Shown: one piece after another, positions 1 through 64,000 of the stretch
How the letters are laid out: the number at the start of each line of letters is the position of its first letter
Numbering within the stretch: position 1 is the stretch's first letter
Origin: Membranipora membranacea
Taxonomy: Eukaryota > Bryozoa > Gymnolaemata > Cheilostomatida > Membraniporidae
Direction: 5' to 3'
NCBI GenBank assembly: GCA_914767715.1
Contig: OU612075.1
Span: 9,610,001 to 9,674,000, forward strand
DNA length: 64,000 nucleotides
Notes under the pieces: generated by a model
Database searches by the model: none
Told to the model about the DNA's origin: nothing
The model's input: only the letters and a program-made list of their open reading frames with translations
Made by a program: the position numbers and the translations under genes

Positions 1-294
1 CAAATTTGTCGCAGGGAAAGTCTCCTTCTTTTTATTCTTTAATACATCCCAAACAGGTTTTGTATTACCTTTAGACTCTTTAATAGTATTAGAAATAGCT
101 CTTTTCTTCTTTTGTCTGATCATATTAGTGACATAATTTCGCTGTTTTTTATATCCTTCCCAATCACCGTTTTTTTTGAGTTGATCTCTGATTTTGATGT
201 TCATTTTTACCTCATCATCCAACCATTTTGGAAGATTATGCGTTCTTACAAAACGAGTCTTCTCAAACACGAGTTTTGATATAAGATGAATCAT
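1..294 (-). mobile_element. Non-LTR retrotransposon ORF2 fragment
   Basis: Read on the minus strand, one frame is open from about 294 to the window edge and continues outside. The peptide includes NLPKWLDDEVKMNIKIRDQL, then YKKQRNYVTNMIRQKK and later KPVWDVLK. This order (P-W-L/..I..RD.L../YK..RN.V...IR..K/..W..L) is the usual linker between endonuclease and reverse transcriptase in LINE-type ORF2 proteins. The catalytic RT motifs would lie beyond position 1, so the clade cannot be assigned. Just upstream of the open frame is a short (TCAA)n tract with an in-frame stop, so the copy is probably 5'-truncated. Confidence 0.8.
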
Positions 295-1070
295 CAATCA
301 ATCAATAGCTTTGCATCATAACAAGTTCATGTCCTTGACAATCAACATATTATTTGGAAGTTTGGCCGCTACTCTAGTCACAGACTATCTGGCTGACGCA
401 TGCTTTAATTTATTTTCTTTTGAACAATTATTTTTAAATCTAGTTAAGATTATTACTTTGTAGCAGAATACAGAATAAAAGTAATGTTGTTGTTACTACT
501 GATGTAAAAAAGCTGTAAATTGATACATGGACGTTGTTGAACATGTTGTATCAGATAGAGTGGGTGTTATGAAGACGTGTTTGGTCTTCTGGTGTGATAG
601 CAACACCTACTAGAGAGTGTCTTTCATTGACTCTTCAGAATTTGATTGTATCTTCAAATGTATTGTATCAAAGTCAAAGTTGACCTTCAAAAATATTATC
701 AACAAAACCACTATTTCAAAGGGCAACATTAGAACGTGATTAATGGAACAGTGGCTTACAGCACACTATGCATCTATGCAAGGCAGAAAATGACAAGAAA
801 AACCCCGGAATTGTGGGACTCCAGGAGCGAATTTTTTCTAGGTAGAAATTTTCAACCTAGCAAATGCAATTACAACCTAGACTCTCAAATTTCTACCCTA
901 GAAATGACGCAGAATTTATCTGCATATCACGAACTTACGTCACATTTTTTTTTTCACAGGGAAGTAAATTTTTCCAGGTAGGAAAATATCACCTTGTTTT
1001 TAATAATCTACACCCTAGTAAATCAGTCTCCTACCCATAGTTCTGCTTTCCAGGTAGGATTTGCCACCAG
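295..1070. other. No gene recognised
   Basis: AT-rich sequence with no convincing exon. From about 740 it carries degenerate short motifs (CCTAG, GGTAGAAA, TTCCAGG) that lead into the repeat that follows. Confidence 0.5.
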
Positions 1071-1432
1071 ATGATTTTTTTCAAGGTGGAATTATTCCAC
1101 TCTGGTAAAGATATCTCTGCCTGGAATTTGAAAAAAAAATTACAGGCAGAAAAATTCTTCCTGGAACAGCACAACAAATTTTCCAAGGAAGCATTTTCGA
1201 CAGGTAGAAAATGAATTCCACCCCTGAAAGTTAAAAATTTCTGCCTAGAATGAGAGCAAGGTTTCACGGGCAGAGCAAAACTTTTTCGGGGTCAAGGACT
1301 TTTTTATCTAGGTGGAGACATTCCACCCTGGTATAGAAGTCTCTGCATGGAATATTGCAAACTTTTTTTACGGGCAGAAAAATTCTTCCTGGAACTGCCA
1401 AACAAATTACCGTGAATCACTGGGTAAGGCTC
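1071..1432. repeat. Diverged ~230-bp tandem duplication
   Basis: The stretch 1071-1172 (TTTTTTTCAAGGTGGA... to ..GGCAGAAAAATTCTTCCTGG) recurs with mismatches at about 1299-1403. Shared landmarks in order are a T-run, AGGTGGA, TTCCAC.CTGGTA, TCTCTGC.TGGAAT and CAGAAAAATTCTTCCTGGAAC. No coding content is apparent. Confidence 0.55.
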
Positions 1433-2461
1433 GGCCAAACTTATTAGTTTTCCAGGTGGCTGGTCAGGATAAAGTCAAGATATAATGTTTTTCATCAGAT
1501 GGGTCACACCAAAATTTATTCACTGATTTGGGTTAAATGTGGGTTGAACTTGCATGTTTGGCTCTGTCCGAGGACTGAGAAATACAGGTGCCTTAAGGGT
1601 GCGGCTGCCAAGTTACTCTCAGTTTGCAGGCAGGTCGGAGCACATCTGGGGCATCAATTGGGTCCAGTAGTCAGTAGACTGCAGCAGGATTTGTGAAAGT
1701 GAAGTCAAAATTTCATTGATTCCATAACATGGCCTTTATTTATGTTAGTAACCTGTAGTACCACTGAATTTAAATGCTAGTCTCTGTTAATGAAACTGGT
1801 ATAGTGCCAAGGAGTAATCCATGAGTGTACCTATAGACTTATTAATTAAGTCCATGAGTGTACCCAAGGTAATCCACTACCATCTATTATCTAGTGGGAA
1901 TGATAATACTTCAGTGTACAAAGGCATGTGTGTTGAGTAGGCCATTGTTGTACAGATAACTTGCCAATGGGCCTTTTGACTGATTATAAATTATACACAC
2001 TAATCCTATAATTAACATATTTTCGAACAAATCATCGGTAATTGTCTCCCTTGTTAAGAAACCAACTTTGAATATATCATATCTCAAATAGAAATATTTT
2101 CTTACAACAATGAACAATGTAGATTAACCTGCCAGTTTGAATGCTCAAAAGCAGTGGTAATAATTTTGCCTTATTAAAGTCATTGAAAATGTGCAATGCA
2201 TCCGGTAAGTAACTATTCGGAAATAATTTTTAGTGAGATGGGGTTGTAGAAATTTCTTCAAGCAGTCCAACAATACAAGGAAACGCTACCTACATATATT
2301 TGGTGGCCAGTCAGCAAACTGAAACTGATGTAATATACTCATGCCTCCGCCAAACAATTGCCCTTTCTCTCTTGCCCTTCTCACCCAAATCGCAACACGG
2401 AAATTACCAGGAACAATTCAGATAATGCCAAGCAATTTTTTTCAAATTTCCAGCAATTTCC
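1433..2461. other. No gene recognised
   Basis: Unique-looking sequence without a supported exon. Short open frames at 1499-1696 and 2341-2544 have no coding signature that I recognise. The sequence joins the repeat array at about 2462. Confidence 0.5.
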
Positions 2462-3448
2462 TCATACTTTTCCAGGTTGTCTTTTCCCAGGGTGAAATAT
2501 TCTCCCTGGTGTTTTATTCTACCCCCTTGAAAATTGCTGTCTAGAAATTGACTTGAATGAGCATGGAATTTCTGAAATCAACTTGTAAATTTCTTGTGTA
2601 ATTCAGGGTGGAATAAGGATTGATTTTTCCGGTATTCAAATATCTAGGGTGAAGATCTCCAGGGTGTAATCAACCCAATTATCTCAAATTGAAATCATAA
2701 AATCCGGGGTCATTTACTACCCTTAGAAAACCGTCCCAAATCGCCGCATGGAGATTACCCGGAAAAAACTGAAAAAGCCAAGGAAAAACCAAGAATACAC
2801 CATGGAAAATTTCTTAAATATTCCAGTACTTTTCCGGGTTGTAGACATGCATAGTGGGAGACATCAGTTACCACCACTTTTTGAGCTACAGTGAAATTAA
2901 AGTTTATATTATAAAGACTCTTATAGCGGGTCAGTTTCTAGACTGGGCTTCAGTCCAACAACAACAAACTGAACCCATTCAGCCAATCAAAACAAAACCA
3001 AAGCGCAAGCACATGTGTCTATTCAGAAATGCACAATAGTGATACATGAGTAGATAACACCACAGAAGCAATATCCAAAACAACCAATAACACAGACAAG
3101 GCTCTATTGTTGAAACATATGAAATTATTTGCTATGCTGCAGAGGTTAGACAGTACCCAGATGGAGAGCGGACAACTCCAACTAAAGGCACAAATTCGAG
3201 CTCAGAAATTTGTTTTATTGTTTTCCTATTCTCTCTCACTTTGATGATTAATATAGAAGTCTTTGTTTTCTTCTATTTGAATGCATTTCCATTCTATACT
3301 CGCTCACCTGGCTGAGAATGGAAACGTGAATATACTTTCACGGCTTTTGTTAAATAAGTTGATGCTATGAAGAACAAAACGCGTTTATCTTTTGCAAAGA
3401 AGGTTTTTTATTGTCTGCGAAAAAAACAATAATAGATAAGTCACATTC

Positions 3449-3852
3449 TCACTTTCCTGGTACTCTGCAATATCCTCTGGGGCTACACATTTGAGGTGCT
3501 GTGCAGTGGCTGAAAAAAACATCAAATGAGATGGAATTATACAGACATGGAAGAGCTGCACCAAATATCATGCGTGCGAATACTAAAGTTTTTAATCAAC
3601 CGAAGCACATCCTATTTACCTTGTGAATCAGTTATGGAAATCAAAAGAAGCTTCAATCATTTCGTGAATCAATTCAAATTCAATTAAAAAAATCATCAAT
3701 AGTACCAATGTAAAATTTAATTGGTCCTAGAAGCCGTCTACAATAAAGAATGTCAGTAAATAATGGACTTACTGATGACTATCGCACTTTTTTGCCTCGG
3801 TGAATCCGGCTACCATCAGGAGTACTGCAACTGTTGCGGCAATTATCTTGAT
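3449..3852 (-). pseudogene. Decayed cysteine-rich peptide gene, copy A
   Basis: This is the leftmost member of the family described under copy B. The signal exon is 3773-3852 and the mature exon 3449-3509; the intron (3510-3772) keeps GT and AG. Three lesions are visible. The start codon is ATC instead of ATG (3850-3852). The TATA element upstream is altered (TATCAAA). The noncoding-exon donor region is replaced by an (ACTTT)n tract. The mature exon is still open and would read loops DSHHH, TAPQM and SPRGY between the four cysteines, then RVPGK and stop. A poly(A) signal remains at 3407-3412. Promoter, first exon and start are all damaged, so I infer an inactive copy; rescue by a downstream Met codon in the leader is unlikely to give a working signal peptide. 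Confidence 0.8.
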
Positions 3853-4107
3853 TCTTACTGTGATATAAAAACAGACAACAGCATCATGATAGTTTTTGTT
3901 TAGGTGACTACCCTGCTCAGATGAAAATGTTGTAACACCACATCGACTAGCAGGAGTTTAACATTGTACTTAGTTCTACCTTAGAGGAATAGAGGAATGC
4001 AGCATTCACAGGAGTCAAGTTGGCCTTTTTGCACCTTTGTTAGTGGACATTGATGCTAGCTCACATTGAGTCAACCCAGAACTTGCAGAACTAAACAGAA
4101 CAATAAG

Positions 4108-4135
4108 TTTTACTTTACTTTACTTTACTTTACTT
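4108..4135. repeat. (ACTTT)n microsatellite
   Basis: Five to six copies of a 5-bp unit, sitting where intact copies have the first-exon donor site of the minus-strand peptide gene. Confidence 0.85.
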
Positions 4136-4198
4136 GGTGTTTCTTCTTCTCTGTGAGTACTTGTTAAAGGACCTGCTGTTTGATAACTAATCAGCAAG

Positions 4199-4424
4199 CA
4201 GGGGCGTAGTTTAGGAAAAATGGTGGGGGAGGCAAAAGTCCGAGCCAAGTCAGAAGCATCACCAGTAGGGGTGCAGTAAACTCCTTAAGGCATATAACTG
4301 GCAAATTGATATCCCGGAGAAGCTGATTCTGACAAAGATCATTCAGTTATAGTTTTCTTAGGCCACTATTATTTAGCTTTCTAAGAGGCACTGCAGCCCT
4401 GCCTCCCCTAAAACTACAAGCCTG
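4199..4424. mobile_element. Possible hAT-like MITE, degraded
   Basis: The left end reads CAGGGGCGTAGTTTAGG and the right end, on the opposite strand, CAGGCTTGTAGTTTTAGG, an imperfect terminal inverted repeat like that of the better-supported element at 60071. Flanking 8-mers do not match, so a target-site duplication is not demonstrated. It interrupts the region upstream of decayed copy A and is absent at equivalent sites of the other units. Confidence 0.4.
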
Positions 4425-4526
4425 GCACGTTCTCTTGTACGTGGCAAGGATCGAAGTTGTTTTTCATCTAATGCAATGCTGGCGGATACCAGTGCTTCAG
4501 TTGCTTGTTTTCACTTTTGGGTATAC

Positions 4527-4581
4527 CAGCACATCACCAGCACATCACCAGCACATCACCAGCACATCACCAGCACATCAT
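4527..4581. repeat. 11-bp tandem repeat (CAGCACATCAC)x5
   Basis: Five near-perfect consecutive copies. A two-copy version sits at the equivalent site of units 2 and 3 (about 31827 and 49883), so the repeat number differs among units. Confidence 0.9.
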
Positions 4582-6987
4582 CAACTAAAATACCACTCTA
4601 ATCTATGCCCAGATACAAGAGTGAGTTGTTGATCCGATCCAATACCACATTGACGTTAAAGAGGTTGCATACAATCGGATGTTGTGAGAGCCAGGTATTT
4701 CATGGCGAAGTATCGTGGCTACTGATTCTGTCAACAGGATATAGAGAAACACATCCTGTCACTCAACTGCAAAATTTCCACGACCGAGTTTTGCTATTTC
4801 GTGAAAATGAATGCTTGATTTAAAGGTCTTTGCGTCAACACCTTTACACCAGCGACACCTCAGAATCTGATATAATGGTTGGCCCAAAGTCCGATTATTT
4901 AAGTCAACTACATTGAGGGATATGTTGTATATGGTCTCTCAATTCTTTCAAATGATCAATATCTGTTTTGTGAGCAGGGAGTTCCGTCAATAGATTCTTT
5001 ATTTCTTTTTCTCTGTACCGCTGGAGACAATTTTGGAAAGAGAAATTGTTTCCTTCTTGCCTCTGTTTCTCTGTTTTTGCACTGGCATTTGACAAGCATA
5101 GTCTAGGGAGTCAGGAGTGGTCTCAAGGTGAAAAGTTTAGATTTGTGTCTTGTTAGGTCCAAGTTCAGTTCTCGGCACAGACGGTCATTCCTGATTTGGT
5201 ACTGGTATGCCATTCATCCTCGCAAGGTCCTTGCTGAGCGGAACTAAAATAACAGAGGTCCACTAAGTCTATACACATCCCACATGCAGTAAAAATGATC
5301 TCCTCTGCAGCTGCTCAATATATAGAGCGCAATGGTTCCCTGTACCTGTAGCCTATAGAGGATAACTCTCTCCGCATAGAAGACTTTGACATAGCACGAT
5401 CGCTTTTGCTGATTAAAGGGAATAGAGATCATATCACAATAATAAGACCTCAATGCTGACGGTGTGTTTTTAACAGCTCATATCTGTAACTGCAACAAAC
5501 AAATCTCAAAAGACTACACAACATGCATAGGATCAAAGTTCTTTTTCATCTGATATGATGCTGGTGGATACCGATGATGCAAATATGCAGCCAAAGTGGA
5601 GAAACTTTGACATCAAGTTGTGCTTGATGCACGGTTAGAACTTTCTTCCAGGTTTTTTTTACGCTATGTAGAAGCCTTGCACAAGCTGATTCTGAACCCT
5701 GGTGTTAAAGATTCCCTGCTTGAGATGCGTATTTGCACCGTTGGTATCGACCAGCACAGAATTCCTCATAGAAATCAAAGCTTCAGACAAACGGATGCTG
5801 TGAAATTCAGGTATTTTATGATGAATTGTCATGTGATTACCAATTCTGTTAACAGGATATGGAGCAACACATCCTGTATCTCAACTGAAAAGTTTCCACG
5901 ACCGATTTTTGTTATTAAGTGAAAATAAACGATTGATGTAAAGGTTCTTGCGCCAACACCTTTACACTAGCAACACCTCAGAATCAAAATACTTCCACTG
6001 GGTGGTTCAAAATCCAGATTTTAAACTCCACTACATTGGGGGATATGTTGCATAGTCTCTCAATCATTTTAAATCATCAGTATCTGTTTTGTGAGCTAGC
6101 CCAGAAGCAGTAATTTCTATCAATAGATTCTGGAAGCCAAAAACAAGCACATATTTCTTTTTCTCAGTAGGTTATGCTGGGGACAATTTCCAAAAAAGAC
6201 ATGGTTTCGTGTCTTGCCTCTGTTTCTCTGCTTTTTGCACTCGCAATTGATAAGCATTATTTAATATTTAGGGAGTCAGGAGTGGTCGAAAGATTAGGGA
6301 GCAGACTAGTGTTCTGTTAGGTCCAAATACAATTCTCGGCACCGACAGTCATTCTTGATTTGGTACTGGCAGGCCATTCATCCTCACCAGGTCCTTGCGA
6401 AGCAGGATTTAAATTCGAGAGGTCCACTGTCTGTTTACTCATCCCACATGCAATAAATTTGATCCCCTCTGTAGCTCTTCAATATTTCTATTATTTCTTA
6501 GAGTCATAGTGCAGCAAAAAATTGTTCAGCAACTGTAAGGGAAAACCTTTACATCAAGTGCTCGATTTCACGCAATAACAAAGCTCGGTCAGTGAAATTT
6601 TCCAGTAGAGTGACATGATGTGTTTCTCTACATCTTGTTAACAGAATTGGTAATCACATGACGATTCACCATGAAGTACCTGAATTTCACAGCATCCGTA
6701 TGTCTGAAGCCTTGATATCTATGAAGAGTTCAGTGCTGGTGTATACCAACAGTGCAAATTTGCAACTCAAGCTGCACATCTTTAACGCCAGGGTTCAGAA
6801 TCAGCTCATGCAAGGTTTCAACATAGAGAAAAATATCTTGAAGAATCTTAAACCTTGCATTAGCACAACCTGATGTCAAAGTATCTCCGCTTGGGCTGCA
6901 TATTTGCCCCACTGGTATCCGCCAGCATTGCATTAGATGAAAATGAACTTTGATCCTTGCCACGTACAAGAGATCTCGCTGATTAAC

Positions 6988-7072
6988 TATAAAAACAGCA
7001 GGTCTTGTAACAAGTACTCACAGAGAAGAAGCACACAGAGTTAAGATTACAACAAGTCTGAAACACCCACAG
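6988..7072 (+). promoter_or_regulatory. TATA box and noncoding first exon of copy B
   Basis: TATAAAAA at 6988-6995. The predicted start is about 30 bp downstream, and the noncoding exon ends at 7072 before a GTGAGT donor. The same layout is conserved in the other copies on both strands. Confidence 0.65.
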
Positions 7073-7734
7073 GTGAGTTTTAAAAAAAAGCTGACAGAAA
7101 GATTGAGAAAGAGAGTGAAAATATTTACTGTGAGACTTGCCTAGGGCAAGTACAGTTCATCACTTTGACAATAAAAACTCAATGACACACTTTCTTAAAT
7201 TTGTTGGGCTTTTGTCTTTGTTTATATCTTTGGATTTATCATGCATCATCTTGTATCTGTGGAAATGCTATACTTCCTTTTTTTTGAAAAACATATAGTG
7301 AATGATTGAGAAAAAGATCGAAAACATTTACAGTGAGACTTGCATAGGGCAAATACAGTTTTTTAAGGCGCGCATATATCACTTCGCCAATTAATACTTT
7401 TTTATCGTAAACCCCTATGATACTGATAGATCAAAATTAATAAATCATTCAATCAAAGACAATGATCAGTCACCTTCATGATAAATTTCCTAGAGGAGGG
7501 AAAAGTGATTATTTGCTAGCTGAGGGTACCTAATGTTAGCTAGTAGTTTGCAAAAAGGCCAACTTTACTCCTGTGAATGCTCTATTCCTATAAAGAAGAA
7601 CTTAGTACTATGTTAACTTTGAGAAGCAGCATCTCCTAGCCGATGCGGTGTTACAACATTCTCATCTGAGCAGAGCATTCACCTAAACAATAACTATCCT
7701 CTCACTATTGTCTATTTTTATATTCACAGTAAAA

Positions 7735-8178
7735 ATGAAGATAATCGCCGCAACAGTTGCAGCACTCCTGATGGTAGCTGGATTCACCGAGGCACAAAAA
7801 TGCCGTGGTCATATGTGAGTACAGTATTTACTGATATTCTTTATTGTAAAAGGTCTCTAAGACCAATTAAATTTTACGTTCATACTCATAATGAGTTTTT
7901 TTAATTGAATCAAGGAGTTGTAGACCTCCTTGATTGAATCTAAGTTGATTCACGAAATGATCAAAGATACTTTTGATTTCCACAACTAATACACAAGGTT
8001 AATAGGAAGTGCTTTGGTTAATTGAAAACTTTTTTGGTTTGATGTCGATGTCGATGTTTGTGTTGATGTTTGTGTTGATGTTGTTGTTGATGTTATATTT
8101 GATGTCTTTTTCAGGGACTGCCAATTACCTAGAAAATGTAGCCCCAGAGGATATTGCAGAATGGAGTGGGGGAAGTAA
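7735..8178 (+). CDS. Secreted cysteine-rich amidated peptide precursor, copy B
   Basis: Type member of the family. Exons are 7735-7814 and 8115-8178, joined in phase 2; a 5' noncoding exon ends at 7072 and the acceptor is TATTCACAG just before the start. The 47-residue product starts MKIIAATVAALLMVAGFTEA, a typical signal peptide with likely cleavage after TEA. The mature peptide begins QKC (possible pyroglutamate) and has four cysteines with loops RGHMD, QLPRK and SPRGY (C-x5-C-x5-C-x5-C). It ends RMEWGK-stop, where Gly-Lys fits carboxypeptidase trimming and C-terminal amidation. Six Lys/Arg against two acidic residues make it cationic. AATAAA lies at 8213-8218. I recognise no named family. 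Two disulfides are inferred; host-defence or toxin-like activity is a hypothesis only. Confidence 0.85.
8040..8100. repeat. GATGTT-rich microsatellite before the mature-exon acceptor
   Basis: Impure (GATGTTTGTGTT)n / (GATGTCGATGTT) tract about 15-75 bp upstream of the acceptor of copy B. Plus-strand copies D, E, G, H and J carry the same tract in different lengths; minus-strand copies lack it. It may affect branch-point spacing. Confidence 0.8.
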
Positions 8179-9087
8179 ATGATGCGACTTATATCATTGT
8201 ATATTCTCAGACAATAAAAAACTTTCTTTGCAAAAGTTAAAAACCATTTTTTTTTTATACCTCCGTACCAAAACCTAACGTCCATCAATTTGACAAAAAC
8301 CGTGATCAATTATCGTAATAACTCCAAACTCATCGCAGTGAGAAAGTAATTCAAATGGAAATAGAAATAAGTAGAGACTTTCATACATGTGGTGACACTG
8401 TCCACATGTTACAGATGATCACATGAAGTAATATGCCTGAAAACTAACACCAAAATTACAAGAAGAACTCATGCAGATGAATACAAATAAGTTTGTCTAC
8501 TCTTGAACAGAGAGGACATAACCCCTCTGAGTATGCCTTATCATATCTTTCATTTTTTGAGGTAATAAAAGGGATATACCGTCACACCATGTCAACCATT
8601 GGCAAATAGAGCACAACTAACATACACATTTATCAGACATTGGAGAGCAAAATATTGTATTTTAAGCAAGTTTTGACAATTTGTGTATTTTTTAAAACTA
8701 ATAATTGTTTCCTTTTCTTTCACTTTAAAAATGTGCAAAATAGTAGCCACAAATTAGTTTTTTTTTGTATTTTGGTATTAAGGTATTCCTCTCCAATTAT
8801 AAAATGGGGCCAAGTCACATGCTGGAATGAACTCCATTAGATAAAAAGAAACAAAATGCTAAAAAATTTTCATGTCAAAAACATATAAGTTCCACCGGAG
8901 CTCTCTGGTTCAACCTCTAGGCATCATTTCTGCTATGTATGACCTTCTATCTTAGAAGGAAAACATGGCTAGCTGATGATGACTGGTATGTTTCTCATCT
9001 GAAAATAGCAGGACAACTGATGTATCATTCATTATAACTAGGGGCTGGGAGGAGTTGCATATGTGGCAATGGTATGGGTAGAGGTAC

Positions 9088-9348
9088 CTAAGGTGGGCAA
9101 AAACTGTGTAATCCCACTGCGATAAATAATAGAGTGAAGCTCACAGCTCCAAATATGAAAGGAAACATAAAAGTGCAAGTTTCACGAGCATCTGGGAAAC
9201 ACCATACTGTGATCAATGGAATAAACATAAATATGGCCATATATATTTTACTAAAACGAATCAGAAGATTCCACCAATGGGTTTCTACTGCTCTGAATTC
9301 ATTTGGCTTTTGGATTTGTCTTTTCCTCCTATACCAACAGAGCTTCAC
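9088..9348 (-). other. Unassigned open frame with two hydrophobic segments
   Basis: An 86-codon frame reading MKLCWYRRKRQIQ.. with two membrane-like stretches (IYMAIFMFIPLITVW and FMFPFIFGAVSFTLLFIAVG). It lies ~200 bp upstream of the lectin-type promoter and points away from it. Related frames occur at 27227-27469 and 45304-45519. In other copies (near 20430, 38440, 56800) small indels or substitutions shorten or shift it. The uneven preservation argues against a functional gene; it may be a relic membrane-protein exon or chance. Confidence 0.2.
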
Positions 9349-9556
9349 GAGATGTTTGATCTAAAAGTATGACATTTTTAACAATGCACCATATAATGTT
9401 ACACAGTAGCTGATTATCTGCCCACATAAGCGTAAGCAGTGCAAAAAGAAATCCGGTTACATGCTAACCAATGAACGGAACGACCCTCTACGCAAATAAA
9501 ATGTATTAACAAGAGATCGCCGGTTGGTTTGGTCATAAATATACAATAAGGAGTGG

Positions 9557-9620
9557 TATAAGAGTCAGGCCTCGGCCCTGCCAGTTAGCATTATCAGCAT
9601 TTGAAGCTTACAGCATAAAG
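9557..9620 (+). promoter_or_regulatory. TATA box and 5' UTR of lectin-type signal exon K1
   Basis: TATAAG at 9557-9562, 64 bp before the ATG, followed by a conserved leader (CCAGTTAGCATTATC..). This fits a short-UTR, TATA-driven transcript. Confidence 0.55.
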
Positions 9621-9663
9621 ATGAATTCTTTTGTCGCTGTTTTGCTCGCTGCAGGACTTTCAG
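9621..9663 (+). CDS. Orphan lectin-type signal-peptide exon K1
   Basis: The 43-nt coding exon reads MNSFVAVLLAAGLS plus one base, followed by a strong GTAAGT donor. Length, phase 1 junction and residues match the signal exon of the C-type lectin gene at 60858-60900 (MNYLVALLLAVGTS). In the following 10 kb I find no lectin-domain exon, so the copy appears to be a promoter plus signal exon without a body. Alternatively it could splice to an exon too short or too diverged for me to recognise. Confidence 0.55.
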
Positions 9664-10080
9664 GTAAGTGAAACAGATTGTATATATAATAATAATATAT
9701 AATTATAATATATTCTGTTAATTTGTCAATCTATCTGATCTCTAGCTTTCTTAGCCTCCCATCTTATCTATAATATTTGGATCTGTAGATTGAGCTTTAT
9801 TCCTCGCATTTATTGCGGTGGGCGTACAAAGTTTTCCCCAAATTAGAAGGCAGGGCCAGTACATAGCAGGAGTTACACCATCGTCGCCAACATCAATAGA
9901 AAATGCTGCCCTCATTTATTTATAGCCAAAATATAGTTCTAGGTTACAATAAGTCAACCCAAAAAAAATTTGACCTTCTTTGCATTATTATTTTGTATGG
10001 ATGAGCCAGTTGAACCATCCATCCATACTTGTACTAATTAGACTTTTTTCTGCATCATTTACCCCCTTATGTCATACTTT

Positions 10081-12590
10081 TCATACTTTTCCAGGTTGTC
10101 TTTTCCCAGGGTGAAATATTCTCCCTGGTGTTTTATTCTACCTCCTTGAAAATTGCTGTCTAGAAATTGACTTGAATAAGCATGGAATTTCTTAAATCAA
10201 CTTGTATATTTCTTGTGTAATTCTGGGTGGAATAAGGATTGATTTTTCCGGTATTCAAATATCTAGGGTGAAAATCTCCAGGGTGTAATCAACCCAATTA
10301 TCTCAATTTGAAATCATAAAATCCGGGGTCATTTACTACCCCTAGAAAACCGTCCCAATCGCCGCGCGGAAATTACCCGGAGAAAACTGAAAAAGCCAAG
10401 GAAAAACCAAGAATACACCATGGAAAATTTCTTAAATATTCCAGTATTTTTCCGGGTTGCAGACATGCATAGTGGCAGACATCAGCTACCACCACTTTTT
10501 GAGCTTCAGTGAAATTAAAGTTTATATAAAGACTCTTATAGCGGGTCAGTTTCTAGACTGGGCTTCAGTCCAACAACAACAAACCGAACCCAATCAGCCA
10601 ATCAAAACCAAAGCGCAAGCACATTTGAGATAATTGGGTTTTTATAGATCCAGAGTTCTGTCAGTGATCTCGTACGCAGCACCAAGTTGGTTCCCATACT
10701 TATCAAAAGGGGACAAAGAGATTCTTGAATGACTACAGAAGTTATGTCTCAGGGTTATTTTGCCATGGTTAGAACATTATGATGAGCGTCTTGTAGCATT
10801 AAATTTAACAGAACTAAGTGTTTTTCTGGACATATGCTGCCTAAAGTATGTCAATAATGTGAGAAAGAACACCAGCCATCCACATCACCATCATATACAT
10901 CACCTAGCAACAAATGACAGGCACCATCATAAAACCACGACCCTCCCTAAATCCAATACTGCTCTTTGCAGAAAAAGCCTTTTTTACAAATACTCATAAA
11001 TACGTCAATGTCTTCTTATTGCTTCTTTTGTTTTTTTGTTTTTTTCACATGGTCTTATTTGCTTCATGCATTGATCGGTGGTTAATAAAAGTTCATAATA
11101 TATTCAGAAATGCACAATAGTGATACATGAGTAGATAACACCACAGAAGCAATATCCAAAACAACCAATAACACAGACAAGGCTCCATTGTTGAAACGTA
11201 TGTGTAATAAACAGAATTTGCCTTCCGTTTTCCCGAAAGACTCGGCCATTGCCCTCGAGAGAATAACAAGCAAGCTAACTCTGAAGATTACGAATACCTA
11301 GCACTCTGAAATTCTACCAGCGATTAGAGTTCCATGTGAAGTGATTGATGCGCTGTTGCAAATTTAAACCCAAAGCATGCTATAATTTTTATAAATCTAG
11401 GCAAGTAAGTTATATTGAAAGTGGTTGGGCATTACAAATTTGATAAGGTATTTATGTTTTATACAGCTAAATTATTTGGAATTAGCATGTTGTTAAGATT
11501 TACTGCAGCAAAAACTTCAAAGTTTAAAACCCAGACAGGGCGAAGATCAGACTCAATTGCTTGTGCTTATGAACATAGTTAATTAATACTAAACTTTTAG
11601 ATCAACAGTTTGGAAATTAGCAAAGTTAGAACTCAATTTATTTACTTTAGACTTGCAAAAACTAGAGTTGACTCTCATTTTTGAAATAATGAAAAAGGAA
11701 AAATATAAGTCAAAAATATAGAACAAATACCAAAAATTAGTCAGCTAACATACCTGTGCTGGTTTGTGGCTCAGGGTGAACTGGTTTAACATGTTTTACC
11801 AATCCAGCTTTTATACCAGAAAAATATTCTCGAATAATCGAAAATCCGCTTTAAAACACGTGTTGTGCGGAGAAAAATTGCAAGCGGATTTTATTCGAGC
11901 TGAGAAAATGCAAGGTACCACTAGGTGCAGATGGTCAAGTAAATCCATAAAGTTATTAATTAGTATTATGAAACATGATGATTCGGACATTAAGTTAAAC
12001 CATACAGATGACCGCCCTGTTGACCAGAAAGGCGTATTAATTATAATTATGCAGCAGATTTATTTTGCACCGGACAGAGAAAGGTAATCCTCTCGGAAAA
12101 CCCAAAAGTAAGGGCATTTATGGGGTGTGGAAATGGTTTTTTTTTTTGACAAATGGGCTTGACAATTGGTAAAAACAAGAACAAAAACAAGAGCTAGCGA
12201 GGAGCGAAGGGTGAAATTTAGGTCACAGAAAAACTTGGAAAAATTAGCTTGGGGTGAAAACTGTTTCAAATGAATTTTGCTGTCCATGATGTTTACAGTT
12301 ATGTTTCCATGTGAAATTATTTGCTATGCTGCAGAGGTTAGGCAGTACCCAGATGGAGAGCGGACAACTCCAACTAAAGGCTCAAATTCGAGCTCAAAAG
12401 TTTGTTTTATTGTTTTCCTATTCTCTCTCACTTTGATGATTAATATAGAAGTCTTTGTTTTCTTCTATTTGAATGCTTTTCTATTTTATACTCGCTCACC
12501 TGCCTGAGAATGGAAACGTGAATACACTTTCACGGCTTTTGTTAAATAAGTTGATGCTATGAAGAACAAAATGCGTTTATCTTTTGCAAA
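10081..12590. other. Gene-poor block of unit 1
   Basis: It recurs at 28202 and 46258. It holds CCAGG/CCCTGG-rich low-copy sequence and several frames under 110 codons with no recognisable domain, including a 107-codon frame at 11764-12087 present in all three units. Such frames survive in all units simply because the units are nearly identical. Confidence 0.6.
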
Positions 12591-12639
12591 GAAGGTTTTT
12601 TATTGTCTGTGAAAAAACAATAATAAATAAGTCACATTC

Positions 12640-13043
12640 TCACTTTCCTGGTACTCTGCAATATCCCCATGGGCTACACATTTGAGGTGCTGTGCAGTGG
12701 CTGAAAAGAACATCAAATGAGATGGAATTATACAGACATGGAAGAGCTGCGCCAAAATTCATGCGTGCGAATACTAAAGTTTTTAATCAACCGAAGCACA
12801 TCCTATTTACCTTGTGAATCTGTTATGGAAATCAAAAGAAGCTTCAATCATTTCGTGAATGAATTCAAATTCAATTAAAAAAATCATCATTAGTACCAAT
12901 GTAAAATTTAATTGGTCCTAGAAGCCGTTTACAATAAAGAATGTCAGTAAATAATGGACTTACTGATGGCCATCGCACTTTTTTGCCTCGGTGAATCCGG
13001 CTGCCATCAGGAGTACTGCAACTGTTGCGGCAATTATCTTCAT
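12640..13043 (-). CDS. Secreted cysteine-rich amidated peptide precursor, copy C
   Basis: Signal exon 12964-13043, intron 12701-12963, mature exon 12640-12700; 46 residues. The leader differs slightly from copy B (..VLLMAAGFTEA) and the mature part starts KKC rather than QKC. Loops are DGHHH, TAPQM and SPWGY, ending RVPGK-stop. The three consecutive histidines and the tail are shared by all minus-strand copies. This copy alone has Trp instead of Arg in the third loop, because the usual AGCCCCAGAGGA reads AGCCCATGGGGA. Poly(A) signal at 12599-12604. The minus-strand subfamily looks distinct from the plus-strand one, so the pair may give two different mature peptides. Confidence 0.82.
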
Positions 13044-13549
13044 TTTTACTGTGAATATAAAAACAGACAACAGCATCATGATAGTTATCGTTTACATGTC
13101 TACCCTGCTCAGATGAAAATGTTGTAACACCACATCGACTAGCAGGAGTTTAACATGGTACTTAGTTCTACCTTAGAGGAATAGAGGAATACAGCATTCA
13201 CAGGAGTAAAGTTGGCCTTTTTGCCCATTTGTTATAGTGGACATTGATGCTAGCTCACATTGAGTCAACCCAGAACTTGCAGAACTAAACAGTAGTTACT
13301 ACTCATCACTCAACTAAGCAATTCACCATGAAGAAGACTGATAATTGTTTTTACCAATGATTTGATCGATCAATTGATTGATTGATTGATTTAATTCTGT
13401 CGCTAACATATAAGCCTGAGTTTAGTGCAGTGTGTCAATAAGTTTTCATGTGCATTAAAAACTGTCTTTGCCCTAGGCAAGTCTCACTGTTAATGTTTTC
13501 GATCTTTTTCTCAATCGTATGCTATTATGTTTTTCACAAATCAACTTAC

Positions 13550-13634
13550 CAGTGAGTGTGAGATACTTGTTGTAGACTTTACTTTGTGTTTCTTCTTCTC
13601 TGTGAGTACTTGTTACAGGACCTGCTGTTTTATA
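13550..13634 (-). promoter_or_regulatory. TATA box and noncoding first exon of copy C
   Basis: TATAAAA on the minus strand (13628-13634). The noncoding exon ends at 13550 before a GTAAGT donor. The sequence is homologous, in inverted orientation, to the promoters of the plus-strand copies. Confidence 0.65.
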
Positions 13635-13704
13635 GTTAATCAGCAAGCAAGTCTGCAAAATTCACAAGACCGATTTTTGCTATTGTGTGAAATTGAGCGC
13701 TTGA

Positions 13705-13734
13705 TGTAAAGGTTTTTGCGCCAACACCTTTACA
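13705..13734. repeat. TGTAAAGGT / ACCTTTACA hairpin junction
   Basis: A perfect 9-bp inverted repeat around a 12-nt loop (TTTTGCGCCAAC). Further copies sit at 5937-5966, 14954-14983 and 16127-16156, and at matching places in units 2 and 3; the right arms carry it inverted. It marks the joints between sub-repeats and may be the abutted ends of a TIR element. Confidence 0.7.
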
Positions 13735-16700
13735 CTGGCAACACCTCAGAATCAAAATACTTCCAAAGGGTGGCCTGAAATCCAGATTTTGAACTCTACA
13801 GCATTGAGGGATATGTTGCATTGTCTCTCAATCATTTTAAATCATCAGTATCTGTTTTGTGAGCTAGCACAGTAGCAGTAATTTCTATCAATAGATTCTG
13901 GAACCCAGAAAACCAGCAATTTTCTCCGTAGGTTTTTATTTTTAAATGTTTATTGACAAGCAATCTTCATCATTAAAATGATGTTCTTCCTATTGTGCCA
14001 AGATAAAACAAACATTAATAAATATGGAATAAATAAATAGCGAAGAAATATGGAAGATAGAGACTAACAATGAAAATGGTTATGTCTTAGACATGTAGTG
14101 CATTATTTAGGGGGTCAGGAGTGGTCGAAAGATTAGGGTGCGGACTCGTGTTCTGTTACGTCCAAATACCATTCTCGGCACCGACGGTCATTCTTGATTT
14201 GGTACTGGCATGCCATTCATCCTCAGCAGGTCCTTGCGGAGCAGGATTTAAATACGGGAGCTCCACTGTCTGTTTACACATCCCACATGCAGTAAAAATG
14301 ATCCCCTCTGCAGCTCTTCGATAAAGTGTGCAATGGGTCCCAGTACCTGTACTCTATAGAGGATAACTCTCTCCTTAAAGAAGACTTTGACATAGCTTGA
14401 TCGCCTTTGCTGAGTAAGGAAATAGAGATCATATCGCAATAATAAAACCTCAATGCTGACGGTGTGTTTTTAGCAGCTCATAACTGTAACTGCAACAAAC
14501 AAAGATCATAAGACTACACAAATTGCATGCACTCTCTTGTACAAGGCAAGGATCAAAGTTCTTTTTCATCTGATATGATGCTGGTGGATACCGATGATGC
14601 AAATATGCAGCCAAAGCGGAGAAACTTTAACATCAAGTTGTGCTTTATGCAAGCTTTGAATTTTCTTCAAGGTTGTTTTTCTCTATGTAGTAACCTTGCA
14701 CAAGCTGATTCTGAACCCTGGTGTTAAAGATTCGCTGCTTGAGATGCATATTTGCATCGTTGGTATCGACCAGCACCGAATTCCTCATAGATATCAAAGC
14801 TTCAGACAAACGGATGCTGTGAAATTCAGGTATTTTATAATGAATTGTCATGTGATTACCAGTTCTGTTAACAGGATATGGAGCAACACATCCTGTATCT
14901 CAACTGAAAAGTGTCCATGACCGATTTTCGTTATTTAGTGAAAATAAACTTGATGTAAAGGTTTTTGCGCCAACACCTTTACACTGGCAACACCTCAAAA
15001 TCAAAATACTTCCAATGGGTGGCCCAAAATCCAGATTTTAAACTCCACTGCATTGATGGATATGTTGCACAGACTCTCGATCATTTTAAATCATCAGTAT
15101 CTGTTTTGTGAGCTAGCACAGAAGCAGTAATTTCTATCAATAGATTCTGGAAGCCAGAAAACCAGCACTTATATATTTTTCTCTGTACCGCTGGAGACAA
15201 TTTTAGAAAAAGAAATTGTTGCTAAACTTGCCTCAGTTTCTCTGTTTTTGCACTCGCATTTGACAAGCATTGTTTAGGGAGTCTGGAGTAGTCTCGAGGT
15301 GAAAAGTTTAAACTCGTGATCTGTTAGGTCCAAGATCAGTTCTCGGCACCGAAGGACATTCCTGATTTGGTATTGGTATGCCATTCATCCTCGCAAGGTC
15401 CTTGCTGAGCGGAACTAAAATAACGGAGGTCCACTAAGTCTATACACATCCCACATGCAGTAAAAATGATCTCCTCTGCAGCTGCTCAATATATAGAGCG
15501 CAATGGTTCCCTGTACCTGTAGTCTATAGAGGATAACTCTCTCCGCAAAGAAGACTTTGACATAGCACGATCGCTTTTGCTGATTAAAGGGAATAGAGAT
15601 CATATCACAATAATAAGACCTCAAAGTTGAGGGTGTGTTTTTAGCAGCTCATATCTGTAACTGCAACAAACGAATCCCAAAAGACTACACAACATGCATA
15701 CACTCTCTTGTACAAGGCAAGGATCAAAGTTCTTTTTCATCTGATATGATGCTGGTGGATACCGATGATGCAAATATGCAGCCAAAGCGGAGAAACTTTG
15801 ACATCAAGTTGTGCTTTATGCAAGGTTTGAACTTTCTTCCAGGTTTTTTTTACGCTATGTAGAAACCTTGCACAAGCTGATTCTGAACCCTGGTGTTAAA
15901 GATTCGCTGCTTGAGATGCGTATTTGCACCGTTGGTATCGACCAGCACAGAATTCCTCATAGATATCAAAGCTCCAGACAAACGGATGCTGTGAAATTCA
16001 GGTATTTTATAATGAATTGTCATGTGATTACCAATTCTGTTAACTGGATATGGAGCAACACATCCTGTATCTCAACTGAAAAGTTTCCACGACCGATTTT
16101 GTTATTAAGTGAAAATAAACGATTGATGTAAAGGTTCTTGCACCAACACCTTTACACTGGCAACACCTCAGAATCAAAATACTTCCAAAGGGTGGCCTGA
16201 AATCCAGATTTTGAACTCTACAGCATTGAGGGATATGTTGCATTGTCTCTCAATCATTTTAAATCATCAGTATCTGTTTTGTGAGCTGGCACAGAAGCAG
16301 TAATTTCTATCAATAAATTCTGGAAGCCAGAAAACCAGCACTTTTTTATTTTTCTCTGTACCGCTGGCGACTATTTTAGAAAAAGAAATTGTTTCTAAAC
16401 TTGCCTCAGTTTCTCTGTTTTTGCACTCGCATTTGACAAGCATTGTCTAGGGAGTCAGGAGTGGTCTCCAGGTGAAAAGTTTAGACTCGTGATCTGTTAG
16501 GTCCAAGATCAGTTCTCGGCACCGGAGGTCATTCCTGATTTGGTACTGGTATGCCATTCATCCTTGCCAGGTCCTAACTGAACGGAACTAAAATAACGGA
16601 GGTCCAAAATTTCTTTAAACATCCCATATTCAGTAAAAATGATCTTAAATATAAAGAGCGCAATGGGTCCCAGTACCTGTACTCTATAGAATATAACTCT

Positions 16701-16863
16701 CTCCGCATAGAAGACTTTGACATAGCTTGATCACCTTTACTGAGTAAGGAAATAGAGATCATATCACAATAATAAAACCTCAATGCTGACGGTGTGTTTT
16801 TAGCAGCTCATATCTGTAACTGCAACAAACAAATCCCAAAAGACCACAAAAAAATCATACACT

Positions 16864-17300
16864 TATTATTTCTTAGAGTTTTGGTGCGGCAAATCATTAA
16901 GTATGTAACCTGGTATGTTCTACTTACTTCAGAAACACTTTCATCTTCTCGCAGCTAGCAGTAAAGGGTTGGCCAACCTCTAATTTGATGTGAACATCAT
17001 TCTTCTTGGTTGGTTTTTTACCTACAACTGCCAGAAAAATAAATCAAACATTTAACATCCAGCATACATCCACTAATACCAAATTCCTTTCTCATTTGGT
17101 TATACAACAATCTTTGTTTGTTTAGGTTTGGACCCCAACTGCTTGTTTATTTGGTTGGAAGGTAATATGATTATAATATATAGAGCCGGCATCAACTGGC
17201 AACGACAAGATAAATTGTGTGTTTTGAAATTTTAGGCAACAGCTATTCCCTTACAGTTGCTGAACAATTTTTTGCTGCACTATGACTCTAAGAAATAATA
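16864..17300. mobile_element. Central inverted-repeat element of P1a, deleted form
   Basis: Bounded by about 17 bp of TATTATTTCTTAGAGT inverted terminal sequence, with a further match over GTGCGGCAAA/GTGCAGCAAA. It contains the minus-strand Cys exon relic described at 23831, but 23 bp between two TACAA direct repeats are missing. Reading from the acceptor now meets a stop at once, so this copy is broken. No clear target-site duplication. Confidence 0.5.
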
Positions 17301-18278
17301 GAAATATTGCAGAGCTACAGAGGGGATCATTTTTATTGCATGTGGGATGAGTAAACAGACAGTGGACCTCTCTTATTTAAATCCTGCTTCGCAAGGACCT
17401 GGTGAGGATGAATGGCCTGCCAGTACCAAATCAAGAATGACCGTCGGTGCCGAGAATTGTATTTGGACCTAACAGAACACGAGTCTGCTCCCTAATCTTT
17501 GGACCACTCCTGACTCCCTAGATAATGCTTATCAATTGCGAGTGTTAAAAGCAGAGAAACAGAGGCAAGACACGAAACCATGTCTTTTTTGGAAATTGTC
17601 TCCAGCATAACCTACTGAGAAAAAGAAATATGTGCTTGTTTTTGGCTTCCAGAATCTATTGATAGAAATTACTGCTTCCGGGCTAGCTCACGAAACAGAT
17701 ACTGATGATTTAAAATGATTGAGAGACTATGCAACATATCCCCCAATGTAGTGGAGTTTAAAATCTGGATTTTGGACCACCCAGTGGAAGTATTTTGATT
17801 CTGAGGTGTTGCTAGTGTAAAGGTGTTGGCGCAAAAACCTTAACATCAAGTGCTCGATTTCACGCAATAACGCAGCTCGGTCATGGAAATTTCCAGTAGA
17901 GTGACAGGATGTGTTTCTCTACATCCTGTTAACAGAATTGGTAATCACATGACGATTCACCATAAAATACCTGAATTTATTAGCATCCATTTGTCTGAAG
18001 CCTTGATATCTAAGAAGAGTTCAGTGCTGGTATATACCAACAGTGCAAATACGCATCTCAAGCTGCACATCTTTAACGCCAGGGTTCAGAATCAGCTTGT
18101 GCAAGGTTTCAACATAGAGAAAAATATCTTGAAGAATCTTAAACCTTGCATTAGTACAACCTGATGTCAAAGTATCTCCGCTTGGGCTGCATATTTGCCC
18201 CACTGGTATCCGCCAGCATTGCATTAGATGAAAATGAACTTTGATCCTTGCCACGTACAAGAGATCTCGCTGATTAAC

Positions 18279-18363
18279 TATAAAAACAGCAGGTCTTGTA
18301 ACAAGTACTCACAGAGAAGAAGCACACAGAGTTAAGATTACAACAAGTCTGAAACACTCACTG
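18279..18363 (+). promoter_or_regulatory. TATA box and noncoding first exon of copy D
   Basis: TATAAAAA at 18279-18286; exon end 18363 before GTAAGT. Confidence 0.65.
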
Positions 18364-19025
18364 GTAAGTTTTAAAAAAATGATGACAGAAAGATTGAGAA
18401 AGAGATTGAAAATATTTACCGTGAGACTTGCCTAGGGCAAGTACAGTTCATCACTTTGACAATAAAAACTCAATGACACACTTTCTTAAATTTGTTGGGC
18501 TTTTGTCTTTGTTTATATCTTTGGATTTATCATGCATCATCTTGTATCTGTGGAAATGCTATACTTCCTTTTTTTTGAAAAACATATAGTGAATGATTGA
18601 GAAAAAGATCGAAAACATTTACAGTGAGACTTGCATAGGGCAAATACAGTTTTTTAAGGCGCGCATACATCACTTCGCCAATTAATACTTATTTATCGTA
18701 AACCCCTATGATACTGATAGATCAAAATTAATAAATCATTCAATCAAAGACAATGATCAGTCACCTTCATGATAAATTTCCTAGAGGAGGGAAAAGTGAT
18801 TAATTGCTACCTGAGGGTACCTAATGTTAGCTAGTAGTTTGCAAAAAGGCCAACTTTACTCCTGTGAATGCTCTATTCCTATAAAGAAGAACTTAGTACT
18901 ATGTTAACTTTGAGAAGCAGCATCTCCTAGCCGATGCGGTGTTACAACATTCTCATCTGAGCAGAGCATTCACCTAAACAATAACTATCCTCTCACTATC
19001 GTCTATTTTTATATTCACAGTAAAA

Positions 19026-19463
19026 ATGAAGATAATCGCCGCAACAGTTGCAGCACTCCTGATGGTAGCTGGATTCACCGAGGCACAAAAATGCCGTGGT
19101 CATATGTAAGTACAGTATTTACTGATATTCTTTATTGTAAAAGGTCTCTAAGACCAATTAAATTTTACGTTCATACTCATAATGAGTTTTTTTAATTGAA
19201 TCAAGGAGTTGTAGACCTCCTTGATTGAATCTAAGTTGATTCACGAAATGATCAAAGATACTTTTGATTTCCACAACTAATACACAAGGTTAATAGGAAG
19301 TGCTTTGGTTAATTGAAAACTTTTTAGGCTTGATGTCAATGTCGATGTTTGTGTTGATGTTTGTGTTGATGCTGATGTTAAATTTCATGTCTTTTTCAGG
19401 GACTGCAAATCACCTACAAAATGTAGCCCCAGAGGATATTGCAGAATGGAGTGGGGGAAGTAA
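19026..19463 (+). CDS. Secreted cysteine-rich amidated peptide precursor, copy D
   Basis: Exons 19026-19105 and 19400-19463; 294-bp intron with GTAAGT donor; 47 residues. The leader and first loop (RGHMD) are identical to copy B. The second loop is KSPTK instead of QLPRK, while SPRGY and the RMEWGK tail are kept. All amino-acid differences from B therefore fall in one loop of the mature peptide. Poly(A) signal 19498-19503. Copy G in the next unit encodes the same protein. Confidence 0.85.
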
Positions 19464-20845
19464 ATGATGCGACTTATATCATTGTATTTTCTCAGACAAT
19501 AAAAAACTTTCTTTGCAAAAGTTAAAAACCATTTTGTTTTTTATACCTCCTTACCAAAACCTAACGTCCATCAATTTGACAATAACCGTGATCGATTATC
19601 GTAATAACTCCAAACTCATCGCAGTGAGAAAGTAATTCAAATGGAAATAGAAATAAGTAGAGACTTTCATACATGTGGTGACACTGTCCACATGTTACAG
19701 ATGATCACATGAAGTAATATGCCTGAAAACTAAAACCAAAATTACAAGAAGAAATCATGCAGATGAATACAAATATGTTTGTCTACTCTTGAACAGAGAG
19801 GACATAACCCCTTTGAGTATGCCTTATCATATCTTTTATTTTTGAGGTAATAAAAGGGATATACCGTCACACCATGTCAACCATTGGCAAATAGAGCACA
19901 ACTAACATACACCTTTATCAGACTTTGGAGAGCAAAATATTGTATTTTAAGCAAGTTTTGACAATTTGTGTATTTTTTAAAACTAATAATTGTTTCCTTT
20001 TCTTTCACTTTAAAAATGTGCAAAATAGTAGCCACAAATTAGTTTTTTTTTGTATTTTGGTATTAATGTATTCCTCTCCAATTATAAAATGGGGCCAAGT
20101 CACATGCTGGAATGAACTCCATTAGATAAAAAGAAACAAAATGCTAAAAAATGTTCACATCAAAAACATATAAGTTCCACCGGAGCTCTATGGTTCAACC
20201 TCTAGGCATCATTTCTGCTATGTATGACGTTTTATCTTAGGACAACATGGCTAGCTGATGTTGACTGGTATGTTTCTCATCCGAGAATAGCAGGACAACT
20301 GATGTATCATTCATTATAACTAGGGGCTGGGAGGAGTTGCATATGTGGCAATGGTATGGGTAGAGGTACTGCCTAAGGTAGGCAAAAACTGTGTAACCCC
20401 ACTGAGATATATAAGAGAGTGAAGCTCACAGCTCCAAATATGAGAGGGAACATAAAAGTGCAAGTTTCACGAGCATCTGAGAAACACCATACTGTGATCA
20501 ATGGAATAAACATAAATATGGCCATATATATATTTTACTAAAACGAATCAGAAGATTCCACCAATGGGTTTCTACTGCTCTGAATTCATTTGGGTTTTGG
20601 ATTTGTCTTTTTCTCCTATACCAACAGAGCTTCACGAGATATTTGATCTAAAAGTATGACATTTTTAACAATGCACCGTATAATGCTACACAGTAGCTGA
20701 TTATCTGCCCACATAAGCGTAAGCAGTGCAAAAAGAGTTTCAGTTACATGCTAACAAATGAACGGAACGGCCCTCTAAGCCAATAAAATAATTATTAACA
20801 AGAGATCTCTGGTTGGTTTGGTCATAAATATACAATAAGGAGTGG

Positions 20846-20909
20846 TATAAGAGTCAGGCCTCGGCCCTGCCAGTTAACATTATCTGCATTTGAAGCTTAC
20901 AGCATAAAG
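20846..20909 (+). promoter_or_regulatory. TATA box and 5' UTR of signal exon K2
   Basis: TATAAG at 20846-20851, same spacing to the ATG as in K1. Confidence 0.55.
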
Positions 20910-20952
20910 ATGAATTCTTTTGTCGCTGTTTTGCTCGCTGCAGGAATTTCAG
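20910..20952 (+). CDS. Orphan lectin-type signal-peptide exon K2
   Basis: 43 nt, MNSFVAVLLAAGIS plus one base, GTAAGT donor. It lies 1.9 kb downstream of gene D, on the same strand. No lectin-domain exon recognised downstream. Confidence 0.55.
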
Positions 20953-21396
20953 GTAAGTGAAATAGATTGTATATATCATAATAATATATAATTATAATAT
21001 ATTCGGTTATTTTGTCAATCTATCTGATCTCTAGCTTTCTTAGCCTCCCATCTTATCTATAATATTTGGATCTGTAGATTGAGCTTCATTCCTCGCATTT
21101 ATTGCGGTGGGCGTACAAAGTTTTCCCCAAATTAGAAGGCAGGGCCAGTACATAGCAGGAGTTACACCATCGTAGCCATCATCAATAGAAAATGCTGCCC
21201 TCATTTATTTATAGCCAAAATATAGTTCTAGGTTACAATAAGTCAACCCAAAAACATTTGACCTTCTTTGCATTATTATTTTATATGGATGAGCCAGTTG
21301 AACCATCCATCCATACTTGTACTAATTAGACTTTTTTCTGCATCATTTATCCCCTTATGTCACATTTTTCATACTTTTCCAGGTTGTCTTTTCCCA

Positions 21397-21453
21397 GGGG
21401 GTAGAATAAAACACCAGGGAGAATATTTCACCCTGGTGTTTTATTCTACCCCC
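21397..21453. repeat. Perfect 23-bp palindrome with 11-nt loop
   Basis: Arms 21397-21419 and 21431-21453 (GGGGGTAGAATAAAAC.. and its complement) pair without mismatch. Units lacking it (about 2480, 10110, 28230, 46280) carry only the right arm and the loop region in opposite orientation, so this copy gained an inverted templated insertion. Confidence 0.9.
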
Positions 21454-21599
21454 TTGAAAATTGCTGTCTAGAAATTTACTTGAATAAGCATGGAATTTCT
21501 GAAATCAACTTGTATATTTCTTGTGTAATTCTGGGTGGAATAAGGATTGATTTTTCCGGTATTCAAATATCTAGGGTGAAAATCTCCAGGGTATTAAAA

Positions 21600-22340
21600 T
21601 ATTTGAGATGTTTACCCGATGGTATTCAGACACCCAGAGACAATATATCATGATGTAAATCACCACAAGTATAGATGAGACATAGCTAGTAATATAGTAA
21701 CCACATTTGCAGGGTATTGAATTATAATTCCAATGCAAATGTTTGATGGGGGATAGAGAGACTGAAAATAAATCGTTCATTCACCATTTAAAAACCATCT
21801 GAGGAACTTAGACCAGATAAAAGTAGTGAAAGTACTTAAATAAGCCCTTTCTAACACCTAAGTGACAATGGGAGGCATAACATACCACGTTTGACTGATG
21901 AAAACCGCCATTGATTACCAAATTATGAGGCAAATTTATGGCCATGTCTGCAGTGAAACTTTCCCTTCTCATATGAGTAGCAGAGGGCTTTGGAGTCCCA
22001 GGTAAAACTAGACTATAGTTTGAAACATGGACTATACCTGAGTGCTATCTATATCTCTCTGCTACTTAGTTTAGTTTCTTTTCAAGATGTTCAAACACTT
22101 TAGGAAATTTGCGGTAGAACCCATCTTCATAAATGGGATTTCACAGCTCTTGCTCTTGCTGATTGGACAGTTCATCAAAATTATTACAGCAACTCACGTT
22201 GTACTTCTTTTTGGCAGGAAGTCACTCGCTGCAGTCTCTGCTCTGATTGGCTGTGGTCATGAAAAACCTTTACTGATAAAGAGAGGACAATTACCAGTGG
22301 AGACAAACAACAATTTGAAATGAGAGGCCGTTTCCCCTCC
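21600..22340. other. Spacer specific to the D-E interval
   Basis: Present here and at 39600-40350 only. It contains the frame listed at 22087 and otherwise no supported gene. Confidence 0.5.
22087..22323 (+). other. Unassigned open frame, possibly transporter-like relic
   Basis: 78 codons starting MFKHFRKFAVEPIFINGISQ, preceded by a pyrimidine-rich CTTTTCAAG that could be a splice acceptor. A basic N-terminus followed by F-x-V-E-P and a hydrophobic run loosely recalls the first helix of SLC46-type carriers, but no second motif supports this. In the second copy (from 40094) a one-base loss near 40155 breaks the frame, which argues against function. Confidence 0.15.
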
Positions 22341-22655
22341 TTTTTCAAACTCCTTGTCCCACATGCAGTAAAAATGATCTCCTCTGCAGCTGCTCAATAT
22401 ATAGAGCGCAATGGTTCCCTGTACCTGTAGTCTATAGAGGATAACTCTCTCCGCAAAGAAGACTTTGACATAGCACGATCGCTTTTGCTGATTAAAGGGA
22501 ATAGAGATCATATCACAATAATAAGACCTCAAAGTTGAGGGTGTGTTTTTAACAGCTCATATCTGTAACTGCAACAAACAAATCTCAAAAGACTACACAA
22601 CATGCATACACTCTCTTGTACAAGGCAAGGATCAAAGTTCTTTTTCATCTGATAT

Positions 22656-22856
22656 GATGCTGGTGGATACCGATGGTGCAAATATGCAGCCAAAGCGGAG
22701 AAACTTTGACATCAAGTTGTGCTTTAAGCAAGGTTTGAACTTTCTTCCAGGTTGTTTTTCGCTATGTAGAAACCTTGCACAAGCTGATTCTGAACCCTGG
22801 CTTTAAATATTCGCTGCTTGAGTTGCATATTTGCACCATTGGTATCGACCAGCACC
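22656..22856. repeat. Long imperfect hairpin (~80-85 nt arms)
   Basis: Arms 22656-22736 and 22770-22856 share GATGCTGGT.GATACC.ATGGTGCAAATATGCA and GTGC..AAGCAAGGTTT in opposite orientation. Related hairpins occur in the other left-arm sub-repeats (near 14577, 15747, 40664, 50992, 52162) and inverted in the right arms. The left hairpin arm is deleted in the first sub-repeat of unit 2 (near 32805). Confidence 0.65.
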
Positions 22857-23770
22857 AAATTCCACAAAGACATCAAAGCTTCAGAAAAACGGATGCTGTG
22901 AAATTCAGGTATTTTATAATGAATTTTCATGTGATTACCAATTCTGTTAACAGGATATGAAGCAACACATCCTGTATCTCAACTGAAAAGTTTCCACGAC
23001 CGATTTTTGTTATTTAGTGAAAATAAACGATTGATGTAAAGGTTTTTGCGCCAACACCTTTACACTGGCAACACCTCAGAATCAAAATACTTCCAATGGG
23101 TGGCCCAAAATCCAGATTTTAACTCCACTACATTGGGGGATGTGTTGCATAGTCTCTCAATCATTTAAAATCATCAGTATCTGTTTTGTGAGCTAGCACA
23201 GAAGCAGCAATTTTTATCAATAGATTCTGGAAGCCAGAAAACCAGCACTTATTTATCTTTCTCTGTACCGCTGGAGACAATTTTAGAAAAAGAAATTGTT
23301 TTTAAACTTGCCTCAGTTTCTCTGTTTTTGCACTCGCATTTGACAAGCATTGTCTAGGGAGTCAGGAGTGGTCTCCAGGTGAAAAATTTACACTCGTGAT
23401 CTGGTAGGTTCACGTGCAGTTCTCGGCACCGAAGGTCATTCCTGATTTGGTACTGGTATGCTATTCATCCTTGCCAGGTCCTAACTGAACGAAACTAAAA
23501 TAACGGAGGTCCAAAATTTCTTTAAACATCCCATATGCAGTAAAAAAGATCTTCAGAATAAAGAGCGCAATGGGTCCCAGTACCTGTACTCTAAAGAGGA
23601 TAACTCTCTCCGCATAGAAGACTTTGACATAGCTTGATTACCTTTGCTGAGTAAGGAACAGGAGATCATATCACAATAATAAAACCTCAATGCTGACGGT
23701 GTGTTTTTAGCAGCTCATATCTGTAACTGCAACAAACAAATCCCAAAAGACCACAAAAAGATCATACACT

Positions 23771-24250
23771 TATTATTTCTTAGAGTCTTGGTGCGGCAAA
23801 TCATTAAGTATGTAACCTGGTATGTTCTACTTACTTCAGAAACCCTTTCATCTTCTCACAGCTAGCAGTAGAGGGATGGCCAACCTCTAATTTGATGTGA
23901 ACATCATTCTTCTTGGTTGGATTTTTACCTACAACCAAGGAATACTCCTTGCTACAACTGCCAGAAATACAAATCAAACATTTAACATCCAGCATACATC
24001 CACTAATACCTGATTCCTTTCTCATTTGGTTATACAACAATCTCTGTTTGTTTAGGTTTGGACCCCAACTGCTTATTTATTTGGTTAGAAGGTGTGCTGC
24101 GTTCGAATATGGTAATATGATTATAATATATAGAGCCGGCATCAACTGGCAACGACAAGATAAATTGTGTGTTTTGAAATTTTAGGCAACCGGTATTCCC
24201 TTACAGTTGCTAAACAATTTTTTGCCGCACTATGACTCTAAGAAATAATA
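23771..24250. mobile_element. Central inverted-repeat element of P2a, full form
   Basis: 480 bp bounded by TATTATTTCTTAGAGTC inverted repeats extending over GTGCGGCAAA. It lies exactly between the palindrome arms, so it may have been the loop around which the arms were duplicated. It contains the Cys-containing exon at 23831-23957. Confidence 0.5.
23831..23957 (-). other. Candidate exon encoding a two-cysteine segment
   Basis: On the minus strand a good acceptor (TTTGTATTTCTGGCAG) is followed by one base and 41 open codons beginning CSKEYSLVVGKNPTKK, containing VHIKLEVGHPSTASCEK and ending GFLK before TAA. The end also reads as a donor (GAA/GTAAGT), so it could be internal or terminal. Codons remain open further upstream to about 24040. 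I do not recognise the domain. It is intact here and at 41838-41964 but has a 23-bp deletion in the three P1-type palindromes. No partner exons identified. Confidence 0.35.
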
Positions 24251-25158
24251 GATATATTTAAGAGCTACAGAAGGGATCATTTTTATTGCATATGGGATGA
24301 GTAAACAGACAGTGGACCTCCCGTATTTAAATCCTGCTTCGCAAGGACCTGCTGAGGATGAATGGCAGGCCAGTACCAAATCAAGAATGACCGTCGGTGC
24401 CGAGAATTGTATTTGGACCTAACAGAACACGAGTCTGCTCCCTAATCTTTGGACCACTCCTGACTCCCTAGATAATGCTTATCAATTGCGAGTGTTAAAA
24501 GCAGAGAAACAGAGGCAAGACACGAAACCGTGTCTTTTTTGGAAATTGTCTCCAGCATAATCTACTGAGAAAAAGAAATAATTATGTGCTTGTTTTTGGC
24601 TTCCGAAATCTGTTGATATAAATTACTGCTTCTGGGCTTCTGGGAGTTTAAAATCTGGATTTTGGACCACCCAGTGGAAGTATTTTGATTCTGAGGTGTT
24701 GCTAGTGTAAAGGTGTTGGCACAAAAACCTTTACATCAAGTGCTCGATTTCAAGCAATAACAAAGCTCGGTCAGTGAAATCTTCCAGTAAAGTGACAGGA
24801 TGTGTTTCTCTACATCCTGTTAACAGAATCGGTAATCACATGACGATTCACCATGAAATACCTGAATTTCACAGCATCCGTTTGTCTGAAGCCTTGATAT
24901 CTATGAGGAATTCGGTGCTGGTCGATACCAACGGTGCAAATATGCATCTCAAGCAGCGAATCTTTAACACCAGGGTTCAGAATCAGCTTGTGCAAGGTTT
25001 CAACATAGCTTGAATAATCTTAAACCTTGCATTAGCACAACCTGATGTCAAATTATCTCCGCTTGGCTGCATATTTGCCCCACCGGTATCCGCCAGCATT
25101 GCATTAGATGAAAATGAACTTTGATCCTTGCCACGTACAAGAGATCTCGCTGATTAAC

Positions 25159-25241
25159 TATAAAAACAGCAGGTCTTGTAACAAGTACTCACAGAGAAGA
25201 AGCACACAGTTAAGATTACAACAAGTCTCAAACACTCACTG
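25159..25241 (+). promoter_or_regulatory. TATA box and noncoding first exon of copy E
   Basis: TATAAAAA at 25159-25166; exon end 25241 before GTGAGT. Confidence 0.65.
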
Positions 25242-25872
25242 GTGAGTTTTAAAAAAAAGATGACAGAAAGATTGAGAAAGAGATTGAAAATATTTACTGT
25301 GAGACTTGCCTAGGGCAAGTACAGTTCATCACATTGACAATAAAAACTCAATGACACACTTTCTTAAATTTGTTGGGCTTTTGTCTTTGTTTATATCTTT
25401 GGATTTATCATGCATCATTTTGTATCTGTGGAAATCCTGTACTTCCTTTTTTTTGAAAAACATATAGCGAATGATGGAGAAAAAGATCAAAAACATTTAC
25501 AGTGAGACTTGCATAGGGCAAATACAGTTTTTTAAGGCGCGCATACATCACTTCGCCAATTAATACTTTTTTATCGTAAACCCCTATGATACTGATAGAT
25601 CAAAATTAATAAATTATTCAATCAAAGACAATGATCAGTCACCTTCATGATAAATTTCCTAGAGGAGGGAAAAGTGATTATTTGCTAGCTGAGGGTACCT
25701 AATGTTAGCTAGTAGTTTGCAAAAAGGCCAACTTTACTCCTGTGAATGCTCTATTCCTATAAAGAAGAACTTTGAGAATGATGCGGTGTTACAACATTCT
25801 CATCTGAGTAGAGCATTCACCTAAACAATAACTATCCTCTCACTATTGTCTATTTTTATATTCACAGTAAAA

Positions 25873-26284
25873 ATGAAGATAATCGCCGCAACAGTTGCAG
25901 TACTCCTGATGGTAGCTGGATTCACCGAGGCACAACAATGCTATGGTCATAAGTAAGTACAGTATTTACTGATATCCTTTATTGTAAAAGGTCTCTAAGA
26001 CCACTTAAATTTTACGTTCATACTAATAATGATTTTTTTTAATTGAATCTAAGTTGATTCACGAAATGATTGAAGATACTTTTGATTTCCACAACTGATA
26101 CACAAGGTTAATAGGAAGTGCTTTGGTTAATTGAAAACTTGTTTGGCTTGATTTCGATGTCGATGTTTGTGTTGATGTTTGTGTTGATGTTGTTGTTGAT
26201 GTTGTATTTGATGTCTTTTTCAGGGACTGCCAATTACCTAGAAGATGTAGCCCCAGAGGATATTGCAGCATGGAGGGGAAGTAA
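25873..26284 (+). CDS. Secreted cysteine-rich amidated peptide precursor, copy E
   Basis: Exons 25873-25952 and 26224-26284; 271-bp intron; 46 residues. The mature part starts QQC, with loops YGHKD, QLPRR and SPRGY and a shorter tail SMEGK-stop, one residue less than copies B and D. It is less basic than B because of the Ser for Arg change after the fourth cysteine. Its upstream region lacks a ~25-bp stretch present before B, D and G, so E and H form a separate lineage. Poly(A) signal 26319-26324. Confidence 0.85.
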
Positions 26285-27677
26285 ATGATACGACTTATAT
26301 TATTGTATTTTCTCAGACAATAAAAAACTTTCTTTGCAAAAGTTAAAAACCATTTTGTTTTTTATACCTCCGTACCAAAACCTAACGTCCATCAATTTGA
26401 CAAAAACAGTGATCAATTATCGTAATAACTCCAAACTCATCGCAGTGAGAAAGTAATTCAAATGGAAATAGAAATAAGTGGAGACTTTCATACATGTGGT
26501 GACACTGTCTACATGTTACAGATGATCACATGAAGTAATATGCCTGAAAACTAACACCAAAATTACAAGAAGAACTCATGCAGATGAATACAAATAAGTT
26601 TGTCTACTCTTGAACAGAGAGGACATAACCCCTTTGAGTATGCCTTATCATATCTTTTATTTTTTGAGGTAATAAAAGGGATATACCGTCACACCATGTC
26701 AACCATTGGCAAATAGAGCGTAACTAACATACACATTTATCAGACTTTGGAGAGCAAAATATCGTATTTTAAGCAAGTTTTGACAATTTGTGTATTTTTT
26801 TTGTAACTAATAATCGTTTCTTTTTCTTTCACTTTAAAAATGTGCAAAATAGTAGCCACAAATGAGGTTTTCTTGGTATTTTGGTATTAAGGTATTCCTC
26901 TCCAATTATAAAATGGGGCCAAGTCACATGCTGGAATGTACTGCATTAGATTAAAAGAAACAAAATGCTAAAAAATGTTCAAGTCAAAAACATATAAGTT
27001 CCACTGGAGCTCTCTGGTTCAACCTCTAGGCATCATTTCTGCTATGTATGACGTTCTATCTTAGAAGGACAACATGGCTAGCTGATAATGACTGGTATGT
27101 TTCTCATCCAAAAATAGCAGGACAACTGATGTATCATTCATTATAACTAGGGGCTGGGAGGAGTTGCATAAGTGGCAATGGTATGGGTAGAGGTACTGCC
27201 TAAGGTGGGCAAAAATCTGTGTAATCCTACTGCGATAAATAAGAGAGTGAAGCATACATGTCAACAGCTCCAAATATGAAAGGAAACATAAAAGTGCAAG
27301 TTTCACGAGCATCTGGGAAACACCATACTGTGATCAATGGAATAAACATAAATATGGCCATATATATTTTACTAAAACGAATCAGAAGATTCCACCAATG
27401 GGTTTCTACTGCTCTGAATTCATTTGGCTTTTGGATTTGTCTTTTCCTCCTATACCAACAGAGCTTCACGAGATATTTGATCTAAAAGTATGACATTTTT
27501 AACAATGCACCGTATAATGTTACACAGTAGCTGATTATCTGCCCACATAAGCGTAAGCAGTGCAAAAAGAATTTCAGTTACATGCTAAAAAATGAATGGA
27601 ACGACCCTCTACGCCAATAAAATATATTGACAAGAGATCTCTGGTTGGTTTGGTCATAAATATACAATGAGGACTGG

Positions 27678-27741
27678 TATAAGAGTCAGGCCTCGGCCCT
27701 GCCAGTTAGCATTATCTGCATTTGAAGCTTACAGCATAAAG
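27678..27741 (+). promoter_or_regulatory. TATA box and 5' UTR of signal exon K3
   Basis: TATAAG at 27678-27683. Confidence 0.55.
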
Positions 27742-27784
27742 ATGAATTCTTTTGTCGCTGTTTTGCTCGCTGCAGGAATTTCAG
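27742..27784 (+). CDS. Orphan lectin-type signal-peptide exon K3
   Basis: 43 nt, MNSFVAVLLAAGIS plus one base, GTAAGT donor; follows gene E. No downstream lectin exon seen. Confidence 0.55.
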
Positions 27785-30760
27785 GTAAGTGAAATAGATT
27801 GTATATATAATAATAATATATAATTATAATATATTCCGTTATTTTGTCAATCTATCTGATCTCTTGCTTTCTTAGCCTCCCATCTTATCTATAATATTTG
27901 GATCTGTAGATTGAGCTTCATTCCTCGCATTTATTGCGGTGGGCGTACAAAGTTTTCCCCAAATTAGAAGGCAGGGCCAGTACATGGCAGGAGTTACACC
28001 ATCGTAGCCAACATCAATAGAAAATGCTGCCCTCATTTATTTATAGCCAAAATATAGTTCTAGGTTACAATAAGTCAACCCAAAAAAAATTTGACCTTCT
28101 TTGCATTATTATTTTGTATGGATGAGCCAGTTGAACCATCCATCCATACTTGTACTAATTAGACTTTTTTCTGCATCATTTACCCCCTTATGTCATACTT
28201 TTCATACTTTTCCAGGTTGTCTTTTCCCAGGGTGAAATATTCTCCCTGGTGTTTTATTCTACCTCCTTGAAAATTGCTGTCTAGAAATTGACTTTAATAA
28301 GCATGGAATTTCTGAAATCAACTTGTGTATTTCTTGTGTAATTCTGGGTGGAATAAGGATTGATTTTTCCGGTATTCAAATATCTAGGGTGAAAATCTCC
28401 AGGGTGTAATCAACCCAATTATCTCAATTTGAAATCATAAAATCCGGGGTCATTTACTACCCCTAGAAAACCGTCCCAATCGCCGCGCGGAAATTACCCG
28501 GAGAAAACTGAAAAAGCCAAGGAAAAACCAAGAATACACCATGGAAAATTTCTTAAATATTCCAGTATTTTTCCGGGTTGCAGACATGCATAGTGGCAGA
28601 CATCAGCTACCACCACTTTTTGAGCTTCAGTGAAATTAAAGTTTATATAAAGACTCTTATAGCGGGTCAGTTTCTAGACTGGGCTTCAGTCCAACAACAA
28701 CAAACCGAACCCAATCAGCCAATCAAAACCAAAGCGCAAGCACATTTGAGATAATTTGGTTTTTATAGATCCAGAGTTCTGTCAGTGATCTCGTACGCAG
28801 CACCAAGTTGGTTCCCATACTTATCAAAAGGGGACAAAGAGATTCTTGAATGACTACAGAAGTTATGTCTCAGGGTTATTTTGCCATGGTTAGAACATTA
28901 TGATGAGCGTCTTGTAGCATTAAATTTAACAGAACTAAGTGTTTTTCTGGACATATGCTGCCTAAAGTATGTCAATAATGTGAGAAAGAACACCAGCCAT
29001 CCAAATCACCATCATATACATCACCTAGCAACAAATGACAGGCACCATCATAAAACAACGACCCTCCCTAAATCCAATACTGCTCTTTGCAGAAAAAGCC
29101 TTTTTTATAAATACTCATAAATACGTCAATGTCTTCTTATTGCTTCTTTTGTTTTTTTGTTTTTTTCACATGGTCTTATTTGCTTCATGCATTGATCGGT
29201 GGTTAATAAAAGTTCATAATATATTCAGAAATGCACAATAGTGATACATGAGTAGATAACACCACAGAAGCAATATCCAAAACAACCAATAACACAGACA
29301 AGGCTCCATTGTTGAAACGTATGTGTAATAAACAGAATTTGCCTTCCGTTTTCCCGAAAGACTCGGCCATTGCCCTCGAGAGAATAACAAGCAAGCTAAC
29401 TCTGAAGATTACGAATACCTAGCACTCTGAAATTCTACCAGCGATTAGAGTTCCATGTGAAGTGATTGATGCGCTGTTGCAAATTTAAACCCAAAGCATG
29501 CTATAATTTTTATAAATCCAGGCAAGTAAGTTATATTGAAAGTGGTTGGGCATTACAAATTTGATAAGGTATTTATGTTTTATACAGCTAAATTATTTGG
29601 AATTAGCATGTTGTTAAGATTTACTGCAGCAAAAACTTCAAAGTTTAAAACCCAGACAGGGCGAAGATCAGACTCAATTGCTTGTGCTTATGAACATAGT
29701 TAATTAATACTAAACTTTTAGATCAACAGTTTGGAAATTAGCAAAGTTAGAACTCAATTTATTTACTTAAGACTTGCAAAAACTAGAGTTGACTCTCATT
29801 TTTGAAATAATGAAAAAGGAAAAATATAAGTCAAAAATATAGAACAAATACCAAAAATTAGTCAGCTAACAAACCTGTGCTGGTTTGTGGCTCAGGGTGA
29901 ACTGGTTTAACATGTTTTACCAATCCAGCTTTTATACCAGAAAAATATTCTCGAATAATCGAAAATCTGCTTTAAAACACGTGTTGTGCGGAGAAAAATT
30001 GCAAGCGGATTTTATTCGAGCTGAGAAAATGCAAGGTACCACTAGGTGCAGATGGTCAAGTAAATCCATAAAGTTATTAATTAGTATTATGAAACATGAT
30101 GATTCGGACATTAAGTTAAACCATACAGATGACCGCCCTGTTGACCAGAAAGGCGTATTAATTATAATTATGCAGCAGATTTATTTTGCACCGGACAGAG
30201 AAAGGTAATCCTCTCGGAAAACCCAAAAGTAAGGGCATTTATGGGGTGTGGAAATGGTTTTTTTTTTTGACAAATGGGCTTGACAATTGGTAAAAACAAG
30301 AACAAAAACAAGAGCTAGCGAGGAGCAAAGGGTGAAATTTAGGTCACAGAAAAACTTGGAAAAATTAGCTTGGGGTGAAAATTGTTTCAAATGAATTTTG
30401 CTGTCCATGATGTTTACAGTTATGTTTCCATGTGAAATTATTTGCTATGCTGCAGAGGTTAGGCAGTACCCAGATGGAGAGCGGACAACTCCAACTAAAG
30501 GCTCAAATTCGAGCTCAAAAGTTTGTTTTATTGTTTTCCTATTCTCTCTCATTTTGATGATTAATATAGAAGTCTTTGTTTTCTTCTATTTGAATGCTTT
30601 TCTATTTTATACTCGCTCACCTGCCTGAGAATGGAAACGTGAATACACTTTCACGGCTTTTGTTAAATAAGTTGATGCTATGAAGAACAAAATGCGTTTA
30701 TCTTTTGCAAAGAAGGTTTTTTATTGTCTGTGAAAAAACAATAATAAATAAGTCACATTC

Positions 30761-31164
30761 TCACTTTCCTGGTACTCTGCAATATCCTCTGGGGCTACAC
30801 ATTTGAGGTGCTGTGCAGTGGCTGAAAAGAACATCAAATGAGATGGAATTATACAGACATGGAAGAGCTGCGCCAAAATTCATGCGTGCGAATACTAAAG
30901 TTTTTAATCAACCGAAGCACATCCTATTTACCTTGTGAATCTGTTATGGAAATCAAAAGAAGCTTCAATCATTTCGTGAATCAATTCAAATTCAATTAAA
31001 AAAATCATCATTAGTACCAATGTAAAATTTAATTGGTCCTAGAAGCCGTTTACAATAAAGAATGTCAGTAAATAATGGACTTACTGATGGCCATCGCACT
31101 TTTTTGCCTCGGTGAATCCGGCTGCCATCAGGAGTACTGCAACTGTTGCGGCAATTATCTTCAT
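30761..31164 (-). CDS. Secreted cysteine-rich amidated peptide precursor, copy F
   Basis: Signal exon 31085-31164, mature exon 30761-30821, 263-bp intron. Loops DGHHH, TAPQM, SPRGY; tail RVPGK-stop. It differs from copy C only in keeping Arg in the third loop. Poly(A) signal 30720-30725. Confidence 0.85.
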
Positions 31165-31670
31165 TTTTACTGTGAATATAAAAACAGACAACAGCATCAT
31201 GATAGTTATCGTTTACATGACTACCCTGCTCAGATGAAAATGTTGTAACACCACATCGACTAGCAGGAGTTTAACATGGTACTTAGTTCTACCTTAGAGG
31301 AATAGAGGAATACAGCATTCACAGGAGTAAAGTTGGCCTTTTTGCCCATTTGTTATAGTGGACATTGATGCTAGCTCACATTGAGTCAACCCAGAACTTG
31401 CAGAACTAAACAGTAGTTACTACTCATCACTCAACTAAGCAATTCACCATGGAGAAGACTGATAATTGTTTTGACCAATGATTTGATTGATCAATTGATT
31501 GATTGATTGATTTAATTCTGTCGCTAACATATAAGCCTGAGTTTAGTGCAGTGTGTCAATAAGTTTTCATGTGCATTAAAAACTGTCTTTGCCCTAGGCA
31601 AGTCTCACTGTTAATGTTTTCGATCTTTTTCTCAATCGTACGCTATTATGTTTTTCACAAATCAACTTAC

Positions 31671-31755
31671 CAGTGAGTGTGAGATACTTGTTGTAGACTT
31701 TACTTTGTGTTTCTTCTTCTCTGTGAGTACTTGTTACAGGACCTGCTGTTTTATA
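31671..31755 (-). promoter_or_regulatory. TATA box and noncoding first exon of copy F
   Basis: TATAAAA on the minus strand (31749-31755); exon end 31671 before GTAAGT. Confidence 0.65.
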
Positions 31756-34700
31756 GTTAATCAGCAAGCAATTCTGAGGTTAATGTTGTTGTGCTTCAGT
31801 TGCTTGTTTTCACTTTTGGGTATACCAGCACATCACCAGCACATCATCAGCTAAAATACCAGATACCCAGATACAAGAGTGAGTTGTTGATCCGATCCAA
31901 TACCACATTGACGTTAAAGAGGTTGCATACAATCGGATGTTGTGAGAGCCAGGTTTTTCGTGGCTACTGATTCTGTCAACAGGATATAGAGAAACACATC
32001 CTGTCACTAAACTGCAAAATTCACAAGACCGATTTTTGCTATTGTGTGAAATTGAGCGCTTGATGTAAAGGTTTTTGCGCCAACACCTTTACACTGGCAA
32101 CACCTCAGAATCAAAATACTTCCAAAGGGTGGCCTGAAATCCAGATTTTGAACTCTACAGCATTGAGGGATATGTTGCATTGTCTCTCAATCATTTTAAA
32201 TCATCAGTATCTGTTTTGTGAGCTAGCACAGTAGCAGTAATTTCTATCAATAGATTCTGGAACCCAGAAAACCAGCAATTTTCTCCGTAGGTTTTTATTT
32301 TTAAATGTTTATTGACAAGCAATCTTCATCATTAAAATGATGTTCTTCCTATTGTGCCAAGATAAAACAAACATTAATAAATATGGAATAAATAAATAGC
32401 GAAGAAATATGGAAGATAGAGACTAACAATGAAAATGGTTATGTCTTAGACATGTAATGCATTATTTAGGGGGTCAGGAGTGGTCGAAAGATTAGGATGC
32501 GGACTCGTGTTCTGTTAGGTCCAAATACCATTCTCGGCACCGACGGTCATTCTTGATTTGGTACTGGCATGCCATTCATCCTCAGCAGGTCCTTGCGGAG
32601 CAGGATTTAAATACGGGAGGTCCACTGTCTGTTTACACATCCCACATGCAGTAAAAATGATCCCCTCTGCAGCTCTTCGATAAAGTGTGCAATGGGTCCC
32701 AGTACCTGTACTCTATAGAGGATAACTCTCTCCTTAAAGAAGACTTTGACATAGCTTGATCGCCTTTGCTGAGTAAGGAAATAGAGATCATATCGCAATA
32801 ATAAACATTTATGCAAGCTTTGAATTTTCTTCAAGGTTGTTTTTCTCTATGTAGTAACCTTGCACAAGCTGATTCTGAACCCTGGTGTTAAAGATTCGCT
32901 GCTTGAGATGCATATTTGCATCGTTGGTATCGACCAGCACCGAATTCCTCATAGATATCAAAGCTTCAGACAAACGGATGCTGTGAAATTCAGGTATTTT
33001 ATAATGAATTGTCATGTGATTACCAGTTCTGTTAACAGGATATGGAGCAACACATCCTGTATCTCAACTGAAAAGTGTCCATGACCGATTTTCGTTATTT
33101 AGTGAAAATAAACTTGATGTAAAGGTTTTTGCGCCAACACCTTTACACTGGCAACACCTCAAAATCAAAATACTTCCAATGGGTGGCCCAAAATCCAGAT
33201 TTTAAACTCCACTGCATTGATGGATATGTTGCACAGACTCTCGATCATTTTAAATCATCAGTATCTGTTTTGTGAGCTAGCACAGGAGCAGTAATTTCTA
33301 TCAATAGATTATGGAAGCCAGAAAACCAGCACTTATATATTTTTCTCTGTACCGCTGGAGACAATTTTAGAAAAAGAAATTGTTGCTAAACTTGCCTCAG
33401 TTTCTCTGTTTTTGCACTCGCATTTGACAAGCATTGTTTAGGGAGTCTGGAGTAGTCTCGAGGTGAAAAGTTTAAACTCGTGATCTGTTAGGTCCAAGAT
33501 CAGTTCTCGGCACCGAAGGACATTCCTGATTTGGTACTGGTATGCCATTCATCCTCGCAAGGTCCTTGCTGAGCGGAACTAAAATAACAGAGGTCCACTA
33601 AGTCTATACACATCCCACATGCAGTAAAAATGATCTCCTCTGCAGCTGTTCAATATATAGAGCACAATGGTTCCCTGTACCTGTATTCTATAGAGGATAA
33701 CTCTCTCCGCAAAGAAGACTTTGACATAGCACGATCGCTTTTGCTGATTAAAGGGAATAGAGATCATATCAAACAAATCTCAAAAGACTACACAACATGC
33801 ATACACTCTCTTGTACAAGACAAGGATCAAAGTTCTTTTTCATCTGATATGATGCTGGTGGATACCGATGATGCAAATATGCAGCCAAAGCGGAGAAACT
33901 TTGACATCAAGTTGTGCTTTATGCAAGGTTTGAACTTTCTTCCAGGTTTTTTTTACGCTATGTAGAAACCTTGCACAAGCTGATTCTGAACCCTGGTGTT
34001 AAAGATTCGCTGCTTGAGATGCGTATTTGCACCGTTGGTATCGACCAGCACAGAATTCCTCATAGATATCAAAGCTCCAGACAAACGGATGCTGTGAAAT
34101 TCAGGTATTTTATAATGAATTGTCATGTGATTACCAATTCTGTTAACTGGATATGGAGCAACACATCCTGTATCTCAACTGAAAAGTTTCCACGACCGAT
34201 TTTGTTATTAAGTGAAAATAAACGATTGATGTAAAGGTTCTTGCACCAACACCTTTACACTGGCAACACCTCAGAATCAAAATACTTCCAAAGGGTGGCC
34301 TGAAATCCAGATTTTGAACTCTACAGCATTGAGGGATATGTTGCATTGTCTCTCAATCATTTTAAATCATCAGTATCTGTTTTGTGAGTTGGCACAGAAG
34401 CAGTAATTTCTATCAATAAATTCTGGAAGCCAGAAAACCAGCACTTTTTTATTTTTCTCTGTACCGCTGGCGACTATTTTAGAAAAAGAAATTGTTTCTA
34501 AACTTTCCTCAGTTTCTCTGTTTTTGCACTCGCATTTGACAAGCATTGTCTAGGGAGTCAGGAGTGGTCTCCAGGTGAAAAGTTTAGACTCGTGATCTGT
34601 TAGGTCCAAGATCAGTTCTCGGCACCGGAGATCATTCCTGATTTGGTACTGGTATGCCATTCATCCTTGCCAGGTCCTAACTGAACGGAACTAAAATAAC

Positions 34701-34966
34701 GGAGGTCCAAAATTTCTTTAAACATCCCATATTCAGTAAAAATGATCTTAAATATAAAGAGCGCAATGGGTCCCAGTACCTGTACTCTATAGAATATAAC
34801 TCTCTCCGCATAGAAGACTTTGACATAGCTTGATCACCTTTACTGAGTAAGGAAATAGAGATCATATCACAATAATAAAACCTCAATGCTGACGGTGTGT
34901 TTTTAGCAGCTCATATCTGTAACTGCAACAAACAAATCCCAAAAGACCACAAAAAAATCATACACT

Positions 34967-35403
34967 TATTATTTCTTAGAGTTTTGGTGCGGCAAATCAT
35001 TAAGTATGTAACCTGGTTTGTTGTACTTACTTCAGAAACACTTTCATCTTCTCACAGCTAGCAGTAAAGGGTTGGCCAACCTCTAATTTGATGTGAACAT
35101 CATTATTCTTGGTTGGTTTTTTACCTACAACTGCCAGAAAAATAAATCAAACATTTAACATCCAGCATACATCCACTAATACCAAATTCCTTTCTCATTT
35201 GGTTATACAACAATCTTTGTTTGTTTAGGTTTGGACCCCAACTGCTTGTTTATTTGGTTGGAAGGTAATATGATTATAATATATAGAGCCGGCATCAACT
35301 GGCAACGACAAGATAAATTGTGTGTTTTGAAATTTTAGGCAACAGCTATTCCCTTACAGTTGCTGAACAATTTTTTGCTGCACTATGACTCTAAGAAATA
35401 ATA
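34967..35403. mobile_element. Central inverted-repeat element of P1b, deleted form
   Basis: Same 23-bp deletion in the Cys exon relic as at 16864-17300. Confidence 0.5.
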
Positions 35404-36292
35404 GAAATATTGCAGAGCTACAGAGGGGATCATTTTTATTGCATGTGGGATGAGTAAACAGACAGTGGACCTCTCTTATTTAAATCCTGCTTCGCAAGGA
35501 CCTGGTGAGGATGAATGGCCTGCCAGTACCAAATCAAGAATGACCGTCGGTGCCGAGAATTGCATTCGGACCTAACAGAACACGTGTCTGCTCCCTAATC
35601 TTTCGACCACTCCTGACCCCCTAAATATTAAATAATGCTTATCAATTGCGAGTGCAAACAGCAGAGAAACAGAGGCAAGACACGAAACCATGTCTGTTTT
35701 GGAAATTGTCTCCAGCATAACCTACTGAGAAAAAGAAATATGTGCTTGTTTTTGGCTTCCAGAATCTATCGATAGAAATTACTGCTTCTGGGCTAGCTCA
35801 CGAAACAGATACTGATGATTTAAAATGATTGAGAGACTATGCAACATATCCCCCAATGTAGTGGAGTTTAAAATCTGGATTTTGGACCACCCAGTGGAAG
35901 TATTTTGATTCTGAGGTGTTGCTAGTGTAAAGGTGTTGGCGCAAAAACCTTAACATCAAGTGCTCGATTTCACGCAATAACGCAGCTCGGTCATGGAAAT
36001 TTCCAGTAGAGTGACAGTGATATCTAAGAAGAGTTCAGTGCTGGTATATACCAACAGTGCAAATATGCATCTCAAGCTGCACATCTTTAACGCCAGGGTT
36101 CAGAATCAGCTTGTGCAAGGTTTCAACATAGAGAAAAATATCTTGAAGAATCTTAAACCTTGCATTAGTACAACCTGATGTCAAAGTATCTCCGCTTGGG
36201 CTGCATATTTGCCCCACTGGTATCCGCCAGCATTGCATTAGATGAAAATAAACTTTGATCCTTGCCACGTACAAGAGATCTCGCTGATTAAC

Positions 36293-36377
36293 TATAAAAA
36301 CAGCAGGTCTTGTAACAAGTACTCACAGAGAAGAAGCACACAGAGTTAAGATTACAACAAGTCTGAAACACTCACTG
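36293..36377 (+). promoter_or_regulatory. TATA box and noncoding first exon of copy G
   Basis: TATAAAAA at 36293-36300; exon end 36377 before GTAAGT. Confidence 0.65.
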
Positions 36378-37038
36378 GTAAGTTTTAAAAAAATGATGAC
36401 AGAAAGATTGAGAAAGAGATTGAAAATATTTACTGTGAGACTTGCCTAGGGCAAGTACAGTTCATCACTTTGACAATAAAAACTCAATGACACACTTTCT
36501 TAAATTTGTTGGGCTTTTGTCTTTGTTTATATCTTTGGATTTATCATGCATCATCTTGTATCTGTGGAAATGCTATACTTCTTTTTTTTGAAAAACATAT
36601 ATTGAATGATTGAGAAAAAGATCGAAAACATTTACAGTGAGACTTGCATAGGGCAAATACAGTTTTTTAAGGCGCGCATACATCACTACGCCAATTGATA
36701 ATTTTTTATCGTAAACCCCTATGATACTGATAGATCAAAATAAATAAATCATTCAATCAAAGACAATGATCAGTCACCTTCATGATAAATTTCCTAGAGG
36801 AGGGAAAAGTGATTATTTGCTACCTGAGGGTACCTAATGTTAGCTAGTAGTTTGCAAAAAGGCCAACTTTACTCCTGTGAATGCTCTATTCCTATAAAGA
36901 AGAACTTAGTACTATGTTAACTTTGAGAAGCAGCATCTCCTAGCCGATGCGGTGTTACAACATTCTCATCTGAGCAGAGCATTCACCTAAACAATAACTA
37001 TCCTCTCACTATTGTCTATTTTTATATTCACAGTAAAA

Positions 37039-37476
37039 ATGAAGATAATCGCCGCAACAGTTGCAGCACTCCTGATGGTAGCTGGATTCACCGAGGCACA
37101 AAAATGCCGTGGTCATATGTAAGTACAGTATTTACTGATATTCTTTATTGTAAAAGGTCTCTAAGACCAATTAAATTTTACGTTCATACTCATAATGAGT
37201 TTTTTTAATTGAATCAAGGAGTTGTAGACCTCCTTGATTGAATCTAAGTTGATTCACGAAATGATCAAAGATACTTTTGATTTCCACAACTAATACACAA
37301 GGTTAATAGGAAGTGCTTTGGTTAATTGAAAACTTTTTAGGCTTGATGTCAATGTCGATGTTTGTGTTGATGTTTGTGTTGATGCTGATGTTAAATTTCA
37401 TGTCTTTTTCAGGGACTGCAAATCACCTACAAAATGTAGCCCCAGAGGATATTGCAGAATGGAGTGGGGGAAGTAA
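37039..37476 (+). CDS. Secreted cysteine-rich amidated peptide precursor, copy G
   Basis: Exons 37039-37118 and 37413-37476; 47 residues, predicted protein identical to copy D (loops RGHMD, KSPTK, SPRGY; tail RMEWGK). Poly(A) signal 37511-37516. It is the unit-2 counterpart of D. Confidence 0.85.
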
Positions 37477-38851
37477 ATGATGCGACTTATATCATTGTAT
37501 TTTCTCAGATAATAAAAAACTTTCTTTGCAAAAGTTAAAAACCATTTTGTTTTTTATACCTCCTTACCAAAACCTAACGTCCATCAATTTGACAATAACC
37601 GTGATCGATTATCGTAATAACTCCAAACTCATCGCAGTGAGAAAGTAATTCAAATGGAAATAGAAATAAGTAGAGACTTTCATACATGTGGTGACACTGT
37701 CCACATGTTACAGATGATCACATGAAGTAATATGCCTGAAAACTAAAACCAAAATTACAAGAAGAACTCATGCAGATGAATACAAATAAGTTTGTCTACT
37801 CTTGAACAGAGAGGACATAACCCCTTTGAGTATGCCTTTCCATATCTTTTATTTTTTGAGGTAATAAAAGGGATATACCGTCACACCATGGCAACCTTTA
37901 GCAAGTAGAGCACAACTAACATACACATTTATCAGACTTTGGAGAGCAAAATATTGTATTTTAAGCAAGTTTTGACAATTTGTGATTTTTTTAAAACTAA
38001 TAATCGTTTCTTTTTCTTTCACTTTAAAAATGTGCAAAATAGTAGCCACAAATGAGGTTTTTTTGGTATTAAGGTATTCCCCTCCAATTATAAAATGGGG
38101 CCAAGTCACATGCTGGAATGAACTGCATTAGATAAAAAGAAACAAAATGCTAAAAAATGTTCACGTCAAAAACATATAAGTTCCACCGGAGCTTTATGGT
38201 TCAACCTCTAGGCATCATTTCTGCTATGTATGACGTTCTATCTTAGAAGGACAACATGGCTAGCTGATGATGACTGGTATGTTTCTCATCCAAAAATAGC
38301 AGGACAACTGATGTATCATTCATTATAACTAGGGGCTGGGAGGAGTTGCATATGTGGCAATGGTATGGGTAGAGGTACTGCCTAAGGTGGGCAAAAAATC
38401 TGTGTAATCCTACTGAGATAAATAAGAGAGTGAAGCTCACAGCTCCAAATATGAGAGGGAACATAAAAGTGCAAGTTTCACGAGCATCTGGGAAACACCA
38501 TACTGTGATCAATGGAATAAACATAAATATAGCCATATATTTTTACTAAAACGAATCAGAAGATTCCACCAATGGGTTTCTACTGCTCTGAATTCATTTG
38601 GCTTTTGGATTTGTCTTTTCCTCCTATACCAACAGAGCTTCACGAGATATTTGATCTAAAAGTATGACATTTTTAACAATGCACCGTATAATGTTACACA
38701 GTAGCTGACTATCTGCCCACATAAGCGTAAGCAGTGCAAAAAGAAATCCGGTTACATGCTAACCAATGAACGGAACGACCCTCTACGCAAATAAAATGTA
38801 TTAACAAGAGATCGCCGGTTGGTTTGGTCATAAATATACAATAAGGACTGG

Positions 38852-38915
38852 TATAAGAGTCAGGCCTCGGCCCTGCCAGTTAGCATTATCTGCATTTGAA
38901 GCTTACAGCATAAAG
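38852..38915 (+). promoter_or_regulatory. TATA box and 5' UTR of signal exon K4
   Basis: TATAAG at 38852-38857. Confidence 0.55.
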
Positions 38916-38958
38916 ATGAATTCTTTTTTCGCTGTTTTGCTCGCTGCAGGAATTTCAG
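38916..38958 (+). CDS. Orphan lectin-type signal-peptide exon K4
   Basis: 43 nt. Reads MNSFFAVLLAAGIS, a Val-to-Phe change relative to the other five; donor GTAAGT kept. Confidence 0.55.
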
Positions 38959-39403
38959 GTAAGTGAAATAGATTGTATATATAATAATAATATATAATTA
39001 TAATATATTCCGTTATTTTGTCAATCTATCTGATCTCTAGCTTTCTTAGCCTCCCATCTTATCTATAATATTTGGATCTGTAGATTGAGCTTTATTCCTC
39101 GCATTTATTGCGGTGGGCGTACAAAGTTTTCCCCAAATTAGAAGGCAGGGCCAGTACATAGCAGGAGTTACACCATCGTCGCCAACATCAATAGAAAATG
39201 CTGCCCTCATTTATTTATAGCCAAAATATAGTTCTAGGTTACAATAAGTCAACCCCAAAAAACCTTGACCTTCTTTGCATTATTATTTTGTATGGATGAG
39301 CCAGTTGAACCATCCATCCATACTTGTACTAATTAGACTTTTTTCTGCATCATTTACCCCCTTATGTCACATTTTTCATACTTTTCCAGGTTGTCTTTTC
39401 CCA

Positions 39404-39460
39404 GGGGGTAGAATAAAACACCAGGGAGAATATTTCACCCTGGTGTTTTATTCTACCCCC
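39404..39460. repeat. Perfect 23-bp palindrome, second copy
   Basis: Arms 39404-39426 and 39438-39460; unit-2 counterpart of 21397-21453. Confidence 0.9.
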
Positions 39461-41777
39461 TTGAAAATTGCTGTCTAGAAATTGACTTGAATAAGCATGG
39501 AATTTCTGAAATCAACTTGTATATTTCTTGTGTAATTCTGGGTGGAATAAGGATTGATTTTTCCGGTATTCAAATATCTAGGGTGAAAATCTCCAGGGTA
39601 TTAAAATATTTGAGATGTTTACCCGATGGTATTCAGACACCCAGAGACAATATATCATGATGTAAATCACCACAAGTATAGATGAGACATAGCTAGTAAT
39701 ATAGTAACCACATTTGCAGGGTATTGAATTATAATTCCAATGCAAATGTTTGATGGGGGATAGAGAGACTGAAAATAAATCGTTCATTCACCATTTAAAA
39801 ACCATCTGAGGAACTTAGACCAGATAAAAGTAGTGAAAGTACTTAAATAAGCCCTTTCTAACACCTAAGTGACAATGGGAGGCATAACATACCACGTTTG
39901 ACTGATGAAAACCGCCATTGATTACCAAATTATGAGGCAAATTTATGGCCATGTCTGCAGTGAAACTTTCCCTTCTCATATGAGTAGCAGAGGGCTTTGG
40001 AGTCCCAGGTAAAACTAGACTATAGTTTGAAACATGGACTATACCTGAGTGCTATCTATATCTCTCTGCTACTTAGTTTAGTTTCTTTTCAAGATGTTCA
40101 AACACTTTAGGAAATTTGCGGTAGAACCCATCTTCATAAATGGGATTTCACAGCTATGCTCTTGCTGATTGGACAGTTCATCAAAATTATTACAGCAACT
40201 CACGTTGTACTTCTTTTTGGCAGGAAGTCACTCGCTGCAGTCTCTGCTCTGATTGGCTGTGGTCATGAAAAACCTTTACTGATAAAGAGAGGACAATTAC
40301 CAGTGGAGACAAACAACAATTTGAAATGAGAGGCCGTTTCCCCTCCTTTTTCAAACTCTTTGTCCCACATGCAGTAAAAATGATCTCCTCTGCAGCTGCT
40401 CAATATATAGAGCGCAATGGTTCCCTGTACCTGTAGTCTATAGAGGATAACTCTCTCCGCAAAGAAGACTTTGACATAGCACGATCGCTTTTGCTGATTA
40501 AAGGGAATAGAGATCATATCACAATAATAAAGCCTCAAAGTTGAGGGTGTGTTTTTAACAGCTCATATTTGGTAACTGCAACAAACAAATCTCAAAAGAC
40601 TACACAACATGCATACACTCTCTTGTACAAGGCAAGGATCAAAGTTCTTTTTCATCTGATATGATGCTGGTGGATACCGATGGTGCAAATATGCAGCCAA
40701 AGCGGAGAAACTTTGACATCAAGTTGTGCTTTAAGCAAGGTTTGAACTTTCTTCCAGGTTGTTTTTCGCTATGTAGAAACCTTGCACAAGCTGATTCTGA
40801 ACCCTGGCTTTAAATATTCGCTGCTTGAGTTGCATATTTGCACCATTGGTATCGACCAGCACCAAATTCCACAAAGACATCAAAGCTTCAGAAAAACGGA
40901 TGCTGTGAAATTCAGGTATTTTATAATGAATTTTCATGTGATTACCAATTCTGTTAACAGGATATGAAGCAACACATCCTGTATCTCAACTGAAAAGTTT
41001 CCACGACCGATTTTTGTTATTTAGTGAAAATAAACGATTGATGTAAAGGTTTTTGCGCCAACACCTTTACACTGGCAACACCTCAGAATCAAAATACTTC
41101 CAATGGGTGGCCCAAAATCCAGATTTTAACTCCACTACATTGGGGGATGTGTTGCATAGTCTCTCAATCATTTAAAATCATCAGTATCTGTTTTGTGAGC
41201 TAGCACAGAAGCAGCAATTTTTATCAATAGATTCTGGAAGCCAGAAAACCAGCACTTATTTATCTTTCTCTGTACCGCTGGAGACAATTTTAGAAAAAGA
41301 AATTGTTTTTAAACTTGCCTCAGTTTCTCTGTTTTTGCACTCGCATTTGACAAGCATTGTCTAGGGAGTCAGGAGTGGTCTCCAGGTGAAAAATTTACAC
41401 TCGTGATCTGGTAGGTTCACGTGCAGTTCTCGGCACCGAAGGTCATTCCTGATTTGGTACTGGTATGCTATTCATCCTTGCCAGGTCCTAACTGAACGAA
41501 ACTAAAATAACGGAGGTCCAAAATTTCTTTAAACATCCCATATGCAGTAAAAAAGATCTTCAGAATAAAGAGCGCAATGGGTCCCAGTACCTGTACTCTA
41601 AAGAGGATAACTCTCTCCGCATAGAAGACTTTGACATAGCTTGATTACCTTTGCTGAGTAAGGAACAGGAGATCATATCACAATAATAAAACCTTAATGC
41701 TGACGGTGTGTTTTTAGCAGCTCATATCTGTAACTGCAACAAACAAATCCCAAAAGACCACAAAAAGATCATACACT

Positions 41778-42256
41778 TATTATTTCTTAGAGTCTTGGTG
41801 CAGCAAATCATTAAGTATGTAACCTGGTATGTTCTACTTACTTCAGAAACCCTTTCATCTTCTCACAGCTAGCAGTAGAGGGATGGCCAACCTCTAATTT
41901 GATGTGAACATCATTCTTCTTGGTTGGATTTTTACCTACAACCAAGGAATACTCCTTGCTACAACTGCCAGAAATACAAATCAAACATTTAACATCCAGC
42001 ATACATCCACTCATACCTGATTCCTTTCTCATTTGGTTATACAACAATCTCTGTTTGTTTAGGTTTGGACCCCAACTGCTTATTTATTTGGTTAGAAGGT
42101 GTGCTGCGTTCGAATATGGTAATATGATTATAATATATAGAGCCGGCATCAACTGGCAACGACAAGATAAATTGTGTGTTTTGAAATTTTAGGCAACCGG
42201 TATTCCCTTACAGTTGCTAAACAATTTTTGCCGCACTATGACTCTAAGAAATAATA
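41778..42256. mobile_element. Central inverted-repeat element of P2b, full form
   Basis: Retains the undeleted Cys exon, 41838-41964 on the minus strand. Confidence 0.5.
41838..41964 (-). other. Candidate two-cysteine exon, second intact copy
   Basis: Same reading as at 23831-23957 over the exon; upstream codons differ by Ile to Met. Function unknown. Confidence 0.35.
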
Positions 42257-43164
42257 GATATATTTAAGAGCTACAGAAGGGATCATTTTTATTGCATATG
42301 GGATGAGTAAACAGACAGTGGACCTCCCGTATTTAAATCCTGCTTCGCAAGGACCTGCTGAGGATGAATGGCAGGCCAGTACCAAATCAAGAATGACCGT
42401 CGGTGCCGAGAATTGTATTTGGACCTAACAGAACACGAGTCTGCTCCCTAATCTTTGGACCACTCCTGACTCCCTAGATAATGCTTATCAATTGCGAGTG
42501 TTAAAAGCAGAGAAACAGAGGCAAGACACGAAACCGTGTCTTTTTTGGAAATTGTCTCCAGCATAATCTACTGAGAAAAAGAAATAATTATGTGCTTGTT
42601 TTTGGCTTCCGAAATCTGTTGATATAAATTACTGCTTCTGGGCTTCTGGGAGTTTAAAATCTGGATTTTGGACCACCCAGTGGAAGTATTTTGATTCTGA
42701 GGTGTTGCTAGTGTAAAGGTGTTGGCACAAAAACCTTTACATCAAGTGCTCGATTTCAAGCAATAACAAAGCTCGGTCAGTGAAATCTTCCAGTAAAGTG
42801 ACAGGATGTGTTTCTCTACATCCTGTTAACAGAATCGGTAATCACATGACGATTCACCATGAAATACCTGAATTTCACAGCATCCGTTTGTCTGAAGCCT
42901 TGATATCTATGAGGAATTCGGTGCTGGTCGATACCAACGGTGCAAATATGCATCTCAAGCAGCGAATCTTTAACACCAGGGTTCAGAATCAGCTTGTGCA
43001 AGGTTTCAACATAGCTTGAATAATCTTAAACCTTGCATTAGCACAACCTGATGTCAAATTATCTCCGCTTGGCTGCATATTTGCCCCACCGGTATCCGCC
43101 AGCATTGCATTAGATGAAAATGAACTTTGATCCTTGCCACGTACAAGAGATCTCGCTGATTAAC

Positions 43165-43247
43165 TATAAAAACAGCAGGTCTTGTAACAAGTACTCACAG
43201 AGAAGAAGCACACAGTTAAGATTACAACAAGTCTCAAACACTCACTG
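43165..43247 (+). promoter_or_regulatory. TATA box and noncoding first exon of copy H
   Basis: TATAAAAA at 43165-43172; exon end 43247 before GTGAGT. Confidence 0.65.
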
Positions 43248-43878
43248 GTGAGTTTTAAAAAAAAGATGACAGAAAGATTGAGAAAGAGATTGAAAATATT
43301 TACTGTGAGACTTGCCTAGGGCAAGTACAGTTCATCACATTGACAATAAAAACTCAATGACACACTTTCTTAAATTTGTTGGGCTTTTGTCTTTGTTTAT
43401 ATCTTTGGATTTATCATGCATCATTTTGTATCTGTGGAAATCCTATACTTCCTTTTTTTTGAAAAACATATAGTGAATGATGGAGAAAAAGATCAAAAAC
43501 ATTTACAGTGAGACTTGCATAGGGCAAATACAGTTTTTTAAGGCGCGCATACATCACTTCGCCAATTAATACTTTTTTATCGTAAACCCCTATGATACTG
43601 ATAGATCAAAATTAATAAATTATTCAATCAAAGACAATGATCAGTCACCTTCATGATAAATTTCCTAGAGGAGGGAAAAGTGATTATTTGCTACCTGAGG
43701 GTACCTAATGTTAGCTAGTAGTTTGCAAAAAGGCCAACTTTACTCCTGTGAATGCTCTATTCCTATAAAGAAGAACTTTGAGAATGATGCGGTGTTACAA
43801 CATTCTCATCTGAGTAGAGCATTCACCTAAACAATAACTATCCTCTCACTATTGTCTATTTTTATATTCACAGTAAAA

Positions 43879-44290
43879 ATGAAGATAATCGCCGCAACAG
43901 TTGCAGTACTCCTGATGGTAGCTGGATTCACCGAGGCACAAAAATGCTATGGTCATAAGTAAGTACAGTATTTACTGATATCCTTTATTGTAAAAGGTCT
44001 CTAAGACCACTTAAATTTTACGTTCATACTAATAATGATTTTTTTTAATTGAATCTAAGTTGATTCACGAAATGATTGAAGATACTTTTGATTTCCACAA
44101 CTGATACACAAGGTTAATAGGAAGTGCTTTGGTTAATTGAAAACTTGTTTGGCTTGATTTCGATGTCGATGTTTGTGTTGATGTTTGTGTTGATGTTGTT
44201 GTTGATGTTATATTTGATGTCTTTTTCAGGGACTGCCAATTACCTAGAAGATGTAGCCCCAGAGGATATTGCAGCATGGAGGGGAAGTAA
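43879..44290 (+). CDS. Secreted cysteine-rich amidated peptide precursor, copy H
   Basis: Exons 43879-43958 and 44230-44290; 46 residues. Same as copy E (loops YGHKD, QLPRR, SPRGY; tail SMEGK) except that the mature part starts QKC rather than QQC. Poly(A) signal 44325-44330. Confidence 0.85.
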
Positions 44291-45727
44291 ATGATGCAAC
44301 TTATATTATTGTATTTTCTCAGACAATAAAAAACTTTCTTTGCAAAAGTTAAAAACCATTTTGTTTTTCATACCTTCGTACCAAAACATGACGTCCATCA
44401 ATTTGACAAAAACAGTGATCAATTATCGTAATAACTCCAAACTCATCGCTGTGAGAAAGTACTTCAAATGGATATAGAAATAAGTGGAGACTTTCATACA
44501 TGTGGTGACACTGTCTACATGTTACAGATGATCACATGAAGTAATACGCCCGAAAACTCACACCAAAATTACAAGAAGAACTCATGCAGAGGAATACAAA
44601 TAAGATTGTCTACTCTTGAACAGAGAGAACATAACCCCTTTAAGTATGCCTTATCATATCTTTTATTTTTTGAGATTATCAAAGGGATATACCGTCACAC
44701 CGTGTCAACTATTGGCAAATAGAGCTCAACTAACATACACATTTATCAGACTTTGGAGAGCAAAATATTGTATTTTAAGCAAGTTTTGACAATTTGTGTA
44801 TTTTTTTAAACTAATAATTGTTTCTTTTTCTTTCACTTTAAAAATGTGTAAAATAGTAGCCACAAATTAGTTTGTTTTGGTATTTTGGTATTAAGGTATT
44901 CCTCTTCAATTATAATATGGGGACAAGTCACATGCTGGAATGAACTCCATTAGATAAAACGAAACAAAATGCTAACAAATGTTCACGTCAAAAACATATA
45001 CGGAAGTTAAACAATTCAAAATGTGTCAACTAATATAGAAAAATAAGTTCCACCGGAGCTCTCTGGTTCAACCTCTAAGCATCATTTCTGCTATGTATGA
45101 CGTTCTACCTTAGAAGGACAACATGGCTAGCTGATGATGACTGGTATGTTTCTCATCCGAAAATAGCAGGACAACTGATGTATCATTCATTATAACTAGG
45201 GGCTGGGAGGAGTTGCATATGTGGCAATGGTATGGGTAGAGGTACTGCCTAAGGTGGGCAAAAAATCTGTGTAACCCCACTGAGATAAATAAGAGAGTGG
45301 AGCTCACATGTCAACAGCTCCAAATATGAAAGGAAACATAAAAGTGCAAGTTTCATGAGCATCTGGGAAACACCATACTGTGATCAATGGAATAAACATA
45401 AATATGGCCATATATATTTTACTAAAACGAATCAGAAGATTCCACCAATGGGTTTCTACTGCTCTGAATTCATTTGGGTTTTGGAGTTGTCTTTTCCTCC
45501 TATACCAACAGAGCTTCACGAGATATTTGATCTAAAAGTATGACATTTTTAACAATGCACCGTATAATGTTACACAGTAGCTGATTATCTGCCCACATAA
45601 GCGTGAGCAGTGCAAAAAGAAATCCGGTTACATGCTAACCAATGAACGGAACGACCCTCTACGTAAATAAAATGTATTAACAAGAGATCGCTGGTTGGTT
45701 TGGTCATAAATATACAATAAGGAGTGG

Positions 45728-45791
45728 TATAAGAGTCAGGCCTCGGCCCTGCCAGTTAGCATTATCTGCATTTGAAGCTTACAGCATAAAG
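45728..45791 (+). promoter_or_regulatory. TATA box and 5' UTR of signal exon K5
   Basis: TATAAG at 45728-45733. Confidence 0.55.
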
Positions 45792-45834
45792 ATGAATTCT
45801 TTTGTCGCTGTTTTGCTCGCTGCAGGACTTTCAG
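45792..45834 (+). CDS. Orphan lectin-type signal-peptide exon K5
   Basis: 43 nt, MNSFVAVLLAAGLS plus one base (same residues as K1), GTAAGT donor. Confidence 0.55.
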
Positions 45835-48816
45835 GTAAGTGAAATAGATTTTATATATAATAATAATATATAATTATAATATATTCTGTTATTTTGTCAA
45901 TCTATCTGATCTCTAGCTTTCTTAGCCTCCCATCTTATCTATAATATTTGGATCTGTAGATTGAGCTTTATTCCTCGCATTTATTGCGGTGGGCGTACAA
46001 AGTTTTCCCCAAATAAGAAGGCAGGGCCAGTACATAGCAGGAGTTACACCATCGTCGCCAACATCAATAGAAAATGCTGCCCTCATTTATTTATAGCCAA
46101 AATATAGTTCTAGGTTACAATAAGTCAACCCAAAAAAAAAAGAAATTTGACCTTCTTTGCATTATTATTTTGTATGGATGAGCCAGTTGAACCATCCATC
46201 CATACTTGTACTAATTAGACTTTTTTCTGCATCATTTACCCCCTTATGTCATACTTTTCATACTTTTCCAGGTTGTCTTTTCCCAGGGTGAAATATTCTC
46301 CCTGGTGTTTTATTCTACCTCCTTGAAAATTGCTGTCTAGAAATTGACTTTAATAAGCATGGAATTTCTGAAATCAACTTGTGTATTTCTTGTGTAATTC
46401 TTGGTGGAATAAGGATTGATTTTTCCGGTATTCAAATATCTAGGGTGAAAATCTCCAGGGTGTAATCAACCCAATTATCTCAATTTGAAATCATAAAATC
46501 CGGGGTCATTTACTACCCCTAGAAAACCGTCCCAATCGCCGCGCGGAAATTACCCAGAGAAAACTGAAAAAGCCAAGGAAAAACCAAGAATACACCATGG
46601 AAAATTTCTTAAATATTCCAGTATTTTTCCGGGTTGCAGACATGCATAGTGGCAGACATCAGCTACCACCACTTTTTGAGCTTCAGTGAAATTAAAGTTT
46701 ATATAAAGACTCTTATAGCGGGTCAGTTTCTAGACTGGGCTTCAGTCCAACAACAACAAACCGAACCCAATCAGCCAATCAAAACCAAAGCGCAAGCACA
46801 TTTGAGATAATTGGGTTTTTATAGATCCAGAGTTCTGTCAGTGATCTCGTACGCAGCACCAAGTTGGTTCCCATACTTATCAAAAGGGGACAAAGAGATT
46901 CTTGAATGACTACAGAAGTTATGTCTCAGGGTTATTTTGCCATGGTTAGAACATTATGATGAGCGTCTTGTAGCATTAAATTTAACAGAACTAAGTGTTT
47001 TTCTGGACATATGCTGCCTAAAGTATGTCAATAATGTGAGAAAGAACACCAGCCATCCAAATCACCATCATATACATCACCTAGCAACAAATGACAGGCA
47101 CCATCATAAAACCACGACCCTCCCTAAATCCAATACTGCTCTTTGCAGAAAAAGCCTTTTTTATAAATACTCATAAATACGTCAATGTCTTCTTATTGCT
47201 TCTTTTGTTTTTTTGTTTTTTTCACATGGTCTTATTTGCTTCATGCATTGATCGGTGGTTAATAAAAGTTCATAATATATTCAGAAATGCACAATAGTGA
47301 TACATGAGTAGATAACACCACAGAAGCAATATCCAAAACAACCAATAACACAGACAAGGCTCCATTGTTGAAACGTATGTGTAATAAACAGAATTTGCCT
47401 TCCGTTTTCCCGAAAGACTCGGCCATTGCCCTCGAGAGAATAACAAGCAAGCTAACTCTGAAGATTACGAATACCTAGCACTCTGAAATTCTACCAGCGA
47501 TTAGAGTTCCATGTGAAGTGATTGATGCGCTGTTGCAAATTTAAACCCAAAGCATGCTATAATTTTTATAAATCCAGGCAAGTAAGTTATATTGAAAGTG
47601 GTTGGGCATTACAAATTTGATAAGGAATTTATGTTTTATACAGCTAAATTATTTGGAATTAGCATGTTGTTAAGATTTACTGCAGCAAAAACTTCAAAGT
47701 TTAAAACCCAGACAGGGCGAAGATCAGACTCAATTGCTTGTGCTTATGAACATAGTTAATTAATACTAAACTTTTAGGTCAAGAGTTTGGAAATTAGCAA
47801 AGTTAGAACTCAATTTATTTACTTAAGACTTGCAAAAACTAGAGTTGACTCTCATTTTTGAAATAATGAAAAAGGAAAAATATAAGTCAAAAATATAGAA
47901 CAAATACCAAAAATTAGTCAGCTAACATACCTGTGCTGGTTTGTGGCTCAGGGTGAACTGCTTTAACATGTTTTACCAATCCAGCTTTTATACCAGAAAA
48001 ATATTCTCGAATAATCGAAAATCTGCTTTAAAACACGTGTTGTGCGGAGAAAAATTGCAAGCGGATTTTATTCGAGCTGAGAAAATGCAAGGTACCACTA
48101 GGTGCAGATGGTCAAGTAAATCCATAAAGTTATTAATTAGTATTATGAAACATGATGATTCGGACATTAAGTTAAACCATACAGATGACCGCCCTGTTGA
48201 CCAGAAAGGCGTATTAATTATAATTATGCAGCAGATTTATTTTGCACCGGACAGAGAAAGGTAATCCTCTCGGAAAACCCACAAGTAAGGGCATTTATGG
48301 GGTGTGGAAATGGTTTTTTTTTTTGACAAATGGGCTTGACAATTGGTAAAAACAAGAACAAAAACAAGAGCTAGCGAGGAGCAAAGGGTGAAATTTAGGT
48401 CACAGAAAAACTTGGAAAAATTAGCTTGGGGTGAAAATTGTTTCAAATGAATTTTGCTGTCCATGATGTTTACAGTTATGTTTCCATGTGAAATTATTTG
48501 CTATGCTGCAGAGGTTAGGCAGTACCCAGATGGAGAGCGGACAACTCCAACTAAAGGCTCAAATTCGAGCTCAAAAGTTTGTTTTATTGTTTTCCTATTC
48601 TCTCTCATTTTGATGATTAATATAGAAGTCTTTGTTTTCTTCTATTTGAATGCTTTTCTATTTTATACTCGCTCACCTGCCTGAGAATGGAAACGTGAAT
48701 ACACTTTCACGGCTTTTGTTAAATAAGTTGATGCTATGAAGAACAAAATGCGTTTATCTTTTGCAAAGAAGGTTTTTTATTGTCTGTGAAAAAACAATAA
48801 TAAATAAGTCACATTC

Positions 48817-49220
48817 TCACTTTCCTGGTACTCTGCAATATCCTCTGGGGCTACACATTTGAGGTGCTGTGCAGTGGCTGAAAAGAACATCAAATGAGAT
48901 GGAATTATACAGACATGGAAGAGCTGCGCCAAAATTCATGCGTGCGAATACTAAAGTTTTTAATCAACCGAAGCACATCCTATTTACCTTGTGAATCTGT
49001 TATGGAAATCAAAAGAAGCTTCAATCATTTCGTGAATCAATTCAAATTCAATTAAAAAAATCATCATTAGTACCAATGTAAAATTTAATTGGTCCTAGAA
49101 GCCGTTTACAATAAAGAATGTCAGTAAATAATGGACTTACTGATGGCCATCGCACTTTTTTGCCTCGGTGAATCCGGCTGCCATCAGGAGTACTGCAACT
49201 GTTGCGGCAATTATCTTCAT
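48817..49220 (-). CDS. Secreted cysteine-rich amidated peptide precursor, copy I
   Basis: Signal exon 49141-49220, mature exon 48817-48877. Predicted protein identical to copy F (DGHHH, TAPQM, SPRGY, RVPGK). Poly(A) signal 48776-48781. Confidence 0.85.
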
Positions 49221-49726
49221 TTTTACTGTGAATATAAAAACAGACAACAGCATCATGATAGTTATCGTTTACATGACTACCCTGCTCAGATGAAAATGTT
49301 GTAACACCACATCGACTAGCAGGAGTTTAACATAGTACTTAGTTCTACCTTAGAGGAATAGAGGAATACAGCATTCACAGGAGTAAAGTTGGCCTTTTTG
49401 CCCATTTGTTATAGTGGACATTGATGCTAGCTCACATTGAGTCAACCCAGAACTTGCAGAACTAAACAGTAGTTACTACTCATCACTCAACTAAGCAATT
49501 CACCATGGAGAAGACTGATAATTGTTTTGACCAATGATTTGATCGATCAATTGATTGATTGATTGATTTAATTCTGTCGCTAACATATAAGCCTGAGTTT
49601 AGTGCAGTGTGTCAATAAGTTTTCATGTGCATTAAAAACTGTCTTTGCCCTAGGCAAGTCTCACTGTTAATGTTTTCGATCTTTTTCTCAATCGTACGCT
49701 ATTATGTTTTTCACAAATCAACTTAC

Positions 49727-49811
49727 CAGTGAGTGTGAGATACTTGTTGTAGACTTTACTTTGTGTTTCTTCTTCTCTGTGAGTACTTGTTACAGGACCT
49801 GCTGTTTTATA
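49727..49811 (-). promoter_or_regulatory. TATA box and noncoding first exon of copy I
   Basis: TATAAAA on the minus strand (49805-49811); exon end 49727 before GTAAGT. Confidence 0.65.
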
Positions 49812-52800
49812 GTTAATCAGCAAGCAATTCTGAGGTTAATGTTGTTGTGCTTCAGTTGCTTGTTTTCACTTTTGGGTATACCAGCATATCACCAGCACAT
49901 CATCAGCTAAAATACCAGATACCCAGATACAAGAGTGAGTTGTTGATCCGATCCAATACCACATTGACGTTAAAGAGGTTGCATACAATCGGATGTTGTG
50001 AGAGCCAGGTTTTTCGTGGCTACTGATTCTGTCAACAGGATATAGAGAAACACATCCTGTCACTAAACTGCAAAATTCACAAGACCGATTTTTGCTATTG
50101 TGTGAAATTGAGCGCTTGATGTAAAGGTTTTTGCGCCAACACCTTTACACTGGCAACACCTCAGAATCAAAATACTTCCAAAGGGTGGCCTGAAATCCAG
50201 ATTTTGAACTCTACAGCATTGAGGGATATGTTGCATTGTCTCTCAATCATTTTAAATCATCAGTATCTGTTTGTGAGCTAGCACAGTAGCAGTAATTTCT
50301 ATCAATAGATTCTGGAACCCAGAAAACCAGCAATTTTCTCCGTAGGTTTTTATTTTTAAATGTTTATTGACAAGCAATCTTCATCATTAAAATGATGTTC
50401 TTCCTATTGTGCCAAGATAAAACAAACATTAATAAATATGGAATAAATAAATAGCGAAGAAATATGGAAGATAGAGACTAACAATGAAAATGGTTATGTC
50501 TTAGACATGTAATGCATTATTTAGGGGGTCAGGAGTGGTCGAAAGATTAGGGTGCGGACTCGTGTTCTGTTAGGTCCAAATACCATTCTCGGCACCGACG
50601 GTCATTCTTGATTTGGTACTGGCATGCCATTCATCCTCAGCAGGTCCTTGCGGAGCAGGATTTAAATACGGGAGGTCCACTGTCTGTTTACACATCCCAC
50701 ATGCAGTAAAAATGATCCCCTCTGCAGCTCTTCGATAAAGTGTGCAATGGGTCCCAGTACCTGTACTCTATAGAGGATAACTCTCTCCTTAAAGAAGACT
50801 TTGACATAGCTTGATCGCCTTTGCTGAGTAAGGAAATAGAGATCATATCGCAATAATAAAACCTCAATGCTGACGGTGTGTTTTTAGCAGCTCATAACTG
50901 TAACTGCAACAAACAAAGATCATAAGACTACACAAATTGCATGCACTCTCTTGTACAAGGCAAGGATCAAAGTTCTTTTTCATCTGATATGATGCTGGTG
51001 GATACCGATGATGCAAATATGCAGCCAAAGCGGAGAAACTTTAACATCAAGTTGTGCTTTATGCAAGCTTTGAATTTTCTTCAAGGTTGTTTTTCTCTAT
51101 GTAGTAGCCTTGCACAAGCTGATTCTGAACCCTGGTGTTAAAGATTCGCTGCTTGAGATGCATATTTGCATCGTTGGTATCGACCAGCACCGAATTCCTC
51201 ATAGATATCAAAGCTTCAGACAAACGGATGCTGTGAAATTCAGGTATTTTATAATGAATTGTCATGTGATTACCAGTTCTGTTATCAGGATATGGAGCAA
51301 CACATCCTGTATCTCAACTGAAAAGTGTCCACGACCGATTTTCGTTATTTAGTGAAAATAAACTTGATGTAAAGGTTTTTGCGCCAACACCTTTACACTG
51401 GCAACACCTCAAAATCAAAATACTTCCAATGGGTGGCCCAAAATCCAGATTTTAAACTCCACTGCATTGATGGATATGTTGCACAGACTCTCGATCATTT
51501 TAAATCATCAGTATCTGTTTTGTGAGCTAGCACAGAAGCAGTTATTTCTATCAATAGATTCTGGAAGCCAGAAAACCAGCACTTATATATTTTTCTCTGT
51601 ACCGCTGGAGACAATTTTAGAAAAAGAAATTGTTGCTAAACTTGCCTCAGTTTCTCTGTTTTTGCACTCGCATTTGACAAGCATTGTTTAGGGAGTCTGG
51701 AGTAGTCTCAAGGTGAAAAGTTTAGACTCGTGATCTGTTAGGTCCAAGATCAGTTCTCGGCACCGAAGGACATTCCTGATTTGGTATTGGTATGCCATTC
51801 ATCCTCGCAAGGTCCTTGCTGAGCGGAACTAAAATAACGGAGGTCCACTAAGTCTATACACATCCCACATGCAGTAAAAATGATCTCGACTGCAGCTGCT
51901 CAATATATAGAGCGCAATGGTTCCCCGTACCTGTAGTCTATAGAGGATAACTCTCTCCGCATAGAAGACTTTGACATAGCACGATCGCTTTTGCTGATTA
52001 AAGGGAATAGAGATCATATCACGATAATAAAACCTCAAAGTTGAGGGTGTGTTTTTAACAGCTCATATCTGTAACTGCAACAAACAAATCTCAAAAGACT
52101 ACACAACATGCATACACTCTCTTGTACAAGGCAAGGATCAAAGTTCTTTTTCATCTGATATGATGCTGGTGGATACCGATGATGCAAATATGCAGCCAAA
52201 GCGGAGAAACTTTGACATCAAGTTGTGCTTGATGCAAGGTTTGAACTTTCTTCCAGGTTTTTTTTACGCTATGCAGAAACCTTGCACAAGCTGATTCTGA
52301 ACCCTGGTGTTCAAGATTCGCTGCTTGAGATGCGTATTTGCACCGTTGGTATCGACCAGCACAGAATTCCTCATAGATATCAAAGCTCCAGACAAACGGA
52401 TGCTGTGAAATTCAGGTATTTTATAATGAATTGTCATGTGATTACCAATTCTGTTAACAGGATATGGAGCAACACATCCTGTATCTCAACTGAAAAGTTT
52501 CCACGACCGATTTTTGTTATTAAGTGAAAATAAACGATTGATGTAAAGGTTCTTGCGCCAACACCTTTACACTGGCAACACCTCAGAATCAAAATACTTC
52601 CAAAGGGTGGCCTGAAATCCAGATTTTTAACTCTACAGCATTGAGGGATATGTTGCATTGTCTCTCAATCATTTTAAATCATCAGTATCTGTTTTGTGAG
52701 CTAGCACAGAAGCAGTAATTTCTATCAATAAATTCTGGAAGCCAGAAAACCAGCACTTATTTATTTTTCTCTGTACCGCTGGAGACAATTTAACTTGCCT

Positions 52801-53256
52801 CAGTTTCTCTGTTTTTGCACTCGCATTTGACAAGCATTGTCTAGGGACTCAGGAGTGGTCTCAAGGTGAAAAGTTTAGACTCATGATCTGTGAGGTCCAA
52901 GATCAGTTCTCGGCACCGAAGGTCATTCCTGATTTGGTACTGGTATGCTATTCATCCTTGCCAGGTCGTAACTGAACGGAACTAAAATAACGGAGGTCCA
53001 AAATTTCTTTAAACATCCCATATGCAGTAAAAATGATCTTAAATATAAAGAGTGCAATGGGTCCCAGTACCTGTACTCTATAGAGGATAACTCTCTCCGC
53101 ATAGATGACTTTGACATAGCTTGATCACATTTGCTGAGTAAGGAACAGGAGATCGTATCACAATAATAAAACCTCAATGCTGACGGTGTGTTTTTAGCAG
53201 CTCATATCTGTAACTGCAACAAACAAATCCCAAAGACCACAAAAATATCATACACT

Positions 53257-53693
53257 TATTATTTCTTAGAGTTTTGGTGCGGCAAATCATTAAGTATGTA
53301 ACCTGGTATGTTCTACTTACTTCAGAAACACTTTCATCTTCTCACAGCTAGCAGTAAAGGGTTGGCCAACCTCTAATTTGATGTGAACATCATTCTTCTT
53401 GGTTGGTTTTTTACCTGCGACTGCCAGAAAAATAAATCAAACATTTAACATCCAGCATACATCCACTAAGACCAAATTCCTTTCTCATTTGGTTATACAA
53501 CAATCTTTGTTTGTTTAGGTTTGGACCCCAACTGCTTGTTTGTTTGGTTGGAAGGTAATATGATTATAATATATAGAGCCGGCATCAACTGGCAACGACA
53601 AGATAAATTGTGTGTTTTGAAATTTTAGGCAACCGCTATTCCCTAAAAGTTGCTGAACAATTTTTTGCTGCACTATGACTCTAAGAAATAATA
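53257..53693. mobile_element. Central inverted-repeat element of P1c, deleted form
   Basis: Carries the same 23-bp deletion as P1a and P1b, showing that the lesion predates amplification of the 18-kb unit. Confidence 0.5.
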
Positions 53694-54668
53694 GAAATAT
53701 TGCAGAGCTACAGAGGGGATCATTTTTATTGCATGTAGGATGCGTAAACAGACAGTGGACCTCTCGTATTTAAATCCTGCTTCGCAAGGACCTGGTGAGG
53801 ATGAATGGCATGCCAGTACCAAATCAAGAATGACCGTCGGTGCCGAGAATTGTATTTGGACCTAACAGAACACGAGTCCGCACCCTAATCTTTCGACCAC
53901 TCCTGACTCCCTAAATATTAAATAATGCTTATCAATTGCGAGTGCAAAAAGCAGAGAAACAGAGGCAAGACACGAAACCATGTCTTTTTTGGAAATTGTC
54001 TCCAGCATAACCTACTGAGAAAAAGAAATATGTGCTTGTTTTTGGCTTCCAGAATCTATTGATAGAAATTACTGCTTCCGGGCTAGCTCACGAAACAGAT
54101 ACTGATGATTGAGAGACTATGCAACATATCCCCCAATGTAGTGGAGTTTAAAATATGGAATTTGGACCAACCTGTGGAAGTATTTTGATTCTGAGGTGTT
54201 GCTAGTGTAATGGTGTTGGCGCAAAAACCTTAACATCAAGTGCTCGATTTCACGCAATAACGCAGCTCGGTCATGGAAATTTCCAGTAGAGTGACAGGAT
54301 GTGTTTCTCTACATCCTGTTAACAGAATTGGTAATCACATGACGATTCACCATAAAATACCTGAATTTAATAGCATCCATTTGTCTGAAGCCTTGATATC
54401 TAAGAAGAGTTCAGTGCTGGCATATACCAACAGTGCAAATTTGCAACTCAAGCTGCACATCTTTAACGCCAGGGTTCAGAATCAGCTCATGCAAGGTTTC
54501 AACATAGAGAAAAATATCTTGAAGAATCTTAAACCTTGCATTAGCACAACCTGATGTCAAAGTATATCCGCTTGGGCTGCATATTTGCCCCACTGGTATC
54601 CGCCAGCATTGCATTAGATGAAAATGAACTTTGATCCTTGCCACGTACAAGAGATCTCGCTGATTAAC

Positions 54669-54753
54669 TATAAAAACAGCAGGTCTTGTAACAAGTACTC
54701 ACAGAGAAGAAGCACACAGAGTTAAGATTACAACGAGTCTGAAACACTCACTG
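54669..54753 (+). promoter_or_regulatory. TATA box and noncoding first exon of copy J
   Basis: TATAAAAA at 54669-54676; exon end 54753 before GTAAGT. Confidence 0.65.
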
Positions 54754-55415
54754 GTAAGTTTTAAAAAAATGATGACAGAAAGATTGAGAAAGAGATTGAA
54801 AATATTTACTGTGAGACTTGCCTAGGGCAAGTACAGTTCATCACTTTGACAATAAAAACTCAATGACACACTTTCTTAAATTTGTTGGGCTTTTGTCTTT
54901 GTTTATATCTTTGGATTTATCATGCATCATCTTGTATCTGTGGAAATGCTATACTTCCTTTTTTTTGAAAAACATATAGTGAATGATTGAGAAAAATATC
55001 GAAAACATTTACAGTGAGACTTGCATAGGGCAAATACAGTTTTTTAAGGCGCGCATACATCACTACGCCAATAAATACTTTTTTATCGTAAACCCCTATG
55101 ATACTGATAGATCAAAATTAATAAATCATTCAATCAAAGACAATGATCAGTCACCTTCATGATAAATTTCCTAGAGGAGGGAAAAGTGATTAATTGCTAC
55201 CTGAGGGTACCTACTGTTAGCTGGTAGTTTGCAAAAAGGCCAACTTTACTCCTGTGAATGCTCTATTCCTATAAAGAAGAACTTAGTACTATGTTAACTT
55301 TGAGAAGCAGCATCTCCTAGCCGATGCAGTGTTACAACATTCTCATCTGAGCAGAGCATTCACCTAAACAATAACTATCCTCTCACTATTGTCTATTTTT
55401 ATATTCACAGTAAAA

Positions 55416-55827
55416 ATGAAGATAATCGCTGCAACAGTTGCAGCACTCCTGATGGTAGCTGGATTCACCGAGGCACAAAAATGCGGTGGTATGCTGTAAG
55501 TACAGTATTTACTGATATTCTTTATTGTAAAAGGTCTCTAAGACCAATTAAATTTTATGTTCATACTAATTATGAGTTTTTTTAATTGAATCTAAGTTGA
55601 TTCACGAAATGATCAAAGAAACTTTTGATTTCCACAACTAATACACAAGGTTAATAGGAAGTGCTTTGGTTAATTGAAAACTTTTTAGGCTTGATGTCAA
55701 TGTCGATGTTTGTGTTGATGTTTGTGTTTGTGTTGATGCTGATGTTATATTTCATGTCTTTTTCAGGGACTGCAAATTACCTAAAAAATGTTGGAGAGGA
55801 TATTGCAGAACGGTGTGGGGGAAGTAA
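55416..55827 (+). CDS. Secreted cysteine-rich amidated peptide precursor, divergent copy J
   Basis: Exons 55416-55495 and 55767-55827; 46 residues. The leader matches copy D, but the mature part is the most changed: QKC with loops GGMLD, KLPKK and WRGY, tail RTVWGK-stop. The third loop has four residues instead of five because the codons for Ser-Pro are replaced by one Trp codon. Splice sites, frame, the amidation-type end and AATAAA (55862-55867) are intact, so it is not an obvious pseudogene. It could be a neofunctionalised edge copy or an early decaying one. Confidence 0.8.
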
Positions 55828-57211
55828 ATGATGCGACTTATATCATTGTATTTTCTCAGACAATAAAAAACTTTCTTTGCAAAAGTTAAAAACCATTTTT
55901 TCTTTATACCTCCGTACCAAAACCTAACGTCCATCAATTTGACAAAAACCGTGATCAATTATCGTAATAACTCCAAACTCATCGCAGTGAGAAAGTAATT
56001 CAAATGGAAATAGAAATAAGTAGAGACTTTCATACATGTGGTGACACTGTCCACATGTTACAGATGATCACATGAAGTAATATGCCTGAAAACTAACACC
56101 AAAATTACAAGAAGAACTCATGCAGATGAATACAAATAAGTTTGTCTACTCTTGAACAGAGAGGACATAACCCCTTTGAGTATGCCTTATCATATCTTTT
56201 ATTTTTTGAGGTAATAAAAGGGATATACCGTCACACCATGTCAACCATTGGCAAATAGAGCGTAACTAACATACACATTTATCAGACTTTGGAGAGCAAA
56301 ATATCGTATTTTAAGCAAGTTTTGACAATTTGTGTATTTTTTTTGTAACTAATAATCGTTTCTTTTTCTTTCACTTTAAAAATGTGCAAAATAGTAGCCA
56401 CAAATGAGGTTTTCTTGGTATTTTGGTATTAAGGTATTCCTCTCCAATTATAAAATGGGGCCAAGTCACATGCTGGAATGTACTGCATTAGATTAAAAGA
56501 AACAAAATGCTAAAAAATGTTCAAGTCAAAAACATATTATAAGTTCCACTGGAGCTCTCTGGTTCAACCTCTAGGCATCATTTCTGCTATGTATGACGTT
56601 CTATCTTAGAAGGACAACATGGCTAGCTGATAATGACTGGTATGTTTCTCATCCAAAAATAGCAGGACAACTGATGTATCATTCATTATAACTAGGGGCT
56701 GGGAGGAGTTGCATATGTGGCAATGGTATGGGTAGAGGTACTGCCTAAGGTGGGCAAAAAAACTGTGTAATCCCACTGAGATAAATAAGAGAGTGAAACT
56801 CACAGCTCCAAATATGAGAGGAAACATAAAAGTGCAAGTTTCACGAGCATCTGGGAAACACCATACTGTGATCAACGGAATAAACATAAATATGACCATA
56901 TATATTTTACTAAAACGATGCAGAACACCAATGGGTTTCTACTGCTCTGAATTCATTTGGCTTTTGGATTTGTCTTTTCCTCCTATACCAACAGAGCTTC
57001 ACGAGATATTTGATCTAAAAGTATGACATTTTTAACAATGCACCATATAATGTTACACAGTAGCTGATTATCTGCCCACATAAGCGTAAGCAGTGCAAAA
57101 AGAATTTCAGTTACATGCTAACAGAATGAACGGAACGGCCCTCTACACCAATAAAATATATTAACAAGAGATCTCCGGTTGGTTTGGTCATAAATATACA
57201 ATAAGGACTGG

Positions 57212-57275
57212 TATAAGAGTCAGGCCTCGGCCCTGCCAGTTAGCATTATCTGCATTTGAAGCTTACAGCATAAAG
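57212..57275 (+). promoter_or_regulatory. TATA box and 5' UTR of signal exon K6
   Basis: TATAAG at 57212-57217. Confidence 0.55.
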
Positions 57276-57318
57276 ATGAATTCTTTTGTCGCTGTTTTGC
57301 TCGCTGCAGGAATTTCAG
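57276..57318 (+). CDS. Orphan lectin-type signal-peptide exon K6
   Basis: 43 nt, MNSFVAVLLAAGIS plus one base, GTAAGT donor. It is the last array element before single-copy DNA. The lectin domain exons nearest to it (59327-59997) lie on the opposite strand, so K6 cannot splice to them. Confidence 0.55.
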
Positions 57319-57739
57319 GTAAGTGAAATAGATTGTATATATAATAATAATAATATATAATTATAATATGTTATTATTATGTTATTTTGTCAATCTATCT
57401 GATCTCTAGCCTTCTTAGCCTCCCATCTTATCTATAATATTTGGATCTGTAGATTGAGCTTCATTCCTCGCATTTATTGCGGTGGGCGTACAAAGTTTTC
57501 CCCAAATTAGAAGGCAGGGCCAGTACATAGCAGGAGTTACACCATCGTCGCCAACATCAATAGAAAATGCTGCCCTCATTTATTTATAGCCAAAATATAG
57601 TTCTAGGTTATAATAAGTCAACCCCAAAAAAATTTGACCTTCTTTGCATTATTATTTTGTATGGATGAGCCAGTTGAACCATCCATCCATACTTGTACTA
57701 GTTAGACTTTAATCTGCATCATTTACCCCCTTATGTCAT

Positions 57740-58800
57740 CAGCAAATTAAAAAGTACCCCCTTATCTAAAGTCAAGGGTAGGAGAACAAACGGGAACTTG
57801 TTGATTGGTGGTCCCATGGGGGATGGGTGGTTGATGGAAGCGTTGTTGAACCAATGAACTAAACCTTAGTTTTAGTTTTAGTTCATTGGTTGAACTGTGG
57901 TTATTCACTGTCGTTAGATCAAATCTATTTTTCGATTTTATCTCATTTTCGTTTCTTTGCTATTGAAGATGAAAATTAAATATAATATTTTTTGCTGGTT
58001 TTGATTTGAAAGGTGATAGGTCCTTTATCTAGGGTTATTACTCCCCTGTCTTATTAATTTTTCGGGTTTCTAAAGGAAAAAGAAGAGGTTTCCTGTTTGC
58101 CAGCCACAACAAAATTGATTGATTAGTTGATGTTATGAAGCTATGTAGAATGAGTATGACAGGTTCACTGCAATGAAATCCCAGCAGGGAGAGGCATACA
58201 ACATTGAAAGCTCCCCCAGTGGGACTCAAACCCACAACTCCTGCGGCACCAATTGGGCAATCTCACCATCCAAAAAAATATAGGTTGATGGCACTAATTA
58301 GCAAACTCGCCGTCCACTAGTTTTAGTTGTGTTCTCTTGTCTCACAACTCGATTCATTCCATCATCACCACCCAAAGCACCACAGGGTTATTGGCCTTAC
58401 ATGGCCCATTGAATAGAAGCAAATTGAATTTTACATCACATCTATGTTCTCTCTATGTTCGAATTGGGCTCGATGAGATTGCGATGCTCATCAACACACT
58501 GGGGTGGCTTCATGCTGCTGGGACCGGCCATGAGGAGGTTTTGCTAAAGAAGGCTTCCAAAAGCAGCGCTTGACTCATGGTTTCTAGCTGAAGACCTGTG
58601 TGTTGTGCAGTGATATGCGCACCACTGTATGTTGTATCCTGAAATATGCCTCTGCAGGCATTGCCTCTGAATTGTCCAAGCATATCCATATCAGACAAAT
58701 AACTAAACCACTCGGGATGACATAGCTCAATAGTCAATACAGACGTAAGCCAAGTAAAAACTTAGAAGACTGTGATCATTATTCACTTCAGAAAGTATTC
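57740..58800. other. Single-copy flank, no gene recognised
   Basis: Contains a near-perfect 19-bp inverted repeat at about 57843-57892 (TTGAACCAATGAACTAAA and its complement) and a tRNA-like fragment. Opposing short frames at 58337-58573 (+) and 58510-58737 (-) overlap and have no recognised domain. Confidence 0.5.
58209..58271 (-). repeat. tRNA-related (SINE-like) fragment
   Basis: On the minus strand a perfect T-arm (GTGGG TTTGAGT CCCAC) follows a weak A-box-like region (GGTGAGATTGCCCAATTGG). The acceptor and anticodon stems do not close, so it is not a functional tRNA. Confidence 0.35.
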
Positions 58801-58801
58801 G

Positions 58802-58920
58802 ATGCGACTTAGATCTTTGTATTATCTAAGACAACAACACACACCTTCTGTTCTAAAGTAAAACGCATTTTGTTCTTAATACTTTCGCACAGGGTCCATC
58901 AACTTAAAAAAAACGGGAAT
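58802..58920 (+). pseudogene. Decayed 3' flank of a cysteine-rich peptide gene
   Basis: GATGCGACTTA-ATC-TTGTATT-TCT-AGACAA, then AAAGT.AAA..CATTTTGTT and later GTCCATCAA.TT.A, follow the same order as the sequence just after the stop codon of genes B, D and J. The poly(A) signal and the mature exon are not recognisable upstream. Read as an eroded remnant of a further gene copy outside the array. Confidence 0.5.
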
Positions 58921-59156
58921 GGCATAACATGGAATGGAGTTTATTTTGGTAATTATATTAAAAACACATTAAAATTTAATCGGGAACCATCTCTCAGTTA
59001 TGTGCTACACGGGAATGGATGGACAGCCTTTGCTGGACAAGCAGGGACCAACAAACGTTTTTATGCTTAATTCTCATTGATGAAAAATGGAAAACTGTAT
59101 GCACAGACCGCAAGTAAGTGCGGACAAAAGAAGGGAAGCAAAGATTATAAAATCAT

Positions 59157-59162
59157 TTTATT
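59157..59162 (-). terminator. Poly(A) signal of the lectin gene
   Basis: AATAAA on the minus strand, ~165 bp after the lectin stop codon. Confidence 0.6.
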
Positions 59163-59270
59163 GGAAAATAATTACTATTAATTCAAATTCGCAGTTGATG
59201 CAAGAAAATGTCAAGATGCAAGTGAAACATGTTGCATCATATTTGTCATAAAAAAACAATGTTCAGTGTC

Positions 59271-59318
59271 CAGTGCCCAGTGCCCAGTGCCCAGTGCCTA
59301 GTTCCCAGAGCTCAGTGT
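59271..59318. repeat. 7-bp tandem repeat (CCAGTGC)n in the lectin 3' UTR
   Basis: Four or more perfect copies, then degenerate ones (CCTAGTTCCCAGAGCTCAGTG). Confidence 0.85.
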
Positions 59319-59326
59319 TCATTTTT

Positions 59327-60900
59327 TTAATACGTTGCTTCACACACGAATGGCCTTGACACCCAGCACTGACAATCATTACAATCAGCTCTATTGTTTA
59401 CACACATACAATCTTCTCCTCCACAGCAGCTGTTAGGTTCACCTGCCTTCCACCATATGGCATTCAGTGGCACTACGCTTGTAAGGTAACCATCCCAAAC
59501 CCAACTTCCGCAAAAGTCATTACCTCCCACCCAGATCCATACTATGTTCCCTGCAATGAAAAATCGGTCAGGTGAGATATCAATTTGTAGAAAGCCTATT
59601 TAATAAGAAATTTGGTAGGGATTTACCAAGGCATTGGCTCTGATTGGCTGGTAGCTGGTGGAAATCAAGCCAGCAGCTAAGGTAGGAAGGTGGGAATATT
59701 ATTTAACCGATGCAAACCTTGACAACACAACCGGTGTCTAACCGATGATACTATTGTGTCATATAGTTCGAGGTTAGGGGCGATGTTCTGTTCAATATTT
59801 AATGACCAGAATATCTGGTTGTATGCACTTATGTTTTGCCTTTGGAGAAGCGTTTGCATGTCTCTTTGTCTTCCATATGTGTCCAATGAGCTTGTTGACA
59901 GACATTCCATGCTTTGAGGTACATTTGAGGACTGCTCGTGTACTTCCGGCAAAATGTACCAGATGAGAAGGCAAACCATCCCTGATCACAACCAACCCTG
60001 AAATGACCATAAAATTAAATCTTTATCTCTCATTATCACCATTCATTATAACTTAAGGCTAGATGCGGTTCAGGGGCGTATATTCTAAAAAATTTCACTC
60101 ACTGACTTTTCAGAGATGAGCATAATAATTGGGCGCAGCCCGATCCACACGCCGTAGGCGTGGCGGGGAGGGTGTGGGAGGGGCGCTTAGGCGCCCCTCC
60201 CACCACGGAAATTTTTGCATATCGGTAGCAAAATAGTGCAAGCAGAGAGGTATTTCAATAGCTCACTGAGCTGTTGGCTACAATCAGAAAACAACTCAAT
60301 AGCAGTAGAAGATTACGGTAAAATTTCTCCAGTTATAAAGCACCCATTTGAAAAAAACTGACTTTGATGGGTTTCGAACCCACAACAGCCTTATTAACAG
60401 TGATTATAAGGCGGACGCACTACACACTGACCTATTCAGCCACTCACGGAAATCTGTGGGCCGTGAGTGCTAATATACGCCACTGATGCGGTTGCGCGTA
60501 TGACAATGGTATAGGTAGAGCTGTAACTCCTGCTATTTACCAGCGGCCTCCTAATGTTTGCAAAACTAATAATTACTATAACATATAGCGCAACAAACCA
60601 TGGAGACTAAAGATTGAATGGAAGGTATTCTGAGAGCAATTCCAATGCAGAAATTTAGGTATCCGTTAAACACCGTGATTGGCTTGAGTTACTTACATCG
60701 TTGGGCGCATAATTAGGGGGGGGGCAAAAGTCTGGGGGGCTTAGACTACATAAGAATAGAGGACCATTTAGCCGTTTCATGTTAGGAAGCGTAACTAGTA
60801 ACTAGAACTAAAACTATAGAGTGGGAATACAACAATTAGTTTTGTGGCTAAACTTACCTGAGGTGCCTACAGCAAGTAGAAGAGCGACTAAATAGTTCAT
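59327..60900 (-). CDS. Secreted C-type lectin-domain protein
   Basis: Signal exon 60858-60900 reads MNYLVALLLAVGTS plus one base. The N-terminal domain exon is about 59840-59997 (GCDQGWFAFSSGTFC.., KAWNVCQQAHW), where GW..F...C and W..A...C are the hallmark start of the fold. The C-terminal exon 59327-59550 holds WIWVGGND, W.WDG, KAGEPN, GEDC and ends WVSRPFVCE. GEPN is an EPN-type ligand site, usually linked to mannose-like sugars. Two oddities: the signal exon ends in phase 1 while the next exon needs phase 2, so a small unseen exon or a frameshift lies between; and the middle exon seems to end at a GC donor (AAAG/GC) rather than GT. A hAT-like MITE sits in the first intron. Likely role: secreted sugar-binding recognition protein, if functional. 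Confidence 0.75.
60174..60203. repeat. Perfect 13-bp GC-rich stem-loop inside the MITE
   Basis: GTGGGAGGGGCGC, loop TTAG, then the exact complement. A second small hairpin (CACGCC GTA GGCGTG) lies at about 60148-60162. Confidence 0.9.
60366..60450 (-). repeat. tRNA-derived segment inside the MITE
   Basis: Minus strand: an A-box-like GTGGCTGAATAGGTCAGTG and a B-box GTGGGTTCGAAACCC with a pairing T-stem, but no closing acceptor stem. It looks like a tRNA-derived (SINE-type) piece captured by the element rather than a working tRNA. Confidence 0.5.
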
Positions 60901-60983
60901 CTCAAAGCTGATCAGAGTTTGTAGGGAGACTGCAAACAGAACACAAATTTAGATGTGATAGTTTGCGGTGGATGTTACCTGGC

Positions 60984-60990
60984 TTTTATA
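60984..60990 (-). promoter_or_regulatory. TATA box of the lectin gene
   Basis: GGGTATAAAAGCC on the minus strand, 84 bp upstream of the lectin start codon. Confidence 0.65.
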
Positions 60991-60999
60991 CCCTCTTTT

Positions 61000-62640
61000 T
61001 GATGAGGAAGTTTTGAACAATCAATTGATAAAAATTATTTATTATTATTCTAACTGATGTGCACTGTTGGGGCAGAACGCCCGTGAGGTCCTAACTTCAC
61101 AGAAGTTGTATAGATTAAAAAATTTATTTATTGGTTAAAATAGTTAAACTGTTATTATAATATATAACATGATATTAGTTCACAATAATTAAAGACAAAT
61201 GAATCTTCCTTCTTTCAGTGTGATGCTGCAAGTTGATTCTGTCAAACTCTCTCTGCCTTCCCTCCCCGCTGGTGGCTTAATTTATACTCAAAATCTGCGT
61301 TACTTTACGCAAAGCACTCCACCAGCATCATGTCATAACCAAAACCCAAGCCGTGTCATCCCATTGTCAATTTATACTCAAAATCCCTGTTACTTTACTC
61401 AATGCACACCACCAGCATAATCTCATAACCAAAACCAAAGCTGTGTCATCCCAACGTCATCATATATCACCACATATTGCGTTATAATTACTTCCTCAAA
61501 ACTTTCTAAACAACAACCACCACCGGTATCATGTCATAACCATATTCGTAACCATGTCAAAAACATTTCAAAAGCCTAAACATACATTATTATCATAATT
61601 GTATAGTACGCACAAAACCACATCCTTGAGGCACTCTCATTTTATGAGAATATGACAAATCCGACTGTTTTAACCAAACACCAAACTCAGTAAGGTCAGA
61701 ACATATCCAAGACCTCCTTCGTCTAAGGCCAATGTGATAGCATTATTTAACATGGGTATTTCTTCTACCACTTCATCATTTCTGCAAGGGTAATCCTCAA
61801 GCTCTATGTCTTCGCTGCCCTCTGGAGGCACATTGGTACCCCGATACTTTTTCAAATGATTCATTATTTACACATTTTGGCTGGTCGTTACGTTTACTCG
61901 AAGGCTTAATCTAAGCATTCGTATCAGTGACTTTTGTCACCAAAAACAGACCTATCCATTTATTTTTTCTCGGTTTATGCTTTATTTTGTAAATAATAAG
62001 ATAATTGCATTATGGATAAAACATGCAGCGGTGCTGTCAGGTAGTCTGTGACTGTGATTGTGATTGCAAGGAACCTTAGCTACCCCGCAGGTCTGCGCAT
62101 ACCATCCATTTTCTATTACTGAGAAATCATGAAAATTTGTCGGTTCATGCATGTCCAGCAAGTACCATCCATAACAAAAAGCAATTTTGATCAAAAGCTT
62201 TGATATGAACAGTGGTTGATTTTTGCTTTCCTAGACACTTTCATGTGTGCAAATCAGGTCATACCTTCTCAAAATGGATGGGTAACCCTGATTTAGGCAC
62301 AATCATAACAGTCACAGCTTTATGTATTTATCATTATCAATGAAGAACTGACCCAATAATTGAAATAAAAAGTGCACCCTATCACGAGAGGCGGGAAGTC
62401 ATTGATAAAATATAATATATAATCTATAAATATATTATTGTCCTTAAAACTATAGATTGTTGAAGCGTAATTGAAAGTTGGAAAAAAAGTTCAACACAAC
62501 GTCTCGTTTTCACAATGAACTTAACGTTCCGATTGTTATTTTCTATGGAGTACGTAAAGGCTTTAGTTACTACTACCATAAACATTGCAATACTTATCTA
62601 GCTGGCTAGATAGTACTGCTGAGTTCAATTGTGTGCAGGT
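61000..62640. other. No firm gene
   Basis: AT-rich intergenic DNA. A minus-strand frame at 61670-61864 (MNHLKKYRGTNVPPEG.., acidic middle, hydrophobic end LGYVLTLLSLVFG) could be a small exon, but nothing corroborates it. A frame at 61982-62194 is likewise unsupported. Confidence 0.4.
61279..61462. repeat. 91-bp tandem duplication
   Basis: ATTTATACTCAAAATC..GTTACTTTAC..CACCAGCAT..TCATAACCAAAACC..GTGTCATCCCA occurs twice with about 91-bp spacing and several mismatches. Confidence 0.75.
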
Positions 62641-62675
62641 CACCATCTCATAGGCAAATCTTTTATTAAGACACC

Positions 62676-62768
62676 ATGAGCGTGATGGATACTATAACAT
62701 ATAGGATGCTGACTTGGATTGGTCTTGGCGCAGCGTCTGTTGCCTCCATCCTCACAATCGATCCTAAG
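62676..62768 (+). CDS. First coding exon of an unidentified membrane-associated protein
   Basis: An ATG at 62676 opens 31 codons (MSVMDTITYRMLTWIGLGAA, then a hydrophobic run and a DPK end), followed by a GTAAGC donor in phase 0. The middle reads as a single hydrophobic helix or uncleaved signal anchor. The second exon is not identified before the window ends. I do not recognise the family. Confidence 0.5.
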
Positions 62769-64000
62769 GTAAGCAAACGAACAGCCTAGCCTGTCGTTAC
62801 AAGCTTTGTAACTGTTTGAAAAAGGGGAAGCCTCAAAGCCTGTCAGGAGAGGTTAGGTTTGAAAGTGGTACCAACACAGAACTCGAAATCATATAGATAG
62901 GAATAGAATAATTCTGGGGAACTAAACATATGGACTGGGTAACAGACGGGTAAAGGTAACAATGCAACTTTTTGGAACCCAGTGAGTTTGACTACGGTTT
63001 TCAGGCGTAATAAACAACTTACGATATGTGAGAGCTTTTGTTATATCCATAAGTCTGAGATTTGAGTAACTGAAGCATCTGTCATTGGATGAAGGTTTGA
63101 ACATTTTCAAGATTACAAACGGGTGTTAATATATAAAAGATTTGCAGTGTTTCTCATGCTTGTGGATGTATGATGCGCTCAACAGGGTTCCCGAGCCGCG
63201 CTTCTTTGCAATTCAACTTTCTCGATATCTTCCCTTGAAAGAAGAAAAGTTGAGACAATTAGTTGTCAGGAAACTCTGAATGCGATACATTAAATTCAAT
63301 ATTACATCAAAGTGGACCAAATTGTGGGCAGCTTGTTTGTCTCTCCAAGACCATCCTGTTGACTGAACGTACACCATATGGCCAGATATCAAAACATTAC
63401 CTTGACACGTCTGATAACATGATGACAAAAATCAAATTGTACCAGGGTTACAAAGGCCGGTGATGTGATAGGACTTATACCAAAAGTCTCACCCAACAGA
63501 AGGTTGTGAGTGCAAGATAATTGTCAGAGAAGGAGTTCTTTGGACAATGTTGTAAAAAACCAGTGCGACAAACTCACCAAAAATTATTATACTTATACTC
63601 ATTCTAATTTGGTATAATAAATATATTACATTTTATTTTGTAGTTCATAAATATTTTGTAGCAAGGAAGTTTCACACGTTCACATCTCAAATCAAGGTTG
63701 GTATGTTAATGTGTAGACTAAGTTTGGTCCATTTGCCTGCATTCAGAGTTGCTCCCGATCAACTGATCACGCGGCAGGCAAAGGCTGCAGCGTCACCAGC
63801 CGAAATAGAATGGAGCAACTCGAATGCAGGCAATTGGATTAAGCTTGATCTAGATAATGCGAGACCACCAAGTCTCAGGGACACTTGGTTGACCACAGAA
63901 ACTACGACTTTAATTGTATTTTCTTTGTAAGATGGTGTTTGGTGATGAGAGGGTTAAGAAATGCTGGAAGATTGTAGAGTTTGATGAGCTTGTCAAGATG
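62769..64000. other. Probable intron or intergenic DNA
   Basis: No exon supported. A frame at 63703-63930 overlaps the inverted repeat at 63728-63838 and is not convincing. Confidence 0.4.
63728..63838. repeat. ~28-bp inverted repeat with ~55-nt loop
   Basis: The left arm TCCATTTGCCTGCATTC.. and the right arm ..GAATGCAGGCAATTGGA pair with one mismatch and one bulge, together with GTTGCTCC/GGAGCAAC. Confidence 0.75.

Follow-up and report, generated by a model that had tools for sequence, protein, structure and literature searches.

We observed that the window (the whole 64,000-nucleotide stretch of Membranipora membranacea DNA analysed here) carries a tandem family of genes for small peptides with four cysteines, and that its members share their coding anatomy and their promoter. 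Ten conserved copies support the preliminary description of a gene family with multiple copies that encodes small, secreted peptides rich in disulfides. The best reading, which we hold with about even confidence, is that these are lineage-restricted, secreted, amidated, mini-knottin-like effector peptides of a recently duplicated tandem family, most likely serving in host defence.

Organization of the array and gene structure

BLASTN returned ten pairs of a signal exon and a mature exon in the window, the number given previously, and the same ten were the strong matches of both nhmmer exon profiles. Of these, four are minus-strand and six are plus-strand copies. As had been stated, nine are open and begin with an ATG; the copy at 3852-3449 (minus strand) lacks one. 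A scan for signal-like ATG starts picked out exactly the nine open copies, and a loose two-exon four-cysteine scan gave 9 matches in the window, equal to the number of open copies, and none in any of 20 shuffled sequences, which fell 0-9 bases short of the window's length. We also found the relic of an eleventh, decayed copy, which had been overlooked: its 3' end lies at 58791-58858 on the plus strand (nhmmer E 2.8e-6), with all three frames interrupted by stops. The array consists of tandem duplications of about 18 kb, and the duplicated units are mostly 96-99.5% alike across many kb.

The split structure reported earlier was present in all ten copies, with an 80-nt signal exon, a phase-2 junction, a mature exon of 61 or 64 nt, a GT(A/G)AGT donor with a CAG acceptor, and an AATAAA 3' of the stop. 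Further upstream, a 17-nt TATA-type core was exact in all nine open copies (the chance expectation at ≤3 mismatches is 0.63 matches), and each of these copies appears to have a non-coding exon 0; both features were absent from the preliminary description. In the tenth copy (3449-3852), the TATA core, the exon-0 donor and the ATG are all damaged. Since the nine open copies share the exact TATA core and the putative exon 0, and both are decayed in the copy without an ATG, each gene probably has three exons, and would run from a TATA promoter through the non-coding exon 0 and the signal-peptide exon to the mature exon.

On the plus strand, gene 1 has its TATA core promoter and putative non-coding exon 0 at 6978..7072, the coding part of its signal exon at 7735..7814 and its mature exon at 8115..8178 (AATAAA at 8213). 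The corresponding core promoter with putative exon 0, signal exon and mature exon are at 18269..18363, 19026..19105 and 19400..19463 (AATAAA at 19498) for gene 3; at 25149..25241, 25873..25952 and 26224..26284 (AATAAA at 26319) for gene 4; at 36283..36377, 37039..37118 and 37413..37476 (AATAAA at 37511) for gene 6; at 43155..43247, 43879..43958 and 44230..44290 (AATAAA at 44325) for gene 7; and at 54659..54753, 55416..55495 and 55767..55827 (AATAAA at 55862) for gene 9. The minus-strand genes, given in the same order, are at 13550..13644, 12964..13043 and 12640..12700 (AATAAA at 12604) for gene 2; at 31671..31765, 31085..31164 and 30761..30821 (AATAAA at 30725) for gene 5; and at 49727..49821, 49141..49220 and 48817..48877 (AATAAA at 48781) for gene 8. 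The pseudogene copy, also on the minus strand, retains a mature exon at 3449..3509 (AATAAA at 3412), a signal exon that has lost its start codon at 3773..3852, and a decayed remnant of the promoter and exon 0 at 4127..4198, where the TATA core has 3 mismatches and a matching donor was not found.

Elsewhere in the window, a lectin-type exon in the neighbourhood gave matches to C-type lectins (the best being a bivalve lectin, E 2e-4); Pfam gave no match to it and the homologue search found none. A coding role for the repeat and spacer ORFs was rejected: none of the five tested had a Pfam match with E under 0.1, and differences showed only a weak unevenness across codon positions. A DarP match (E 0.004, below the curated cut-off) was not believed, and the fragment resembles a retrotransposon tail. 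Neither Rfam nor a tRNA scan gave a match in the window.

Features of the mature peptide

Every copy encodes four cysteines. The spacing C-x5-C-x5-C-x5-C, under which the family had been introduced, was seen in nine of the ten copies; in gene 9 (55416-55827) the last spacing is x4, giving 5/5/4, and the earlier title is therefore right for nine of ten. Gly-Lys-stop is the ending of all ten copies; this C-terminal amidation signal had gone unnoticed. Together with the signal-like start of nine copies, it marks them as probable genes for amidated secreted peptides. No propeptide is encoded: the signal, whose cleavage site was placed by eye, runs directly into the mature part, where two residues precede the first cysteine. 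The frame that is kept comprises the four cysteines, one glycine, a central proline, the G-Y preceding the last cysteine and the amidation signal, while the loop residues between the cysteines differ among copies. The peptides are hydrophilic and, if amidated, would carry a net charge of +2 to +5, in agreement with their description as cationic. This charge and hydrophilicity are modest for membrane-killing peptides.

From these features we infer the following processing, disulfide pairing and fold. A 20-residue signal would be removed after ..FTEA, the terminal lysine would be trimmed and the glycine then converted into a C-terminal amide; the new N-terminal glutamine of the plus-strand genes could cyclise to pyroglutamate. 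The finished, secreted peptide would have 24-25 residues, and its cysteines would pair I-III and II-IV to give a cystine-stabilised beta-sheet (disulfide-directed hairpin, DDH), which is the two-disulfide core of knottins.

Divergence of the plus-strand genes

The plus-strand class showed an excess of amino-acid change in the mature part, whose divergence was three to seven times that of neighbouring DNA and was nearly all amino-acid-changing. The mean pairwise difference among the four distinct paralogues was 0.120 in the mature part, compared with 0.017 in the signal, 0.041 in the intron and 0.018-0.038 in the flanks, and none of 1041 other (overlapping) 84-nt windows reached the value of the mature part. 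Counted as a star from one gene, which can double-count a shared change, and with gene conversion breaking independence, there were about 20 amino-acid-changing and 0.2 silent differences; the near absence of silent changes gave P 0.024 when taken alone. Divergence at non-synonymous sites was 10.1%, against 2.6% in the intron and 3' flank (Fisher P 2e-6). Half of this signal is due to the single copy at 55416: when it was left out the values were 6.8% and 2.6% (P 0.014), and four of the six pairs (from ten) with P < 0.05 include it.

Such diversification was not seen in the minus class, where the two distinct open sequences differ by 1 changing and 2 silent substitutions. Neither was it seen between the classes, as pS (0.36-0.55) exceeded pN (0.25-0.33), and the comparison of mature part with intron gave P 0.23-0.58 in all ten cross-class pairs.

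Relation to known families and scaffolds

We examined the seven distinct proteins of the open copies against family collections. Pfam (five of the seven) placed them in no family (lowest E 0.051), NCBIfam (three of the seven) gave no match, and PHROGs (three of the seven) gave no family (lowest E 0.22). A homologue search with one protein, which reaches close word-sharing relatives only, found none; with the seven-sequence alignment three candidates came up, of which none had an E of 10 or less. Scanning viral and prokaryote contigs for the DNA pattern yielded 0 matches. Thus no strong match to a named family, the outcome that the preliminary description had set against its own reading, came from Pfam, NCBIfam, PHROGs or the homologue searches. 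The claim of lineage restriction fits these empty searches, but NCBIfam, PHROGs and the DNA scans cover viruses and prokaryotes.

A PDB search produced no match of significance, with E values of 0.15, 0.16 and 0.49 for scytovirin, 0.59 for a trypanosome surface protein and 1.4 for amyloid-beta A4. The entries 8V2M and 8V2U of KASH2, a sea star peptide, were absent among the matches at E up to 10, and the exact string C-X5-C-X5-C-X5-C was not found in a literature search. The statement that the peptides fit no nameable family stands for sequence families; their spacing agrees with one type of scaffold, the DDH or cystine-stabilised beta-sheet core.

The DDH consensus, as given in PMC3381931 and PMC4942781, is the loose Cys-X4-19-Cys-X2(G/P)X2-Cys-X4-19-Cys; the nine open copies encode seven distinct mature sequences, and all of these agree with it, including the central G/P, while sequence similarity was not found. 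This consensus has been described for spider toxins (PMC11891777, PMC3381931/PMC4942781). Its bonds are reported as I-III/II-IV in the KASH2 paper (PMC11891777), and as C1-C4 and C2-C3 in another (PMC3381931/PMC4942781). KASH2, a KARTESH peptide of Asterias rubens whose protein rises after injury, has the DDH fold and is reported as the first natural stand-alone two-disulfide hairpin core outside arachnids (PMC11891777). Like the peptides here it is secreted, with four cysteines and a C-terminal Gly-Lys/Arg signal, and has 26 residues when amidated; however, KARTESH peptides, reported in that paper only from echinoderms, carry an acidic propeptide with a convertase site ahead of the mature part (PMC11891777), whereas here the signal abuts the mature part.

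Scytovirin, a cyanobacterial lectin, has the same 5/5/5 spacing with bonds I-III/II-IV and an end in G-F-C, but is described as a protein of 95 residues with an internal duplication and five disulfides (PMC3407925). The xibalbins 2 and 4 have part of the spacing in common, though with more cysteines (PMC5577568). Squash knottins show 5/5/5 in cysteines 2-6 when cysteine 4 is skipped, with a G-Y-C end, and the designed two-disulfide core Min-23, of 23 residues, is about the size of our peptides (PMC7565491, PMC2659701, PMC6259850). As described, the squash peptides differ in their plant origin, extra first cysteine and third disulfide, and they show no significant sequence similarity. In squash trypsin inhibitors the inhibitory loop lies between cysteines 1 and 2; it has no counterpart here, where only two residues stand ahead of the first cysteine. 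Identity to scytovirin and the squash peptides outside the cysteines is 2-4 of 15 residues (permutation P 0.008-0.24 over nine uncorrected comparisons). With this marginal identity and, for scytovirin, PDB E values of 0.15-0.49, homology to either is unproven. A knottin (inhibitor cystine knot) in the usual description has six cysteines and three disulfides, as against four cysteines here, and the WAP four-disulfide core or its half-domain was rejected, as its described pattern CxxxxxCxxxxxCC includes a CC that is absent from these four-cysteine peptides.

Gomesin is shorter than the peptides here, with its cysteines closer together. It is reported as a beta-hairpin antimicrobial peptide with pyroglutamate, an amide and two disulfides (PMC13001179), all of which may be shared, the pyroglutamate being predicted here for the plus-strand genes only. 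Mussel CRP-I is likewise described as a clustered, knottin-like multigene family with pseudogenes, for which positive selection is mentioned, but it has a C-C-CC-C-C array, a propeptide and four exons; neither this array nor a propeptide is found here (PMC10138031).

Possible functions

Host defence remains the reading that we favour. The loops vary between copies, as recognition surfaces would, while the frame stays fixed, and the peptides may act against microbes or parasites through binding or membrane attack. More tentatively, the family could be a naturally occurring equivalent of the engineered Min-23, that is, a bare knottin core, amidated and tandem-duplicated as a recognition scaffold, with loops diversifying under selection and without a known sequence relative.

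A host-defence or venom role had been suggested at the outset, and either is plausible on the present evidence. We regard it as rather unlikely that the same mini-knottin belongs to a venom or deterrent secretion directed at ion channels or receptors in prey or predators. The tandem duplication, the conserved signal with a variable mature part, the amidation signal and the fit to a consensus known from spider toxins would all suit such a role. However, many venom precursors have a propeptide, and none is encoded here; the Pfam and NCBIfam families gave no match, and the lectin-like neighbouring exon is uninformative. A role as chemical signals, whether as pheromones, as peptides for gamete or sibling recognition or as fast-evolving hormones, is less probable still. 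Amidation and a possible pyroglutamate are typical of signalling peptides, and pheromone families, too, can have tandem copies that change fast, but near-identical multi-copy dosage and cationic charge are less typical, and there are neither repeated peptide units nor a dibasic processing site between the signal and the mature part.

Lectin-like peptides (mannose binding, as in scytovirin) or enzyme inhibitors (protease inhibition, as in squash) are improbable, since the exact spacing is common to both groups but the non-cysteine identity is marginal and the squash inhibitory loop is missing. That the copies are silent duplicates of a local 18-kb duplication or a mis-assembled repeat is very improbable: the near-identical units and the decay of one copy and one relic would fit, but ORFs and TATA cores are intact in nine of ten copies, coding-intron splice sites are kept in all ten, the plus-class mature part changes faster than its flanks with the frame kept, and the flanks vary from unit to unit, so that the array is not a single locus read several times.

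Two-disulfide beta-hairpin cores have been discussed as both ancestors and derivatives of the widespread knottin fold (PMC11891777, PMC3381931, PMC4942781). The present family would add to these a minimal scaffold, 24-25 residues long and amidated in nature, and its close paralogues, with their fixed frame and changing loops, would offer a direct test of which positions hold the fold and which serve recognition.

A ten-copy family with a common split structure

With the exons of the first copy as the BLASTN query, we observed ten exon pairs in the window, of which six lie on the plus strand and the other four on the minus strand. Scripted splicing gave all ten the same structure: a signal exon of 80 nt with a phase-2 end, a coding intron of 263-300 nt with a GT(A/G)AGT donor and a CAG acceptor, and a mature exon, 61 or 64 nt long, followed by AATAAA. 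This confirmed the split structure proposed in the preliminary description. The nine open copies claimed there were also recovered: 9/10 copies have an ATG start, and these nine were the complete output of a scan for signal-like ATG starts. The C-x5-C-x5-C-x5-C spacing held in nine copies, but not in the copy at 55416-55827 (plus strand), which reads 5/5/4. A loose scan for genes of this type found nine matches in the window versus none in 20 shuffles. The ten-copy peptide gene family is a real finding, and it is very likely a genuine, working one.

Promoter and a probable untranslated exon

Likewise missing from the preliminary description is an upstream block that all nine open copies have in common, with an exact 17-nt core containing a TATA box. 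In each, a GGT(A/G)AGTT donor lies 85-87 nt from the ACTATAAAA of this block, and an acceptor, TTTTATATTCACAG, lies five bases upstream of the ATG, from which we infer an untranslated exon upstream of the signal exon. The core occurred nine times exactly and once with three mismatches (0.63 expected by chance at ≤3 mismatches). The mismatched occurrence belongs to the copy without an ATG (3449-3852, minus strand), where a search for a matching donor of the untranslated exon found none. Since promoter, untranslated exon and start codon are jointly decayed in this copy and jointly intact in nine, they probably form one gene.

Array architecture and surroundings

Self-comparison indicated that the array is made of tandem duplication units of ~18 kb (7642-57739), each with two plus-strand copies and one minus-strand copy; the units are 96-99.5% identical over most long stretches and 92-95% in places. 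A partial unit at the left carries the decayed copy, and a 3' remnant of a further copy lies at 58791-58858. A ~1.1-kb repeat cassette, apparently non-coding, is present in many copies and both orientations (within 4668-6860, 13665-18151, 22357-25008, 31971-36165, 40363-43014 and 50027-54541). It stops 5 bases upstream of the promoter core in 6/6 plus-strand genes, and 21, 206 and 206 bases upstream in the three open minus-strand genes.

Beyond the array lies a C-type-lectin-like gene (59327-60900, minus strand; signal-like start at 60900, by eye). Its last exon (~59550-59327) had C-type lectins as PDB matches, with codakine the best (E 2e-4), and had no Pfam match; no clean splicing was obtained for its middle part. 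An open frame at 1-297 (minus strand) resembles by eye a non-LTR retrotransposon protein tail; its weak Pfam match, the sole one, was disbelieved. A 90-bp unit is repeated ~1.9 times at 61279-61453, and a short G+C-rich segment resembling an inverted repeat (60130-60210, by eye) lies in A+T-rich surroundings.

Divergence among the copies

We compared four distinct plus-strand paralogues, leaving out two near-duplicates. The mean pairwise difference was 0.017 in signal codons, 0.041 in the intron, 0.018 in the upstream flank and 0.020 and 0.038 in the downstream flank, and reached 0.217 and 0.086 in the two mature parts. No other 84-nt window (1041, overlapping) reached the mature value of 0.120; the highest was 0.066. 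Star counts from one gene gave ~20 amino-acid changes versus 0.2 silent in the mature codons. Non-synonymous sites differed at 10.1% versus 2.6% across the intron and 3' flank together (Fisher P 2e-6), though this and the following P values are only indicative, since star counting may score one common change twice and gene conversion may pass sequence between copies. When the copy at 55416 was left out, the values were 6.8% versus 2.6% (P 0.014), and the three paralogues taken separately gave P 0.23, 0.021 and 7e-6; about half of the signal therefore comes from one copy. Pairwise, P was <0.05 in 6/10 plus-class pairs.

Other observations count against diversification. The two distinct open minus-strand sequences show one changing and two silent differences. 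When plus-strand copies are compared with minus-strand copies, the density of silent differences exceeds that of changing ones, and the mature part was significantly above the intron in none of ten between-class pairs, although the whole mature exon was less identical (52-67%) than the intron (72-75%, three pairs). Codon by codon, six sequences keep unchanged the four cysteines, Gly 25, Pro 32, the final Gly-Lys and the Arg-Gly-Tyr ahead of the last cysteine. At the Arg position of this motif, the open copy at 12640-13043 carries Trp.

Scaffold

Searches of Pfam, NCBIfam and PHROGs, and homologue searches with one protein and with an alignment, gave no family match, in line with the preliminary description. 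All seven distinct mature sequences satisfy the disulfide-directed beta-hairpin (DDH) consensus, given as Cys-X4-19-Cys-X2(G/P)X2-Cys-X4-19-Cys (PMC3381931), with the central Pro constant and its neighbours varying; given how loose the consensus is, the agreement is a fit and no proof. DDH bonds are described as I-III/II-IV in one paper (PMC11891777) and as C1-C4/C2-C3 in another (PMC4942781).

A PDB search returned scytovirin at non-significant E values (0.15, 0.16 and 0.49). Scytovirin has the identical 5/5/5 spacing, with a G-F-C end of its own, and its bonds are reported as Cys20-32 and Cys26-38, corresponding to I-III and II-IV pairing (PMC3407925). Cysteines 2-6 of squash trypsin inhibitors, with cysteine 4 skipped, reproduce the spacing as well (PMC7565491), and the printed sequences end in G-Y-C. 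Min-23, the designed two-disulfide core of such a knottin, is described as folding alone and tolerating substitutions (PMC2659701, PMC6259850). Identity outside the cysteines in fixed register was 2-4 of 15 (permutation P 0.008-0.24, nine uncorrected comparisons). The comparison points to a likeness of scaffold and gives no evidence of descent. A mini-knottin fold is, by a modest margin, the favoured prediction.

Peptide ends and predicted function

Every copy ends in Gly-Lys-stop, which was overlooked in the preliminary description. Peptide processing trims a C-terminal Gly-Lys to an amide, and C-terminal amidation is a likely prediction here. Past the likely signal cleavage site (..FTEA, placed by eye), the first residue is Gln in plus-strand copies and Lys in minus-strand copies; the N-terminal Gln of the former could cyclise to pyroglutamate.

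Among the characterised animal peptides found, KASH2 of Asterias rubens appears nearest in kind. It is described as having four cysteines, 26 residues when amidated, a DDH fold with I-III/II-IV bonds and a protein level raised after injury, with human fibroblast proliferation unaffected (PMC11891777). KASH2 differs from the present peptides in having a propeptide, and the PDB search found no sequence match between them. Pyroglutamate, amide and two disulfides are reported together in the antimicrobial gomesin (PMC13001179). We rank a host-defence role as the most likely, at slightly under an even chance; venom peptides come next, and signalling peptides third. The scaffold is unusually small and predicted to be amidated, with no sequence relative in the searches made, and the genes constitute a tandem family for small secreted disulfide peptides that is, at least in part, diversifying.
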